A stretch of 64,000 bases of DNA from Fasciolopsis buskii. Its lineage: Eukaryota; Platyhelminthes; Trematoda; Plagiorchiida; Fasciolidae. How positions within the stretch are numbered: the first letter of the stretch is position 1; every line of letters starts with the position of its first letter. Shown one piece after another: positions 1-64,000 of this stretch. The stretch is taken from the NCBI GenBank assembly GCA_008360955.1, contig LUCM01007134.1:1-64000 (forward strand). Direction: 5' to 3'. A model generated the notes under the pieces. The model was given only the letters and a program-made list of their open reading frames with translations. It had not been told where the DNA came from and did not search any database. The translations under genes were made by a program, and so were the position numbers.

Positions 1-54
1 GTAGGTAGGTAGGTAGGTAGGTAGGTAGGTAGGTAAGTAGGTAAGTAGGTAGGT
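1..54. repeat. (GTAG)n microsatellite
   Basis: GTAG tetranucleotide tract with a few GTAA variants opens the window. The unit resembles splice donors (GTAGGT, GTAAGT) but has no exon structure around it. The stretch from 55 to 781 has no recognisable exon; a GTGAGT at 248 is preceded by AG only at distances not divisible by 3 (10, 17, 34 nt). Confidence 0.9.
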
Positions 55-781
55 TCACCGATAAGACTTCACAAATCCCAAAAGTCTCGGGTTATGGTTT
101 CCTAGAATGCCTTGGAATAGTTGGCGGGGGTGAACCAGGTGAATGAATGTCACATGATGTTTTGCGAATGACGGATTGGGTTTCTCTTGCACCCTTCCAC
201 GGCCTTTGGTTAGGATTTATCGATCAACAGACTAAAGCCATTAATAGGTGAGTAGAAACCGTTGACTCACAAAGCTGTCTAGCCCAGCCTTCGTCAAACA
301 TTTTATTGCTTTCATCGACACCGTTTGCCACCGTTGTGTAGATCCTCGTCTCATTCTGTCATGAGTAAAATTGTTTTACTTGTGCGATTGAAAGGATTAG
401 AAGAAAATGCTTACATTTCTCAACCTATCTCATATTCATGGATGAAAGCTTAAGCAAACAAAATTTCCTGAGAGGTCACTCTCCAATGAATTCAAAGGGG
501 TAGCTAATCAACCCCGAAACAAAGCAAACTTAAATATTCGTATTTTGAATTATCAGGTGGCACGGGAAGTCGTCTCGCTTTTGTCGCTTCAAAATCCGAC
601 CCAGCTAGCCTGTTTGTCTTGGGTTTTTAAGTCAATAAGAGCAGAATGTTCAAAGAATTGCATAAGCAAGCAACCAAAACGAGGATTTTCTGGTAGATTA
701 TTAGCAGAATTCAGATTTGCCTACTTAATCCATTCCTATTGTAATCATTTACACGACTCACTGTCACCCATCGGATTTCAG

Positions 782-793
782 AATATATTTATG
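782..793 (+). CDS. Micro-exon class B (12 nt), end of unit 0
   Basis: Exon aatatatttatg after tcggatttcag, donor GTGAGT. Phase 1 gives Y-I-Y, the aromatic-aliphatic pattern of class B. It precedes a class I exon, so at least one unit begins upstream of it. Joining to 1452 makes split codon GAA (E). Confidence 0.65.
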
Positions 794-3700
794 GTGAGTA
801 GGACGTATTTATTTGCTCAGATAGTCATTTTCATTTATCTACGAAGGAAGAAATTCGGCCGGCCCGCAAGAGATCGCTCAAAAAGGAAAAATGCGGCGGA
901 AAACACCACAGCATTCCCCCTGGAAGGATTTAATTTTATAAACATCCTAAATCGTACATAGTGGAATTTATAATTTTTTTCATCTCAACAACTGAGACAT
1001 GTATTCTGCTCCACTAGTTTGCTGTACCACCACGTTGATTGGTTCATCTGTTGCCCACACACATTCTTACCACTAGCTATCATGTTTCCCGTTTGTTTTT
1101 TGCATATGTGCCTGTGTACGTCAGTTTGCTGACTGTTTGTTTTTCTCTAATGAGCCTGATTCTTATTTGGAGCGGGGATAGATTTGGCTGGCCTATTTTC
1201 AGCTATCGGGTGAATTGAGATAACTATGATGCTGAGATCGACTACCTGCTTATCGAATGTGAAACCGGTTACGATTGTTAGGTGGTTGGACCAAATGTGG
1301 CTATTTATGTGCATAATCATATGTATGAACCCAAATAAGGTCTCCTTAACGCTTAATTGACAAGGCAGAATAAGTAATTCATTTGGTTTTTGATGTTAAA
1401 CAAGCAAACAGTTATCATCTTGCTAAACCCAACACGCCCTATGTCTCGCAGAACTGGAACGTAAAAGTAAGTAAACCCGTTCAATTTGGCAATCCAACGT
1501 CATTCGAGTTTGCCAATAGCTAACTGTCTACTAAGGGGTTATGTGATGGTTTCTGTTCGTGAGCTTTTTCTACTACTATTTCCCCACAGTTTCACTAAAT
1601 TTACAAAGCACAACTACATATGCAGTTCATAATTAGTTGTGTACTGTGCGGAATTGCTTTCGGATTCCACCTCTGACGCACGAAACTAAGATCATCCGGT
1701 CAAACTTAAACCTGGATAGTATCAGACTCAAGATTCACTCTTATTAATGCCCACTAGTGGGCTTGTTCCCCAACAGGCAATTCCACACGATATTCACAAG
1801 TAATTGCAAGCGTTATATAGAAAATAACAAACGCAAAGCAACCTACAGAGGCATGCATGTATTCGCTGCAGACGACCTGATTTGGCGAGAGGGACTAGAC
1901 TGGATTTAACGGGATAGATATGTCCCGTTTGAGGCTGCTGGGCGCTCACAGTGAAATCTGAACAAAACTAAAAGGGTAATTCAAATTAGCCTGGAAGGTA
2001 GTCGAAAGCACAGTGAAGCCATACGGTTTAGAGCTGGAAACCCGGGTTCAATCCCTTGATGTGATGGAGGGGATGCACCACTGAGAAGCTCTAGTGATGG
2101 TGAAACTAGAGTTTGCGGCAGCCCGAGTGTAAGATACGCTGGATGACCCGTGATTAGTGTGTGGAAGAGGGAGTGCAAAAGGCGGTTACCCGACCATAGA
2201 AAAATTAGTTGCTGCAAACATTCAGTAAATGCGATTGCCTAAATCATTCGCGTTTCTACATGAACCAATACAGCATTCAAAAATTTGGTAATCACACTAA
2301 AACTTTTGAGAAAGAAGGTAGGTACGCGGTCTGCTCATTATACTAAAGTGTTGATCCCCGGGAAACTCTGGTCATCCTAACTTCAAAGACAGATTTTAAG
2401 GTGGAAATAGTAATACTATTTGTAGTCACTTAAATAATTTAAGGCATTGTGATAATGTCTATTTTTAATTTGCTATGCAGAGGCAAAAGCATCCCTGTCA
2501 GGTTTGCTGCTTAGGAATTGGCCCATTACGAATCATACTAACTAATGCATTAACCTTTGTTTCAGGACAAATTCATCGTGAGTTCTGAAATCGATAAACA
2601 TTCTAGACAGGACAAGGTGCTATAATGCTTCCTGGGTTAATTTTAACGACAAAGCCGAAACGTTGTTCGGCCCACATCACACTTAATTCTCATTAATATT
2701 TTCCTGTTAAGAGCAACTATAAACCTATGGTATTTTATGTTGTTTGCTGTTCCGTTGTGACAGAATGATCCTGTCAAATCATTCACTCGTCTAATTGTAG
2801 AAGCTAACTTTGAACGTAAGTGCATGTTTGATTCGAACGAGATTCCACCAGGATGCGTTCGGATACGAAATCGATGGGCCTAGTTAAAACAGAATGGTTT
2901 TTATGAACAGTGTTTGCCGATAAACAATTTTGTGTTATTTATACTGGTGAACGTATATATATATTCAAGTACTAAGCTGACTTCAAAGGTATCAGTTGAA
3001 CATAATCCGTTTACAATTATCTGTTTGAGTGCTTCCATTAGCTAGGGATATTTTCACACGTCCATCATTGTTATCTAAGTATATTTATGACAGACACTCT
3101 TCAAAAAAGATATCCTAGTGGTGCTATTATATTTCCCACAGCCATGTAGTCAAATGTAAAGAACTAATTACATAAGTAGACCTCCAGTACGGCGTTTGAA
3201 ATTGTTAAACTTGATAAATCGCGCGACAATATGCACCAACGCTTGGATCAGCCGATCGCCCACAAACTCAAAGATGTTGTTTGGTTTATCCTGCACCAAT
3301 GTGAACAATAGAGACTGCTAATCATTTACGGTTTGTTATTAAAACCTCCTTGGACAAGAGAAGCGGTCCCTCCTAGGCAGTTCGGTGGTATCTGTACGTG
3401 TTGATATGATATAAAATAAGATCCCTTTGTAATAAACGGTACGGAAACACAGCACACGATGGCTAGTTATTCCAAACAGACTTGAATATTGAAAGTAGTT
3501 TTCTGATTGTCATTTTGTCCGGTTGGACTACATCTTAGAATGACGTTCGCATGCTTTAAACTGTGATTCAAATGAATTCCTGTTTCACTCTTAAAGGCGT
3601 TTATTCCATGTTTCAGAGTTCCTGTCCAGTACGTTTTTTATTTATCTGTTTGATCTCAACCTCGTCAAACTATGCCTCGAATTGCAAGTGTGTTTCATGG

Positions 3701-4627
3701 CTTAGTAACTTGCTCAGGTATCCTCTAATATCATGGATAATTACTTGCAAGCCACAATGCTCCGCTAAAAGCGGTCGTGCTTACTTGTAACAGAGCAATA
3801 ACTGTTAAATGGCATGAGCGAGTTAACAGCGTCGAAATTGCGTGTATCAAAACTGAACTGCACACTGAGCCTGACGTTTAGATTGCAAACGTCCCATCAC
3901 CATCAGCGGTACAGCCTGGGTACAGAGGTCATTGCTACAGGCTGATGCTGTCACCCAGGTTGGCTATGAAACGTTGGCCATGTGGACATCAACTTCAAGA
4001 CTCAAAAAATTGTGGAACCTCCCAATCTGAGCCCCAGAACACACCAACATTAAAAATCGTGGAAAAAATGAAATGCGTTCAGAGTGATTTCGCAGTTTTC
4101 AAAAATATCATTAGATTTTCCTAATATGGCGTATGGCAAATTTCGATAGCATACGGACCTAACTGAATCACACATTGTTGTGAAATCTATAATGAAAGCG
4201 CCATAAAATGAAAAATGTTTATCTTCAGGACTGAAAAAAGAAAGTAAGTAATTTTGCGCCATAATTATCTGAGGGATAATGTCCAGTTCATATGAATGTT
4301 TTAGCCACCCGGTTGCCTGTTCACACTGAGACAAGATCACCGAGGGCTAACCTAGTATTCGATATACTATTTGTATTACAGAAACACGACGACGTGAGTG
4401 CTTCAATTGAGACAACAAAGTCAAAAATATTACTGCCGAAATTTATCGTTTCAAGTGATTTTCCTTAAGAACATGCTTCGCATATCATGTTACCATGCGG
4501 CATTCCTGGTCCAGCACGGCTTTCAGTTGGAAAACTTCCGGTTGCAAACCAGCAGAATGTCGTCTAGGGTGCATAAAGTAAGCAAATAGACCATTGTTTA
4601 TGCAGCTGCTGATATAAATCACACACC

Positions 4628-4663
<36 letters not shown>

Positions 4664-7600
4664 TAACTGCATGCCATTCAACAACTTTGTGCTTTTGAAG
4701 TAACTACGCCCCTTAGATAATGCACATCTGTCGAAGTTTCGACTTGAAGTTTCTTGTTCTCGTCCTTTGATCCACTCTGGAGTTCGCTAACATTTTACCA
4801 TTTTTTTACTAGTTCTGGCTTACGAACGTGAGTTTTTAAAACCAGTTATTTTCTGTTTGTTTTCATGTTTCCAAGGAAGGATGTTCAAAAACGGCTCATG
4901 TGTTGGTATAAAACAGCAGGGGAGGGTGGTCAGCCTACCGAACTTCTGTTGGCATAAGACGTACATTTAACATATGGCACAATTTATTTTTGACCTGTCA
5001 TTTTAGATGGCACGTTTTATTTTTCTTGAACGGAAAGTTGAACTGTCTGGCACACGTATTTTGTTCTTGTATTGCTAACGGTGATGTCATCCATTTAGCT
5101 CATATGTGATTAAGCTCGATGGGCGTTACCTGTAACCAGGTTCTTTGAGCAGGAAACAGAAGAATAGGCAATTTACGTGACTGGAGTAAAATTGCATGAG
5201 CCCTGTTATTAATTGTACTAGATCACCTAAGTCAGGTTGTGGTAATCAACAGTGTATGAAGATGGATAAAAACAGAAAAGTTTGGTCTAATAACAAATTC
5301 CACCCGCTCCATCTACAGTCCAAACAGTCCACTTTGTCGACCAGAAACGATCGAAAAGTGAGCTAGTTCATCTTCAGGGTTTTAAAGTACTCCTGCTGGG
5401 AGTTAGTATGAGAAAGTTCATCCGACTTAAACACCCGCCACATGGACCTGATCGGCTGCTTACACCTCACAGAGACTGATCATATGCCCTATTCACTGGG
5501 TACGACCACCTGTAAGCAAACTGCCCTCTTTAGCAAGATGAATTAACAGAAATCGCGTCAGTCGAGGGTCTGCTTCCCCAACACAATGCCATATTCGATG
5601 ATCGGGATGGTAATAACTATAAGTTATACGGCCTTGTAATGAACCATAAAGTCGGAATTCCTTAACCTCAGTAGGTATTTCAAGACCATCATCGAGTATT
5701 CCGAGTCATAGTTTACATATCGACGGCTTATTTCTCCTTCAAAGTTGTGGAGTGGGTTTTCTATGGTTAAAAATGTGCAAACTGTGGCAAAAACTAGTCA
5801 CGAGTTCAGCAACTATGTTTATTTCCTTAAGGCAGACATTCATAAGAATAGCCGAACTCAAACAATTCCCATCACTGGATTTTGAATTGGCTCACCCGGG
5901 GCCTCATGCTTTACAGATTACTGTGCCTTTCGCTCTTTGCCAACGGCTGTCCACGAATGCTGTCGAACATTTTTACTTTATATCCGAAGTAACCTGTAGA
6001 AATCCCTCTAAATGCCGAGTTGCAACCTTTAATGCTGAAGGTTAGCGGAGGTTCATGACACTTATCTCCTGTTTCTTGGTGGTTTGCATAAGAAATCAGT
6101 TACTGGGTACTTGGCACGAGAAATATCATTTAGGATATTTGTTATTTACTTGCCTACTGCTGTCGTAAAATCTCTTGAATGGGCACACCATATTTCACGT
6201 GGGGATAATAATCTCGCGTTGCTTAGGTTGAACGCAAACCAAGATACTTAGTCGGTTGACGGTACTTTCACGGTTAGCATGTCACGAGTGACAAGCAATA
6301 AGTGAAGCAATTGTATTTTGTTAAATCCCAGGAGGGTTTGAACAGCACAGCCAGAGCGAGACTGCTTTATCACTGACGGTGGTAACTCACCACCTGATAT
6401 CGAATTGTCACTGGGCGGGAAGAGCGCGGAAGTTGAAATCAGATTAACCGTACGGTACCTGTGGCGCTCAGTCGACGTGAATAGTCCAGTTTTAACAACA
6501 AGGCAGCCTTAAACAGATCAGGCTGACAAACAAAGTGAACCAGCCAGACGATAACCCCGATAATCGATTTAACGAATGGCAGTCCAACAACCCTGGATGC
6601 CCTTTCATTGCCACAATGAATAAGTTAGGTTTTCAACTTATAACACAACATTTGTAACCGTGTGGTTTGCTTTGCTCTAGTTGGAACTCGTGGAAACGGG
6701 TGATTTTCGACCCGTACGATTGAAAATTAGAGATCACACTTAGAAGCAGTTAGTTGTTTTAAGTAAGTTGTACAGCGGACGCTTTTGTGTTCTGGCGAAA
6801 TCGTCGTTGAATGTTTATCTTTTGATTGTTCGCCGTTAGGAGTAATCAGATGATCCGTATTAGATATTTTGTCTTGCCACCAGCTTAAGAACTTGACTTA
6901 TGCCACACTAGGGTTTTCATTATTACTTTGCCTACCACAATACATTAAGGTAATGCTAATCAGTTCAGGGCGTTTCCAAGCACTAAGGCATGCACTGTTG
7001 AAAACTGTCCGCAAACTGGAAACTTAAATGCAAGGATTGTTTCTGCAGAAGCTTATTCAGCGCGAAAGTTCAATCCGATAAGCCAATGACGCAAACAGTA
7101 CTCGACAAAATAATGAATCACATGGGGTCTCAGAGGAGTGGAAATCCCGAGATTTTCTGTCCATTAACAGTCGGCGTGCTTTTGTCAATAGCTTTGCCAG
7201 AAAAATCTGGAGGAATTCTCATGGTACGCAATTTCGTTGTAAAACATTTAGGACGCAAGTAACAGGATCAGTGAACCTGACCACCTAACCCTCCAATAAG
7301 CAGTTGCACGAATGCTATCGAGTAACGTGGACCGAGTACATGATGCTCCATTCGGATTAGTCATGGATCATTTAAACACACGCTGTTCTGCTACTTTAGA
7401 ATCCCGAGGCTATTTGACTATTGTTTACGTACAGACTATTGTAAGTGACCTTCAGTTCAGTTGTAGAGATCAATCGGATTGAGCGTCCGTTAGGCCAAAG
7501 AGGTCAAAGCTTTCAGTTTAACTTGCACGGAGCAGTTCTTCGGTCCATGGCGGCTTACTGTTTTCAGAATTCTAACCATATCTGACCTATGGGGACTTCG

Positions 7601-10600
7601 TTAGGTCCCTCGCACCTCCGTGTCTCAATGTCATGATTCTCGGCTTCTGTGCCATCAATGTTATTTGCCCTGCTGTCTATGAGGCATACTCGTTCACCCC
7701 ATTGATATGGTAGTGTAGTGCTGAATCATGTTCGTACGGCTTATGATCAAATCAGTCGATATTTGTCTACATTCGAGAAACAAGATTTGGGCAATTTCCC
7801 CTTCTTAATATTGGTGACCCCTAATCAATAAAGATGCATGCATATACAAGCCAACTTGACGGATTCCAAAACAATGCCTTCCCCACGAACGCTGACAAAA
7901 AGATGGATGCAGTTCATTCGTAGTTCAACACAACTACTGTTTTCGTTTTACCCGCAGATTTCACTGAAGGCAAGTTTGCATATCTGAAATGATTTTTCAG
8001 TCCTACTTCGGTTCCCAAAGGTAAATTTTTGTCCTCGAGGATATGCATGTTTCTGGACGCCGAGAAACGGGGCGCTTGATTATGCTCAGTAAAGCGGAAT
8101 AGTGATTGGGTACGCCGAATATTTTGCAAACAATTTCTGGTGTTCGTGTGCTATTTCCATCTTGTTATATTCGAAAAGAACTGAATTATATTCACTCGAT
8201 CTAGATGTGAGTCTCGTCCACATCGGAAGAATTTATATCAAATCGAGGGAGTCAAGGTACCCTCAGATCGAAATGCAGTCTACCACGCTGGTTGTGAGGT
8301 TGAGACAAAGCGGTCTGTACCTTTTTAGTTCAGTATCATTGGGTGTTCGGTTAAAGTATTCAAGCATGTTGAAGCAACTGTTGTAAACAAATGCAGTTTA
8401 TCCGTTCAAAAATAGATTAATTCGTAAACGAGCAAGGGTTCATCACTTGACCTGCTTCTAGGCAAGTCTAAATTTTTTACTATTCTTAATATTGGGCTAA
8501 AATAGAACTTCGTTCAAAAAGTAAGTTGGTACTTGGATTTGCAATATTTTGAACAAATTTCTAAAACTAGCACCGTGTACCATTTTACATTATTTGTGAC
8601 AGTCGATGGAATTGACTAACAACAACTATGATAGATTAATCCATTTTCTAATTGTTCCCTCGATGATCACATGGAATCTGGTCACATATTGACTGAATTG
8701 CACTTGCGAGTTTTCATGAATCGCATACGTTCAAGATCAAAAATGCAATTCGCTGCCGTAAGGTGACTGTCTTTTTCGGTAGCACGTGGATTTGTAAACA
8801 CAATTGGCGAGATTATATTGTCCCAAATGGCAAACAGTTGTTTTAATGCGCAAAGTCGATGATACACTTCTTGTTATGTCACCTAGTTTTATAAGCAGTT
8901 TCCCCGCCCATTTGAACTTATGTTTCTTGACTGGGAAAAAACTTGGTGGTTTCTGTACACTTTATCTCAAGCTTTCTCCGGTATACACGAATGCATTAAA
9001 ACTTTAAACAAAATTAACGTCAATTCACAGAACACCTTCAACGTAAGTTCCAGAGGAAAGAACATCGCTTTCAACATTCGAAGAGTTTATCTGAACTGGT
9101 AATGATGTTATATGAAACTGTCGTGTTCTCTATGCAAGCAACTACAAGCGAACAAAGTAGATCCGTTTATTCGCATGACATGCTATAGTAGCAGAGCAAG
9201 CAAGAATAACAGTGTTCACGAAAACCGGAATCTAATCCAGACTGTCTGTCTAAACGAGTCACAGGCAGATGAACTGAGGGATTCGAGGAATTCAAGGTCC
9301 ATCGAATCTGAAAATCAAGCTTGCCCGCGCTTTCATCATAGATGGCTGTCTGCCATGTGGATCAAATACACACTACAACGATGCAAGTATACGCCCGTTT
9401 CCAAATCCACCGGAATTCCGCAGATACAACCTGACAGGTACTCCACCTCAGTTGACGTTAGACAAACTGCGTGATCGGAATACTGTAAGTTGTGCTGGTG
9501 ATACATGATCATTTGTTAGAAAATTGCTAATCGATCTCATGACATAAGTAGGGTAGTTCCAAAAATGGGAAATGATGTTAATATTGATTTTTTCTATTTT
9601 TCCGCTTATTTCCCCATTTAACTTTGTACCTTGCAGGAACATTATTTAAAGGTAGGTCGGTTAGTACGATTATTGGCAAATAGGTCAGCTTAGAAATGGC
9701 GTTAAATGCACGCGCTTTTTCCATGTTCGATTTATTGATGCAGACTGACATGCGCTCATTTAAGAAAATTCAATGATAATGAACTATTTTCTAATTCTTT
9801 GGTTTCGTCATATTCCGTTAATCGAAGCCGAAAAGCAACTCCGTAATCCCGCCAGTTATTGTTTGGCAACCTGCCCTCTGTTCATTTGGATTATGCTTTC
9901 GGCTTGTTAGATGTCAGTAGTGTGGAAATTATCGCATGTTCAGTGGTTAATCATGGGCCATCACCATCAAGCCAAACGGCGAAAATCACAAAATGATTCC
10001 GCAGCTATTTTTTTGAATGGTATGAATCATCAGCACCCAAAACTGGAAGTTTAACGCGGGCTGAGTTGTGAGGTATCAAATGTTCCGTTTGGAAACAAAT
10101 CCAACGGGCTCAAAACTGCTGATCAAACACTGCCACTGCATGCAGTCCGCAGACGTGGCACTAGATTTCGAAGCCACCAACTGCCAAGCATCCCAGGGAG
10201 AACATCAACGTGAAGACCAACACATATGTAGGAAGATAAAACAATATAAATAACCGCACATTCACTTACGAAAAATGACGCTTTCACGAGTCATCTACAT
10301 TGGCACACAAAGACTGTTATGAGAGAATCAGATCCTATGATTCGGTTTTACTTGTATTAGGTGCATTGCTAGTGGACAGATTCTAGACCAAAATCCTACA
10401 ACATAAGTTCGATGTGTGTTGGAATGAAAATGCTTACGAGTAAAATAGAAATTATTCAGAGTGGACAAAATGTTGCATCTAACCAAAAATCGTTTTTGAA
10501 AATTCCAGAATTTCTTCAGCGTAAGTCAGGCAAAGCAGCTTCTAACTGAATGTGAATCCCACATCAAAGAACCGTTAATTAGCTGAAATACTTGTTAATA

Positions 10601-13600
10601 ACATAACAACACAAAACTGGAAAAATCTAGTCATTTATAGGAACCAACTAAAATTCCCTCACATTCAACTGAGATGTAATAACTTACTCAGGACAATTCT
10701 TTTCGGTAATTGTGGACGCTTCTATTTCGTTTCGTTCCCTGACAATCGTTTGTAATGTTATTTCGTATTATTTTCTAATGAAACCAGATAAGTAAACTAA
10801 ACGTTAAAGACCGAATAATTGCCAAGCTTTACTGTTTCATGTCGACCGTAGATTATGTAGGACCTAAGTTTAGTGGTTTGTAAATTAATTGCATTCCCAT
10901 CGAATAAATAACGGTTGGGTCCAAGTACCTCTTCAGGACGTGAGGAGCGTAATCGTTGAACATTCCCCAAGCACATAAGAACGAAATTCCTTTGTGAACC
11001 TGAATAGAATGTTATTCGAACTTTGAACCGCATTGTTATGATTATTCCCTATTGCTTTAGTATGCAAAAGAAAACGATGTCTTCAAATGGCTTTCAACCC
11101 CCCCAAGTTTGTTTATGCTTAAATTACTCTGAGAAAGTCTGAATGGAAAAAAATGAAATCTGTACTTTCTTCTACCCCGCAGTAATGAATATGAAAAGTA
11201 AGCTGAAAACATTTGATTACTTTTTTCCAGAACAAAACATCATGTAGTAATATCAACTCTCAAACCATCGGAACATTTTGGCAAAATCATCCAGTGGCGG
11301 GGGTACATGGTATGCATCCTCGCTCTGAACATTCATAACCCAGTGGGCAATCTGTTTTTCCGACAAATTTGCCGATCAATTTTTCATCTTTCTCTTCTAT
11401 ATTTGATCACAACTGTGCACAATTTCAGAGGCCAATATAAGTGAGTGCTGTGAAAAACGTTGCATGAATGATCCATGCGTTGAGGCTTGCTTCCCCACAG
11501 GTAACATAGTGAGTGGCTTCTGTAAATTCTTCCGGTAGCCTGTCTGTTGAATACTCAGTGAGATGCTTCCGACGCTTGAATGCAGTTGCACCAACATACT
11601 ACTATCCACACTCGTAATTATTGCACCTGAAACTAGGGCAGAGGTTTGGTACAGGGCTTACGGTCTGACTTGACTGCAGGGGATCCAACGACACCCTGAA
11701 AGAGACTTCGTGGTGTTATCAGGCCAAAATATCATGTAACATTCGCGCTAACGACCTGCAACCAATATCCTGATCATCGGATTACATTCCTGAGCTGAGA
11801 ATTTATCGGGTTTTTCCTGTTTCTTGGACTTCAGTCTCATCTGATTTGGTGGACGAACATAGCGGATTTAGTTGTATTCACCTCAACAAGATTTTGGCGA
11901 TATGGTGGCAACTAACTGACGCAGACGCTGGGAGCCCTTTGGGATTGCTTGTAACGGGGATGGTATAAAACAAGACTATTTTCCCTTGTGCGGGTAAAAT
12001 GAAAAAGCAAATAACATTTCGATAGGTTACAATGATTTTCCCTCTAGCACTTATTCCGTTACAAATACGCATGAAAAGAAATGAGGTGTTCGCTAGTTTT
12101 TCAGTAATTACAGAATCCGAAATATGCTTATTTAGTATGTTTTTGTTCCTACCAGGATATGTGATCAGTCTTCAGCTCAGCCCAGGAAAAAGGGATAGAA
12201 GGTATACACGTTCATACAGGGCAGATCATACTGTTTAAATATATAAATTTGAGTATCCCATTAAACAGTGGATCACTGTTTAATAAAAAATAGTGGCAAA
12301 CTTCCATAGGGCACTTTCTTCATAAACTATTTGAATGAATCACAAGCAACTTAGAACGTGAAGCTTTACGAACGAGTGTATTGTTTCGGTAGCAGTATTC
12401 CCAATTGCGTCTGTAAACAAATGCAATATTTATAAATTTAACCTTATCATTTGTTGACTGGCATTTTTATCGTGAAAATACTGTTTATTCTGAAGTTTAA
12501 ATTGACCATGAAAACGGCATCTAACATTGGACTCGACGAGTGTTGACGTTCAACTTATTATTCCAGGAACTGCCCTCCACCGTGAGTTGTTTTCTTAAAG
12601 CTTTAGGTCCAGCCATCTTCGTTCCGGGCTTGTGACCTCATGAATAGGTGAACACGTGGTTGTCTTGATTGTTACCGAATTTCCATTTGCGCTATAATAT
12701 GTTCAGAATAATTGATGAAGATTCCTAACAAGAATGAAACAGCTGTACAGTGCTTCCATGGTTTCTTAAAAGACAGTTAAGCGAGGATATCACATGACGA
12801 ATTATTTCAAGAAAACATTAAATCTCCTATTACTAACACATTAACTGAAGTGCCAGCACTGAAACGGGATGTCACTCACAAACGCGATTCTCATAAACTG
12901 TTTGAATGAATCACAAGCAACTTTGAACGTGAAGCTTTACGAACGAGTGCATTGTTTCGATAGCAGTATTCCCAATTGCATCTGTAAACAAATGCAGTAT
13001 TTATAAATCTAACCTTATCATTTGTTGACTGGCATTTTTATCGTGAAAATACTTTTTATTCTGAAATTTAAATTGACCATGAAAACGGTATCTAACGTTG
13101 GATTCGACGAGTGTCAATATTCTCGTAAGCTAGTGAATATTCAGTTGACTACAATTCTCTTTCTGGGACTAATACCATCGAGAACGTTTTTGGAAAATTA
13201 ATATAATTATTCTATATCGCATGTGGAAATCATTCCACACAGTAAAACGCCTAGCAGCAAACGTTGGGAGATGCAAATATCCGTTTAGAAATGGCCAAAT
13301 CTATTCTGCCCTAAAGTGAATTTCCTCCATTACTAAGCCCTTCGCCCAAAAATCCAAACCAAGCTGTTAAAGAACATTTTCGTTTTGAACAAATGCTACT
13401 TTAAATGAAATGTGTTATCAGCCTTGTGGGCTAAGCAATCCATTCGATGAACTCGTAAAAAACATGTCACTAATGATACGGACATTTAGTAGATTTTTAC
13501 CGATAGTTCCGGCGCATTAGATAAATGTGCCGGAGGTTGTTAATAAGGTCATCGGCTGAATGCAGCTACCATTAGTGCTGTTCAGATATTCAGGCAGTTC

Positions 13601-16600
13601 AACAAGTGGAAAGGAAACATTGATAAAAGTGCACACATTAAGCTCCTTCTGTTTCGGTCTTATGGTAGGTCATAAAACACTACCTTGGTGGTTAGACTAA
13701 AGTTCCGGTAGTTTCATTGTGGTTTCAAATTCTCCTGAAGAAGATGGACAGAAATATTAAGACAAGAATTATAAAGCGTTTGCTTTTATAAACATTCGAA
13801 ATGCCGTTTTTCTTTATCATTTTTTATTCGTCTCTGGCGAAGTGAAATTTGCTTACTTCAAGTTTTTCCGCTTTCATCCAACACAGAATACACAGAACAA
13901 TGTAAACTTACTTGTAAATGTATTCGGCTTTTTTAGTAACATTTTGGTAGTTCTTAAATTCGCTAAAACTCTTGAATACAAGTTACTTCTATTTCCAGCG
14001 AAGTTAACAGAATTTCTAGAAAGCTGCTGCTTGTTTCTTCAGAAAAATGCGGGTAGTTTTTGTCTTCAAACGCTAATTTAGTAAAATGCAAACAGTAAAA
14101 CAGCATAACCATACAGAGAATTAAATTAGGTGCTCACGCTTCGTACCTGTGATAGCTAAGTTTTAACGTGCTAGCTGACTGGTTTTTACCATGAATTATA
14201 CCATATTGATGATATTTTCTGTTCGTTTTAAACTGCGCCTGATGCTGGTAAATCAAAGTAGTCACTGGTGTTAGTTCAGTCATTCGAGTTCAAGCTGCAA
14301 CGCTTTTTGGTCCACTTGTTTGTTTTTTAGTGAATGAATACGAAAGTAAGTTCCCAAAATGAACAAGGTCATGACGGAATTTAGGACACTGACTCGAGTC
14401 ATATTGAATCTAACTGCATTTTATGACGAAAACACAATCAACTGTTCGTGTTAGAGAACTTTTACATTTTGGAAAAATGAGCATCAAATCCAAGAAATTA
14501 CACAATAGATTTGGGGATACAAAACTAACCTGGACAGCCCGATTGAACAGAAATTTTGCTACCACTTAGTTTTATTGTTTTAACGGTCGGTGACTGTAAA
14601 GTAGATTAAATATATGCGAGCTCTTAATAATCAAAGATTCAAGTTGCAGATCCACTGATCACAGCAATTCGCCATTGTCCGTTTTGTTACCACACTTGAC
14701 CTGCTGGGATATTATATAGTTCTTGCCACTCCACGTTTCACAGCCATGATGATCAGCCCTCTTTCCCCTCCAGAGCCTAATCCCCGGAAATTATGAGGAA
14801 TGCCCTATCAAGGGTTTCTAAGCGTGTAACATCCGAATAAACAACAAATCTTAGGAAAACATACTGCAGCTTGAAACTAATGAGACCAGTCATTCAGGGA
14901 GTTTTACAAGTGAAATACTGAACAACGTAAATTGAATATATGTTTGTGTGCTGAGCGCTTATCAACAGGCATAGAAAGGATATTCACAATGAATCCTTTA
15001 AGTCGACCGGACGTTCCAACAATAGCGAATACTTTAGTAACTCTGATCACAAAATATACCCGCACGCCACATCAAATCTGTCCTTGAACTCCCGTGTGCA
15101 ACCCACCAGAGTTGCCTGCTTTTAGCTGCTATGGGATGTCAAAAAACCGGTTTTTAGCTAAAAGTGAAATTTATTTTGTAGAATATCTGAAAGGTGAGTA
15201 AAAAAGCGGAATTAAAATATCACGCTTTCCATTTTAAAAACGACTGCTTACCGATCACAAGATTTAAACAACCGGTGCCTGCAATTAAAAATAAAATGCG
15301 AAGAAATAATTGTCGATATTATTAGAACTAAGCATCTGAAAGCTTGGAAGGTGCAGAAATAAACTCACATATTTCAGTAATCTGATAAGGCAAGTCCCTT
15401 AAACGAGACATGACCCAGTTGGTGCCGCCAACCTAAGGCGATTTTGCAATTTCCCGCGCCACCATCAATCAATATTCCATAAATAGAGAAAGATGTCAAA
15501 TTGTAATACTTCCGCACAGCATTATTAAATCTCTAATGGAAACAAATAGAAGCACAAGTGCCAACTTTTGAAAGTGCTTTAGGATGCACAGGAAATTTTT
15601 CGAGATTTTGAAAATGTGTGAATCTTGTAAGGAAATCGGAAATAATGCGGAAAGCGTAATCTGTTTTCAAAACCAACATTTTAAAATTCAGCTTTGCTAC
15701 TGGGCGTCATATCAGTAGTTAAAGTCAAACTCAGGATACGTTGTGAAAAGGCCGTATGGAGACCGCATCATTGAACAAATTTTTATTTTGTGCCGTGTGT
15801 AGTAATTTGCAGGCAAAGGCAAAAATTTGTACTAACCATGCTGACGAATTGACGCTGGGATTAGCAAACCCCAAAACAGAAATGGTAGCAAATGGTAGTA
15901 AATGGTAGTAATATTGATAAAACCATTGATAACCACGCGCAAATATTCGTCTATGATGTCAAATGAAACACGTTGAAAGTAGGTCACGCAAACGATAACA
16001 TTGCATTGCATCTAAATCTTCTCTGATAATAATGCTAAGCTAAATTAGGCAGAAAATTTAGTTTCGAAATTTTTGCTTCCAGCCTCCAGCTATTTCGTCA
16101 CAATCGTCATCTAACCAATATGCTCTGCCACGTAACACATAAGTCAAGAGATGTGCCATTTGCCATAAAATGCTTCTTAAATCCTACAACGCAGAGAAAG
16201 GAGAGAGTACATTTGAACACATTATGGACACCGTCGTCACTTTGGCCTTTCGAATCTAGAAGAGTAAAATATGCCAGCTAGCAGAATTTTTCATCCATTC
16301 AAGTTGTGGATAATATCAGTCCCGTTCACAGGAAATTCATCGACCAGAGAAATAGACTAACATTTACTATTCAAAAACAACAATCAAACACTAGGGCAGC
16401 CTGTGCTCACGGGCACTGGATAAGAGCTTACGAGGTCCTCTTTTCGGTAGCAGATCAATAGATTCAACGACCACTGTTGCAGTGTGAATCCGTTGAATAT
16501 AAGCCACTTATTGCATTGGATTGTATGGTAGACTGTTAACAACTGAAAAAAATGGACTAGTGTACGCGCGATAAAAACCTATCGGCGTGTACGTAGAAAA

Positions 16601-19600
16601 ATAGGGAAAATCTGAACATATTCGTCCCACAAATTGTTTCTTCCAAATCACAATTAATCTTAAATAAGGAATATTGAAATTGAGATAAGCACTAATGAGG
16701 AAGAGAGTTGGTCTATGCTTTTAATGAGTGGATGCATGCGAATGGCGGGAAGGCAGACCATTTTGCAAATGATGGTTAGGGGAATTTTTCGTAAATTTCA
16801 GTGTGAAAGTCAAATATTTATCAATAATGGAATCAACAGACATAAAAGAAACATGGCCAATGATACACAAATAGATCTCAGTTATCTGCTTGAAATATCA
16901 CTCTTGGGCAAGCCAAAAATATAACCCGCGGACAATAGAGTAGCGATAGGGAGAATGCATCCGTGGCAGAAAAATTAGTGACCGTTGGTCCTGTGTCATC
17001 ATGGTTCAGTATGTGGATTTGAAAAAGACAGGGATGACATTTGTCTGACACAGTCGAAGATATGCAAGTAGCACCATAAATTGGTGCAAACTGTAACTTC
17101 CAAGTAGTTTGCAGATTCCATTTATGGACTGGGAAGGGCGTCACTTAAGAAAAATTCATTGGGAAAGGCAAGCAAGAAATAGTGAAATACCATTCAAAAC
17201 ATTAAAATGTATTAAGATGAAGACCAAACCGAAAGAGGTTTTGAACGCTGCGCAAATTCCTTGAGAAGGAAGACAAGTCCGACTGTTTGAAAAGTGACTG
17301 ACAGAGAACGATATCATCCGCAAACTTGAAAAGTTTGGCAAATGGATCACTAGACAAATCACCGAGGTAAGTAGTGAAAACATTAGGCGAAAAAAACCGC
17401 TGCTTGGTTAGATAAATGGACTACGTAATTGATAGCCATGGTTATGATTTTGGGTTTCAACGAGAAATGTGCAAAACAGATTAGAAATAGGACATCCAAA
17501 AGACTCTAGCTAATATAGAAGGAGGGCACAGGGAATCACGTCGAAGGAAAAGTAATCTAGAGAGATGCAGTGGGCGGATTTCAGGGAAATTTTATATTTT
17601 TAGAAGCAAAATTTCAGAATGAAGCAACTGCTTCCAGAATGCACTTGTTCGGCTTATGCGCGAACTGAAATGGATCATTAGAGACAGCAAAGGAGGAACC
17701 CAAATTATTGAGGACGGCACTTCAGTTAATTTGGGCGCGGAAGAGGTAATGGCAGTGAGTCACAAATGCTTCCGTTTAATGTCAGGGATTGGACGTTTGA
17801 GGATGGAAACAACCACTGCAGATTTCCTTGAAGCTGTGAAGATTTTGGAAACGCGATATGTTGACGAACAAAGCCATAACATCCAAGGAAGAACTTGCTC
17901 GGAATTTGAAAAGGATGGAAGTCAGGCCTCCTGGACCAACTGCGGAGGCGGTGCTTTGGAAATTCCACCGCCGGAATATTCTATTTAAAGAAGAAGATTC
18001 AACGTCTGACGAAAGCTGCATTTTATAGAATGGCAATTTTTCGGAAAACGCGTGAATAAATGCGGTATTCAAAACGCTGGTATACGCGAGTTAGATATTG
18101 AGAGCACTGTTTGTGCAGGCGTCTGACGCCATGCCAAAGAGCTGCTGTCGATAAAGAGAGGAATGAATTAAAGCGTTTTATTTCCCGTTTAGCCATGACG
18201 AAATAATGTTCCACAACGGCTTGTTCATGAGGTTTTTAGGCAGATTCCGCCAGTTGTCTGAGGAATCTAAATACGGTTCAGTAACCCTACTGTTTTATAA
18301 TACGGTTTCGGTGAGACTGTATAAATCAAAATTGCTTTCCATTTTTGCGAAAAAGTCAGGCTTAGAAGGATCTTGTTCAAAGATATGAGAAAAGCACGTG
18401 AATGACAGGGATATTTGAAGCAAGGAAGTATTTGAATGCTGCAGATTTCTTGTTTTAGCTTTGGACATTTTCGTTCCCACAAATAAACGGCGTGCAGAGC
18501 GGAAACAAATAGTAAGTCTGACTGGATTAAGAAAGTAATCACTGGAAAAAACAGCAGCGAGCGTCCGCTAACAAGAAAGATCCAAGTGATTTGTGGTCCC
18601 TCTGTCAAAAATTGTACTGTTCTTCTTAGGCGTAAGATATAGGTCAGCTGGACCGAATCCGAGTACTGGCCAAGCGGCAGCGTGCATAATGTCAGAATGC
18701 AGCACTACCGCCCCTCTTGTTTTGAACTCTTTTCTGGTCAACTCTATGAAAGTTTTTCAAACAGGTGTAAGTCAACGTTGATGTTTCCATTCAGCCAAGG
18801 TTCGTGAATGCAAACCAAAAACCCGTTCGAGTGAAGTCGATAGTTCAATCAATCGTTAATCACCATATGTTCCCAACTAGAGATATAATATTAGTCCTAC
18901 CCAGAACCGAAACGGTCATGTTGCTTGATGCTGCGCCCCCAGTGACTACCTGTCAGCCGGTTCGCGTGCACTTCTTGGACCAGGAAGATTTCGCGCAATG
19001 TAGACAACAGGGCAATGCGGATGATATGACAAAATTGGTCTGAATGGAAGATTCCTTCGAACAACCAATTCTAGACGACAAGAAAACGTTGTGTTTATAA
19101 TTCTAACTGTCAGTACTAGGATCATCTATTTGGCTGGTTATATCTTTTGGAAAGAATCGGTCGAGAATGGAACCAGCTGAGAAATGGTGATGTACTCTGT
19201 TTTCTTGTGCCACAAACAAATAAAGTCCATTTCTTGTGGTTAGACTGTTGTAGGTTCCTGCGTTCATATTCTGCTAAAGTTGCAAAACCTGACTTCCATC
19301 ACTTGAGATGAACTATCAGATGAGGCTTGTGAGTCGTACGGTGAATTCTAAATAGATGGGAGTAGGCACCTGGTTAGAGGAAAAAGCAGTTGTATTGGTG
19401 AAAATAAATACGGAAGTTTCAGGTTGTTGGACCAAGTTTGACTGAGGCAGATAACGTTCAGGTAGAAACAAGTAAATGCCTTTAGCCTCGCCATTCTCAA
19501 ATCTGCGAAAGTAACTGTTAAATGATCGCAAACGCTCACGTCACACCGACTTCTGGGTTCCTGCCAACCTTGTGTCCGAGAGTGATAGTTTCGACCTATC

Positions 19601-22600
19601 CTGTTTCTCACCTTTTTTCATTCACCATGAATAATGTATATCGATCCATTGAGTAACATGTTGACTCAGAATATCGAGATTATCGTCCAAATCTTGGAAT
19701 GAGATGATGGAAACCACGAAATACGATAATCAGTGGGACAAGAGCAAAAGTAGTGCAGCAAAAATAGCGAACACAGCCGATAAAATTCGACTAAAAACAA
19801 TCAGTTCACATCCCGATTTTAAAGTTAACTGCAAAATGGTGTCGTTATACGGTCTATCTTTTAGAACTGAAAATAAAAAGTGAGTAATCATTTTGTCTCA
19901 CACTATTGCATGCTGTTTCTGCCTAAATGGACTAGTTTTGATCAAAACATTTCAGCCCGCAACTCCGTGGTAGATCTTTTATTGATGTGGTAATGGAAAA
20001 TTTCTGGTTTCCATTCCAGAGTAATTGTTTCGAGTCAGTGACATCGTCTTAGTTTATCTAGATCATAACTTTCATGAATTATGATTCGTTTTCGAATCAA
20101 CGCGTTTCTTTTAATTGGTCGACAATGTTGTTTTTAAATTAGAAAGGGAACAAAGTAAGTTGCTTTTTGACAAGGTGAATGACTGATTGGTGGCTCCCGC
20201 TAGCACCGTTTTTCAACAATTTGTAGGCAAACTGTCGCTTCCATTGCGCATTATTTCTAATTTTAAATTCTGTCAGCCATCAGCTTGTTCCACCGACCAT
20301 TTGTCTGGTTGCTTTTTGAATCTCGAAAGTGACCAAACATAAAGAACCTAGTTGTTTTACTTAAATGTAACCTGAAAATGCATGTTCTTCTTAAACTAAA
20401 TACGATTTTATTATCAATTTTAAGGTATAACTAACGAAAATATTTGTTCGGGATATTTGCTGTAGTATAAACAGGCGATATTATCGGGGCAGGGACTCTT
20501 GCAACATGAAAACTATACTCCACATCCGGGCGTTACATGTGGTGGCTCCTTTTGAAAACTTATAGATGTGATCGCTGTTCTGACTCATTTCAACAATGGT
20601 GGATTGCCCTGGTGGGGAACACGATCTACCACGTCGTATTTTGCAATCAGTGGCCCTTGCCGTACATCCGTAATTTTTGCCTATCTCTTTTGACAGCATT
20701 TGGTGCCCTATGTCAATATATCTTAAGTGGTACAACGGCTGATAATTGCCACTCAACCCGCCCCAGTATACTTTCTTTCCACTGGCAAGGGGAATTAATC
20801 ACATAAAATGTACGTTGGCAACAAGAAGTAGTACTGTTTTCCTTGGTACATTCTACCGAAAAAGTGTATGAAGTTCTTAGTAATGCAAGTTTCTAGTGAT
20901 TCGTTGTACGAAAATCGATGAAATCTTAGTTCCGATCATCTCTGCGGGCAACGCTGAACGTGTATATTTTAGTCTGACACTGTTGGCGGCCTAAATGTTT
21001 CTCGGAAAATGCATACGGTACACCGCTTACCGACAAAGACTGCCGGTTAACTCAATTTGCTCTGCTTTAACAATACAATACGAATGATTACGGTTCCAGA
21101 ATTTAGCTACTTTGATTATGGTAATAAAACATTTCTAAATATTTGTGTCCCGGTGTTAGTGTTTTCATCTAACATCAAACTGATTTTTTTGTATCAGAGG
21201 AAGCATTTAAGAGTAAGCATTCTTTTTTGGTGGTCGTTCTTGTTCGCACTGATCAATTCCGAACTGCTTCTGTTCCAAGATCGGAACGTGTTGATAGTAT
21301 ATTACTGGGAAATGGTGCAACGAACAGTTTAACCATTCTAGAAAGCCGGTCATCAATACATTTTGTATTCACTAAAATAAGCAATGCTATGCATGTTACC
21401 CGATTCACTCAATAGACCCGTCTATGTGCACAAATTTTCAGGTTTTCTCCGAGGTAAATTTTACTTCATCGTTTCACGATGGTTATACTGCACGTCCAAT
21501 GGACCCAAATAATTTAAATTTTCAATGTTCATCCCCAGTTGTGGATTACCCGCCCGTCCGCGGAATGTTAGTTTACTCCAGACGGAATCTCGCAACAATG
21601 TAGAACATTGTCACAATGGCACCGCTTTGCGAGAAAAACAATCTCAGTCCGGATATCTCTGGTTGTTAAGTCGATATTTTGCACGAAGAAGCATCGCATT
21701 CAACGTGTTTCTTGAAAGTAGCATCTGCATTCTTAACCCTTCTTTAATTCCTATTTGACACAACTTTGGAAACGTTATTCTAGCAAATAAAAAAAAACAA
21801 AAAAATGTATAATATTCCTATACAGAATGGGAAATCCACCCATGCTTTATGCATCAAGAACTCGACCCTACGAGCCGAATTGCGCAGTCAACTTTTGATG
21901 TTTATTGCGTAACTGGATGCCCCATTCTGTTTAACTTCTCGCTACTCGTTCCACCTGAAAACAACTACACATTTGTATAAATTTTGCCCTTTTTTCAAGC
22001 AGTTTGCGATTAGTGGGTATACCAAAATTGAACTAACGACATACGACAAATTGCCCAGACTGGTACAGAAGAAGCATTCGAAACTAACTTGAACATGCAG
22101 CTTACGCCGTGATGTCCTATTTTATAAGAGCGCAACAAGGCAGATATGCTTGTTTTGCCACAGACAGTGCTTAAACAAATCATGAGATGTAAACTGGGCT
22201 GAATCAGCTGCATTAAAATCAAGGCCATTTCAAAAACGAGATCAACATAGGACAGAATTATTTTCTGTGAATCTCATTCTGTGTGATTACCGCTCACTTC
22301 GGTCGGGATCTTTTCACGTATCAGCGGAATCGTCGCCTCATAGTGCTGAATTACTAACGTTAATAGACCGGTTCCCTTCTTCGTCTAGTGATTCTTCAGA
22401 ATTTTTGATTTGGAACAGCTTATTGTTGTCCATCTTTAGCTTCTTTCTTAAAAACTGTTTACGGTTTACCTGGGCAAATCACAATAAATCGCAGCCATTA
22501 ACTGCCGGCTTTCTACCCACAGTCTTCTAGTTGATGACCGATTGAATCATACATTTAATTTCTAGCTTTGTCAAAGCAAGGATAAAGTGCCCCTGAAATT

Positions 22601-25600
22601 CGCTTTGGTATGACATCATAATCCATGCCATTCTTTGGAAAAATGAAATCCAATGTAGTCTAATTGCGTTACTGCATTGGTTGTAGAAAGATGGCTATCC
22701 CATGGCAACCGGCTCATACGCATAGGCCACATAATGATAAAACCGTATGGATGTTTAGTAGGCAGACCTCGGCGAGCGGCTTCCCAACCGAGCGACAGAT
22801 AAAGTTACAACAGTAAACGACCGGCACTAGTAAGTGCACGTGACGCACACAGAGAAGTGTTAGTCGCGTTACAGTCCGTTAAAACGATAGTATATAGAAA
22901 GTACTGAGGGCTTGTGGAGTGGCACCTGATAAGGGTCTCGTTCAGCGACAGTGTGCAGCGTCTGGAAGATGGTAACAGAGTAAAAACGCAATGAAATATT
23001 GCATGCAAACCTCACGTTCTGTTACACCACCTTTTGTTCAAAGTAGATGTCTGTTCTGAGAATGTATATATATATATATGGTTGAAGAACCGCAATGGAT
23101 GTTGTTTTTTCATCTTCCGATTGACGACAGTTCTCTGAGGTCATTAGAGATCAGTCGGCTGAGGGTGAAGCAATTTAACAATTTGTACAAATATTTGTCA
23201 TGCATATTTATCATTTCCCACGTGGAATTCTAGTTCCCATATTTTGTTTGGATTGAATGATGATTGTCTTTTACTTCAACATAGAACTTGAGGAGACCAG
23301 TGAGTTTCTTTAAATTTGCCCTGCAACGATCGCAAACTAAACACATTGGCGTAAGGGGCTTGGTGTCGAACAGTGAAAGCATTTCGTGGTATCTAGCTAC
23401 AACAATGAGTTGCCTTTGGTTAAATTCTGGCTGTAAAGTATCCAATGTCGAACCTTTGTTGAGTCACGTGGAAGTGGGAAAAATGTAAAGCCAATGGGAA
23501 AATCAAACGGTTTAATTCATATCGAAACCTGAGATGTGAATTAACCATTACATTTTCCGAACAATTCTCTTAGGTGAACCTATAGGTAAATGAGCCGAAT
23601 TTTTGAGTTGTATGTCGTCCATCCGGAGTGCCAGAGATGAATCTCTTGTCCCTTTCTTTCAATCAACTTAACAAGGACATTTGAAACGTGAGTTGATCAT
23701 AACTGGACGGTTAGCATGGGCCATCAGACCTAAAGAATCCGAGTGCATATAAACACTAATTCCGATCATCAGTGGTCAGATAAAATCAAACCGCAATCGA
23801 GGAATTACTCTGCATTATGTTATTTTATTTCAGTTAGGGCGTTTGAACGTAAGCATCTATTCGAAATTCTAATGAACATTGATATCATTCATCGAAAACC
23901 AATCATTTTTTTGACAATTCCGTAAGGTTCACGTATACCTTTTTTTCAATTTCTAACTGACTACGCAAGACAAAAGGCAAAATAAATGATGTGAGATACT
24001 GAAGCACTCTCATACCATTTTGCAACCATCCATATTTTATGACGTTCATGCATCTGCTTACGACATGCTACACAAAGGGTACCTTCAAAGTGAGTATACT
24101 ACAAAATGCAACCCAATGTTTTCCCCTAAATGAGTTATCTATTACCGTCGCTCCATCTCGGACTGACAAGAGTTTGTGTATTCTGAATTATCTGTAGAAA
24201 ACTGTCTTCAACATAACCATGAAAGTGAATTAAAATTACCTTTTGTATGCAATTGCAGAAGACGAGAAGCAAAACATGATTAAATAATGATGCGAATCCC
24301 AAACTAGCACCAAGGAGAAAATGTGTTGCGATTTTGCCGATACCGCTTGTTTTGCATTTTGTTGGAAAGGCTACAACAACCGGATTCTATTCACGTAATA
24401 ACCCACGTGACGGCATAAGGAAATTGAAGGCGATACACTAAATAGTTAGTCCATTTTGACGCCGAATTATCACAGTGCACAATAACTAGAAACCTGATAG
24501 TAAGCCTACTAAAATATTGCAGTTCTGGAGGGCAGAAGTAAGTTGATTTTTCAGAAAACTGTAAGTTATAGTACCAAACGTTGTCCGGTCATGCTACAGA
24601 ACCTTAAAAAAGTTTAATCACTTTATCCGAATAACGATCGTTGCTTACTGCATGAAGTCTCATGGTTGTACTTGCATATACAAGTAAACGGCAAATCGAA
24701 AGGCTTAACATGGTCCCCAGTTATAATCACCGGAATCGTTCTTGACTTTGCAGAAAAACAAAAACGTCAGTTTACAATCAGTCTGTTTTTTCAATTGATC
24801 GTCATGACTTGCAAAAACAAACAATTTATCCAGCATCGTCTGATATTCACATTTCTATTCGTGCCTGGGTACAAGATGGAAGAAAATGCATAGGATTTTA
24901 CACTCAGCGATTTCGTGAATACAGAAAGATGTTTGAGAGCATTTCCCCTGAGATTTGTCGCCTAACATCGAGAGTCAATATACGCTAGATCGATTGGGTT
25001 ACAATAACGTTAAATATTCAGTGGATTGAAAAACCCTTTCGGACATGTTATCCTTTGCAGATAAAACCCCGATCGATTGTTACTTATACTGACAGTCTAG
25101 ATATTTCTAAACAATGCACCAAACAAAAAGACCATTTTGACGCAACGTATACACGAATCAGATGTGACCCGCACCTGAATCCCGGGAAATGTCGAATCAC
25201 TCTAGAAAGCTTGATTTTCACCTTGCCTACCTCGAATCTCACTAATCAGGGGAAGCTCTGTAACGGTGTGTACAGAACGTCAAAACAGAGCTATCCATAG
25301 CGACGTGGTCATTTGTTAGAATACTAAAAGCATTCTTTATCACTTTAGTGCAATGTACCAACGGTTGGTTGATTTGTGTGATTGAATACCGTGCCGTCAA
25401 ATTACTATCAGTCCGCTAGTAATGAACGGGGAAAGTGATTGAGTGAAATATTTTTTGATTGTCCTCAAAGAATACAAAGCCCGTGAGTTCCGCTAATCAT
25501 CGAACCTCTTTGCGTTTTGGAACCAAACGCTGATTTTAACAAGAACAATTTTGTGCAATGAAAATGACAAGTGTGATCATTGACGGTGTTGCAGAAGGAA

Positions 25601-28600
25601 AGAGTGAAACAGTCCATTTGGTAAGCCGTCGGTCTTATTGTCAGCAATGGAAGGATCATCTAGACCAGTAAAGGTATCTATTTGCACGTGTTTCCTGTTT
25701 CGCTGGCAAACAACTTTGCATGAATGCGGGCAAACCAATGCGGTTAAGTGAAGTGTTTGTAGAATTTCGATTACTAGTTGTTTTAAGTATAGTGAGTTCT
25801 CGATCCAGCAGACCGTCGCAATTGGCTATGTTGCGTAAATGTCCATGATTCAGCCGCATGGATGACTCACAATCATCATTCAAGCGTAACTCATTTGTCA
25901 AGAAGAATTGGACATTCTTCGCAAGTTCTTTTTCCGTTATTTTTGCTCCTCAAATAACAATCTTCCTCTTATACTAACACTGATTTAAATAGACAGGAGA
26001 AACAAGACGACTTCTCTGAGCACCTGTTATTTTCGATGACTTATTTTAAATAGGTGTTAACTTCGAGGGTGAGTGAGAAATCGCATATACTTGAATATGC
26101 AACCATGAAATTTCATAATCTAGCCTGTCCTCGACTGTTTAATGCAGAACGATCACTGATGACGTAGCGTATGAGTTGTGATTCTAAAATGAATAAGGAA
26201 AATATACATCCAACATATTTCAACACATTCCCGACTAGGATCCAGGTAGGGACTTTTATCTGCGATCCACCGTGCAATTATTTCAAATTTTTCCTGTGAC
26301 CCTCTCCATACTTTGCTGTTAAAAACACCACTCCCTAATTCTTCCATTGGCAACAATGCATTGTGCCCAAATAATCATACCGTACTTCGTCGCATACGGA
26401 TGTTTCTTTCAAATTGCTGTTCCCCTTTAGATAAAGAAGCGGAATTACCTTCAAAAACAAAGACCTTTGTGTCAGTGAAAAATTTTAGGGAAAGACATTA
26501 ACATAACTTCACATTTCTAATTTTTACTAGTCCACTAAGATTTTCTCTTCTGTTATTTGCCTTTAAGCTTTTCTCCAAGGTAAAATGGCATTATTTGTTT
26601 GCAAACAAGTATTTTTGGGAAATAATAACATTTATTGGTTTTTTTGAGTAGTTTGGCGTGTGTAGCAGTGACCGCATACAAAAAGCTTTTTAACTAGAAT
26701 TGTTTCATCATTTTAGTTTAAACAGATTAACGTCCAACATGATACAATAACAACAAAATTATTGCATTTCAAGAACTCCAGAAAGCAAGTAAGTTCTCAT
26801 TGTGATGATACAAATGATGTGTATTGGTCCGATCCTTACTACACACCGCTTCTGTGCCGCCACTGATTCAGAGCTATAAGACGCAAAACATTTACCGTAA
26901 GATTAGTTATCATGATAATATATCGGTCTCTATTCGCGATGCTCTTACCTCGTTCAAACCAATTCTGCAAAATTCGTGTTTTAGAGGAACATTACAGTGA
27001 GTGGCGCAGTTAAACTTTCTCCTGTTGCTTGCCTCGTGGTACGGTGGAGGATGAGTACCGTTGTGTGCTTTGCACTCCGGCTACTGATTACGGATCCATG
27101 CATAATCGTTACACAGTATCCGCATGAAGGATCACGTTAGCATTCAGTCATGACATTGTAAATGTCGTTCCTTTGCTCCCACTGGTTGAATGTATCTTGT
27201 TTGTCCAAGCTTCATGATTGCTGCCCATTTGATACACACTTTCCTTTAGCTCCAGCTGAAAGATAATAAGATGGCCCGCAAAATGTCCGAAAGACTTCTT
27301 TCTACAAAAACAGTTGTCTCTTTCAATTGCCTGTTCTAGAGTCCGAATTTAAAAGTAAGTTAGCTCACCGACAGAATGATGTCAAACTACTCTCTGTTAG
27401 TTGTCGCTGCAAAGTACTCAAGATGGTGACTTATCCTGGCAAAGACGTTAAGCGCAAAACAGTTTTTATTTGATAAAGTCTGACTCGATGTATGCTGGAC
27501 GGCCTCCGAGGCTGTGTAGTTCAAAGTATCCACTGATCACTGAGAACAATATTTTCTCCCTATTTTTGGCTGGACAAAAACGACTTATTTGCCTCTGAAA
27601 CTCGTGTTTTAGAATTTCTTCACAGTAAGTCCAGTCATTCCCCGTTGAATCAACATAAAACATTGCTCTGGGGTCTGTCAATCGTACTGAAGGGTTTGTG
27701 CAAGCAGACAAACCGGATAAAATTTCCAATACCAAAGCAATCCGAGGAACTTTGCCCAAGGGACTCTATTTAATCGAATCCAGGACGATTCCCTTAAACA
27801 GTGAAAAATTTGCGTCCGAGATAGGTAGAGGGAGTTGAATGAACCGTTAGCTTTTGCTGCGTCCGATCCGGATGACCTTTAGAGTATGGAACGAAGCAAC
27901 TATTCTGCAGGTGACGCGTCAGCATGGCATATTTATTTACCAACAACTGATATTTGAGGGCACAGATAAAAGTTGTTATTTTCATTAATTTCCTACAGAT
28001 CAGCTCCGAGAAAAACCCTGAGAGAAAGTCTACTGTTAAACTAAGGGTTCCTTTTGGAGATCTACTCAGCGTACAGAGGTCGGCTATCGACAATTTAGAA
28101 AATGCAGCGGCTGATATTCGAAATGAGGATTTCTCGATACTACTTAAATCCGCATCCGATGACTGGATTTGAATGTTAGAGACTTGGTAAAGTTTGAAAA
28201 ATTGAAGTAAAAATTTTAAAACCCAATGTTCAAAGTTTGAAGAAAGCTTAATTTCCCCCCTGGCGTATATAAAAATAACTAAATCCGTCAACTTATGTTT
28301 TAGAACTAAGGCAAAGGGGTAAGCAGACCAGAAAATCTCCACTTTTGTCTTGCACCGGATATTGGTCTTCCTAAATGCGATAATAAACCAAACATAGGTA
28401 GCACATAGTATTGCACCATTCATTATTAATTTCTGATACCGTTTTCCTTGGGGTACCCACGTGATCACCTCCAAACGGTTGAATGAAGAAATAAATATGG
28501 CATTCTTCCGAGATGCGACTCGTCCAGATTGCTTAAGTCAGTGTTGTACAGATTGTGACAGAGTTCGATTTAGTAAAGGTCACCAACTGCATCGGCTCCC

Positions 28601-31600
28601 TTTTCCAGGAAAAAAGCACCGTGAGTTGAACTTTTCTACTTCCCCTTGATATGTTCTGTAGATCAACAAGACCTCACAGTCCCCTTCATTATATGATGTT
28701 GTTTCCAGTCTACCGATATGAAAGTAAGCAGCAAGGTTTCTTCTGTACAATAATATTACCAATTATGGTTTGCATTATAACAGTTTCATCATGAAGATAG
28801 ACATTTCCATCAATCAAACACCGCAATTTTACTGTAGATTAGTAATCTGCACAACTGTTAGCCCCTGGGTGAAAAGCAGTTTGATGGTGAGGGATGAGAG
28901 CTTACGAACAGCATCAAAGCGTTTACTCATGAAGCGAAAGGGGGTGCAGTTATTTTAATTCCCGCCACGGTGGTCTTTAAAACAACCTGCGATGGAACGA
29001 ATTCGCATGAGAAGATAAAATTCATTCATTCTGACACCGACCAAAATGGTGAACGTTGCAGACGCTCAGTGGTTGACGTTATTTTCCATCATCCTCGAGG
29101 CCAATAAAAACTGAAAGTGCTTCGAGATTTGACAGCCTCTTTTCATCCAATCCACCTTCCATGGAACAGGGTTTCTTGAAAGTAAGTTTAGCAACAAAAC
29201 ATTTTATACATTCCCGATGTGCATTAAATTCTCTTACCATCTCAGACGTTGCTTATAGTTGAAAGGAAGTAGTAGATTACTGCCAAAAATTAAGCAGGAC
29301 CTGCTGCTACATTATATTTTTGATGTCCAACTGGATCAGCACTCATTGAAAAGGGCGGCAAGGTGCATATTCGACTTCCATCCAGTAACAGAAAAATGAT
29401 CTGTAGGATGAAATTGTCCAACGGTCTCTAATAACGTCTCGATGCCGCGTGGCTTGTGGTGCTTTCAACGGATCGAAAGCAGACGAAAAAGATAAAGATT
29501 GACAAGAAGCAATCAACTATCAGAAGCTGTGACGTCACAATTGTCGGTAAGGGTACGTGCACGGACGAATAAGAACGTTCGGCGCTGAACGGCTATGCAA
29601 ACCCAAACTCTGGATCGCCAATTGAGAGTGGTCAGAAGAAAAACTGTAATAAAACTACTAATAATTATTGAAAGTAAATTTTTAGTGGGAAGAATATGAA
29701 CAGTGTAGTGTGAGTTCATACAGCTTGTAAGCAGGGCAAAATGGACTGGAATAAGACCAATGATTGGTCGTCCTGTTCCACTTCGGCAGACTAGGAAAAG
29801 TCATAGAAGAACATTGCAGCATAGAGTTGAAACAGACCTCAGGCATAGGGTTAGCTTTAATCTCATGTGGACAAACGGGGGCGGAGAAAGCCTCAGGGGT
29901 AGCTTGGTCTGTGATATCATCATCTCTAAACACAAATTAGATAGGACCGACAGTAGCCAGTATGTATCAGCTTATTTAGTACACGTGGCAAATTTGCAAA
30001 GCACAATAGCCTCTTTCTCAACGACTTTTCAAATCATTCGGGATAGCAGAACATAGCAGACGGATTACTTGTGTAGTTTCCAGGTTGGAAATGATGATTG
30101 TACGCAGCCACACTATTTGTTTGGGGTTTTAACTCCGAATGCCAAGTGGCTGGCTCCCTACACAGTTTGTGTTTTACACTCCTGAATTACACATCTTCAG
30201 AATAGTAAATAAAGTCTACGCGAGTGGTCACATTCTTCTAACTATAATTTGAGTATTTTGCAATTTATTTTTTTCTTTCGACGAAATGTAAATAGGCTAA
30301 TCCGCTTGCTCGATTGAAAAAAGTATATTTTCCCTTGCGAACAATAACGACCGTCACAATAATCATCCTAAGAATGCGGTTATATCTGATTGTACCACAG
30401 TGATTTTTGGGGACGAAGTTCCGCATATCGTGATTGTGTGTCATTATCTGCTCTCAGCGCATAGATCTAGCAAATGTTTTCGCGACTGTTTTAGAATTAT
30501 GGATGCAAAGTAAGTCAAAATACACTGACGGAGGTATATACGCAGCGGACATTTGACTTCCAGTTGCCAGTCGCGCATTAGACATTGAGACCAAAAGCAA
30601 GTGATATGGAATGGATGATTTCAGTTGGATAAAATTCCCCTAGGTTTTATCCTAACGCCAAGTTGTAAATTAGTCATTTACTCTGCAAATGTGGCAAAGT
30701 CTAATTATTCCAATTAGCCTTATATTATTTGCGCTGCGCAACACATGTCTGTCTCAACGAGAACTATTGCTTTGCGATACTGGAGACAACGCTTTGCTGT
30801 CTTACATGTGAGCTCGGTGGCGGAAAACGAACAGTTGTCTTGAATAAAAAGATTTCGGACACGAACACCAGTTTGGCTCTATGTATGAGCATCCAATGTG
30901 GGCACGACCGTACCGGTCTTAGTGTTTAAAGTATCACGAATCGCGTGCAACTGGATATATGTTTATTATAAAAAATGCCTGAATATATTCGACTCGTAAA
31001 CAACTTATTTAAGGAATATTTCACAGGCATGCTCAGGTACCGTGTCATGGCTTGCCAACTGCTAACTTTTTATTTCAGAACATCGCATAGGTATGTCATG
31101 CCTTGTTGTTGTAGACAGCCATTACCGACCCCATATATATATATATATACGTGACATTTGCCGATTCATATTTACATCAGGATTAGTGATAATTATCTGG
31201 AAAAGCTATCATTGTATAATTTTTACTTGGTTTCTTTTGTCAACTGCTTGGAAAGAAGCGATTTATTTGAAACCCTAGATAAGTGTTGTAAAGTTGCCAG
31301 AGAGATTGATACAACCGATATGAGTATGCTAGGTAGAGAAAGTCATGCCGAGAGCAATGACAAACAGAGTAACACGGTTTGCTCTCGAAACATGGTCAGT
31401 TAACTGAAAAATCAGTCGCTGTACTTGTGACCTTTTGAATTAAACCAAACACGAAGATATTCATATATTATTGATGACGTTGCAGTTTAAATACTAGATA
31501 TTCAACAACATGATTGAATTTCACCATAATACGTTGATTTCATGTGACAGAGAAAAGTCATCGGTGACAAGTAAAACTAATATTTTGGCAAGGTTATTGC

Positions 31601-34600
31601 TTTGTCAACAGGTAGTTTATTTCGAGCTAAACAGAGATCTTTAGACATTAACGGATATAATACCGCAGCTTAGCAATAAAAACGCTGTTTGCCAAGTACA
31701 GACGGAAAAGGTCTTTTTCACTTCAGGCTAGGTGCATCAGTCTAGTGAAAGTGGCATTTCCCGAATCCGCTAAGGTTCACCGAATAGAGCTTAGAAGGGA
31801 AAGGACAGCAACGGCCGATAAACTTAAGGGGTATAGAACCACATGAGACCTCCTTAGATCAGGTTTGGTGACCATCCAAGTCACAACCTATTACCAGCCT
31901 ACTACCAAGGTGACCGGCGGATCAAGGGTATAAACTAGTGATTACTAAAAGATGACATATGATAAATACACTTGATCGACTCCAGTCATCATTGCAACGT
32001 CTGTTTGCAGACCACCCCTGTAAGGATTTTAAGAAAACATCGGTTTTGGGCAGTTTCTGCCAGTAATGTAAACACGCTCTGTAGGTCCTCTTCGAAGCCT
32101 CTGCAGTTGGACTTTAAATCCACTCATGCCGGCTTTGACAGCCCAGCACGAAGACCTGGCACCATGCAAAAAACGTGAAATTGCGTATCGAATAATGTGA
32201 TGCCTCTGTTCGCAGCCCAACTTGATGGCCACGCATTAACAACGTTCAGCTTGAAGTCGTTCGTCGGCATATCTGGTCCCAGATGTTCGGTGACCGATAT
32301 GCATTGCCACCAATCCCTATCAAGAATAATGCAACTTTACTGGCTTTCAGCGGTCAGCATTTTGCGGACAATGCATGGTGAACAGGTGTGTAAACAGATT
32401 ATACATATTCGACTGTTGATATGGAAAACAATTTTGCTGGGTAATTTCTAGTCACTTTTCCGAAATTCTGCTCTCCAGTGCGCTAGCAACAGTCCCCACT
32501 AATTCCAGCAAGAACAACCGAGCCCATCCGAGCTCAACCGAGACAAGATCTTGTTTTGTTAAATAAAAACATCACGTATTTATTGGGTTACTTGAGCCTA
32601 TATAATTTCCATTGTTCCAGCGGTTGTCCGGGTCTCGTTCTGATTAATCCGTCTGGTTTGACATATTTTAGTTGATTTAATTCATGTAGTTTTCTTATCG
32701 AATCGGGCCGCTCTTTCTGATTGGTTAGCCCCATTCACCATATAACCTCCTCAGTTAGCATAATCACAAACGTGCCTTCCAATCATGTCGCTAATTTGGT
32801 TGGCAGCTGGTACCCAGTAGGAGAACGCGGTCTCAGTCTGGTTTAGCTCTCTATACTCGCTGCTATCTAAAAATATCGGATTGCATCCACACCTTCAAAT
32901 TGATCACGATTTGTCTGGTACGGTCCGTCATTCCGGAACCCCAGATACCCAGTGAGGGAATTCTATTAGAATCAGACCCATTAGAGATTTTATTCTTTGA
33001 TATTATGCTGTCCTGGTTGCTGATTCCAAAACTGAAGGAAAGGTAAACGTTGTTAGGCTAATATATATCGGCAAATTCTTCCGTTCGAGCATTACGTTCA
33101 GAAGAATAAGTTGTTCAACTGGAGCAAAAGCGTGCTCGGTAGGAAATCTTTTCTACAAAATATCTAAGAAGAATCCAAACTGAGCATCTTGTAAACATGT
33201 CATTAAGTATTCTTTGAGCCCACAGGCTGAATGCCTCATTGGATTGAAAACGGGTCGAATCAAAATTTGGGAAATACATCAAAAACAAAACATCAAAAAT
33301 TGTCTTCATCTTTTGCTCAATTTCAGGCGAGATGTACCAAGGTAAGCGGTCGTTAAATTTTCCCCTTGCGGAAAACTTAGAGCGACCTTTAGAAACCTTT
33401 TACACTTACATTGGCCAAGGAAAACAGACACACACGCGCAGTTAGTCGAACGACATACCGACCAGTAAATATCTGTCGTCTGGTGGGGAATATTTGCCAC
33501 TCGATAAAGGTGAACATCTGACCGAAATCCCCGTCGTTCGCTTCCGACATGTCATCATTTTGCACGAGCAGATCAAAAAACCATCAGCCACCTAGCTATG
33601 TAAAACATTTCAGTCAGCTAACATACCACAAGCGCGTCAGGACTGCAATTTGAGGGAACATTTCGTATCCTTCATTACCCAAACTTTTATCCTTCCTAAG
33701 ACCGGGCAGTAACCGCTAGGCAATGTCCGTAGGGCAGTGAACTGGCTTTTGCTTGTATCGTGTGAAGTCCAGTGGGACAGTGAATTTTCCAGAAAAGATG
33801 GCTAATCGCGACTGAAAGATCACGATTTAACTTTGATAAATACAACGATATACAAGTGGATACCGGAATTCCACTAGTTGTATTATTTAGTGCTACGCAA
33901 ATACCGACTAAATGTATGTCCATTTTGTCTAATCCTTCCTAGAATATATCATGAGTAAGTGTTAAACATTCTTTTTTCACCAAAGCATGCAATCATGAGA
34001 CGCTGCATCTGTTACTGGTCAAAATAATGTTGCTGAATAAACTTTCAGAGTTGAAAAGGCACAGTGAGTTACGCTTTCAGGTTTACACCGCCGGTGCTTG
34101 GTTCATTCCTTTGACATAATCTGTTCTGCCGACCAATCTAATTGTGCTGGTTGTACTGTTGCCCAGTGAAGTAAGCGAATAACGAAACAAATGGTCACAG
34201 TACGAAAAGGAATTGAGGATATGAGAGACGGAAGTCAGTGTAGTAGTGGACATAATCTCCCATATCGACCCCCACTGTTCACGGTCCGCCGAAATGATTT
34301 GTGATAACATTTCCGTCGCTACAGAACGCCAATACCGTGAGTTGTTATTCCGTACAAGTTCATATATTCAATAAAATAATGAAGAGAGACTGTACAGATC
34401 CAAACATACTTGTCGGCCCTGACTAAACCACTTGAAACCAAAGTTTTATCAGTTGTGCGCTGCTACTGTTATGAAGAATTTGAAGCACCAGATAGTCCCT
34501 ATTCCATATTGTCTGGTAAAATCATACGACGAAAACGACAAACTGTTACAGTCTAACAAGCTCAGATTTTGTTACACATCTTTTCCATTTGAAGCAACTC

Positions 34601-37600
34601 GACGTGACGAAAAAAAAAAAAAGAAAACCAACGTGTTGTTTATTTGCATGGTATTAAACTGAATGCGTTTGTCCCATTTTCAGGAGCTGAGCTGCAAAGT
34701 ACGTCTGAGTTTGTTCACTACTGACTCACCTATGGTGGCGACGACACGAACATCAAAACAATTTCCAAAACACTCGCAAAGTAGCTAAACATTTGAAATC
34801 GGTTAGAAAGTGGTTGCCCTAAGCAGTTTAAACCTGTTTGTTTTGACATGGCCTGGCTGTCCGATCATGCGTAAATGTTTGAAGTAACCCCTAGATTGGG
34901 GAATATGAGCCGTCCCAACAGGCATATCGACAAAGTAAAATGCATAATTTCTCTTCACATTTCTGCACATGGGTTCGTGATGTTTGAAGTACAGAAGTAC
35001 CTTCTCCCGGATCTCTACTATGTTTTTCCGAGGAGAATACGGAAGTAGTTGTGGATTTTTCTTTATGCTCACTGTGCACAGGTAGATCGTCCAGGCAAAC
35101 AAATACCGACTAGTTGAAATTAGCCGAATAAGACCAGCTTTCTCCGATACGTCTTCCTGGAATTGACCCTTGATAACGGGTTTTCTGTTACGTTTGATAA
35201 TTTTAACTAGAAACAATGTGCTTTCGTAGCAGACAATAAAACTTCCACACGGCCACTATATGGACCAAGCTGGTGTTTGTGGAATTTCTGACTGGTTTGC
35301 TCTGTCTCTGCAGGTTCAATAAATTATTTACCGCTCATATCTTGAACCATGCAATCGCTCACTACTAATACTCACTTTTCAGACTGTTTCTAAACGAAGT
35401 AAAGACCAGTGTGGTTAGTTTGAGGAAATACTGAAAGAATGGATAGTGTATATGATGAATGTTCAAAGGATAGAAAAACTGGCTTGTTCGGATAATAGTT
35501 AGACAATAAATAGAGTCCGTCAGATCTCAATATCAAACGTTTGCTAGGATGGTTAGCGATAAACAAATTTCACGAATTACCATATCCGCCACATGTGCAA
35601 GCAAAATTGCAAACGTTCAGCACCAAGAACTTGATGGAGATCTGCCCTGGGATAGGTTGCCCATTGTGACGGAAATATCAGCTTGTTATTGCTTTCAATG
35701 CTACAGTTGTACCCGACTAAGGCGCAACGTCCATTTAATTTTCATTCCCTTACAACCGATTTCAACCAAATATCTCTGTTACAGAAAGCTGTCTGATAAC
35801 TTGTTTTGATTGCAAACCGTTATCCATGGTTTAGTTGATTCCATCTGAAACGTACTCATGTGCATTGTATACACTCCATGTTCGTCTAATCAGATGCATG
35901 TTTTAGTCGGAAGTAAAGCTAAATTTACTAAGGCACCGAGAAACCACTACACTATCCGTTTTTGTTTCCTGCGTGCTTCACAGAATATGCTGATTGTGAG
36001 TTGACTGTGTTGCCGAGATGCCTATTTGCCTAGACTATCTCACAGTTTTCCTATATCAACCAGCTGAGCAAAGCGTAAAAATTGTTCCCCGAGGAACTTC
36101 AAATCAAAGTCGTTTTCTGTCTTTCCTCTTTGCTGTCGAAATGAAGACGCAGAAAAAAAGAGTAAGCAACCGTTTGGCTTGTTCGCACGTAGGTACCTTT
36201 CCCGTGACATCGTTTGTTCATCCGTTGATACTGTACTGCGATGCGGATGGAAACTGGTTTCCTGGGATATAATACTGCATCGTTTCATTACCCGAGTCGG
36301 ATGCTTATTTGACTGATTGACTGGAAATGGTTTTATACATATCGCCCAAACCATGCTTAACAGAAACATGAAAACAATTAAAAAGAAGCCTTATCTAAAT
36401 AATCTGGATGTTGAAAACGTGAAGTTTGTTTTGCAATCACCGATGAAGTTTATATTTGGGGCTAGGGAAATTAGTAAATTCTACCACTGACTGCGCCAAA
36501 CAGATGAAGAAACATGATAATTAATCTATCAACGTCCTGACTACTAACCTAATCCATGAATGCTCTGGGTTTTTCAGTAAATGAATATAGTAAGTATCCC
36601 AGAATACCCTATGACAAATGCACTTACCAGAACCACGCAGAAACAGGAAATGAACTCTAGAAGGCTAACCGTTTAATCCATGAGAAGATATCAGCGAAAC
36701 ATGTAATGAACGTGGTCAGAGCATCGCTGATGAAATTATGATTATGTAATGTTGGGACCGTTGCGGTCTTCACACAAGCACTCCAAAAGCTTTATAGGTG
36801 AGCTGATAAAATTAGTATTGGCCTGAATTTGTAATTTGTGTGACGTTGCTTAGGTACATGCACGTTAAAAATTTTGGTCTGAAACTGAATCGATCATTGA
36901 GCAACTGCTTGTTTCTCCTTCATTCTGAATCCAAACACTAGGGTGCATTTTTCAGAGAATGAGTGTCTTCTGTCCGTGAAGTTGAAACCAACTGTGTACT
37001 ATATAAATAGATGGAAACACCGCAGCATCGCATTAAGTGCGCCAGTCTGAGAATTCTTTTTCTCAGCAAAAGAAGAATGTTTCATGAAAAAAGATTGTGT
37101 AGTTAAACTGAGAAACGATATTCAATTTGTTTTGTTCTTATGGTAAGTCGGTACTCGGCGATAACACTCAGTCTACAGGCAATTCTTAAAATACACAGCG
37201 TATCTCCACACTGCCGACTCATTGAAGGAAATGGATCTGCATGCTCGATCCACTGCTCTATTACACCAAAAACGAAACATCATTTCGATCACATTTCTCT
37301 TTTTATATCGTCACCTTTTAGAAGCAAAATACGCAGGTGAGTTGTGAGTTCGAAAAAAGTTTTGCAGTGGCGGGTTTGGTACGATTTTGGTGAACACAAG
37401 TTGGTTAGCATGTACTGACAACAAAACCCTAGAGTCCGGCTTACCACTTTCAAGGATCGGGCCCAATGCACTTTTTGGATTTCATTGGAATTCGCTGGTC
37501 GAACAATAATAAATGCCTCTGGCAAAAGCCGAAGAGCGTTTCGCGCTTGACATTTTCAACCAATGCTGCATCAGCCAGATTTGCTTATCAGTGATAAATA

Positions 37601-40600
37601 CAACTTATTAATGAGTAGTTTTTAAGCTGAATGAGAGTAACAAATAACAAGGTTCTGATTTCGTCAGTGTACAGACTGTCGATTGTGAATAATCAGCCAT
37701 TTAAAACTAGTCATTCAATCTCTCGTGTTACAAAGAAAAATCAATAAAATAACTGTCGCATTTGGACAGCAATGCGCGAGTTTTCCTAATCAATCTTCCT
37801 ACAGAAAAACTGCTAGTCTTGAAGTATGTCTTCGGCAAGAGATTCGGTTTTGAAATTGTCAATTTACTTGCGTGATAGTGTATTGCAGTGACATATACGT
37901 AAGATAATTCTGTCTTCGTGGACAGACTATTTGATAATCAGCCATTCGCCTCGTGAGCGGGGTTACGGTAGTTATTATGAACAACATAAATGAAACAGTG
38001 GTGCAGTATTAATATCATTCCTAGTGAAAACGTGTCGATAGCTGAGTGCAAAATGCGGCGCACCATTCAGAGGCCACTATGGGATCCGTTTTCGGTTTGG
38101 ATGGTTCAGCATTTTTCCGGGCGTTGATTTTTCTTTCATTATTTTTCCTTAATTCCAAGAAGAATCACAGGGGATTTGTGGATAAATATGCCAAATCATG
38201 TATTGCGCCAAATTGCGCCAAATACTAAAGTTAACATCATTTCGATTTCTGATAGCTTGTGCCAAAGGTAAGTTTGGAACAAGCATCCAGCTCTAGCCTT
38301 ACTCCTTTTGATTTCAAAAGTTTTGAAAATGGAGTTCAATTAGCATGACTAAATATCGTTTCGGGGATTGAAAGCTGGGATGGCAATTTCACCACACCTG
38401 CTGTTGGATATCGATAATCGACCTATGAATCACTTGATTTTTCTAATTTATTTAAGAAACCGCAAACTGTGGGGAAAAAGTCAAAAGCAAAGCAATCCTT
38501 TATTTTCCAAGTTTTTTTCTTGCTCAGTTATCTGCACTGACTTCCGTTTGGTATAAGTTATTGATAATGCAGCCTGGAGCAAGTGCAGACCTGAAGGGAA
38601 AGTTGATGCAAATTCACCAGTTTTGTCCGACCTTTACGTGAAATTCTGCTGTGTTGACCAATAGCCTAACAGAAGACACGAATGCGCTAATCACGAATGG
38701 GCCTTTGATTTGACCCCTTGATAAGGACTGAAGATGCTTTCTTACGCATGGGCATTTGGGAGTCCATCGCGGCTGGTTAAATAATTTAGTTTAGAGATAA
38801 ATTTGAAAGTATAAAAAACGATTTTAAACCTAATTACCTTGTTCGTACAGAGACCAAACCCAGAACAAACGTCTCCCCGATTCGTTCGAGAAATTCCTAT
38901 CGACTGTCTTCCGGAACGATATTCTAATTGACTTATCTATTAAAGACATCCAGGTTGTATCGCTGCTACTACTCTGCTTTGTACATGGTTATTTTAGGAC
39001 ACAATACATGTGAGTTAAAACCGACGTAGAATGGGAGGCTTTTACGATTCGGTTCGTCCCTCTTTCCGTACACTGAGTCAACCAACTCTACTTTCACGGT
39101 GACGTGCTTTTTCAGTTTCCTTTGTTATCCAACAATTTTGTTATCATTCGGCTTGTGGTATTTTGACCAGTCAACTCCAAGCATCCACAAGCCGTACACA
39201 AGTCGATTCTGTTGGTCCACACGATCTTCAGGATTCGGGCCAAAAAACTACTCACCTTTGGCTTTGTTCTGAGCCAACCGTTATCGACTCTGATAGTCTG
39301 TGTTTTGGTAGCAACAGTAATATAATTTGAATATTTAAGAAATCTTAATAAGTTCGACATTTCTACCCTTATATTTACTCTCAAGTAGTCAGCCAAATGT
39401 ATACAGTCACATAATTTTGTTCTTTTTCTACCTACGGGTAAAGCTGCATCGTGCAAACGATGGAATCGAGACAACCAGGTCACCATAGGATATTTAATTT
39501 GTCGGTTCTATATTTGCAATTGCAATAATAACCCAATTTGATCAACAATGAGTTGTTTAATCCAAGCGTAAACACCACTAAGTATGGTGGAGACAGGGGA
39601 ATGACAGAAAGCTGCGAGCAAAGTTTTCAATCAGATTTATTTTGGTCTTTGGTTTTTTTGCAGCACTGAAACGAACATGTAAGTGGTTCAATGGAAATGA
39701 CACGAGAAGACGGTAAATCGTGTATCCTCAAAAGCAAAATTTGGCAGATTTCAAAATGCTTGTTCACAACAGTAATTTCGTTGCCCAAGCTGCGTGAGTA
39801 TTTCATATCGACAGAAGCATAAATTTGGAGTCACGTGTGTGTTTTTCCATGGGCGTTATAGCGCGAAATAATGCAACAAATAACAGCGTTGCAGATTTCT
39901 GCAGTAGTGAAAAATCTCTTCTAACGTTGGGCTGCAAATTGTCTCCAAGTTAACTACTAGATTATCATTGGTCGTGGCCTCGCAAACACTAAGGCTATTC
40001 CATTGCATATTTGAACCAATGTGATTCCAATCGGCCGCGATAATTTTCCTCAAATCCCTCACGGCTGCTTAGTTCGAATAATCTTGCTTTTATCAAGGGA
40101 TGACTGAAACTGTTTACTTGAATGGCTGTCTTCTATGATGGATTTTCGTTTCTTTGGCCACTGGCGATAGGCTTTCCCTTCAGGATGTCAATCCACTCCA
40201 GTAACCGGTGGGACCGTTCAGTTTTTGTCCACATTTACCTCGGCTATTTGAGGCTTTGCGAAGCAAAGATCCGTTGGCTTCTACGGTAAATGGCAACCAA
40301 CACCTCAGTGCAATCACATTTCAAATAAGAAGGTCTACCTTGAGATGTATACTAAACCGGTCATTGCGTAGTATCACTTGGTTTATTTAGTTAATTCCGT
40401 AAATTGAAGCATTAAAGAAGAAATAAAATGACGCAGACTTACGACAACAGGTCAAACAAATATTTAAAATAGTCACCTTTTGCTACCTTCAGAAAAGAAC
40501 GCATTTCGGATTGCATTGAAAAATCGATGGGTCAAGCGATATGGTAGTCGATTGCAAACCTACCTTGAGAAAGGCCACCGAAAGTAGTCAGAACTTCGGC

Positions 40601-43600
40601 TCATTAAAAACATTCCCGACCAAATTGTTTTGTATTTCAAAAACTTCAGTTTTTCGACTTTCGTTCAGTACATGACCAACTTGTGGTAATTCTGCATAAG
40701 AACTGCAGTTCAGTTTGGTTTGTGCACCCATTAACCTTGTACAAATTTGCTCTGGTTTTGGTTGTCACCTAACAGTTCAGGAGGTGACCACTAGATAAAT
40801 CACATTTGGCGACAGAAGTTGTCTTCAGGAACTCCAAGTTTGAAGTGAATGATGCACTGTCGGTAATCGTCAACAAGAATTGACATTTGTTAGACGTTAA
40901 ATCCGTGTATGGATTCTCATCTCGTCGAAGTTATGCCGATCAGAGGTGTTGAGTCTCCAAAAATCATCCACAGCTGCGGGAAAACGAGGAACAGCTGCAC
41001 CTCACAGCCCCGTACGCTGCTAAACTGACTAAGATTACGATAATAAGATTAGGACAGAAGAACGGTAACATTTTTCACCTGATATCTATTCGATCCCCAA
41101 CAAGAGTGACTGAATTTCTTCCGGCATGTCCCCCGTCAATTTTGTAGACTGTCTCAAATGTGAGTTTTTTTATCACGTTCGTCATTCAGCATGTGCAAGT
41201 AAGAAATTACTGTACACTGTGCGACGACTGGCATCGGACACATTATACCTTAAAAAGTACCCTGAACCGCTTGTGAAGAACAGGAAATTAAGGAGTCGGT
41301 GGTGCCTCGTTTGTCCTGAATTTCATCATCAACCTCAGCGAAACTAGGGGCCAGATCATTAATCTCTTTTCAAACACTTATCTTTTTCTCAGATTTGAGT
41401 ACAATCAGTAAGTGGGGACACTCAAGTACACGAGTTTATTAAACTATATGGTTAGTTTTCAGCAGTCAAAAATCCTAATGCTATTATCCAAAAGGCAGTC
41501 GACTAGGTTTTTCACCCTTTTCATGACATTCATCAGTGCAGTGGAAGAAGCAAGTTCCACAGCCATTAGGGCCCACAACAAGGGGAGGTCGGGACAGTCA
41601 ATCTGGACCTCTGAAAATCAGAGTTACGTCGAATCACATAGATCTCACTAGGTCGAAAGTCAAATGGAGAAGGTCGTCGAATGAATGCATAAGTATTGTT
41701 TTAAAGACAACCAAACTCTGTAGGTGAATAGATTCCACTATCCCCTGTCACTAATACAATTCTGTGGTCTTATCCATAAATTTACACCGATTACGTGATA
41801 GGATTGCTGTCGATTTGCTGGATTCAGGACTTCTTCTAGACCTCTTCTCAATTTGTCAAGTGTGTGCCAAATTTTTGTTGAAACGTTCCGTGGGGAAGCA
41901 ATGCAGCATACACATACTTGAGTCGAACAGCTCAATGTGAACAATTTTTCATTTTATTCTCTTTATTTAAATGCGCTGTTGAAATTTTCAACCGCAATTT
42001 TTCATGCTGTTCCAGTTTGCTGTAACTCAGCAAATTACGGATGTGACTGAGCTGAACAGCATGCGGATGATCGGATCAAATAAGCGTACGCCTTTTGATA
42101 CCGGTTCATTAGGAGACCACATATCGATAGTCAGTGACGTCAGTGTGGTCGACTTATTCCTCAGTAATGATAGTGTAGAGCTGCGGCCAAATCTCACTGA
42201 TTGCGTCAATTGATGAAGTATGCGAAGTTACAAGAAAACGTTAGGCATGTTCGATCAGAGTTTACCAAAGAGGGGTCGATATGCAACAAGCGTTTTCTAT
42301 CCAGTAATTAAAATTCTGTTGTGCTTTGTCCTGAGATAGTGGAAACCGACCCTTTGAAACTGAAGAGATTCTTACTCTAACTGGCAACACCGGCAAAGGC
42401 TGACTGTGCGCGCGAAATCATGCAGATTTCTTCGACTGACCAAGGCAGGGTAAATCGCGACTACAAACACTCTGTAATTTGGTGAACCTGTTTTTGCACA
42501 GTGAACTACCGTCAGGTGCTAAAGGAACGGAAATTCTTGTTGGTCACTAAGAACCTAGACGTAACAGGGTAAATAGCAATGATATTTGCCCATTGCCTTC
42601 CGGATACTGAACTGTTGCGTTATTACTGCCAGAAACTCTGACAGTAAACTTGCTAGCCAGTTTGTTTGCAAATCTAGAACTGTTGTGGTTTACACTATCA
42701 AACAAATTTATTAACAATGAGGCTGTGGCAGGAAGAAATTGACTTTAAGCTTGGTATTTCATTGTTAAGATGCTGCTTTTATTAAGGATTGCAACGCGTT
42801 TTAGTTATCCTGCAGATTAATGACAAAGCAAACCGAGTGTCAAAAAGGGTAGACAGAAAAAGCATTCTCAGTTGTGACAGCTTTTGCATGTTCACTGTTT
42901 TCCAGTAGAAGGAGGATCGAAAGTTTATCGGAAAACATTAACGGCTTCGTTTGCCTAACTCGTTTAATAATCAACGAACATTTTTATGGCAAGACACGTT
43001 GATCTATGCACGTAGAGGTGTGTATTTAAATTCAATCCATATCATTTTGAGACGCAAATTCCGGTGCCCCAGTCCGTAAGAGATAAATCTAGCGCTCTTG
43101 TTTAGTTGTACTCATTTTTTGGAGGACCTAATTCCACATGCATGGTCCCATCTACGCAACAAGACGTTTTCAGGGGTTTGCTCGTCAATGCGTATTCAAC
43201 TTATTAATAATAATGATTAGCGTCAAACGAACGACAGAGACTTAGGGACGCGGATGCGTTAAAAGATACAAATGTCTAACAGCTCATGTCTAACTTCCCA
43301 GTTAATTAATTGAACGAAATAAATCACAGTTCTACTTTTTCTTTGGCTTTCAAACTCTGGTATATCCTAACAGATCAAGCATGATTTAAGGAGCATTCAG
43401 TAAGGTTACTTAATGTGAAACTCCAAACACAATTATTCTAGAAGTGGCAGATAAACTATATTAGTCCACATCCCTATCATACAAGGCTAGCACCAATTGC
43501 AATCGGCTCACCGTTACTGTGAAAATGAATCAACGCACTACCGTCTAACGACCGACTGACTGGTAGACGTCCGAGTTGACATATAATACCGAAGAACGTG

Positions 43601-46600
43601 ATGGATAATCCCATTCGACTGCTGTCAAAAACCAGACTGCAAACAATAACTGTGTTCTGGACCGATCAGCAATAATATTACGATGGTGCCAGCCAGCGAA
43701 ACAAAGAAAACAGTCACTAGCTGGCAAGTCCAAGGGAGTCAATGAGATGACCAATAGATCGAAAAAGACTGACCATAGTCGATGTTTACGGCAAGTCATC
43801 TGAGTGAGCTAGGCTACAGGGGTGAAATAGCGGTCAGTACACAACCTGGGCAGTCCAGAGTGCGAAGAAGAAACCACGATGTGATCAGCAACTGCAACAG
43901 CGCCGCTAACTATACACTGCATTTTGGACAACTTGCTCAGCTATGTGTAAACCATGCAATGTACTTTAGCAAAAGCGTGACAGTGGTTGACCAAGGAAAT
44001 TTGCCTCTTTGTACGTAGATCATTGATCGTTTTTATAGCTATCCAGATTTTTCGGAGTCATACTGCAAGTCGCATGCACAGGCAGAGTGGCTGAATGGAT
44101 GTAAACATATGGGCATACATCAGAGTGACCTCCTTAATTTGGCTTCAGTGGAGTCTGATAGACCGTTTTTCCGTGATAGAACCCAACGAGTGAATGAAGC
44201 CTAACATCTCGCATCCGATCCGGTGGGAACCACTACTTAGGATACGGTGCTACTGACATTAACCAATTGATGGGAAATTGAAAACCACACGAACCTTGAT
44301 TCGTGAGGTTCTCACTCAAGGCATTCGACAAGAAACCTTCAAAAACAAGTTCAACCAGGGGGACGATACTCACTGGATCTGTCAAAAGTTTCAGCCGAAT
44401 CTTGGTTACTCATACAGGACGGCACAGTGCTGTTTCAAATACGAGAACGGAATCCACAAGCAGAAGAAGCGGCAATAGATGCGTCCAGAGAATCGAAAGT
44501 TCCAACAGAGGAACCAACCAAACACCATAAACAGGTGTGGACAGATTAAAACCAGACAAGTAGATGTATGTCTGTGTGTAAAAATAATATTCTCAAAGAG
44601 CCGAGACTAAAATATGGCTATGGATAATAAAACCCAGAGCAAGTCAAACCTAGGATTTCAAATGTTAGGACAAATATTGTTGTCGGAGGTAACGGGACAG
44701 TAAGAAACAGCGAAAACAATGGAAAAATTGGGAAAACAAGTTGGCGAACAAGCGCGTTTCCAGTTATTCGTAATCATGTCATTAGGTCATAATTTATTAG
44801 GAAGAATTTTAAGATGGGTTGAATGGCTCAGATAAAAATACGGGAGGAAAGGGATTTGTCGGGTTACATATCCAGCAGACCGTTAACATCTATAGAGTTA
44901 CAATTAATACAAAGTGTCTGAATTTCAATCTTCAGAGAAAGCCACTAATGGTCAAAGAAATTGTGCTAACACTGGAACAAGCTTTATCAAATCTTACGGA
45001 AGAAAGCGCTAGTATGACTAGAATGAGAATATGCAATATTCTTAAGAACCTACAGCCAAGTGCACTAAATATCACAGTGGGGGAAAGGAAAGCACTGACG
45101 AACCAAAAACAAGATCGAACAATCCAGAACACGAAGTGGACAAAGCGAATGTTACAAATATTCTCAACAGACTGGATGGCGAGTCAAAGGTAGCCGAGCA
45201 CCTGCGGGATGGACCATATGAAAAAAACAGAAAATAAGAAAGTGAACGCATCACTTAACAAATCAAAGGCCCATACAAATAAGTACCTATCTGGTTTGAA
45301 GGAGAAACTTGGGAAATCTCCGTAGTTCTCATTAACGCCAAAACAGGCAGACCTGGGAGATTTTACGGCTTACCAAAAATTCAAAGACCCGACATACCCA
45401 TTCGTCCAATGGTAGACTGCACTTCTTGTGGAACGTAAAAAGTGGCAAAATATTTCAGTGGATTATTAAAACCCTATCAGAATATAGTAGTAAGTCATAT
45501 CAATGACGCTTTCGAATTCGCCCATATGCTGAAAGACTTTGAACCAGAAAACGACGAAGTTGCTGTGAGCTTTGATGTGGTCTCTTTACATACGAGTGTA
45601 CCCAGTAAAGACAGTCTGTAAAGTTTACATTCACTGTTAATATCAGTCACTTCCTTAGAACAGCGAACCGTACTGACCCCATCCGAAATCACCAGGGGCA
45701 TAAAACTTTGCCGCATGTCAACATGCTTCACGTTCTAACATGAGTTGTACAAACAAACGGATGGTATGGCCATGGGATCACCCATATCTCCCATTGTAGC
45801 AAACCTTTTCCTGTACTCGGATGAATCAAAAGCCCTAATGAATCGCATTAATCCCCATGTTTATACGCATGGTACATCGATGATGCATTTACAATCATCA
45901 AGTCAGCACGAAAAGATAATTTTCTTCAAGCTCTCAATAAGCAATGTAGATCCAATAAGTTCACAATGGAGTCAGAAGACACCAGTAGATCCATGAGCTT
46001 CTTAGATTGTCGGCTGAAAGTAAATGACTCACGAAAATTCAATAATGGCATTCAGAGAATATCCACACATTCAGATAAGTATTTGGACTTCAGTTCAAAT
46101 CATCCACAATGTGTGACACGGACACTTATTTTCTCGCTAGTCAACAGAGTTAAAAATCTATGCAGTGAAGATACCAACCTTAGAAAGAACTAAGGAATCT
46201 AGATGACATCTTGAAAGACAATCGCTATTTGCCACGCCTCATAAGAAAACAGCTAAAAGCTTGGATGTCAACAACCAAGAAAAAGAAAAGAAAACAGCCT
46301 CGGTCGGAATTCCGTAGAGAATAGGTACTTCGGAAACAAACAGAGGTCGCCACGCTGGTTGACCCCACCACCACGGCGATGCACGACGTGAAGAACAACT
46401 ATTCTCTTACCCTAACCACAGTTCATAGTTGGCATATGAACGTTTCCCTAGTTATTTGTTTGCAAAACTTGAGAAAAACTACTCATGGTAGTCAAAACGC
46501 TGGCGCATCACATCTACCAACAACTCTGTGTTATTAACATTAGATCGTTCACAAGTGAAAATCAATAAATGGCGCATCGATTTTCCGACACACTCCTTAC

Positions 46601-49600
46601 GTCAGTTGGTCCTGATAACAAGTTCATGTTTTCGGGTACGGCGTGCAATACGACCCGTATTTTTATCTGACCCATTCAACCCATCTTAAAATTCTTCTTA
46701 ATAAATTATGATGCAATGGCATGATTACGAATAACTGAAACCGAGCTTGTTCGCCAACTTATGTTTTCTCAATGTTCTCAGAAAAAATTTCACGCCAATA
46801 AGGCCACGATCAATAAATAACCGCCGGTTTGCTACATGCAAACTTTTGTGCCCACTATTGCTGCCAGTCGTGTTATCGGTATGAAATGAACGGTGGAACA
46901 GTAGAGGAGGCGGTCCGACTCATGGTTAGCAAATAGATATGAGTGAGAGCACTTGCACAGGTTGTATGTGGTTGTGTGTACTGTGCCAAACAAATGGAGT
47001 CAGTGACACAAGAACGCTTGTAGCCAATGGGCAACTCTCAGTCCGTTTAGTGCAGTCTATAAACTGATCACCAAACGAAGAAACGGGAAACGGACTCTAA
47101 GAGAGACCATCAACAGATCTAGTGTTTCTGAAGTGACTCAAATTCTCAGCAATCCAAAAATGTATGCAGGCATTCTGTAGTTGGAGGGAAATCAGGTTGT
47201 AAATTTTGGATATCGAAGGGGTAACGGTCAGCTGTGGTCTAGAAAGAGTTTCAGTTACTAGCAGGCAAAAGGGAATAGCTCAGGAAATTGACGTTTACCG
47301 TTTCACTTCCGGACAACGGCTTAACATTCATGTGTGAACCAGTGAGTAGATCTTCAGTTCGTTTATCAATCTCTCACATAGAAGCAGAAACATCACTGAC
47401 CATGAAGATGAAAAATTCCAACCGCTCTATATATTTCATCGATATATTAAGTGGAGATTACTGGTTTTAAAAAGTATTTCAAAAAAGGTCTATCGCATTG
47501 TGTTTTAGAGCAGCAACTCGGTAAGAACTATGACTAAATTCAGCTTATCCCTCCTAACTACTTGGTCATTCTTCCCAGTAGTATTTTCCGCGTATTAATG
47601 GATGAACAGAACTTCCTCAGAAGCATACGATCGGTTTCGCAGTTACTGCCGCTTATCAAGTATACCCGTCCGGTGTTCTCCTGTCCAGCCATTCCTATGC
47701 TATCGCATTCCATTTAGTTTCTTACAAGAAGCTCATTTGACTCTCTAGGAGCGCAAACAGATGATAAGTCCAATTGAGAATTAATTGGTGGTTGGTCGGA
47801 GGATTTTCATCAGTCCGGCGACCAATCACCACGTAATTCTTAAAAGGATTTATCATCCTTTTGCGCTGTTAATGATTCAAATGAGATTCCAGTGTGATAC
47901 TTGGGGGTCAGTCTTATGATACTGACCCAGGTCACAGTGCCTTGGTTTCCAGGCACATTTGCTGACGCCGGACTTCAGAATAAAAGGACAATAACACCGC
48001 CCGCTGCCGGTCGAACAAAGATGATTAGTCTCATCGAGGATCGTATCCCCATTGCTTTGTAGAACATTAGTTCATCAAAAAAGCATGATCAACTGAAACG
48101 CGTCTGAATATCCGTGTGAATGTTTTATGCAATGTCACTTAATCGGCTCGTCCTTTCATGAAAAAGCAACAAAAAATAGAGTGGTTTTATTGATGATTTG
48201 CTGGATGTGTTAATAACCCACTACATACATATATGCTTGCTTTTGGATTACCATTATGACAATAGGCATTTCAAATTTACGCTAGTTTCTCCGTCCAAGT
48301 TACCCTCTAGAAGTCGGGGAAAATACGGAAGCTGCAGGAATTTTCAGGACTTATGGGTTCCCATATGTCCTATAGGAAAAGCATTCTTGCGAAGCAATTA
48401 ATCCAATTATGGTGTATTTCGCTAATTGCTATTTTCAGAATGGGCATTCAAAGGTAAGTTTGAAATTGTTTCCATTTGACTAGAACTGAACTGAATTGAA
48501 TCACGAGACGGATTAGTTTGCCACTTGGTTCAAACCTCACCGAATAAATTTCGAGGAAAACATCAACTCAACTAATGTACGAGTTTGTAAAATGCTGTGG
48601 CCGTCACAATAATTCATTGATTATCAGAGTCGGAAGTGATGAGAAATCGATAGATAGAAATAAAAACACTATCAAAAATCTAATAAAATTGTTTTCACAA
48701 TACTTAATTCATCAGCCACCAACTGGGGTGCAAATATTGGTTGTGGAATCATAACAGGCGTTCTCATAGAGACTGAATTACCCTGATATTCAGACTCAAT
48801 GAATGGCTCAAACAACAAACAGAATTATCAAGATTAGGCAAGCTACTTTTGGGCTCTATATAGGACTGGTGGATACATGCACCCGCACTGCAGACCTGAC
48901 ATGATGGGAGAGACTAGACAGGAGTTAGCGAGATGTGTGCGGCGCATCGAGGGCGAAATCTCTGCAAGCTTAACTCCGTAAAAATTGATTAGTTTGGGCG
49001 ACAGCTCGTGGCACAATGGCAACACATGTGCCTTGCAGTTGAAAATTCTGGGTGCGATGGCGTATGTGAACCACTGATGAGCTCAAATAAGAGCTAAACT
49101 GGGGTTTGTTGTTCGCCGAGTATAAGGTTGACTGGATGACATGAAGCTTGTGCATAAAGTGAGGGACCTGAAATGCAGTCAGTCAATCACGGAAATGCTG
49201 TAGACTGTGACACCTAAGAAGTGAAGAAACGTTCTCCTTAAGGAATAGTTGGTGCTATTTAATGTGCTGATGAGTACACCAATTTGTCCTTTAAATTCAC
49301 CACATCGGGGGACCAAAATTTTCCGTCACAAAAAAAAAACAAACTGGAGCATGCCCGACCGGCTTTTGGATTGTATTTTCTGCGGAATAAAATGAAGCAC
49401 CATGAGCAATTTCGGTTTTCTGCTAAGGAGACCTAAAACAATCTCGGAATCCTGCACAGATTTCGGACATAATTGAACAAAACTGATTTATTCTGGGGGA
49501 TATATACGAGCGGTGATAAATTCCTTCACTCTGTTCTTTGAACAAGTAAGAAAATCGAATATAAAATCTGTCGATCTTTGTCCACAGCGGTCCATTATCT

Positions 49601-52600
49601 TTAACCACGCGCATATTTTTGTGCCTTTGTGCAATTGATTAAACCGCAGTCTCTACTTGGTCAGAGACGATCAGGAACCTGCCATTTATCTTTAAAGAGA
49701 GGTGGAATGATATCCTGAATTGCAGAGGCGAATGAAAGCCCAGCTTTATGTATACTCTGAATCTCCGGATTTAAGGGAGTTAGTCGTTAGTTCCCGACTG
49801 ATGTATTCCAGTGTGTCTTTGGAATAAGTAACGTAGAATGAGAAATAAACAATCTGAACTGGGGTTTAGTAGGGACTCGTACTTGATGTTGCAAACCGAC
49901 CGGCAAACGAATCGAGTCACCAAATTTCTTCAAAGCTGCATACTAGTACGCAGCATGCGCAACGGTTGCTGCGGTTTACATCGTATTTACTGCACAAAAT
50001 GAAACATGTTACCCAGGATGAGTGAAAGGCAGCACTAACCGAGGTAATACTGGGGCATAATATATAAGCCACTGAACGCTGAAAAGGTTGGTGCTATTTA
50101 CTGTTACAATTGCTTACTACTGAGGTTACTGATGGGTTTACTCACCAAAGGCTTAGTGCCAGATAGAATCAATCACCGAGCCTTCGATGTTAATACCCTT
50201 TTGTTTCGGAATACTGCAGCTGCTATACGCTTCGAATCACATTAAGATATTCACAAATTAAGCAGAAAATTGACTCCAGTCGTCCGGGACTTGCGGGAAA
50301 TCGGTAACAGTCGATGATCTTCGAGTTTAGCAATGGGATCAACGTGGATCGTTTTCAGATGGACTCGTGTAAATACAGTCTGACACTAAGCCTAACCGGA
50401 ACGTTCCTAGTCTACCGACTAGACTATTAAACGCGTTTAAAGACACGAAAAGCACATGATCTGTCTTCTTCAAGAAAAACTTAACTAGCCAACTTATAAA
50501 CCCAGTAATTTGTTCAAGTGACATTCGCCCCCGTTCTGCATGAAATCAACCAGTTTAAGCCAAATTTAGTTGATCCTTGTTTGGGACTCTGATATGTACC
50601 CTGTGAATCACCAGTGTCATGTTTAGCCATCGTAATTATCAGGCTTTAAATGTATGAAGATAAAAGCAACTTGCGCACTACTATAAGCAGTTAGCCAGTC
50701 TCGGCGACTGAATAATTCTCCGGTTTCGAACTGATTCAAAAACAAAAAATATTGCCCTATGATATCATCTACCGCTCAGTCAACATCTGTCCAGTTGAAC
50801 AAAGATTTCACCGAATTATTTCTAGCGCACTACGAGAGGATAATGCGAGTGATCAGTCAGCTTCAGATAAATGGTGTGTAATTGTATTGTACAGCACTGT
50901 ATAGTTTGAACTTTCAGATAAATAAGTGTCCTCATTTCGGTCACATAGGATGCGATCACCAACTCGTCGGAGCGCAGAATTAGAAAAATACGTTGCGGAG
51001 AATAAAACATTTAAAATTCACGGAAGATTGTTTAGAAAATAATTCATTATCTGTTGTTGATGGGTGAGAATTCGGAATAGGTAGAAAACAGTTGAGTCCC
51101 TATCGACATTTTTGCCAAAGGGGATAAAGGGGAAGGTAGAATCTGCTCCGATATGAAAAACGAATTTAGAACGGTCGCTGTTTCATTGGCGGGATGGATC
51201 CTAAAAAAATTTATGCGCAATTGTTTGCACGCGGATAGATACATGCCATACTGTTTGGTGCACAGTTCTTCCAATGGAATGTGAGATACATCACTAATAA
51301 TTAACAAACCACGAAGAAGAATACCGAAGACTTCCTTCAGTAAACGAGCAAAAGTGACGAAAGAACAATAAACGAGAGCGGGAAAAACACATCGGTAAGC
51401 ACATGGCGAAAGCGTTTTGCTTAAACTAGAAATGCCTCAGTCTAGTTATGCAGACTGATAGTCTTCTAAGATTTTCCTACACGGTTGAAAATATGAGAAG
51501 ACCATCTTACATTTTTAATAATAGTAATTCCTAAGTGCTTGGCGAAATCTACCCTAGTAAATGGTTGTGATGATGAAAGATGAATCAGCCGGGTTAACAG
51601 AACAAGAAAGAGTAAGGAAATATTTTACACATTTTGACAACTTAAGAGGCTCCGGCTTATGCCAGAGCGAAGAGAAAAATCATAACTGAGAGACTAGTTG
51701 TTCAAAAAGTTTGGGAAATCTTCAGTACAGACTGACAAAGAGCAGCGTCATCCGCATATCTGCATAGTTGAACAGGGGAACTAGCGTGTAGGTTGCTGAG
51801 TTATGTTGAAAATAAATAAGGAGGAAGGATACAACCTTGAAGGACTCCAGAATTATTTGCCAACGGGGTAGATTTGTTTTTCCCTATCTTGTACACTAAG
51901 TTCTGTTGGTAAAGTAGTCTGATGCGCATGCAAAGAGGCTCTTGGGACAGCCGAACTCTTCATGCATGCGAAGAAGTCAAGATCGTGGAACAGAGTGCAA
52001 TGCACAGGAACAATCTAAAAAAGGGCATAGGACATAGTTGGTGGATGCACCGAAGGATTTGGTGGTGTGATGACCCAGGGAAGCCACCGCGTGCAAGGTG
52101 TACCTGTTGGGCTTGTACGCAAACTGAGGGGGCTCACCGGGCACACTAACAGAGAAAGTTGGACGATACATGGCCGGGGTTTTGTTAGTTTAAGGTCGTA
52201 TGGGATGCGAGGGCGACGGGGACGAAAACGTTTGGCTGGAATATTCGAATTATTAGATTTAGGGATGGACACATTAGTGACTGGTGTCCAACAACCAGGA
52301 ATGAAATGTTTGCATGAAGAGGTATAAGTAGTGTAAGTAAATGCATCAGGGAGTGAACCCGCAACGTGCTTTCGGGCCTATACCTGTGGTTATTTTGGTC
52401 GAGCGAAGGAATTTGAACACCTTTTCCTTAGAAGTAGATGTTGCATCAGAGGACTGATTTTGGAACCGTGAAAAGCCTATGTTATCACCTGAATAAATAA
52501 GCGCTCGGTTATTATTTCTACATCTGCGGTACGGCTTTATGGTTTTCTCTCCATAGAGAAGCCAAGTTTCTTGCCAGTTGCGTCTGATCTTGCAGCTGGT

Positions 52601-55600
52601 CATGGGTTGGCTTGTTTAGGACGAGTCCATTCTTTTTACTTCGTTTAACACTAAGAATAAAAGGAATCTGACTTTCTAGGAATCGCGTAGTTTATAGAAG
52701 TGTGCCTTTTGTCACCTCAAGGACTTCGGTCGGGGTTAATTACGCAACCCTCACGGAGAAAAAAGGGACAACAGATATCAAAAATTAGATTCAGTGTATC
52801 TACAAAAAGACTGACAATTATTTAAGGATTCAAAAGAAAGCCATGATTTTGCATAAAAAAGAGATCTTTGAGGAAGAATGTTTTCCCGAGAAAAAATACA
52901 CAATCGCATTTTGATTTGGTTAAACTGTTTGAGTTATTGGAAAGTTATCAGGAAATAAAGTTTAAGTTTTAACATTGACAGAAAATGGCCACTGGTTGAA
53001 ACTGGAACACGCAGTTTACGACGGAATAGCTCATGGTGATTGATAATAATTATGCGTAGAGTTAAGTTACCTCTGGTTGGGCAGAGTGATAGATCAGCCA
53101 AATCAAATCATAGGAAGGAAAAATGTCGAGGCCTGATTATAATCACCCGCGATCATGTGTAGGTTATCATCCAGCATCGAGAACAGTAAAGGCAGAAACA
53201 CATCAAAGAAAAGACGAAATATCAGTGTGTGTGCAAAAAAGGGTGCGTACAGTTTCGTCATAATCATTCTTTTCTTGCGAGAAAACTTAGGGTGATACAG
53301 AATAGCTAGACAGTGAATGCCAGCAAATGGATGTGAATAAATTGGTTCACACTCGATTAACCAGGAGGAATTTTGTGTGACCACGCCCCCTCCGGTTCTC
53401 TTGGCACTCAGTAGTTTTTCAAATTTTTATATATCAAAGCCGTGAATGGATATAAGGGCATCCGCAACATGTGAGTTCAGCCATGATTCTAGAATGTAAG
53501 TTACACAAGTATGAAGATGTATCCGCGAGCCAATAGTGGGAGATAGATCCGGCAATTTGTGAACAGAGAGCGTCAGTACTCAGTAGGGACGGAACAAGCA
53601 TTTTGGCTGGCTGGGTGCACTTGAAGGCAGCTTGCGAATGTAACTTCTCGGTTTAATGGGAGATCCATGATGGACATGCGTGGTTTAGTCCAAACAAGCA
53701 GAAAATTCGGGAGTGTTTTAGTAGGAGCAAATCCGACCCTGAGAAGTGACGAACAATGCTCAAAATAAAAAGCGAACTCCCTAGATTGATGAGGCGACGG
53801 CAATCCTTAACTTCTCTGCGATATTTACCATCTTCAGGGTACTTATTATGATCCGCGTCCATAGATATCAAACTTTCACATTTTTATTGATTATACCCGT
53901 TTATTATTGTCAATATTCCACTAATTTGCATTCCTTAATACACAAACATAGACATCTACAAGCTGTCTGTTCTTTTCAGGCTTTCTCTTTGGTAAGATTC
54001 GAGAAAATTTAAATCCCGTATCTATATTCTCGAGGAACAGGTACTCGACACAATTGTTTCAACCCCTTTATCCAAAACACTATTAGGTGTGACAGTATGG
54101 CAGAACGAAATTCGAAGTCAAGTAATGGATCAAAGCCGACATACGAACTATTGGTGTCAGTGCTTGTAAAAAGGTCGTTAATGGTCTGCAATAATAATCT
54201 TAATCCAGCTCATTTCCCCCCTATTCCCCGCTTTAGTATCATGATAGCTTTCAACTTGGGGTGAAACCTGAGTGTTTGTATTTGATTCAGGATTGAGCCG
54301 AAACCCATTTGACCCCAGCTCTGATAGGATGCGGAATGCAAGTGGTACGGTGCACGACAGTCTGAAATCAAAATCAGTAACATATCGGAATGTAGAGCAT
54401 TGCTAACCAGTTGAAGTAATACTTTGTCCAATAAGGCAACAAAGCTGTTCAACGGATGTCAAACGACGAGGAAGGGTTTCATTCTTTTTTGTTTGTCCTG
54501 TCGCACACAGTTATCGAACAAACAAACTGACAGTGACAATGAATTGGCAGTAGCAACTAATCTTGACAACGACAACCGGATCTCCGTCTCCCGTTTCTCA
54601 TTACGGCCGGTGAACAAAAGTCGCTCTCGGTCACTCAGACACATAACCACATTCACACAGACACAAGCACATTCATTTAAACGCAAACTGAAACAAGGTT
54701 TTCACGCAATCACCCATACGAAAACGTGCACATAAAACAACCTTGTGATATCAGCTGGGAATTGGCTACCACTCAGGATCACTGGATTGAAAAACCTATC
54801 TTGGGAAAACCGATTTTCCCTAGGCGACGAGTCACATGCCCACCGGCAACCTTGTTACTGTCTGTTGAGAAATTTATTTCATAAAATGCTGCTTATATTA
54901 TAAAGTCAATAACGGTATGAGTACCAACTGCCGGATTTGTCTGTCACATTTGCAATCGTCCCGTGAGCATGATTTCCAGAACTATCATCCCACCATACGC
55001 CAGCTCCTTGATTAAGTAAATAGCGTGTTCGATAGGCTGGTTGTAACTTAGCATTCTCATGATAGTTTCGAGCCTTCGGATAATTAAAATAATGGTTAGC
55101 ATTCATGCATCGGAATTATTGTATCCTCAGATAATGTAGACTCGGGGGTACGGCTAGTTGGGCTTTCGTGAAACATTCAGTAAAAAGTGGAAATCTACCC
55201 GTACCTCAGCTGGAAATCAAAAGGGAACATGTAAATGGAATATACCTATATAAAATGTATTTCACAAGGTGCTGTTTTGAAATCGCGTGTCAAGAGCTTG
55301 TAGTTATCAATAAATGAACTGTCATTACCGCTGGCGAGTAGCGTGTATTTCACTCGCCTCGAAGTTCACTTAAACAGGTTTACGATGAAATATTCTCACT
55401 TTACTAGATGTTCCTTCACGCAAATTTCACATGCGAAAACAGTTCAGTAGGGTTGAATTAATCCATATGATAACCTGCCCAACTATTTGGAATTATGGAT
55501 AAATTCTGTCTCCGCATGGACTTGAAATCTGATTGCTTCTCCATTCTTATGCCTACATTGGTTACCGGAAAAAGTAAATATTGCAGTGACATCGTTGTGT

Positions 55601-58600
55601 TCACATTATTTTTTTTACGGTCATTCATAGTCAATATATAATTTTGTCTCGCAGAGCTGATACGACAACGTAAGTGATGACGAACATGCACCCTGCCAGT
55701 TAGTTCGGTTTTGGTCTGCATAACGAAACAATCGAGAAATTTTGTGCATCCTATTACCTATAAACCTTCTTTCATTTCAAAGAAGATGCTAAAACCATCA
55801 GATTGCACCATCTTTGCAACATCGTATTGCCGTGGTTTCATTGGTTCACATAGATCAAGTGGTCAATTGTGATAGGCCTAAAAATCAGAGTCAGTAGGGA
55901 AGCGGCGCTTATCGACATCCGAATCATAAATAAACAAAAGGCAATGGAAGGTAGTTAAAGTTGCACATTGCAGCCGAGAAATTGATGTAGATACCACATA
56001 AACTGAGCTGAAAATAGAGACAGACCTACGAAGATCCCACACACTCTTAGAAGCCGACTGTTCGGCGGTACATTCCCTTAAAAATCGACCGTAAATCGTA
56101 CCTCAACGTTTTGCACTGAGTCAACAGAACCCCAAATCAGTTCAGCTAGCAATTACAGTTATCCAACACGGTCGTGGAAATGACAGCAGTTAGACAGATT
56201 CAAAGTCATTTGCAACAATGCTTATAGTTCGAGGCATATACAAGCAAACCAACATCAAACGAGCATATCGCGCTGTGCGACCAAGCCAAAGGTAGTCCGT
56301 ATTTAAATTATCGTTGGCTCTGAACACGTGAGAATTACAAACAAACAGATCATTCGCTTAGTTCGAGGATGCAGACAGAAGGCTCCGAAGGGGTTAAGGA
56401 TAAGATATGCCATGAGGGCATCAAATGGCACATATTGTTGCGGACAGCAAAATCCAAGTCACACTTGAAACAAGCAAGGAGGGGTAGGAGTTACAACTTT
56501 GGGCTCCACATTTGCAATCCGCGTCTCAGTCGGAATGTTCATTATAATCAGCAGTACATAGCGTGCGAGCAGCTTTGACTAATTCACCTGGTGCACACAG
56601 AAATTGGTATGAACAATTAGGCACTATCCACATATATAGATATATATATATATATGGTGTATGTATGTGCCAAGATGAAACACGAAGCAAAAAGCAGTAC
56701 ATCCAATGAAACTGTGCAATAAATAAAATCAGGTTGGTAGTGCTAATCAGCTTTGCACTTTCTGTTGTCAGTTCAACCACTTGTTTACACGAGGTGACTG
56801 AAACCAACTGACAGGCCTAATCAACTCCAGAACGGATTGTTGGGCACGAACTTGTTGTAATTTTTACAACTTCATCGCGCAACCAAAGTCGAGTAGCCAG
56901 TATAGGCTGCAGGATCGGATTCCGACTAAATAAGCAACAGCTTGGATACGTTGATGAAACCTGTGTTACGAAATACACTGCGCCTTCGTGACATCTGACC
57001 AGGTTGGAAAACCATTCAGGTAAGCATCCGGCTGCCAACACCATACTGACTAGTAGATATAGAATTTTAATACAACAGTACGCATGCTCAGCAATTTAAT
57101 AATTCAGATTGCTGGCATGCTTTCGATTTCTAATAAGATGTCTTATGATGGTCAAACTATTTACAACACCGGTTTTTCTTAGAAAATCAACGAAGTGAGT
57201 AAAATGTTTGTAATTATGGCAAGATAAAACAATGGAGTGATTTTGCAGTTAGAACCTACCAAGTGAAAACCATAGAAGCACTTTAGAACCAAAATATGAG
57301 TCGGTCGTTTTCCTTGCACTGGCCTCAGGTCAACATGAAAAATCACAATACTACAGCCTCGGGTGCCTCTCCATGATTTCTTCATTTCACAACGGTTTCT
57401 TCTAGTTCTGAGACAAATTTGGGGCACATCTGGTGTGCATTGGTGATGCTGAAACCGAATTAGTCGAATGAAATCTCTGAGGACACTCTCGCGAGTTTCA
57501 GTGAATAAGTAAACTTTCAAAGAGCATCATGAACCGATTCATACTCAGTTCGTCATCTTATTGGTTCACCTTAATGATTTATGTCATGCTTTCAAATTCG
57601 CTTTAATTCGAACAATCTGAGTTACCGTACCACGTATATGTGCTCAAAATGTATGCATCACGCAGGAGGATGCAAACGAGCAAAGGAATATGGCATTTGC
57701 GTTTCAGCTGATTGCGACCACATTTTTGTGGTGAAGGCTTTGAGCCGCAGCATTGACATAATGATACATTGGTTTACTGGCAGTATGTCTCGAAATGCGG
57801 AGTCTTTCTATGTCTGGAAATCAGCACAGGGTGATAAGTCTGTTGTGGTCATGTGAAGTGAAAGCGCCTGGAACTCGTATCACCTGTGAACCTGGGAGCA
57901 AGGTTAGAATTGGCCGAGTTCCAGTGCAACGATAAGAAGCAAGCTGATTTTTGTTCCAAATTCGGAAGCGAAAGAGGACGTTGCATGAAATGAAAACTGT
58001 CAAACAGCTAATAGACCCAAGTGGACAAAAGCAGCCAGTCAGTGAGTTTATAGGTTTATTCTACTGAAAGGGACTTGTGCTGACCAGTGAGGAGCTACAT
58101 AAGTTTTTTCTGCTGGTGACCACTGCTTTGGTTTTTCATTTTCATGCTATCTTAGCAAGTAACAGTCTTACAAACTATTTACTGCTAGCCACTAAGCGAT
58201 CACTGCAATTCACTATATTTCATCTACTCATAGAGCTAAGCCACAACAGTGAGTTTTTCATTTTGAGAAAGTGAGCATTTCTGTATAGCATGGTTAAAGC
58301 ATGTAAGTAGAAAGTGAATAATAAACCGTGAATCGCAGTGTCACGTGTACTGGCCCATTCATAAAATATATAAATATGTTGAAAAAGCTATTGGTTTTTA
58401 CAAATATCGAGCTGAAAACAATCGGTCCTTGTTATTCATGTGGGTTTAAGTCTACGTTTCTTACGTAACGGGATTTTAGCCTAAAAAGTGAATGGAACTG
58501 ACTGTGTACTTAGGTCTTTACAAATGACTTACGAAAAAGATAACATGATGTGACATAGAAACTAATATACTGCATATCATGGTAAGTAGCTCATGAAAGG

Positions 58601-61600
58601 GTCCAGTCGGTGAGCGGAATTAAATTACGGCTTAAATTTACTAAATGGTATATTTTCCAGGTTACATACACGGTAAGTCAAGCAACGTTTCAACTCCTGA
58701 ATTTATAGGTACTACAACTGCGCAGAGCTGCTACTCCATAATCTCGTGCTTTGTTTAGCGAAATCCAAGACATCAAACTGCTTTAAACAGTCGGCTTAAA
58801 ATTGTTGCTTTTCTTTTATTTCGGAGATCGCAAAATGTTTCAAGTTCCCAATAAAAAGTGCGATAACAATAGAATTTCACATATCTTAGCTTGCAGAATG
58901 AATGCGGCATGTTCAGAAATGCACAATGAACTGTCATAATACTGATCGAAACTGTATTAATGTCATCCATATTATTATTCCAATTTATCTACAAAAATGG
59001 AGACTTTCTTGTGCTTACCATTTGAGCCCCAACTGGAAGCGAGTAACGAAAACAACTAAACTAGGCACAATTAGCAAACAATTAAACAAATTGCAGGGAA
59101 CTGTGCGGATAAGCCATGAAAACAGTATAAGCCCCAATAACAAAGGTAGAATAACCGGAGAGCTATTCATGTCCGGAAGCCAGATCAATACCTAATGGGT
59201 TCATATCAAAAAGCACGAAATCGGGGGCATTCATTTATAAGTTGACATACGAGACATATTACCATGTGGTCGGTTAGATTGAAGGACATTTACAACATAA
59301 TGTCCCAAAACAGTAAGCATAAGTAAACCTCGGACACTGTTTACAAATTATCGGGTTGTCATGTAAAAGGTTACTTCTTGTGGTTATGAGCAAGCAGCAT
59401 TCGTATGCAATGTAAACATTTCATCCGAATAAGTAGTAGTCAGAAAACTATAATTTGTGTCAGTGGAAGCAGGAGAGAGATTGTAAACCCAGTCGTCGAC
59501 TAAAGACCGAGGACCGCAGTATATTTATTGTGAACTAGTCAGCACAAGCAAACGGAAAATGGAAAGCAGAACCATGGACAGCTAACCATGTAAAGACACT
59601 TTTTCCATTGAAAATTGACGTCATCCCCGTTATCGCAATCTATCATTGAATGGAATTCATTATTTTTTCTGCGTTCTGCTGTCGCATTTGCAATGAGGGC
59701 ACGAAAACCATCTTGTGCAATTTTTTATACATCTAGTTGTACCAGCTGGCGGATACCCTTAAGAGGAACCGGTTGGTCTGCAAGTACAAATGAGACAAAC
59801 CATTAAGGAGATTTGAACAAGTCTATAGACGAGGAGAAGAATGGTCGAAACAATAAGTTGCTTGATGGACGAGGGACCGAGCCGTATCGCCCGGCTTGAC
59901 TGAGAATTGTGTGATTGTAAGGCCACTTAAATTGGATGCTGTCAGTTTAAAAGTAGATATTTTATTTTTAAAATTCTTTTATGTAAATCGTTATCGCTGA
60001 CATAAAGTGCTTCTTTTATGAGCGAACGACTACCTATCAGTTTAAGGCGAACAATTAACTCTACCGAATGATAATCCCCTACATTAGGTCTTCATGAGCA
60101 CAGTAAGCTTTCTTTTACATTACCGTCAGATGAAAACAGATTTCCCTTTTCTGCTGCAGTACTGCTTTGTTCAGCTAGGAATTCTTCTGTCACTTTTGCT
60201 ATCGAACCATATTTTGTCCAAACTAGGAAGGGAGATTTGTTTTACTGAGGTATTTAACTTTTGCATTTTCAGTAAGAGAGCAAAGTAAGCACCAATAAAA
60301 TTTGTAATCGTCACCTAGAGAAATAGGGCATAATATGGTTACAATTGGCATTATGAATTCCCATCAGATTTTGTTGTACCACCTCAGATTCTTGTTGTTA
60401 GTGGTCACGCTAACAATGTAAAATATTGCAATGTCATTTTCTTGTCGAAAATTTCAAACACTAAATAGTTGTACCAGCTCAAGGTCGTGGAGACGAGTTG
60501 AGATTTGTCTTCCCGTTGAGGTTCTTTTAGCCCTATCACCTAGACAAAATGGGGTGGGAGTGAAATAGCAAGAATTACAACCTTCCGGCCAACAGGATGC
60601 TGTCCTTTAGTGAGTTGTGCACGATCAAATAGTTCATTGGTTGCTGGCCTTGTTACATTCTGTCGACATTCTGTAATCCACTTCTGCAGTTTCCGCCAAC
60701 TTTGGTATTTTTCGGGTCCAGTTTCTTCTTGGCTATCTTTTCGTGGTCTTCAAACAGGCGTCACGGGTTGATGTGTTAAGTTGGTCTAGCTTTTGTTCTT
60801 TGCAAAAAAATGATTTCAATCGGTTTTCTTTCGATATCTATGGTACACACTTTTCAAGACGCTATAGATTTTGGAGCAAAGCTTTATAACAGCCACAAAA
60901 GTGTCTTGGTATAGTTATGGTAATGAATAATAGGCACTAGGTTTTTTAATACAATTCAAGACCAACGAGTGGGTGTACAGCAAAGTTCCTTATCTTGTCC
61001 ATGAATGAAATGCATATGGTTCCAGCCACACTGTATGACACGTGAAAATACAGGAAAAGAAGTCGCCAGAATTTTGTTGTATACTCCCTCATTCACTGTA
61101 GACTAAACCGACAGGTCTCGTAATTTTTTGCACAATACCACATGGGCATGCATGAATGAATGTCTGAGAAGATTAACTAGAAAAAAGGTACTTTTGTGAC
61201 TTCACGGACATATTCTGTTATACGAAGTGCAATCGAGTATATCTGTACCCAGCTAGTGTACCGTGCTCTCTGTTCATATTTGTAAATTCATAAAGTGCTT
61301 TCATCACCATCTCCGTCACTTCAAATGACATCAGTTTTGTACGTTTACCCAGCCGATCTGAGCAAGCTAATTGACTGCCAAAAAATATTTCAAACGATAA
61401 ACTAGCTAGTTATGTGCCGGTTTCCAATTCGCGCCGCTTCGTTTTCTCGTTCTAGAACTGGCCTACAAAAGTACGTTTGTAATTCCATTCACATTCGATA
61501 CATCAAAATAGCAAGGAAAGTGAACGCGATATTTTTTTAAATTGCGGCTTGCCAGAAACCGCGCATGATTTCGGTCACAACATCAAACTGGAAACAGCGC

Positions 61601-62217
61601 TATCACTTGGACATCAGAAATATCATTCCGGCTTGGGATGGACCCATCTTAGATACAATTTTGGTCCTTGGATCCCTGAAGTCTGCCGCAGAGAAATCTT
61701 CTGATTAGTCTTCGAGAAACTGAAGAACACGAAAAATCAAAACTCGTACGCATTTGGCTTTGGTTTATATCAACTAAAGACCAAACGTTCTTTCCAAAGC
61801 AGCTTCAAGCGCGTTATACTTCTTTCCGCCAGACTCATGATGGCAATATGAATACTCAGCAGGCTAACAAAGAGTTTGGACTGTTGTCGCATTCCTAAGC
61901 ATAGATGGAAAATCACAATAAAGGGGTCATACCGTTTGTTTTCTATGCTTCACTGTAATATTGCGGGGAAACGGAGACGTGGCCACCAAATGTTAAATGT
62001 CACGAAATCATCTACGGTCTGGAATAAGTAAAGCACGGTAAGAATGATTTTTTATTTCCATCCATCCCAAACATGTATACTGACTCTTTCATATATGATG
62101 GTTGTCCATCATTTCACCTATTCCTCTGCTGCTGTCCTAAAATTTGGTGAATACTTTCGAGCGACAATCCCCATTTTTGTGCCGTTTGTTTTTTCCTAAA
62201 ATTAGGTTATTGTCGCT
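782..62217 (+). CDS. Giant micro-exon gene with alternating 15-nt and 12-nt exons (locus span, partial at both ends)
   Basis: Sixty-seven candidate exons lie on this strand, each flanked by AG and a donor, mostly GTAAGT, GTGAGT or GTAAGC. Lengths are 15 nt (32), 12 nt (34) and 27 nt (1). All introns are phase 1: each exon supplies two bases of a split codon, then 3 or 4 full codons, then one base. No split codon is a stop. Phases 0 and 2 are closed, for example by exons at 11183, 14331, 36578 (phase 0) and 9637 (phase 2). Lengths alternate 15/12 and sequence classes repeat I-A-II-B, giving an 18-residue repeat such as ELQKAKEHYKSEFKKFLH (unit 9). The family is not recognised. The closest known idea is trematode micro-exon genes, whose tiny symmetric exons encode secreted proteins. 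Neither a first exon, signal peptide, last exon nor poly(A) site is identified. Cell location is unknown. Skipping any exon would keep the frame. Confidence 0.85.
1452..1466 (+). CDS. Micro-exon class I (15 nt), unit 1
   Basis: Exon aactggaacgtaaaa after cctatgtctcgcag, donor GTAAGT. Reads L-E-R-K in phase 1, the leucine-first class I pattern. Split codon with 2566 is AGA (R). Confidence 0.8.
1975..2200 (+). mobile_element. tRNA-derived SINE, copy 1 (degenerate)
   Basis: A Pol III B-box-like GGTTCAATCC sits at 2045-2054, with an A-box-like stretch about 45 bases before it. Downstream are CTGAGAAG (2081) and GAAAC (2102), where hammerhead-bearing fluke SINEs carry CTGATGAG and GAAAC. The tail ccgagtgtaag..ctggatgac (2133-2148) matches the second copy near 49.1 kb. 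Ends are approximate. It lies in the intron between exons 1452 and 2566, in gene sense. tRNA-headed SINEs with hammerhead cores are known in schistosomes (Sm-alpha); family membership here is inferred. Confidence 0.55.
2566..2577 (+). CDS. Micro-exon class A (12 nt), unit 1
   Basis: Exon gacaaattcatc after aacctttgtttcag, donor GTGAGT. Reads Q-I-H. Strong pyrimidine tract. Split codon with 2801 is CAA (Q). Confidence 0.8.
2801..2815 (+). CDS. Micro-exon class II (15 nt), unit 1
   Basis: Exon aagctaactttgaac after cgtctaattgtag, donor GTAAGT. Reads A-N-F-E, the class II pattern with an aromatic third residue and acidic fourth. The 223-nt intron before it is among the shorter ones. Split codon with 3617 is CAG (Q). 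Confidence 0.8.
3617..3628 (+). CDS. Micro-exon class B (12 nt), unit 1
   Basis: Exon agttcctgtcca after ttccatgtttcag, donor GTACGT, a variant also used at 34699 and 61471. Reads F-L-S. The slot was predicted by the alternation (a class B exon was needed between 2801 and 4229), and F-L-x is the class B signature. Preferred over a 12-nt candidate at 3706. Completes unit 1: ELERKRQIHQANFEQFLS. Confidence 0.75.
4229..4243 (+). CDS. Micro-exon class I (15 nt), unit 2
   Basis: Exon gactgaaaaaagaaa after tgtttatcttcag, donor GTAAGT. Reads L-K-K-E. Only 138 nt of intron separate it from the next exon. Split codon from 3617 is AGA (R). Confidence 0.8.
4382..4393 (+). CDS. Micro-exon class A (12 nt), unit 2
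   Basis: Exon aaacacgacgac after actatttgtattacag, donor GTGAGT. Reads T-R-R; class A exons are polar and often basic. Split codon with 4813 is CTT (L). Confidence 0.8.
4632..4662. repeat. (CA)n microsatellite
   Basis: About 15 CA dinucleotides inside the intron between exons 4382 and 4813. Confidence 0.9.
4813..4827 (+). CDS. Micro-exon class II (15 nt), unit 2
   Basis: Exon ttctggcttacgaac after ccatttttttactag, donor GTGAGT. Reads L-A-Y-E. The last class II exon in the window (61456) reads L-A-Y-K and is very similar. Split codon with 7958 is CAT (H). Confidence 0.85.
4828..7957 (+). other. Long intron of unit 2, no recognised element
   Basis: About 3.1 kb without an exon that fits the pattern. 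Splice-like signals here fail on length: aaacgatcgaaaa before GTGAGC (5345-5357) is 13 nt, and actatt before GTAAGT (7435-7440) is 6 nt. ttgttttaa before GTAAGT (6754-6762) is 9 nt and has a poor acceptor. Predicted ORFs in this stretch show no recognisable protein. Confidence 0.6.
7958..7969 (+). CDS. Micro-exon class B (12 nt), unit 2, with GC donor
   Basis: Exon atttcactgaag after a strong tract and acceptor (cgttttacccgcag). The donor is GCAAGT, not GT. GC-AG introns are a known minor class that usually has otherwise ideal donor bases, as here (AAG|GCAAGT). Reads F-T-E, the aromatic-first class B pattern, and fills the one missing slot between 4813 and 8506. Split codon with 8506 is GAA (E). 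Confidence 0.65.
8506..8520 (+). CDS. Micro-exon class I (15 nt), unit 3
   Basis: Exon aacttcgttcaaaaa, acceptor ggctaaaatag with the pyrimidine tract about 20 bases further up (aattttttactattctt), donor GTAAGT. Reads L-R-S-K. Split codon with 9031 is AAA (K). Confidence 0.75.
9031..9042 (+). CDS. Micro-exon class A (12 nt), unit 3
   Basis: Exon aacaccttcaac after cgtcaattcacag, donor GTAAGT. Reads H-L-Q. Split codon with 9637 is CGA (R). Confidence 0.8.
9637..9651 (+). CDS. Micro-exon class II (15 nt), unit 3
   Basis: Exon gaacattatttaaag after a long tract ending taactttgtaccttgcag, donor GTAGGT. Reads T-L-F-K in phase 1. Reading one base later gives a TAA, so it helps fix the frame. Split codon with 10509 is GAA (E). 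Confidence 0.8.
10509..10520 (+). CDS. Micro-exon class B (12 nt), unit 3
   Basis: Exon aatttcttcagc after gtttttgaaaattccag, donor GTAAGT. Reads F-L-Q. Nearly identical in bases to the class B exon at 27613 (aatttcttcaca). Unit 3 reads ELRSKKHLQRTLFKEFLQ. Confidence 0.8.
11183..11197 (+). CDS. Micro-exon class I (15 nt), unit 4
   Basis: Exon taatgaatatgaaaa after ttcttctaccccgcag, donor GTAAGC. Reads M-N-M-K in phase 1; phase 0 would begin with a stop. M replaces the usual first leucine. Split codon from 10509 is CTA (L). Confidence 0.75.
11429..11440 (+). CDS. Micro-exon class A (12 nt), unit 4
   Basis: Exon aggccaatataa after actgtgcacaatttcag, donor GTGAGT. Reads A-N-I. Split codon with 12567 is AGA (R). 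Confidence 0.8.
   Translation, partial: RPI
12321..12543. repeat. 223-bp intronic direct repeat, copy 1
   Basis: Starts cataaactatttgaatg and ends gactcgacgagtgt. It matches 12892-13114 with 12 differences counted by eye, mostly transitions. It ends 23 bases before exon 12567. No coding content seen. Confidence 0.9.
12567..12581 (+). CDS. Micro-exon class II (15 nt), unit 4
   Basis: Exon gaactgccctccacc after caacttattattccag, donor GTGAGT. Reads T-A-L-H; leucine replaces the aromatic third residue. The class B exon that should follow was not found. Confidence 0.8.
12892..13114. repeat. 223-bp intronic direct repeat, copy 2
   Basis: Second copy of 12321-12543, same orientation, offset 571 bases. 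Immediately after its end lies caatattctc followed by GTAAGC, a donor with no acceptor at a usable distance (the nearest AG gives 13 nt). The duplication may have replaced the acceptor of an exon. Confidence 0.9.
13887..13913 (+). CDS. Fused 27-nt exon (class I + class A), unit 5
   Basis: Acceptor cgctttcatccaacacag, donor GTAAAT at 13914. The length is exactly 15+12. Phase 1 gives Y-T-E-Q, then C, then K-L-T, with no stop. Bases 902-907 of the run (GTAAAC) look like a former donor after the first 15 nt. Units on both sides require a class I plus a class A exon here, which suggests loss of the intron between them. Split codon with 14331 is TTG (L). Confidence 0.55.
14331..14345 (+). CDS. Micro-exon class II (15 nt), unit 5
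   Basis: Exon tgaatgaatacgaaa after tccacttgtttgttttttag, donor GTAAGT. Reads N-E-Y-E; phase 0 would start with TGA. Excellent splice signals. Confidence 0.85.
15182..15193 (+). CDS. Micro-exon class B (12 nt), unit 5
   Basis: Exon aatatctgaaag after gaaatttattttgtag, donor GTGAGT. Reads Y-L-K. It precedes a 4.7-kb intron. Confidence 0.8.
15194..16690 (+). other. Intron sequence before the LINE
   Basis: No exon fitting the pattern and no recognised protein. The only structure seen is a short (aaatggtag)n run, about three copies, at 15880-15910. Confidence 0.5.
16690..19620 (-). mobile_element. LINE (APE-type non-LTR retrotransposon), decayed, antisense to the gene
   Basis: Minus-strand fragments in retrotransposon order. 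Near 19.45 kb is an endonuclease start with LNVICLSQTW. Then a reverse transcriptase segment resembling G-P-x-G-L near 17.9 kb. Then the catalytic box FADD at 17313-17324 inside KFADDIVLCQSLFKQSDL. Reading frames shift and stop between fragments, so it is dead. The box and surroundings resemble CR1/Jockey-type elements and the second LINE at 51-54 kb; the exact clade is not determined. It fills the intron between exons 15182 and 19865. Boundaries are approximate. Confidence 0.75.
19865..19879 (+). CDS. Micro-exon class I (15 nt), unit 6
   Basis: Exon aactgaaaataaaaa after tacggtctatcttttag, donor GTGAGT. Reads L-K-I-K. Split codon from 15182 is GAA (E). Confidence 0.85.
20143..20154 (+). CDS. 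Micro-exon class A (12 nt), unit 6
   Basis: Exon aaagggaacaaa after gttgtttttaaattag, donor GTAAGT. Reads R-E-Q, the same tripeptide as the class A exon at 60273. Confidence 0.8.
21198..21212 (+). CDS. Micro-exon class II (15 nt), unit 6
   Basis: Exon aggaagcatttaaga after actgatttttttgtatcag, donor GTAAGC. Reads E-A-F-K. Split codon from 20143 is AAG (K). Confidence 0.85.
21442..21453 (+). CDS. Micro-exon class B (12 nt), unit 6
   Basis: Exon gttttctccgag after gtgcacaaattttcag, donor GTAAAT. Reads F-L-R; similar in bases to class B exon 26568 (cttttctccaag). Unit 6 reads ELKIKKREQKEAFKSFLR. Confidence 0.75.
21454..23284 (+). other. Intron of about 1.8 kb, nothing recognised
   Basis: No exon fitting the pattern. 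A 15-nt candidate at 22875-22889 has an in-frame TAA. A short TA run lies near 23070. ORFs here have no recognisable product. Confidence 0.5.
23285..23299 (+). CDS. Micro-exon class I (15 nt), unit 7
   Basis: Exon aacttgaggagacca after gtcttttacttcaacatag, donor GTGAGT. Reads L-E-E-T. Split codon from 21442 is GAA (E). Confidence 0.75.
23574..23585 (+). CDS. Micro-exon class A (12 nt), unit 7, first of two alternatives
   Basis: Exon gtgaacctatag after ccgaacaattctcttag, donor GTAAAT. Reads E-P-I. It and the next exon both occupy the single class A slot of unit 7, so they may be alternatives. The proline is unusual for a helical repeat, and this is the weaker of the two. Confidence 0.5.
   Translation: MNL
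23676..23687 (+). CDS. Micro-exon class A (12 nt), unit 7, second of two alternatives
   Basis: Exon gacatttgaaac after a clear pyrimidine tract (cttgtccctttctttc) and acceptor acttaacaag, donor GTGAGT. Reads H-L-K. With this exon, unit 7 is ELEETRHLKLRAFERYLQ. Only 90 nt separate it from 23574-23585. Confidence 0.7.
23834..23848 (+). CDS. Micro-exon class II (15 nt), unit 7
   Basis: Exon ttagggcgtttgaac after tatgttattttatttcag, donor GTAAGC. Reads R-A-F-E. Excellent tract. Confidence 0.85.
24078..24089 (+). CDS. Micro-exon class B (12 nt), unit 7
   Basis: Exon ggtaccttcaaa, acceptor catgctacacaaag (weak tract), donor GTGAGT. Reads Y-L-Q. Split codon from 23834 is CGG (R). Confidence 0.7.
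24523..24537 (+). CDS. Micro-exon class I (15 nt), unit 8
   Basis: Exon ttctggagggcagaa after ctactaaaatattgcag, donor GTAAGT. Reads L-E-G-R. A second GTAAGT at 24561 only 24 bases further on does not form a usable exon. Confidence 0.8.
25471..25482 (+). CDS. Micro-exon class A (12 nt), unit 8
   Basis: Exon aatacaaagccc after ttttgattgtcctcaaag, donor GTGAGT. Reads Y-K-A, the only class A exon with an aromatic first residue. Split codon with 26054 is CGT (R). Confidence 0.75.
26054..26068 (+). CDS. Micro-exon class II (15 nt), unit 8
   Basis: Exon gtgttaacttcgagg after gacttattttaaatag, donor GTGAGT. Reads V-N-F-E, close to A-N-F-E of unit 1. Confidence 0.8.
26568..26579 (+). CDS. Micro-exon class B (12 nt), unit 8
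   Basis: Exon cttttctccaag after ttctgttatttgcctttaag, donor GTAAAA (weak). Reads F-L-Q. Unit 8 reads ILEGRKYKARVNFEAFLQ. Confidence 0.7.
26774..26788 (+). CDS. Micro-exon class I (15 nt), unit 9
   Basis: Exon aactccagaaagcaa after attattgcatttcaag, donor GTAAGT. Reads L-Q-K-A. It starts the most compact full unit: four exons within 851 bases. Confidence 0.8.
26985..26996 (+). CDS. Micro-exon class A (12 nt), unit 9
   Basis: Exon aggaacattaca after aaaattcgtgttttag, donor GTGAGT. Reads E-H-Y. Confidence 0.8.
27340..27354 (+). CDS. Micro-exon class II (15 nt), unit 9
   Basis: Exon agtccgaatttaaaa after tttcaattgcctgttctag, donor GTAAGT. Reads S-E-F-K. Confidence 0.85.
27613..27624 (+). CDS. 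Micro-exon class B (12 nt), unit 9
   Basis: Exon aatttcttcaca after actcgtgttttag, donor GTAAGT. Reads F-L-H. Its acceptor flank (cgtgttttag) resembles that of exon 26985. Unit 9 reads ELQKAKEHYKSEFKKFLH. Confidence 0.85.
27999..28172 (+). other. Unassigned 57-codon open stretch with acceptor and stop, inside an intron
   Basis: After taatttcctacag, a reading frame in phase 0 runs 57 codons to TGA. It is rich in charged residues (SEKNPERKSTVKLRVPFGDL near the start, ending LLKSASDDWI). It reads more like protein than most ORFs here, but I do not recognise it. Its phase is incompatible with the micro-exons (phase 1 stops after seven codons). It could be a relic or a chance ORF; a 226-codon minus-strand ORF overlaps it. 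Confidence 0.2.
28304..28318 (+). CDS. Micro-exon class I (15 nt), unit 10
   Basis: Exon aactaaggcaaaggg after ccgtcaacttatgttttag, donor GTAAGC. Reads L-R-Q-R. Split codon from 27613 is AAA (K). Confidence 0.8.
28609..28620 (+). CDS. Micro-exon class A (12 nt), unit 10
   Basis: Exon gaaaaaagcacc after atcggctcccttttccag, donor GTGAGT. Reads K-K-H. The following intron is only 88 nt, the shortest among the confident exons. Confidence 0.85.
28709..28723 (+). CDS. Micro-exon class II (15 nt), unit 10
   Basis: Exon tctaccgatatgaaa after tatgatgttgtttccag, donor GTAAGC. Reads Y-R-Y-E. Split codon from 28609 is CTC (L). Confidence 0.85.
29170..29181 (+). CDS. Micro-exon class B (12 nt), unit 10
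   Basis: Exon ggtttcttgaaa after ccaccttccatggaacag, donor GTAAGT. Reads F-L-E. Unit 10 reads KLRQRGKKHLYRYERFLE. Confidence 0.75.
30495..30509 (+). CDS. Micro-exon class I (15 nt), unit 11
   Basis: Exon aattatggatgcaaa after ttttcgcgactgttttag, donor GTAAGT. Reads L-W-M-Q. The 1.3-kb intron before it shows nothing recognisable. Confidence 0.8.
31079..31090 (+). CDS. Micro-exon class A (12 nt), unit 11
   Basis: Exon aacatcgcatag after gctaactttttatttcag, donor GTATGT. Reads H-R-I. A TA run lies in the next intron at 31134-31149. Confidence 0.8.
   Translation, partial: NIA
33327..33341 (+). CDS. Micro-exon class II (15 nt), unit 11
   Basis: Exon gcgagatgtaccaag after atcttttgctcaatttcag, donor GTAAGC. 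Reads E-M-Y-Q. The 2.2-kb intron before it (31091-33326) shows no recognised element. Confidence 0.85.
33943..33954 (+). CDS. Micro-exon class B (12 nt), unit 11
   Basis: Exon aatatatcatga after attttgtctaatccttcctag, donor GTAAGT. Reads Y-I-M. The next intron is 94 nt. Confidence 0.8.
   Translation, partial: NIS
34049..34063 (+). CDS. Micro-exon class I (15 nt), unit 12
   Basis: Exon agttgaaaaggcaca after gctgaataaactttcag, donor GTGAGT. Reads L-K-R-H. Split codon from 33943 is AAG (K). Confidence 0.85.
34325..34336 (+). CDS. Micro-exon class A (12 nt), unit 12
   Basis: Exon aacgccaatacc after acatttccgtcgctacag, donor GTGAGT. Reads R-Q-Y. Confidence 0.8.
34684..34698 (+). CDS. Micro-exon class II (15 nt), unit 12
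   Basis: Exon gagctgagctgcaaa after tgcgtttgtcccattttcag, donor GTACGT. Reads A-E-L-Q; leucine replaces the aromatic third residue. Confidence 0.75.
35984..35995 (+). CDS. Micro-exon class B (12 nt), unit 12
   Basis: Exon aatatgctgatt after tgtttcctgcgtgcttcacag, donor GTGAGT. Reads Y-A-D. It ends in T; the split codon with 36147 is TAC (Y), not a stop. Confidence 0.8.
36147..36161 (+). CDS. Micro-exon class I (15 nt), unit 13
   Basis: Exon acgcagaaaaaaaga, donor GTAAGC, with a long tract upstream (ttttctgtctttcctctttg) and acceptor cgaaatgaag. Reads A-E-K-K, lacking the usual first leucine. A second AG at 36151-36152 would give a 9-nt exon instead; 15 nt fits the alternation. Confidence 0.6.
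36578..36589 (+). CDS. Micro-exon class A (12 nt), unit 13
   Basis: Exon taaatgaatata after atgctctgggtttttcag, donor GTAAGT. Reads N-E-Y in phase 1; phase 0 starts with TAA. Confidence 0.85.
37322..37336 (+). CDS. Micro-exon class II (15 nt), unit 13
   Basis: Exon aagcaaaatacgcag after tttatatcgtcaccttttag, donor GTGAGT. Reads A-K-Y-A. Confidence 0.85.
38256..38267 (+). CDS. Micro-exon class B (12 nt), unit 13
   Basis: Exon cttgtgccaaag after tcatttcgatttctgatag, donor GTAAGT. Reads C-A-K; cysteine takes the aromatic position, as in exon 41148. Confidence 0.75.
38998..39009 (+). CDS. Micro-exon class A (12 nt), unit 14
   Basis: Exon gacacaatacat after tgtacatggttattttag, donor GTGAGT. Reads H-N-T. 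The previous exon (38256) is also 12 nt, so a class I exon between them is missing or was not recognised. Joined directly to 38256, the frame is kept (GGA). Confidence 0.7.
39664..39678 (+). CDS. Micro-exon class II (15 nt), unit 14
   Basis: Exon cactgaaacgaacat after tttggtttttttgcag, donor GTAAGT. Reads L-K-R-T, which looks like class I; it is placed in the class II slot because the flanking classes require it. Confidence 0.8.
41148..41159 (+). CDS. Micro-exon class B (12 nt), unit 14
   Basis: Exon actgtctcaaat after tgtcccccgtcaattttgtag, donor GTGAGT. Reads C-L-K. Split codon with 41393 is TAT (Y). Confidence 0.8.
41393..41407 (+). CDS. Micro-exon class I (15 nt), unit 15
   Basis: Exon atttgagtacaatca after cacttatctttttctcag, donor GTAAGT. 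Reads L-S-T-I. Followed by a 6.1-kb intron, the longest in the window. Confidence 0.8.
41408..44280 (+). other. Intron sequence before the Penelope-like element
   Basis: No micro-exon fitting the pattern was found. ORFs near 42.0 and 43.8 kb are short and not recognised. Some of this may be older repeat sequence. Confidence 0.45.
44290..46420 (+). mobile_element. Penelope-like element (reverse transcriptase), decayed, sense to the gene
   Basis: Reverse transcriptase blocks appear in order across shifting frames. RFYGLPKIQRPDIPIRP lies near 45.35 kb and a motif A with SFDVVSLHTSVP near 45.58 kb. Motif B, TDGMAMGSPISPIVANLF, lies near 45.76 kb. The catalytic WYIDD is at 45870-45884, one frame away from motif B. 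Then FLDC and a DKYLDFSSNHPQC segment lie near 46.0-46.1 kb. Together these are typical of Penelope-like elements. In-frame stops and frameshifts show it is dead. No GIY-YIG endonuclease domain is recognised after it. The first 500 bp are assigned with less certainty. Confidence 0.8.
46421..47508 (+). other. Intron sequence after the Penelope-like element
   Basis: No recognisable coding or repeat structure. A GTGAGT at 47342 has no AG at a usable distance. Confidence 0.45.
47509..47520 (+). CDS. Micro-exon class A (12 nt), unit 15
   Basis: Exon agcagcaactcg after atcgcattgtgttttag, donor GTAAGA. Reads Q-Q-L. It maintains the alternation across the Penelope-like insertion. Confidence 0.75.
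48439..48453 (+). CDS. Micro-exon class II (15 nt), unit 15
   Basis: Exon aatgggcattcaaag after cgctaattgctattttcag, donor GTAAGT. Reads W-A-F-K, similar to E-A-F-K of unit 6. Confidence 0.85.
48990..49165 (+). mobile_element. tRNA-derived SINE, copy 2
   Basis: TGGCACAATGGC at 49009-49020 matches a Pol III A box. A degenerate B box (gggtgcgatggc) follows about 30 bases later, then a hammerhead-like core at 49074-49099. The tail ccgagtataag..ctggatgac is shared with the copy near 2.1 kb. Sense to the gene, within the intron between 48439 and 53980. Confidence 0.6.
49071..49102 (+). ncRNA. Hammerhead ribozyme-like core in SINE (degenerate)
   Basis: CTGATGAG at 49074-49081 is followed by a 4-bp stem (gctc/gagc) with loop aaataa, then TAAAC at 49095-49099. 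Self-cleaving hammerheads have CUGAUGA, stem II, GAAAC. Here the conserved G of GAAA is T, which should abolish activity. I could not build a convincing stem III or cleavage site. The order tRNA boxes then core matches the Sm-alpha SINE of schistosomes. Confidence 0.35.
49170..51000 (+). other. Intron sequence between SINE and LINE
   Basis: No exon fitting the pattern and no recognised protein or repeat. Confidence 0.45.
51047..53870 (-). mobile_element. Second LINE (APE-type non-LTR retrotransposon), decayed, antisense to the gene
   Basis: On the minus strand, from high to low coordinates: an endonuclease segment with MIAGDYNQA near 53.15 kb, where G-D-[FY]-N is an APE motif. Then a basic linker with RRCRNNNRALI near 52.5 kb. 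Then GVLQGCILPPYLFS at about 51.82-51.85 kb. The RT catalytic box is YADD at 51747-51758 in RYADDAALCQSVL. Stops and frameshifts are present. It shares the ADD..LCQS environment with the LINE at 17 kb, so the two are probably related. Confidence 0.8.
53980..53991 (+). CDS. Micro-exon class B (12 nt), unit 15
   Basis: Exon gctttctctttg after aagctgtctgttcttttcag, donor GTAAGA. Reads F-L-F. It lies about 110 bases beyond the LINE. Confidence 0.75.
55655..55669 (+). CDS. Micro-exon class I (15 nt), unit 16
   Basis: Exon agctgatacgacaac after atataattttgtctcgcag, donor GTAAGT. Reads L-I-R-Q. The 1.7-kb intron before it shows nothing recognised; an ORF at 54.4-54.7 kb is of unknown meaning. Confidence 0.85.
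56636..56657. repeat. (TA)n microsatellite
   Basis: TA-rich run (atatatagatatatatatatatat) in the intron between exons 55655 and 57183. Confidence 0.85.
57183..57194 (+). CDS. Micro-exon class A (12 nt), unit 16
   Basis: Exon aaaatcaacgaa after acaccggtttttcttag, donor GTGAGT. Reads N-Q-R. Split codon from 55655 is CAA (Q). Confidence 0.85.
58234..58248 (+). CDS. Micro-exon class II (15 nt), unit 16
   Basis: Exon agctaagccacaaca after atatttcatctactcatag, donor GTGAGT. Reads L-S-H-N, lacking the aromatic third residue. Confidence 0.75.
58661..58672 (+). CDS. Micro-exon class B (12 nt), unit 16
   Basis: Exon gttacatacacg after aaatggtatattttccag, donor GTAAGT. Reads Y-I-H. Confidence 0.85.
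60088..60102 (+). CDS. Micro-exon class I (15 nt), unit 17
   Basis: Exon gtcttcatgagcaca after tgataatcccctacattag, donor GTAAGC. Reads L-H-E-H. The next intron is 170 nt. Confidence 0.75.
60273..60284 (+). CDS. Micro-exon class A (12 nt), unit 17
   Basis: Exon taagagagcaaa after tttaacttttgcattttcag, donor GTAAGC. Reads R-E-Q in phase 1; phase 0 would begin with TAA. Confidence 0.85.
61456..61470 (+). CDS. Micro-exon class II (15 nt), unit 17
   Basis: Exon aactggcctacaaaa after cttcgttttctcgttctag, donor GTACGT. Reads L-A-Y-K. Confidence 0.8.
62206..62217 (+). CDS. Micro-exon class B (12 nt), unit 17; last exon found
   Basis: Exon gttattgtcgct after a superb tract (gtttgttttttcctaaaattag), donor GTAAGT. 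Reads Y-C-R. The perfect donor implies at least one more exon downstream, which should be class I (15 nt). Confidence 0.85.
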
Positions 62218-63590
62218 GTAAGTGAGGAACACCAACAATTTCAGTGAATCATAAAACAACCGCGTGTAGTTTAATAAGTCTATCTGCTTGTCAAACCGAA
62301 TTCCATCTAGTTGCTCCAGTGAACTCATAAAATTTCGTAGCTCTGTTGGTAGAATTCACTCTATCTATTTTTAGACTTTTATGAGAAAAGTTATCCTAGC
62401 ACGCCAGCCGGACACTAGATCCAAATAACCTGGAACAGCAGTTAAATTTTTGAGACAAAGCGACCTCGATCACTGCTAAAATTCTCTCGCGGGAGCCTGC
62501 ATACGGAAGAGTGTGTTGTTTCGACTGAACCACGAGGTTGATTAGCGCGCAAAAAAAAACAACGGAAACCATAATTAGAAGGTTGGAGAGGAATATTGGG
62601 CTAAAGGCAAGCACATCACTGTAAAATTCCAAGTTATTTGTGACGACCTACTCATAGCTCTATTGACAAGAAAAAGGGGTTCGGCAAACGCAACCCATAT
62701 AAAATTACTCAGCAACCTGTATCGTTGCTCACCTTGCCACTGAGGAGCCGGAAAACACCGAGTAGGTGTTACGAATTGAGGGCTTTGACCAAGATAACGC
62801 GTGACGAACAAATTCTTATAACCGTATAATTTACAATTAGTAATATAAGAAATTAGTCTGGTATAAGCAGAGAAGTTTCCATGGCCATCTGTAAAGCGAC
62901 GCGATGCCTGAAACCTCGATAGTGCTGACGAATACAAAACATCTGACTCCATACCTAGATCTATTTGGCCTTCTGTCGAGATCGCTTTGACCACCTAGGT
63001 ACAAATACTCAAATGTTAACACTATGCTGCACCATTTAGCTGTTATCTGTTTTAAGCGTTATCAGTATGTCGTACAGAAGTTTCACTTCTCTTTCAGGTT
63101 CAAAAAACAACCCTAGCGAGCTGTCGTGTATCCTCAAAACACTAGGAAAACACAAGATACTTCGCAAGATAGTTTGAAACCGAATCGGAGAGAGGGGATG
63201 TTGAAACTCTAAGTTTAGCTCAGCTCTTCGGCTCATCAAAGTGAGTAGGTTGCCTAATTTACAGGAACCATAGGGAAGCCATCGGATAAAAATTTCGCCG
63301 GCAAATCCACGACTGTAAAAGTGTCCCTTAAGTTAATTGGTAGACTGTTCGTAACAAAAAAAATGCAGGATTGACTCTTTAAATTATGTTCATCATCAAT
63401 GAGCCAATAGTCTAGACAAGCCTAAACTATTTCCGAAACTCTATGAATTTGGTTTATGCTCAGGTGCACTTGTTAATGAAACAGCCTAAAGCGTTTCATG
63501 AGCTGGTTTCAGACTCCGAAGTTGACCACCTAGACAACGATTCCATTCAAGATGTGCTCAGTTAGTGTTCATTTATTGAAACAAGATGGG
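62218..63590 (+). other. Downstream intron sequence
   Basis: No confident next exon. The best candidate for a 15-nt exon, 62876-62890 (S-M-A-I, donor GTAAAG), has a poor acceptor context. GTGAGT at 63241 has AG only 17 or 22 bases upstream. ORFs on the minus strand here are not recognised. Confidence 0.45.
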
Positions 63591-63627
63591 GCAAAGCCGT
63601 TAGCACATAGAGATCGCTCAGGCAAAA

Positions 63628-63960
63628 ACAGATATATATATAAATATATATATATAAACTTAGTTTGGATCAGAACGGCGCAATAAAATTTGCTACTGAC
63701 TGCACGCCTGCTAACCTTTAATATGTATTTATGTACAGATGAACAATTATATGAACACATAAACAGACACAAATCCGTGCACATACATATATATATATAT
63801 ATACATGAATGATTACATACATGCGTGCACGTATGCATGCATGTATACATACGCATTTACATGCATATATCTGTATAGACACAGACATGCTTACGTACAT
63901 GGATGCACGCACACAGTACATGCATGCGCAAGTTTATACACAAACGGATGGGCCAACATA
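63628..63960. repeat. TA/TACA-rich microsatellite cluster
   Basis: Runs of TA at 63630-63656 and 63786-63804, then alternating purine-pyrimidine sequence built from ACAT, GCAT and TACA steps. ORFs called here on the minus strand are low-complexity artefacts. Confidence 0.85.
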
Positions 63961-64000
63961 CATATCCTCACGGGGAACGTTGAATTACTTGCATATTTTC

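Follow-up and report, generated by a model that had tools for sequence, protein, structure and literature searches.

A predicted gene of 65 micro-exons of 12 and 15 nt, ordered in four-exon units of 18 residues

Can exons of only 12 or 15 nt follow one another over some 61 kb as parts of one gene, and what would such a gene encode? The question is raised by a locus of Fasciolopsis buskii, within the first 64,000 nt of contig LUCM01007134.1 (the window, that is, the whole stretch of DNA analysed here). The original prediction proposed a single gene of at least 66 micro-exons of the two lengths. A gene of many 12- and 15-nt micro-exons is indeed a well supported prediction from the sequence, because the two lengths peak on one strand, one reading frame is open, recurring residues are written in synonymous codons and modules are predicted in held-out DNA. 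The proposal of one micro-exon gene is thus partly supported, but it had missed the four-exon, 18-residue order. New here are the A and B classes within both lengths, and hence a four-exon unit.

Modules of two lengths on one strand

Candidate modules were counted as AG, L nucleotides and GTRAGT. In the whole window the + strand carried 30 modules with L = 12, two of them within a GTAG microsatellite at 1-54, and 22 with L = 15, the remaining lengths from 3 to 60 giving 0 to 8 each. On the minus strand, said from the outset to lack a comparable series, both lengths gave 0. When a YAG acceptor was demanded and the first 60 bases were excluded, the + strand had 22 (L = 12) and 21 (L = 15) modules and the minus strand again none of either; the 86 other lengths in the range 3-90 averaged 1.71, none exceeding 6. 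By the same criterion 200 first-order Markov sequences reached a maximum of 4 for L = 12 or L = 15, in keeping with the expectation that chance would supply few modules; neither the minus strand nor random sequence yielded equal numbers. Adding a pyrimidine-rich acceptor to the YAG criterion gave 11 (L = 12) and 16 (L = 15) modules, and all other lengths of 3-200 gave at most 2.

Splice-site weights were then learned from the seeds of both lengths, and modules were picked by those weights only. At the loosest threshold the + strand held 35 and 34 modules (L = 12 and L = 15) and the minus strand 3 and 5, other lengths having a mean of 5.5. The largest count among these other lengths, 12 at L = 71 (AG, 71 nt and GTRAG on the + strand), is a slight excess that disappears with stricter sites; 71 is not divisible by three, and the excess is probably due to chance.

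A model built from one half of the window was applied to the other half, with the reverse complement, the reverse and the complement as controls. With the threshold at 12 it found 22 and 29 modules and none in any of the three controls; with the threshold at 10 the numbers were 24 and 37, and 0-2 per control. At threshold 12 the held-out modules alternated in length with their neighbours in 19 of 21 and 18 of 28 pairs, and only 1 of 51 contained an in-frame stop. Length peaks and held-out prediction together bear out the proposed + strand series over 61 kb.

Strict alternation had also been claimed, and alternation is nearly strict: among the 69 blocks picked above by splice-site weights only, 54 of 68 neighbouring pairs alternate (34.5 on average under permutation; 0 of 20,000 shuffles as high), and the curated chain described below breaks the length order twice. 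The strictest seed set, which omits exons with donors other than GTRAGT, does not alternate significantly when taken alone (26/42, p 0.11), as might be expected if the modules arose by chance or from a sequence repeat that mimics exons. Such an origin is vanishingly improbable in view of the Markov sequences, which never exceeded 4 modules of either length where the window has 22 and 21, the held-out controls near 0 and introns that have almost no sequence in common.

Assembly of the exon chain

A chain was built by dynamic programming in which alternation was rewarded and blocks with an in-frame stop were barred. It comprised 71 modules, with 62 of 70 neighbours alternating and a stop codon formed at one junction. 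Seven modules (8090, 31898, 38256, 42031, 47150, 51266 and 53481) were removed by hand and one with a GC donor, at 7958, was added by hand. The curated chain holds 65 exons on the + strand between 782 and 62217, 33 of 12 nt and 32 of 15 nt, and its 62 alternating neighbours out of 64 are partly a product of construction, through the hand curation and a method that favours alternation. The 69-block set contains 61 of the 65 exons, those outside it being 7958, 23676, 24078 and 26568; a further 8 of its 69 blocks are absent from the curated chain, two of which are second acceptors of chain exons. The proposed number of exons was therefore about right, at 65 after curation, 69 by splice sites alone and 71 by dynamic programming. 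The exons listed below are based on the dynamic-programming chain and the four-class path described further on, except for exon 9, which comes from a gap search and the four-class path.

Predicted micro-exons (coordinates in the window, strand, number, length in nt with class)
782..793, +, micro-exon 1, 12A
1452..1466, +, micro-exon 2, 15B
2566..2577, +, micro-exon 3, 12B
2801..2815, +, micro-exon 4, 15A; second acceptor at 2804 would give 12 nt
3617..3628, +, micro-exon 5, 12A
4229..4243, +, micro-exon 6, 15B
4382..4393, +, micro-exon 7, 12B
4813..4827, +, micro-exon 8, 15A
7958..7969, +, micro-exon 9, 12A; weak, GC donor, hand-picked to fill a gap in the order
8506..8520, +, micro-exon 10, 15B; weak acceptor
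9031..9042, +, micro-exon 11, 12B
9637..9651, +, micro-exon 12, 15A
10509..10520, +, micro-exon 13, 12A
11183..11197, +, micro-exon 14, 15B
11429..11440, +, micro-exon 15, 12B
12567..12581, +, micro-exon 16, 15A; order breaks after this exon
14331..14345, +, micro-exon 17, 15A
15182..15193, +, micro-exon 18, 12A
19865..19879, +, micro-exon 19, 15B
20143..20154, +, micro-exon 20, 12B
21198..21212, +, micro-exon 21, 15A
21442..21453, +, micro-exon 22, 12A
23285..23299, +, micro-exon 23, 15B
23676..23687, +, micro-exon 24, 12B; weak acceptor (AAG)
23834..23848, +, micro-exon 25, 15A
24078..24089, +, micro-exon 26, 12A; weak acceptor (AAG)
24523..24537, +, micro-exon 27, 15B
24754..24765, +, micro-exon 28, 12B; order breaks after this exon
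25471..25482, +, micro-exon 29, 12B
26054..26068, +, micro-exon 30, 15A
26568..26579, +, micro-exon 31, 12A; weak donor
26774..26788, +, micro-exon 32, 15B
26985..26996, +, micro-exon 33, 12B
27340..27354, +, micro-exon 34, 15A
27613..27624, +, micro-exon 35, 12A
28304..28318, +, micro-exon 36, 15B
28609..28620, +, micro-exon 37, 12B
28709..28723, +, micro-exon 38, 15A
29170..29181, +, micro-exon 39, 12A
30495..30509, +, micro-exon 40, 15B
31079..31090, +, micro-exon 41, 12B
33327..33341, +, micro-exon 42, 15A
33943..33954, +, micro-exon 43, 12A
34049..34063, +, micro-exon 44, 15B
34325..34336, +, micro-exon 45, 12B
34684..34698, +, micro-exon 46, 15A
35984..35995, +, micro-exon 47, 12A
36147..36161, +, micro-exon 48, 15B; weak acceptor
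36578..36589, +, micro-exon 49, 12B
37322..37336, +, micro-exon 50, 15A; second acceptor at 37325 would give 12 nt
38998..39009, +, micro-exon 51, 12A
39664..39678, +, micro-exon 52, 15B
41148..41159, +, micro-exon 53, 12B; A/B order breaks after this exon
41393..41407, +, micro-exon 54, 15B
47509..47520, +, micro-exon 55, 12B
48439..48453, +, micro-exon 56, 15A
53980..53991, +, micro-exon 57, 12A
55655..55669, +, micro-exon 58, 15B
57183..57194, +, micro-exon 59, 12B
58234..58248, +, micro-exon 60, 15A
58661..58672, +, micro-exon 61, 12A
60088..60102, +, micro-exon 62, 15B
60273..60284, +, micro-exon 63, 12B
61456..61470, +, micro-exon 64, 15A
62206..62217, +, micro-exon 65, 12A; last found

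Exons start on average every 960 nt, with a median of 609 nt. Introns have a median of 597 nt and range from 88 to 6101 nt, and the coding total is 876 nt across a 61,436-nt span. When the gaps were searched with relaxed site criteria, with GC donors and with twelve exon lengths from 6 to 42 nt, 7958-7969 alone was adopted; it fits its gap best, and its donor GCAAGT would belong to a possible GC-AG intron. No convincing candidate for a last exon was found in the window 3' of the array; the acceptor at 62375 leads into 14 residues followed by a stop. The ends of the predicted gene lie outside the window, so its start, signal peptide and stop are not visible within it.

The order of lengths is broken at two places, a third break affects the A/B order only, and at two places in the series an expected exon is missing. 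These breaks (12.6-14.3, 24.8-25.5 and 41.2-41.4 kb), like the large gaps at 41.4-47.5 and 48.5-54.0 kb, could mark the borders of two or more micro-exon genes lying in tandem. That arrangement is unlikely, as frame and exon types run on across every break and a search, made at the 3' end only, revealed neither a first nor a last exon within the array. The reading that we hold to be probable, judged from the DNA sequence, is that the 65 are internal micro-exons of one long gene whose product is likely alpha-helical and composed of 18-residue repeats, each encoded by four micro-exons.

Reading frame and splice signals

In the 69 blocks chosen by splice sites alone, stops number 17, 16 and 0 in the three frames, the open frame being the one in which exons start at codon position 2; in a stricter set that frame has stops in 0 of 43 blocks, against 13 and 9 in the other frames. 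Each of the 65 exons begins at the second base of a codon and has a length that is a multiple of three, so that as a matter of arithmetic any of them could be spliced in or out with the frame kept. Little can be concluded from the absence of stops at the 64 neighbouring junctions: of the 2,080 ordered exon pairs only 26 would create a stop if joined.

Leucine at recurring positions uses all six of its codons (11, 8, 7, 3, 2 and 2 times). Codon position 2 is the most alike among copies (identity 0.408 and 0.411). Variability at position 3 does not exceed that at position 1 (identity 0.336 against 0.313 and 0.331 against 0.337), for which reason the codon-position test is only mildly supportive.

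Donors are strong on the intron side, with GTRAGT in 45 of 65. Exons usually end in G; the last base over the 65 exons is A in 31, G in 15, C in 14 and T in 5. Branch-point-like CTRAY showed no excess (14/65 against a random 0.19), and among splice-enhancer-like k-mers near the exons there was a weak excess of A, T and C runs only.

The three slips in order, some weak splice sites, the longer introns found beyond position 41 kb and a retroelement remnant inside one intron would be in character for a former micro-exon gene that has decayed and is no longer spliced. We regard such a silent remnant as very unlikely, because it would hardly retain strong donors, exact lengths in copies that have about 0.4 of their bases in common, and a stop-free frame throughout a 69-block set that was chosen with stops ignored.

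A four-exon unit of 18 residues

Along the joined product, residue similarity is highest at a lag of 63 (z 8.2), followed by 18 (7.3), 36 (5.4) and 45 (4.7). The strongest lag is accordingly 63 and not 18; half-unit slips would account for the high values at 45 and 63. A basic repeat of nine residues is ruled out by the lag of 9 (z 0.6).

Mixture models that made no use of order divided each length into two classes. The two 15-nt classes alternate A/B in 25 of 31 neighbouring pairs (p 0.00035) and the two 12-nt classes in 24 of 31 (p 0.0007). A path through all four classes assigns 16 or 17 exons to each, with 3 slips (mean 7.9 and minimum 4 in 100 permutations) and a score of 233.7 against a permutation maximum of 206.0. 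The repeat unit is 15A-12A-15B-12B, or 54 nt, which encodes 18 residues or about five turns of an alpha-helix. In the 14 complete units [FY] stands at position 4 in 12 and at position 7 in 13, Leu at position 8 in 9 and at position 11 in 12, and Lys at position 15 in 8; this per-position picture is inflated, because the classes had been labelled by a fit to these very residues.

The copies have diverged far. Base identity is 0.38 to 0.44 between copies of the same class, 0.31 between the two classes of one length and 0.26 by chance; closeness within the array does not raise it. Sequence shared between introns amounts to one 224-nt stretch in two adjacent introns and a 15-nt match. With copies so diverged and introns that have almost nothing in common, the spacing is not that of a recent satellite, which is ruled out. 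The expansion would be old, the sequence having drifted far while lengths were held, either by selection through the register of the helix or because there are few easy ways to alter so short an exon.

The predicted protein

The predicted product within the window has 289 residues and a net charge of +40, and consists of 15.9 percent Lys, 12.8 percent Leu, 11.4 percent Glu, 9.7 percent Arg and 2.1 percent Gly, with 2 Cys. It contains 0 Pro, a value also reached in within-exon shuffles (mean 8.1, minimum 0 in 2,000 shuffles). Mean helix propensity, for which low values denote helix, is 0.37; the other two frames give 0.54 and 0.62. Over the 14 units mean hydrophobicity is positive at positions 4, 7, 8 and 11 (0.74 to 1.00) and barely so at 2 (0.08). 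Other than at positions 4, 7, 8 and 11 the unit is rich in Lys, Arg and Glu. At 3.6 residues per turn these four aromatic or leucine positions fall on the same side of a helix.

The helical moment of the 14 units is 0.243; 5,000 within-unit shuffles gave 0.067 on average and never more than 0.218. An 18-residue period with a hydrophobic face was found in this moment and at lag 18, but hydrophobic periodicity in the whole uncorrected chain is not significant, its peaks at 4.48 and 3.52 having a power of 12.8 and 9.8 where the 99.9th percentile of the null is 15.6. The product would be an amphipathic helix with one hydrophobic patch every five turns. Searches with the joined product returned 0 relatives in Pfam, PDB chain sequences and 5.8 billion proteins. 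It may be a secreted protein, if other micro-exon genes are a guide.

A role in generating diversity has been proposed for schistosome micro-exon genes (MEGs), and exon-skipping variation is described in PMC7653826 and PMC5825161. The frame-neutral exons of the present locus could likewise be skipped freely to give many variants, the helix geometry being incidental; 65 of 65 are divisible by three and in one phase, and the few stop-forming pairs would place little restraint on which exons are joined. Such free skipping of single exons would scramble the 18-residue order, which is kept across most of the array, and in schistosome meg-8.2 an exon was skipped in 1 of 10 sequenced clones (PMC12998952). 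A generator of diversity is hence a rather doubtful reading.

How the array may have grown and worked

The array would go back to an old expansion, by tandem duplication, of a cassette of four exons and four introns. As 18 residues make five turns, the four-exon cassette would be the natural unit of gain and loss, and the smallest that keeps the hydrophobic side of the helix aligned. Spliced mostly at full length, the gene would yield a helical rod, attached to partner helices or a membrane through its hydrophobic patches, one per five turns. For constitutive splicing the one exon-skipping clone of meg-8.2 in ten (PMC12998952) is a precedent that counsels caution. Skipping of single exons, if it occurs, would rotate the patch by 40 degrees for 4 residues or 140 degrees for 5, and loss of a pair by 180 degrees.

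A further step would be that exon lengths are tuned to the alpha-helix and that splicing acts as a dial on the rod. We consider this rather improbable; if true, removal of a cassette would shorten the rod with its hydrophobic face kept aligned and removal of one exon or a pair would turn that face by the above angles. No such splice-coded helix is described among the best-ranked literature matches.

If transcribed as predicted, the locus puts micro-exon splicing to a hard test in nature, with more than 60 consecutive exons of 12 or 15 nt. Exons this short are considered too small to be bound by splice factors at both ends simultaneously. On the same condition the locus links the length of exons with the geometry of a protein, 54 nt being 18 residues and five turns, and presents an array that looks old, with sequence near background and exon lengths unchanged. 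The signature of exon geometry could reveal hidden genes of such type where gene finders and sequence searches fail.

Relation to known micro-exon genes

Micro-exon genes have been defined by exons of less than 70 nt and divisible by three (PMC7653826), a rule that holds here as far as it can be applied, to 65 consecutive predicted exons of 12 or 15 nt with two expected exons missing. In Schistosoma mansoni, according to PMC10526429, MEGs contain between 10 and 20 very short exons, the majority measuring 15 bp. MEG-8.2 is among several MEGs with reported amphipathic helices (PMC12998952), and MEG-2.1 isoforms have been termed intrinsically disordered (PMC10399815). The locus resembles schistosome MEGs in its many tiny exons divisible by three and separated by long introns. 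It differs in having 65 exons of two lengths only, against 10 to 20 exons of 6 to 81 bp, and in its ordered lengths and 18-residue repeat.

The original prediction knew of no such gene this long or with a two-length rhythm. As to length, the megacycle gene of the aphid Melanaphis sacchari spreads 118 exons over about 100 kb; the passage compared makes no mention of a two-length rhythm (PMC9168663). Megacycle encodes 2,092 residues with 15 long repeats that arose by internal tandem duplication and have intron positions in common; it has itself no obvious CYC motifs, and nearly all internal exons of aphid bicycle genes start at codon position 2 (PMC9168663). Many small internal exons of the same phase, starting at codon position 2, are thus found in both systems. 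Unlike the present locus, with 13.5 nt of coding sequence per exon and 18-residue repeats, megacycle has about 53 nt per exon and long repeats. The CYC motifs of aphid bicycle genes are cysteine-based and are not found here, where there are 2 Cys in 289 residues. The G+C content of the window, about 0.40, is higher than is usual for aphids.

Fibrillar collagen genes, whose 54-bp exons each encode six Gly-X-Y triplets, also match a protein repeat to 54 nt of coding sequence and 18 residues. In collagen a single exon holds the 54 nt; here four exons do, and the product is predicted to be helical with little Gly.

No gene with a 12/15 rhythm was found among the best-ranked literature matches, and neither two-length alternation nor an 18-residue repeat is described in the passages of the MEG and aphid literature compared. 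The locus would be a micro-exon gene of known kind in a new form, and it may belong to a flatworm MEG family.

Repeats and other features of the window

The 224-nt stretch is a direct repeat (95 percent) at 12320-12543 and 12891-13114, which flanks exon 16 at the first break in order; its second copy has no exon after it.

The intron at 41408-47508 contains pieces of open reading frame on the + strand at 44813-46324 which by their motifs look like a degenerate Penelope-like reverse transcriptase; such a remnant is not diagnostic of a fluke. One piece had one protein match at 63 percent identity and a second piece had 0. Seven intron ORFs, including the two longest pieces of this remnant, gave 0 matches in Pfam, and tRNA and Rfam searches of the window also gave 0.

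An inverted repeat of 112 nt (90 percent), at 44733-44844 and 46654-46765, flanks the Penelope-like remnant. Simple repeats lie at both edges of the window, the GTAG microsatellite at 1-54 and AT- and CATA-rich repeats at 63632-63900.
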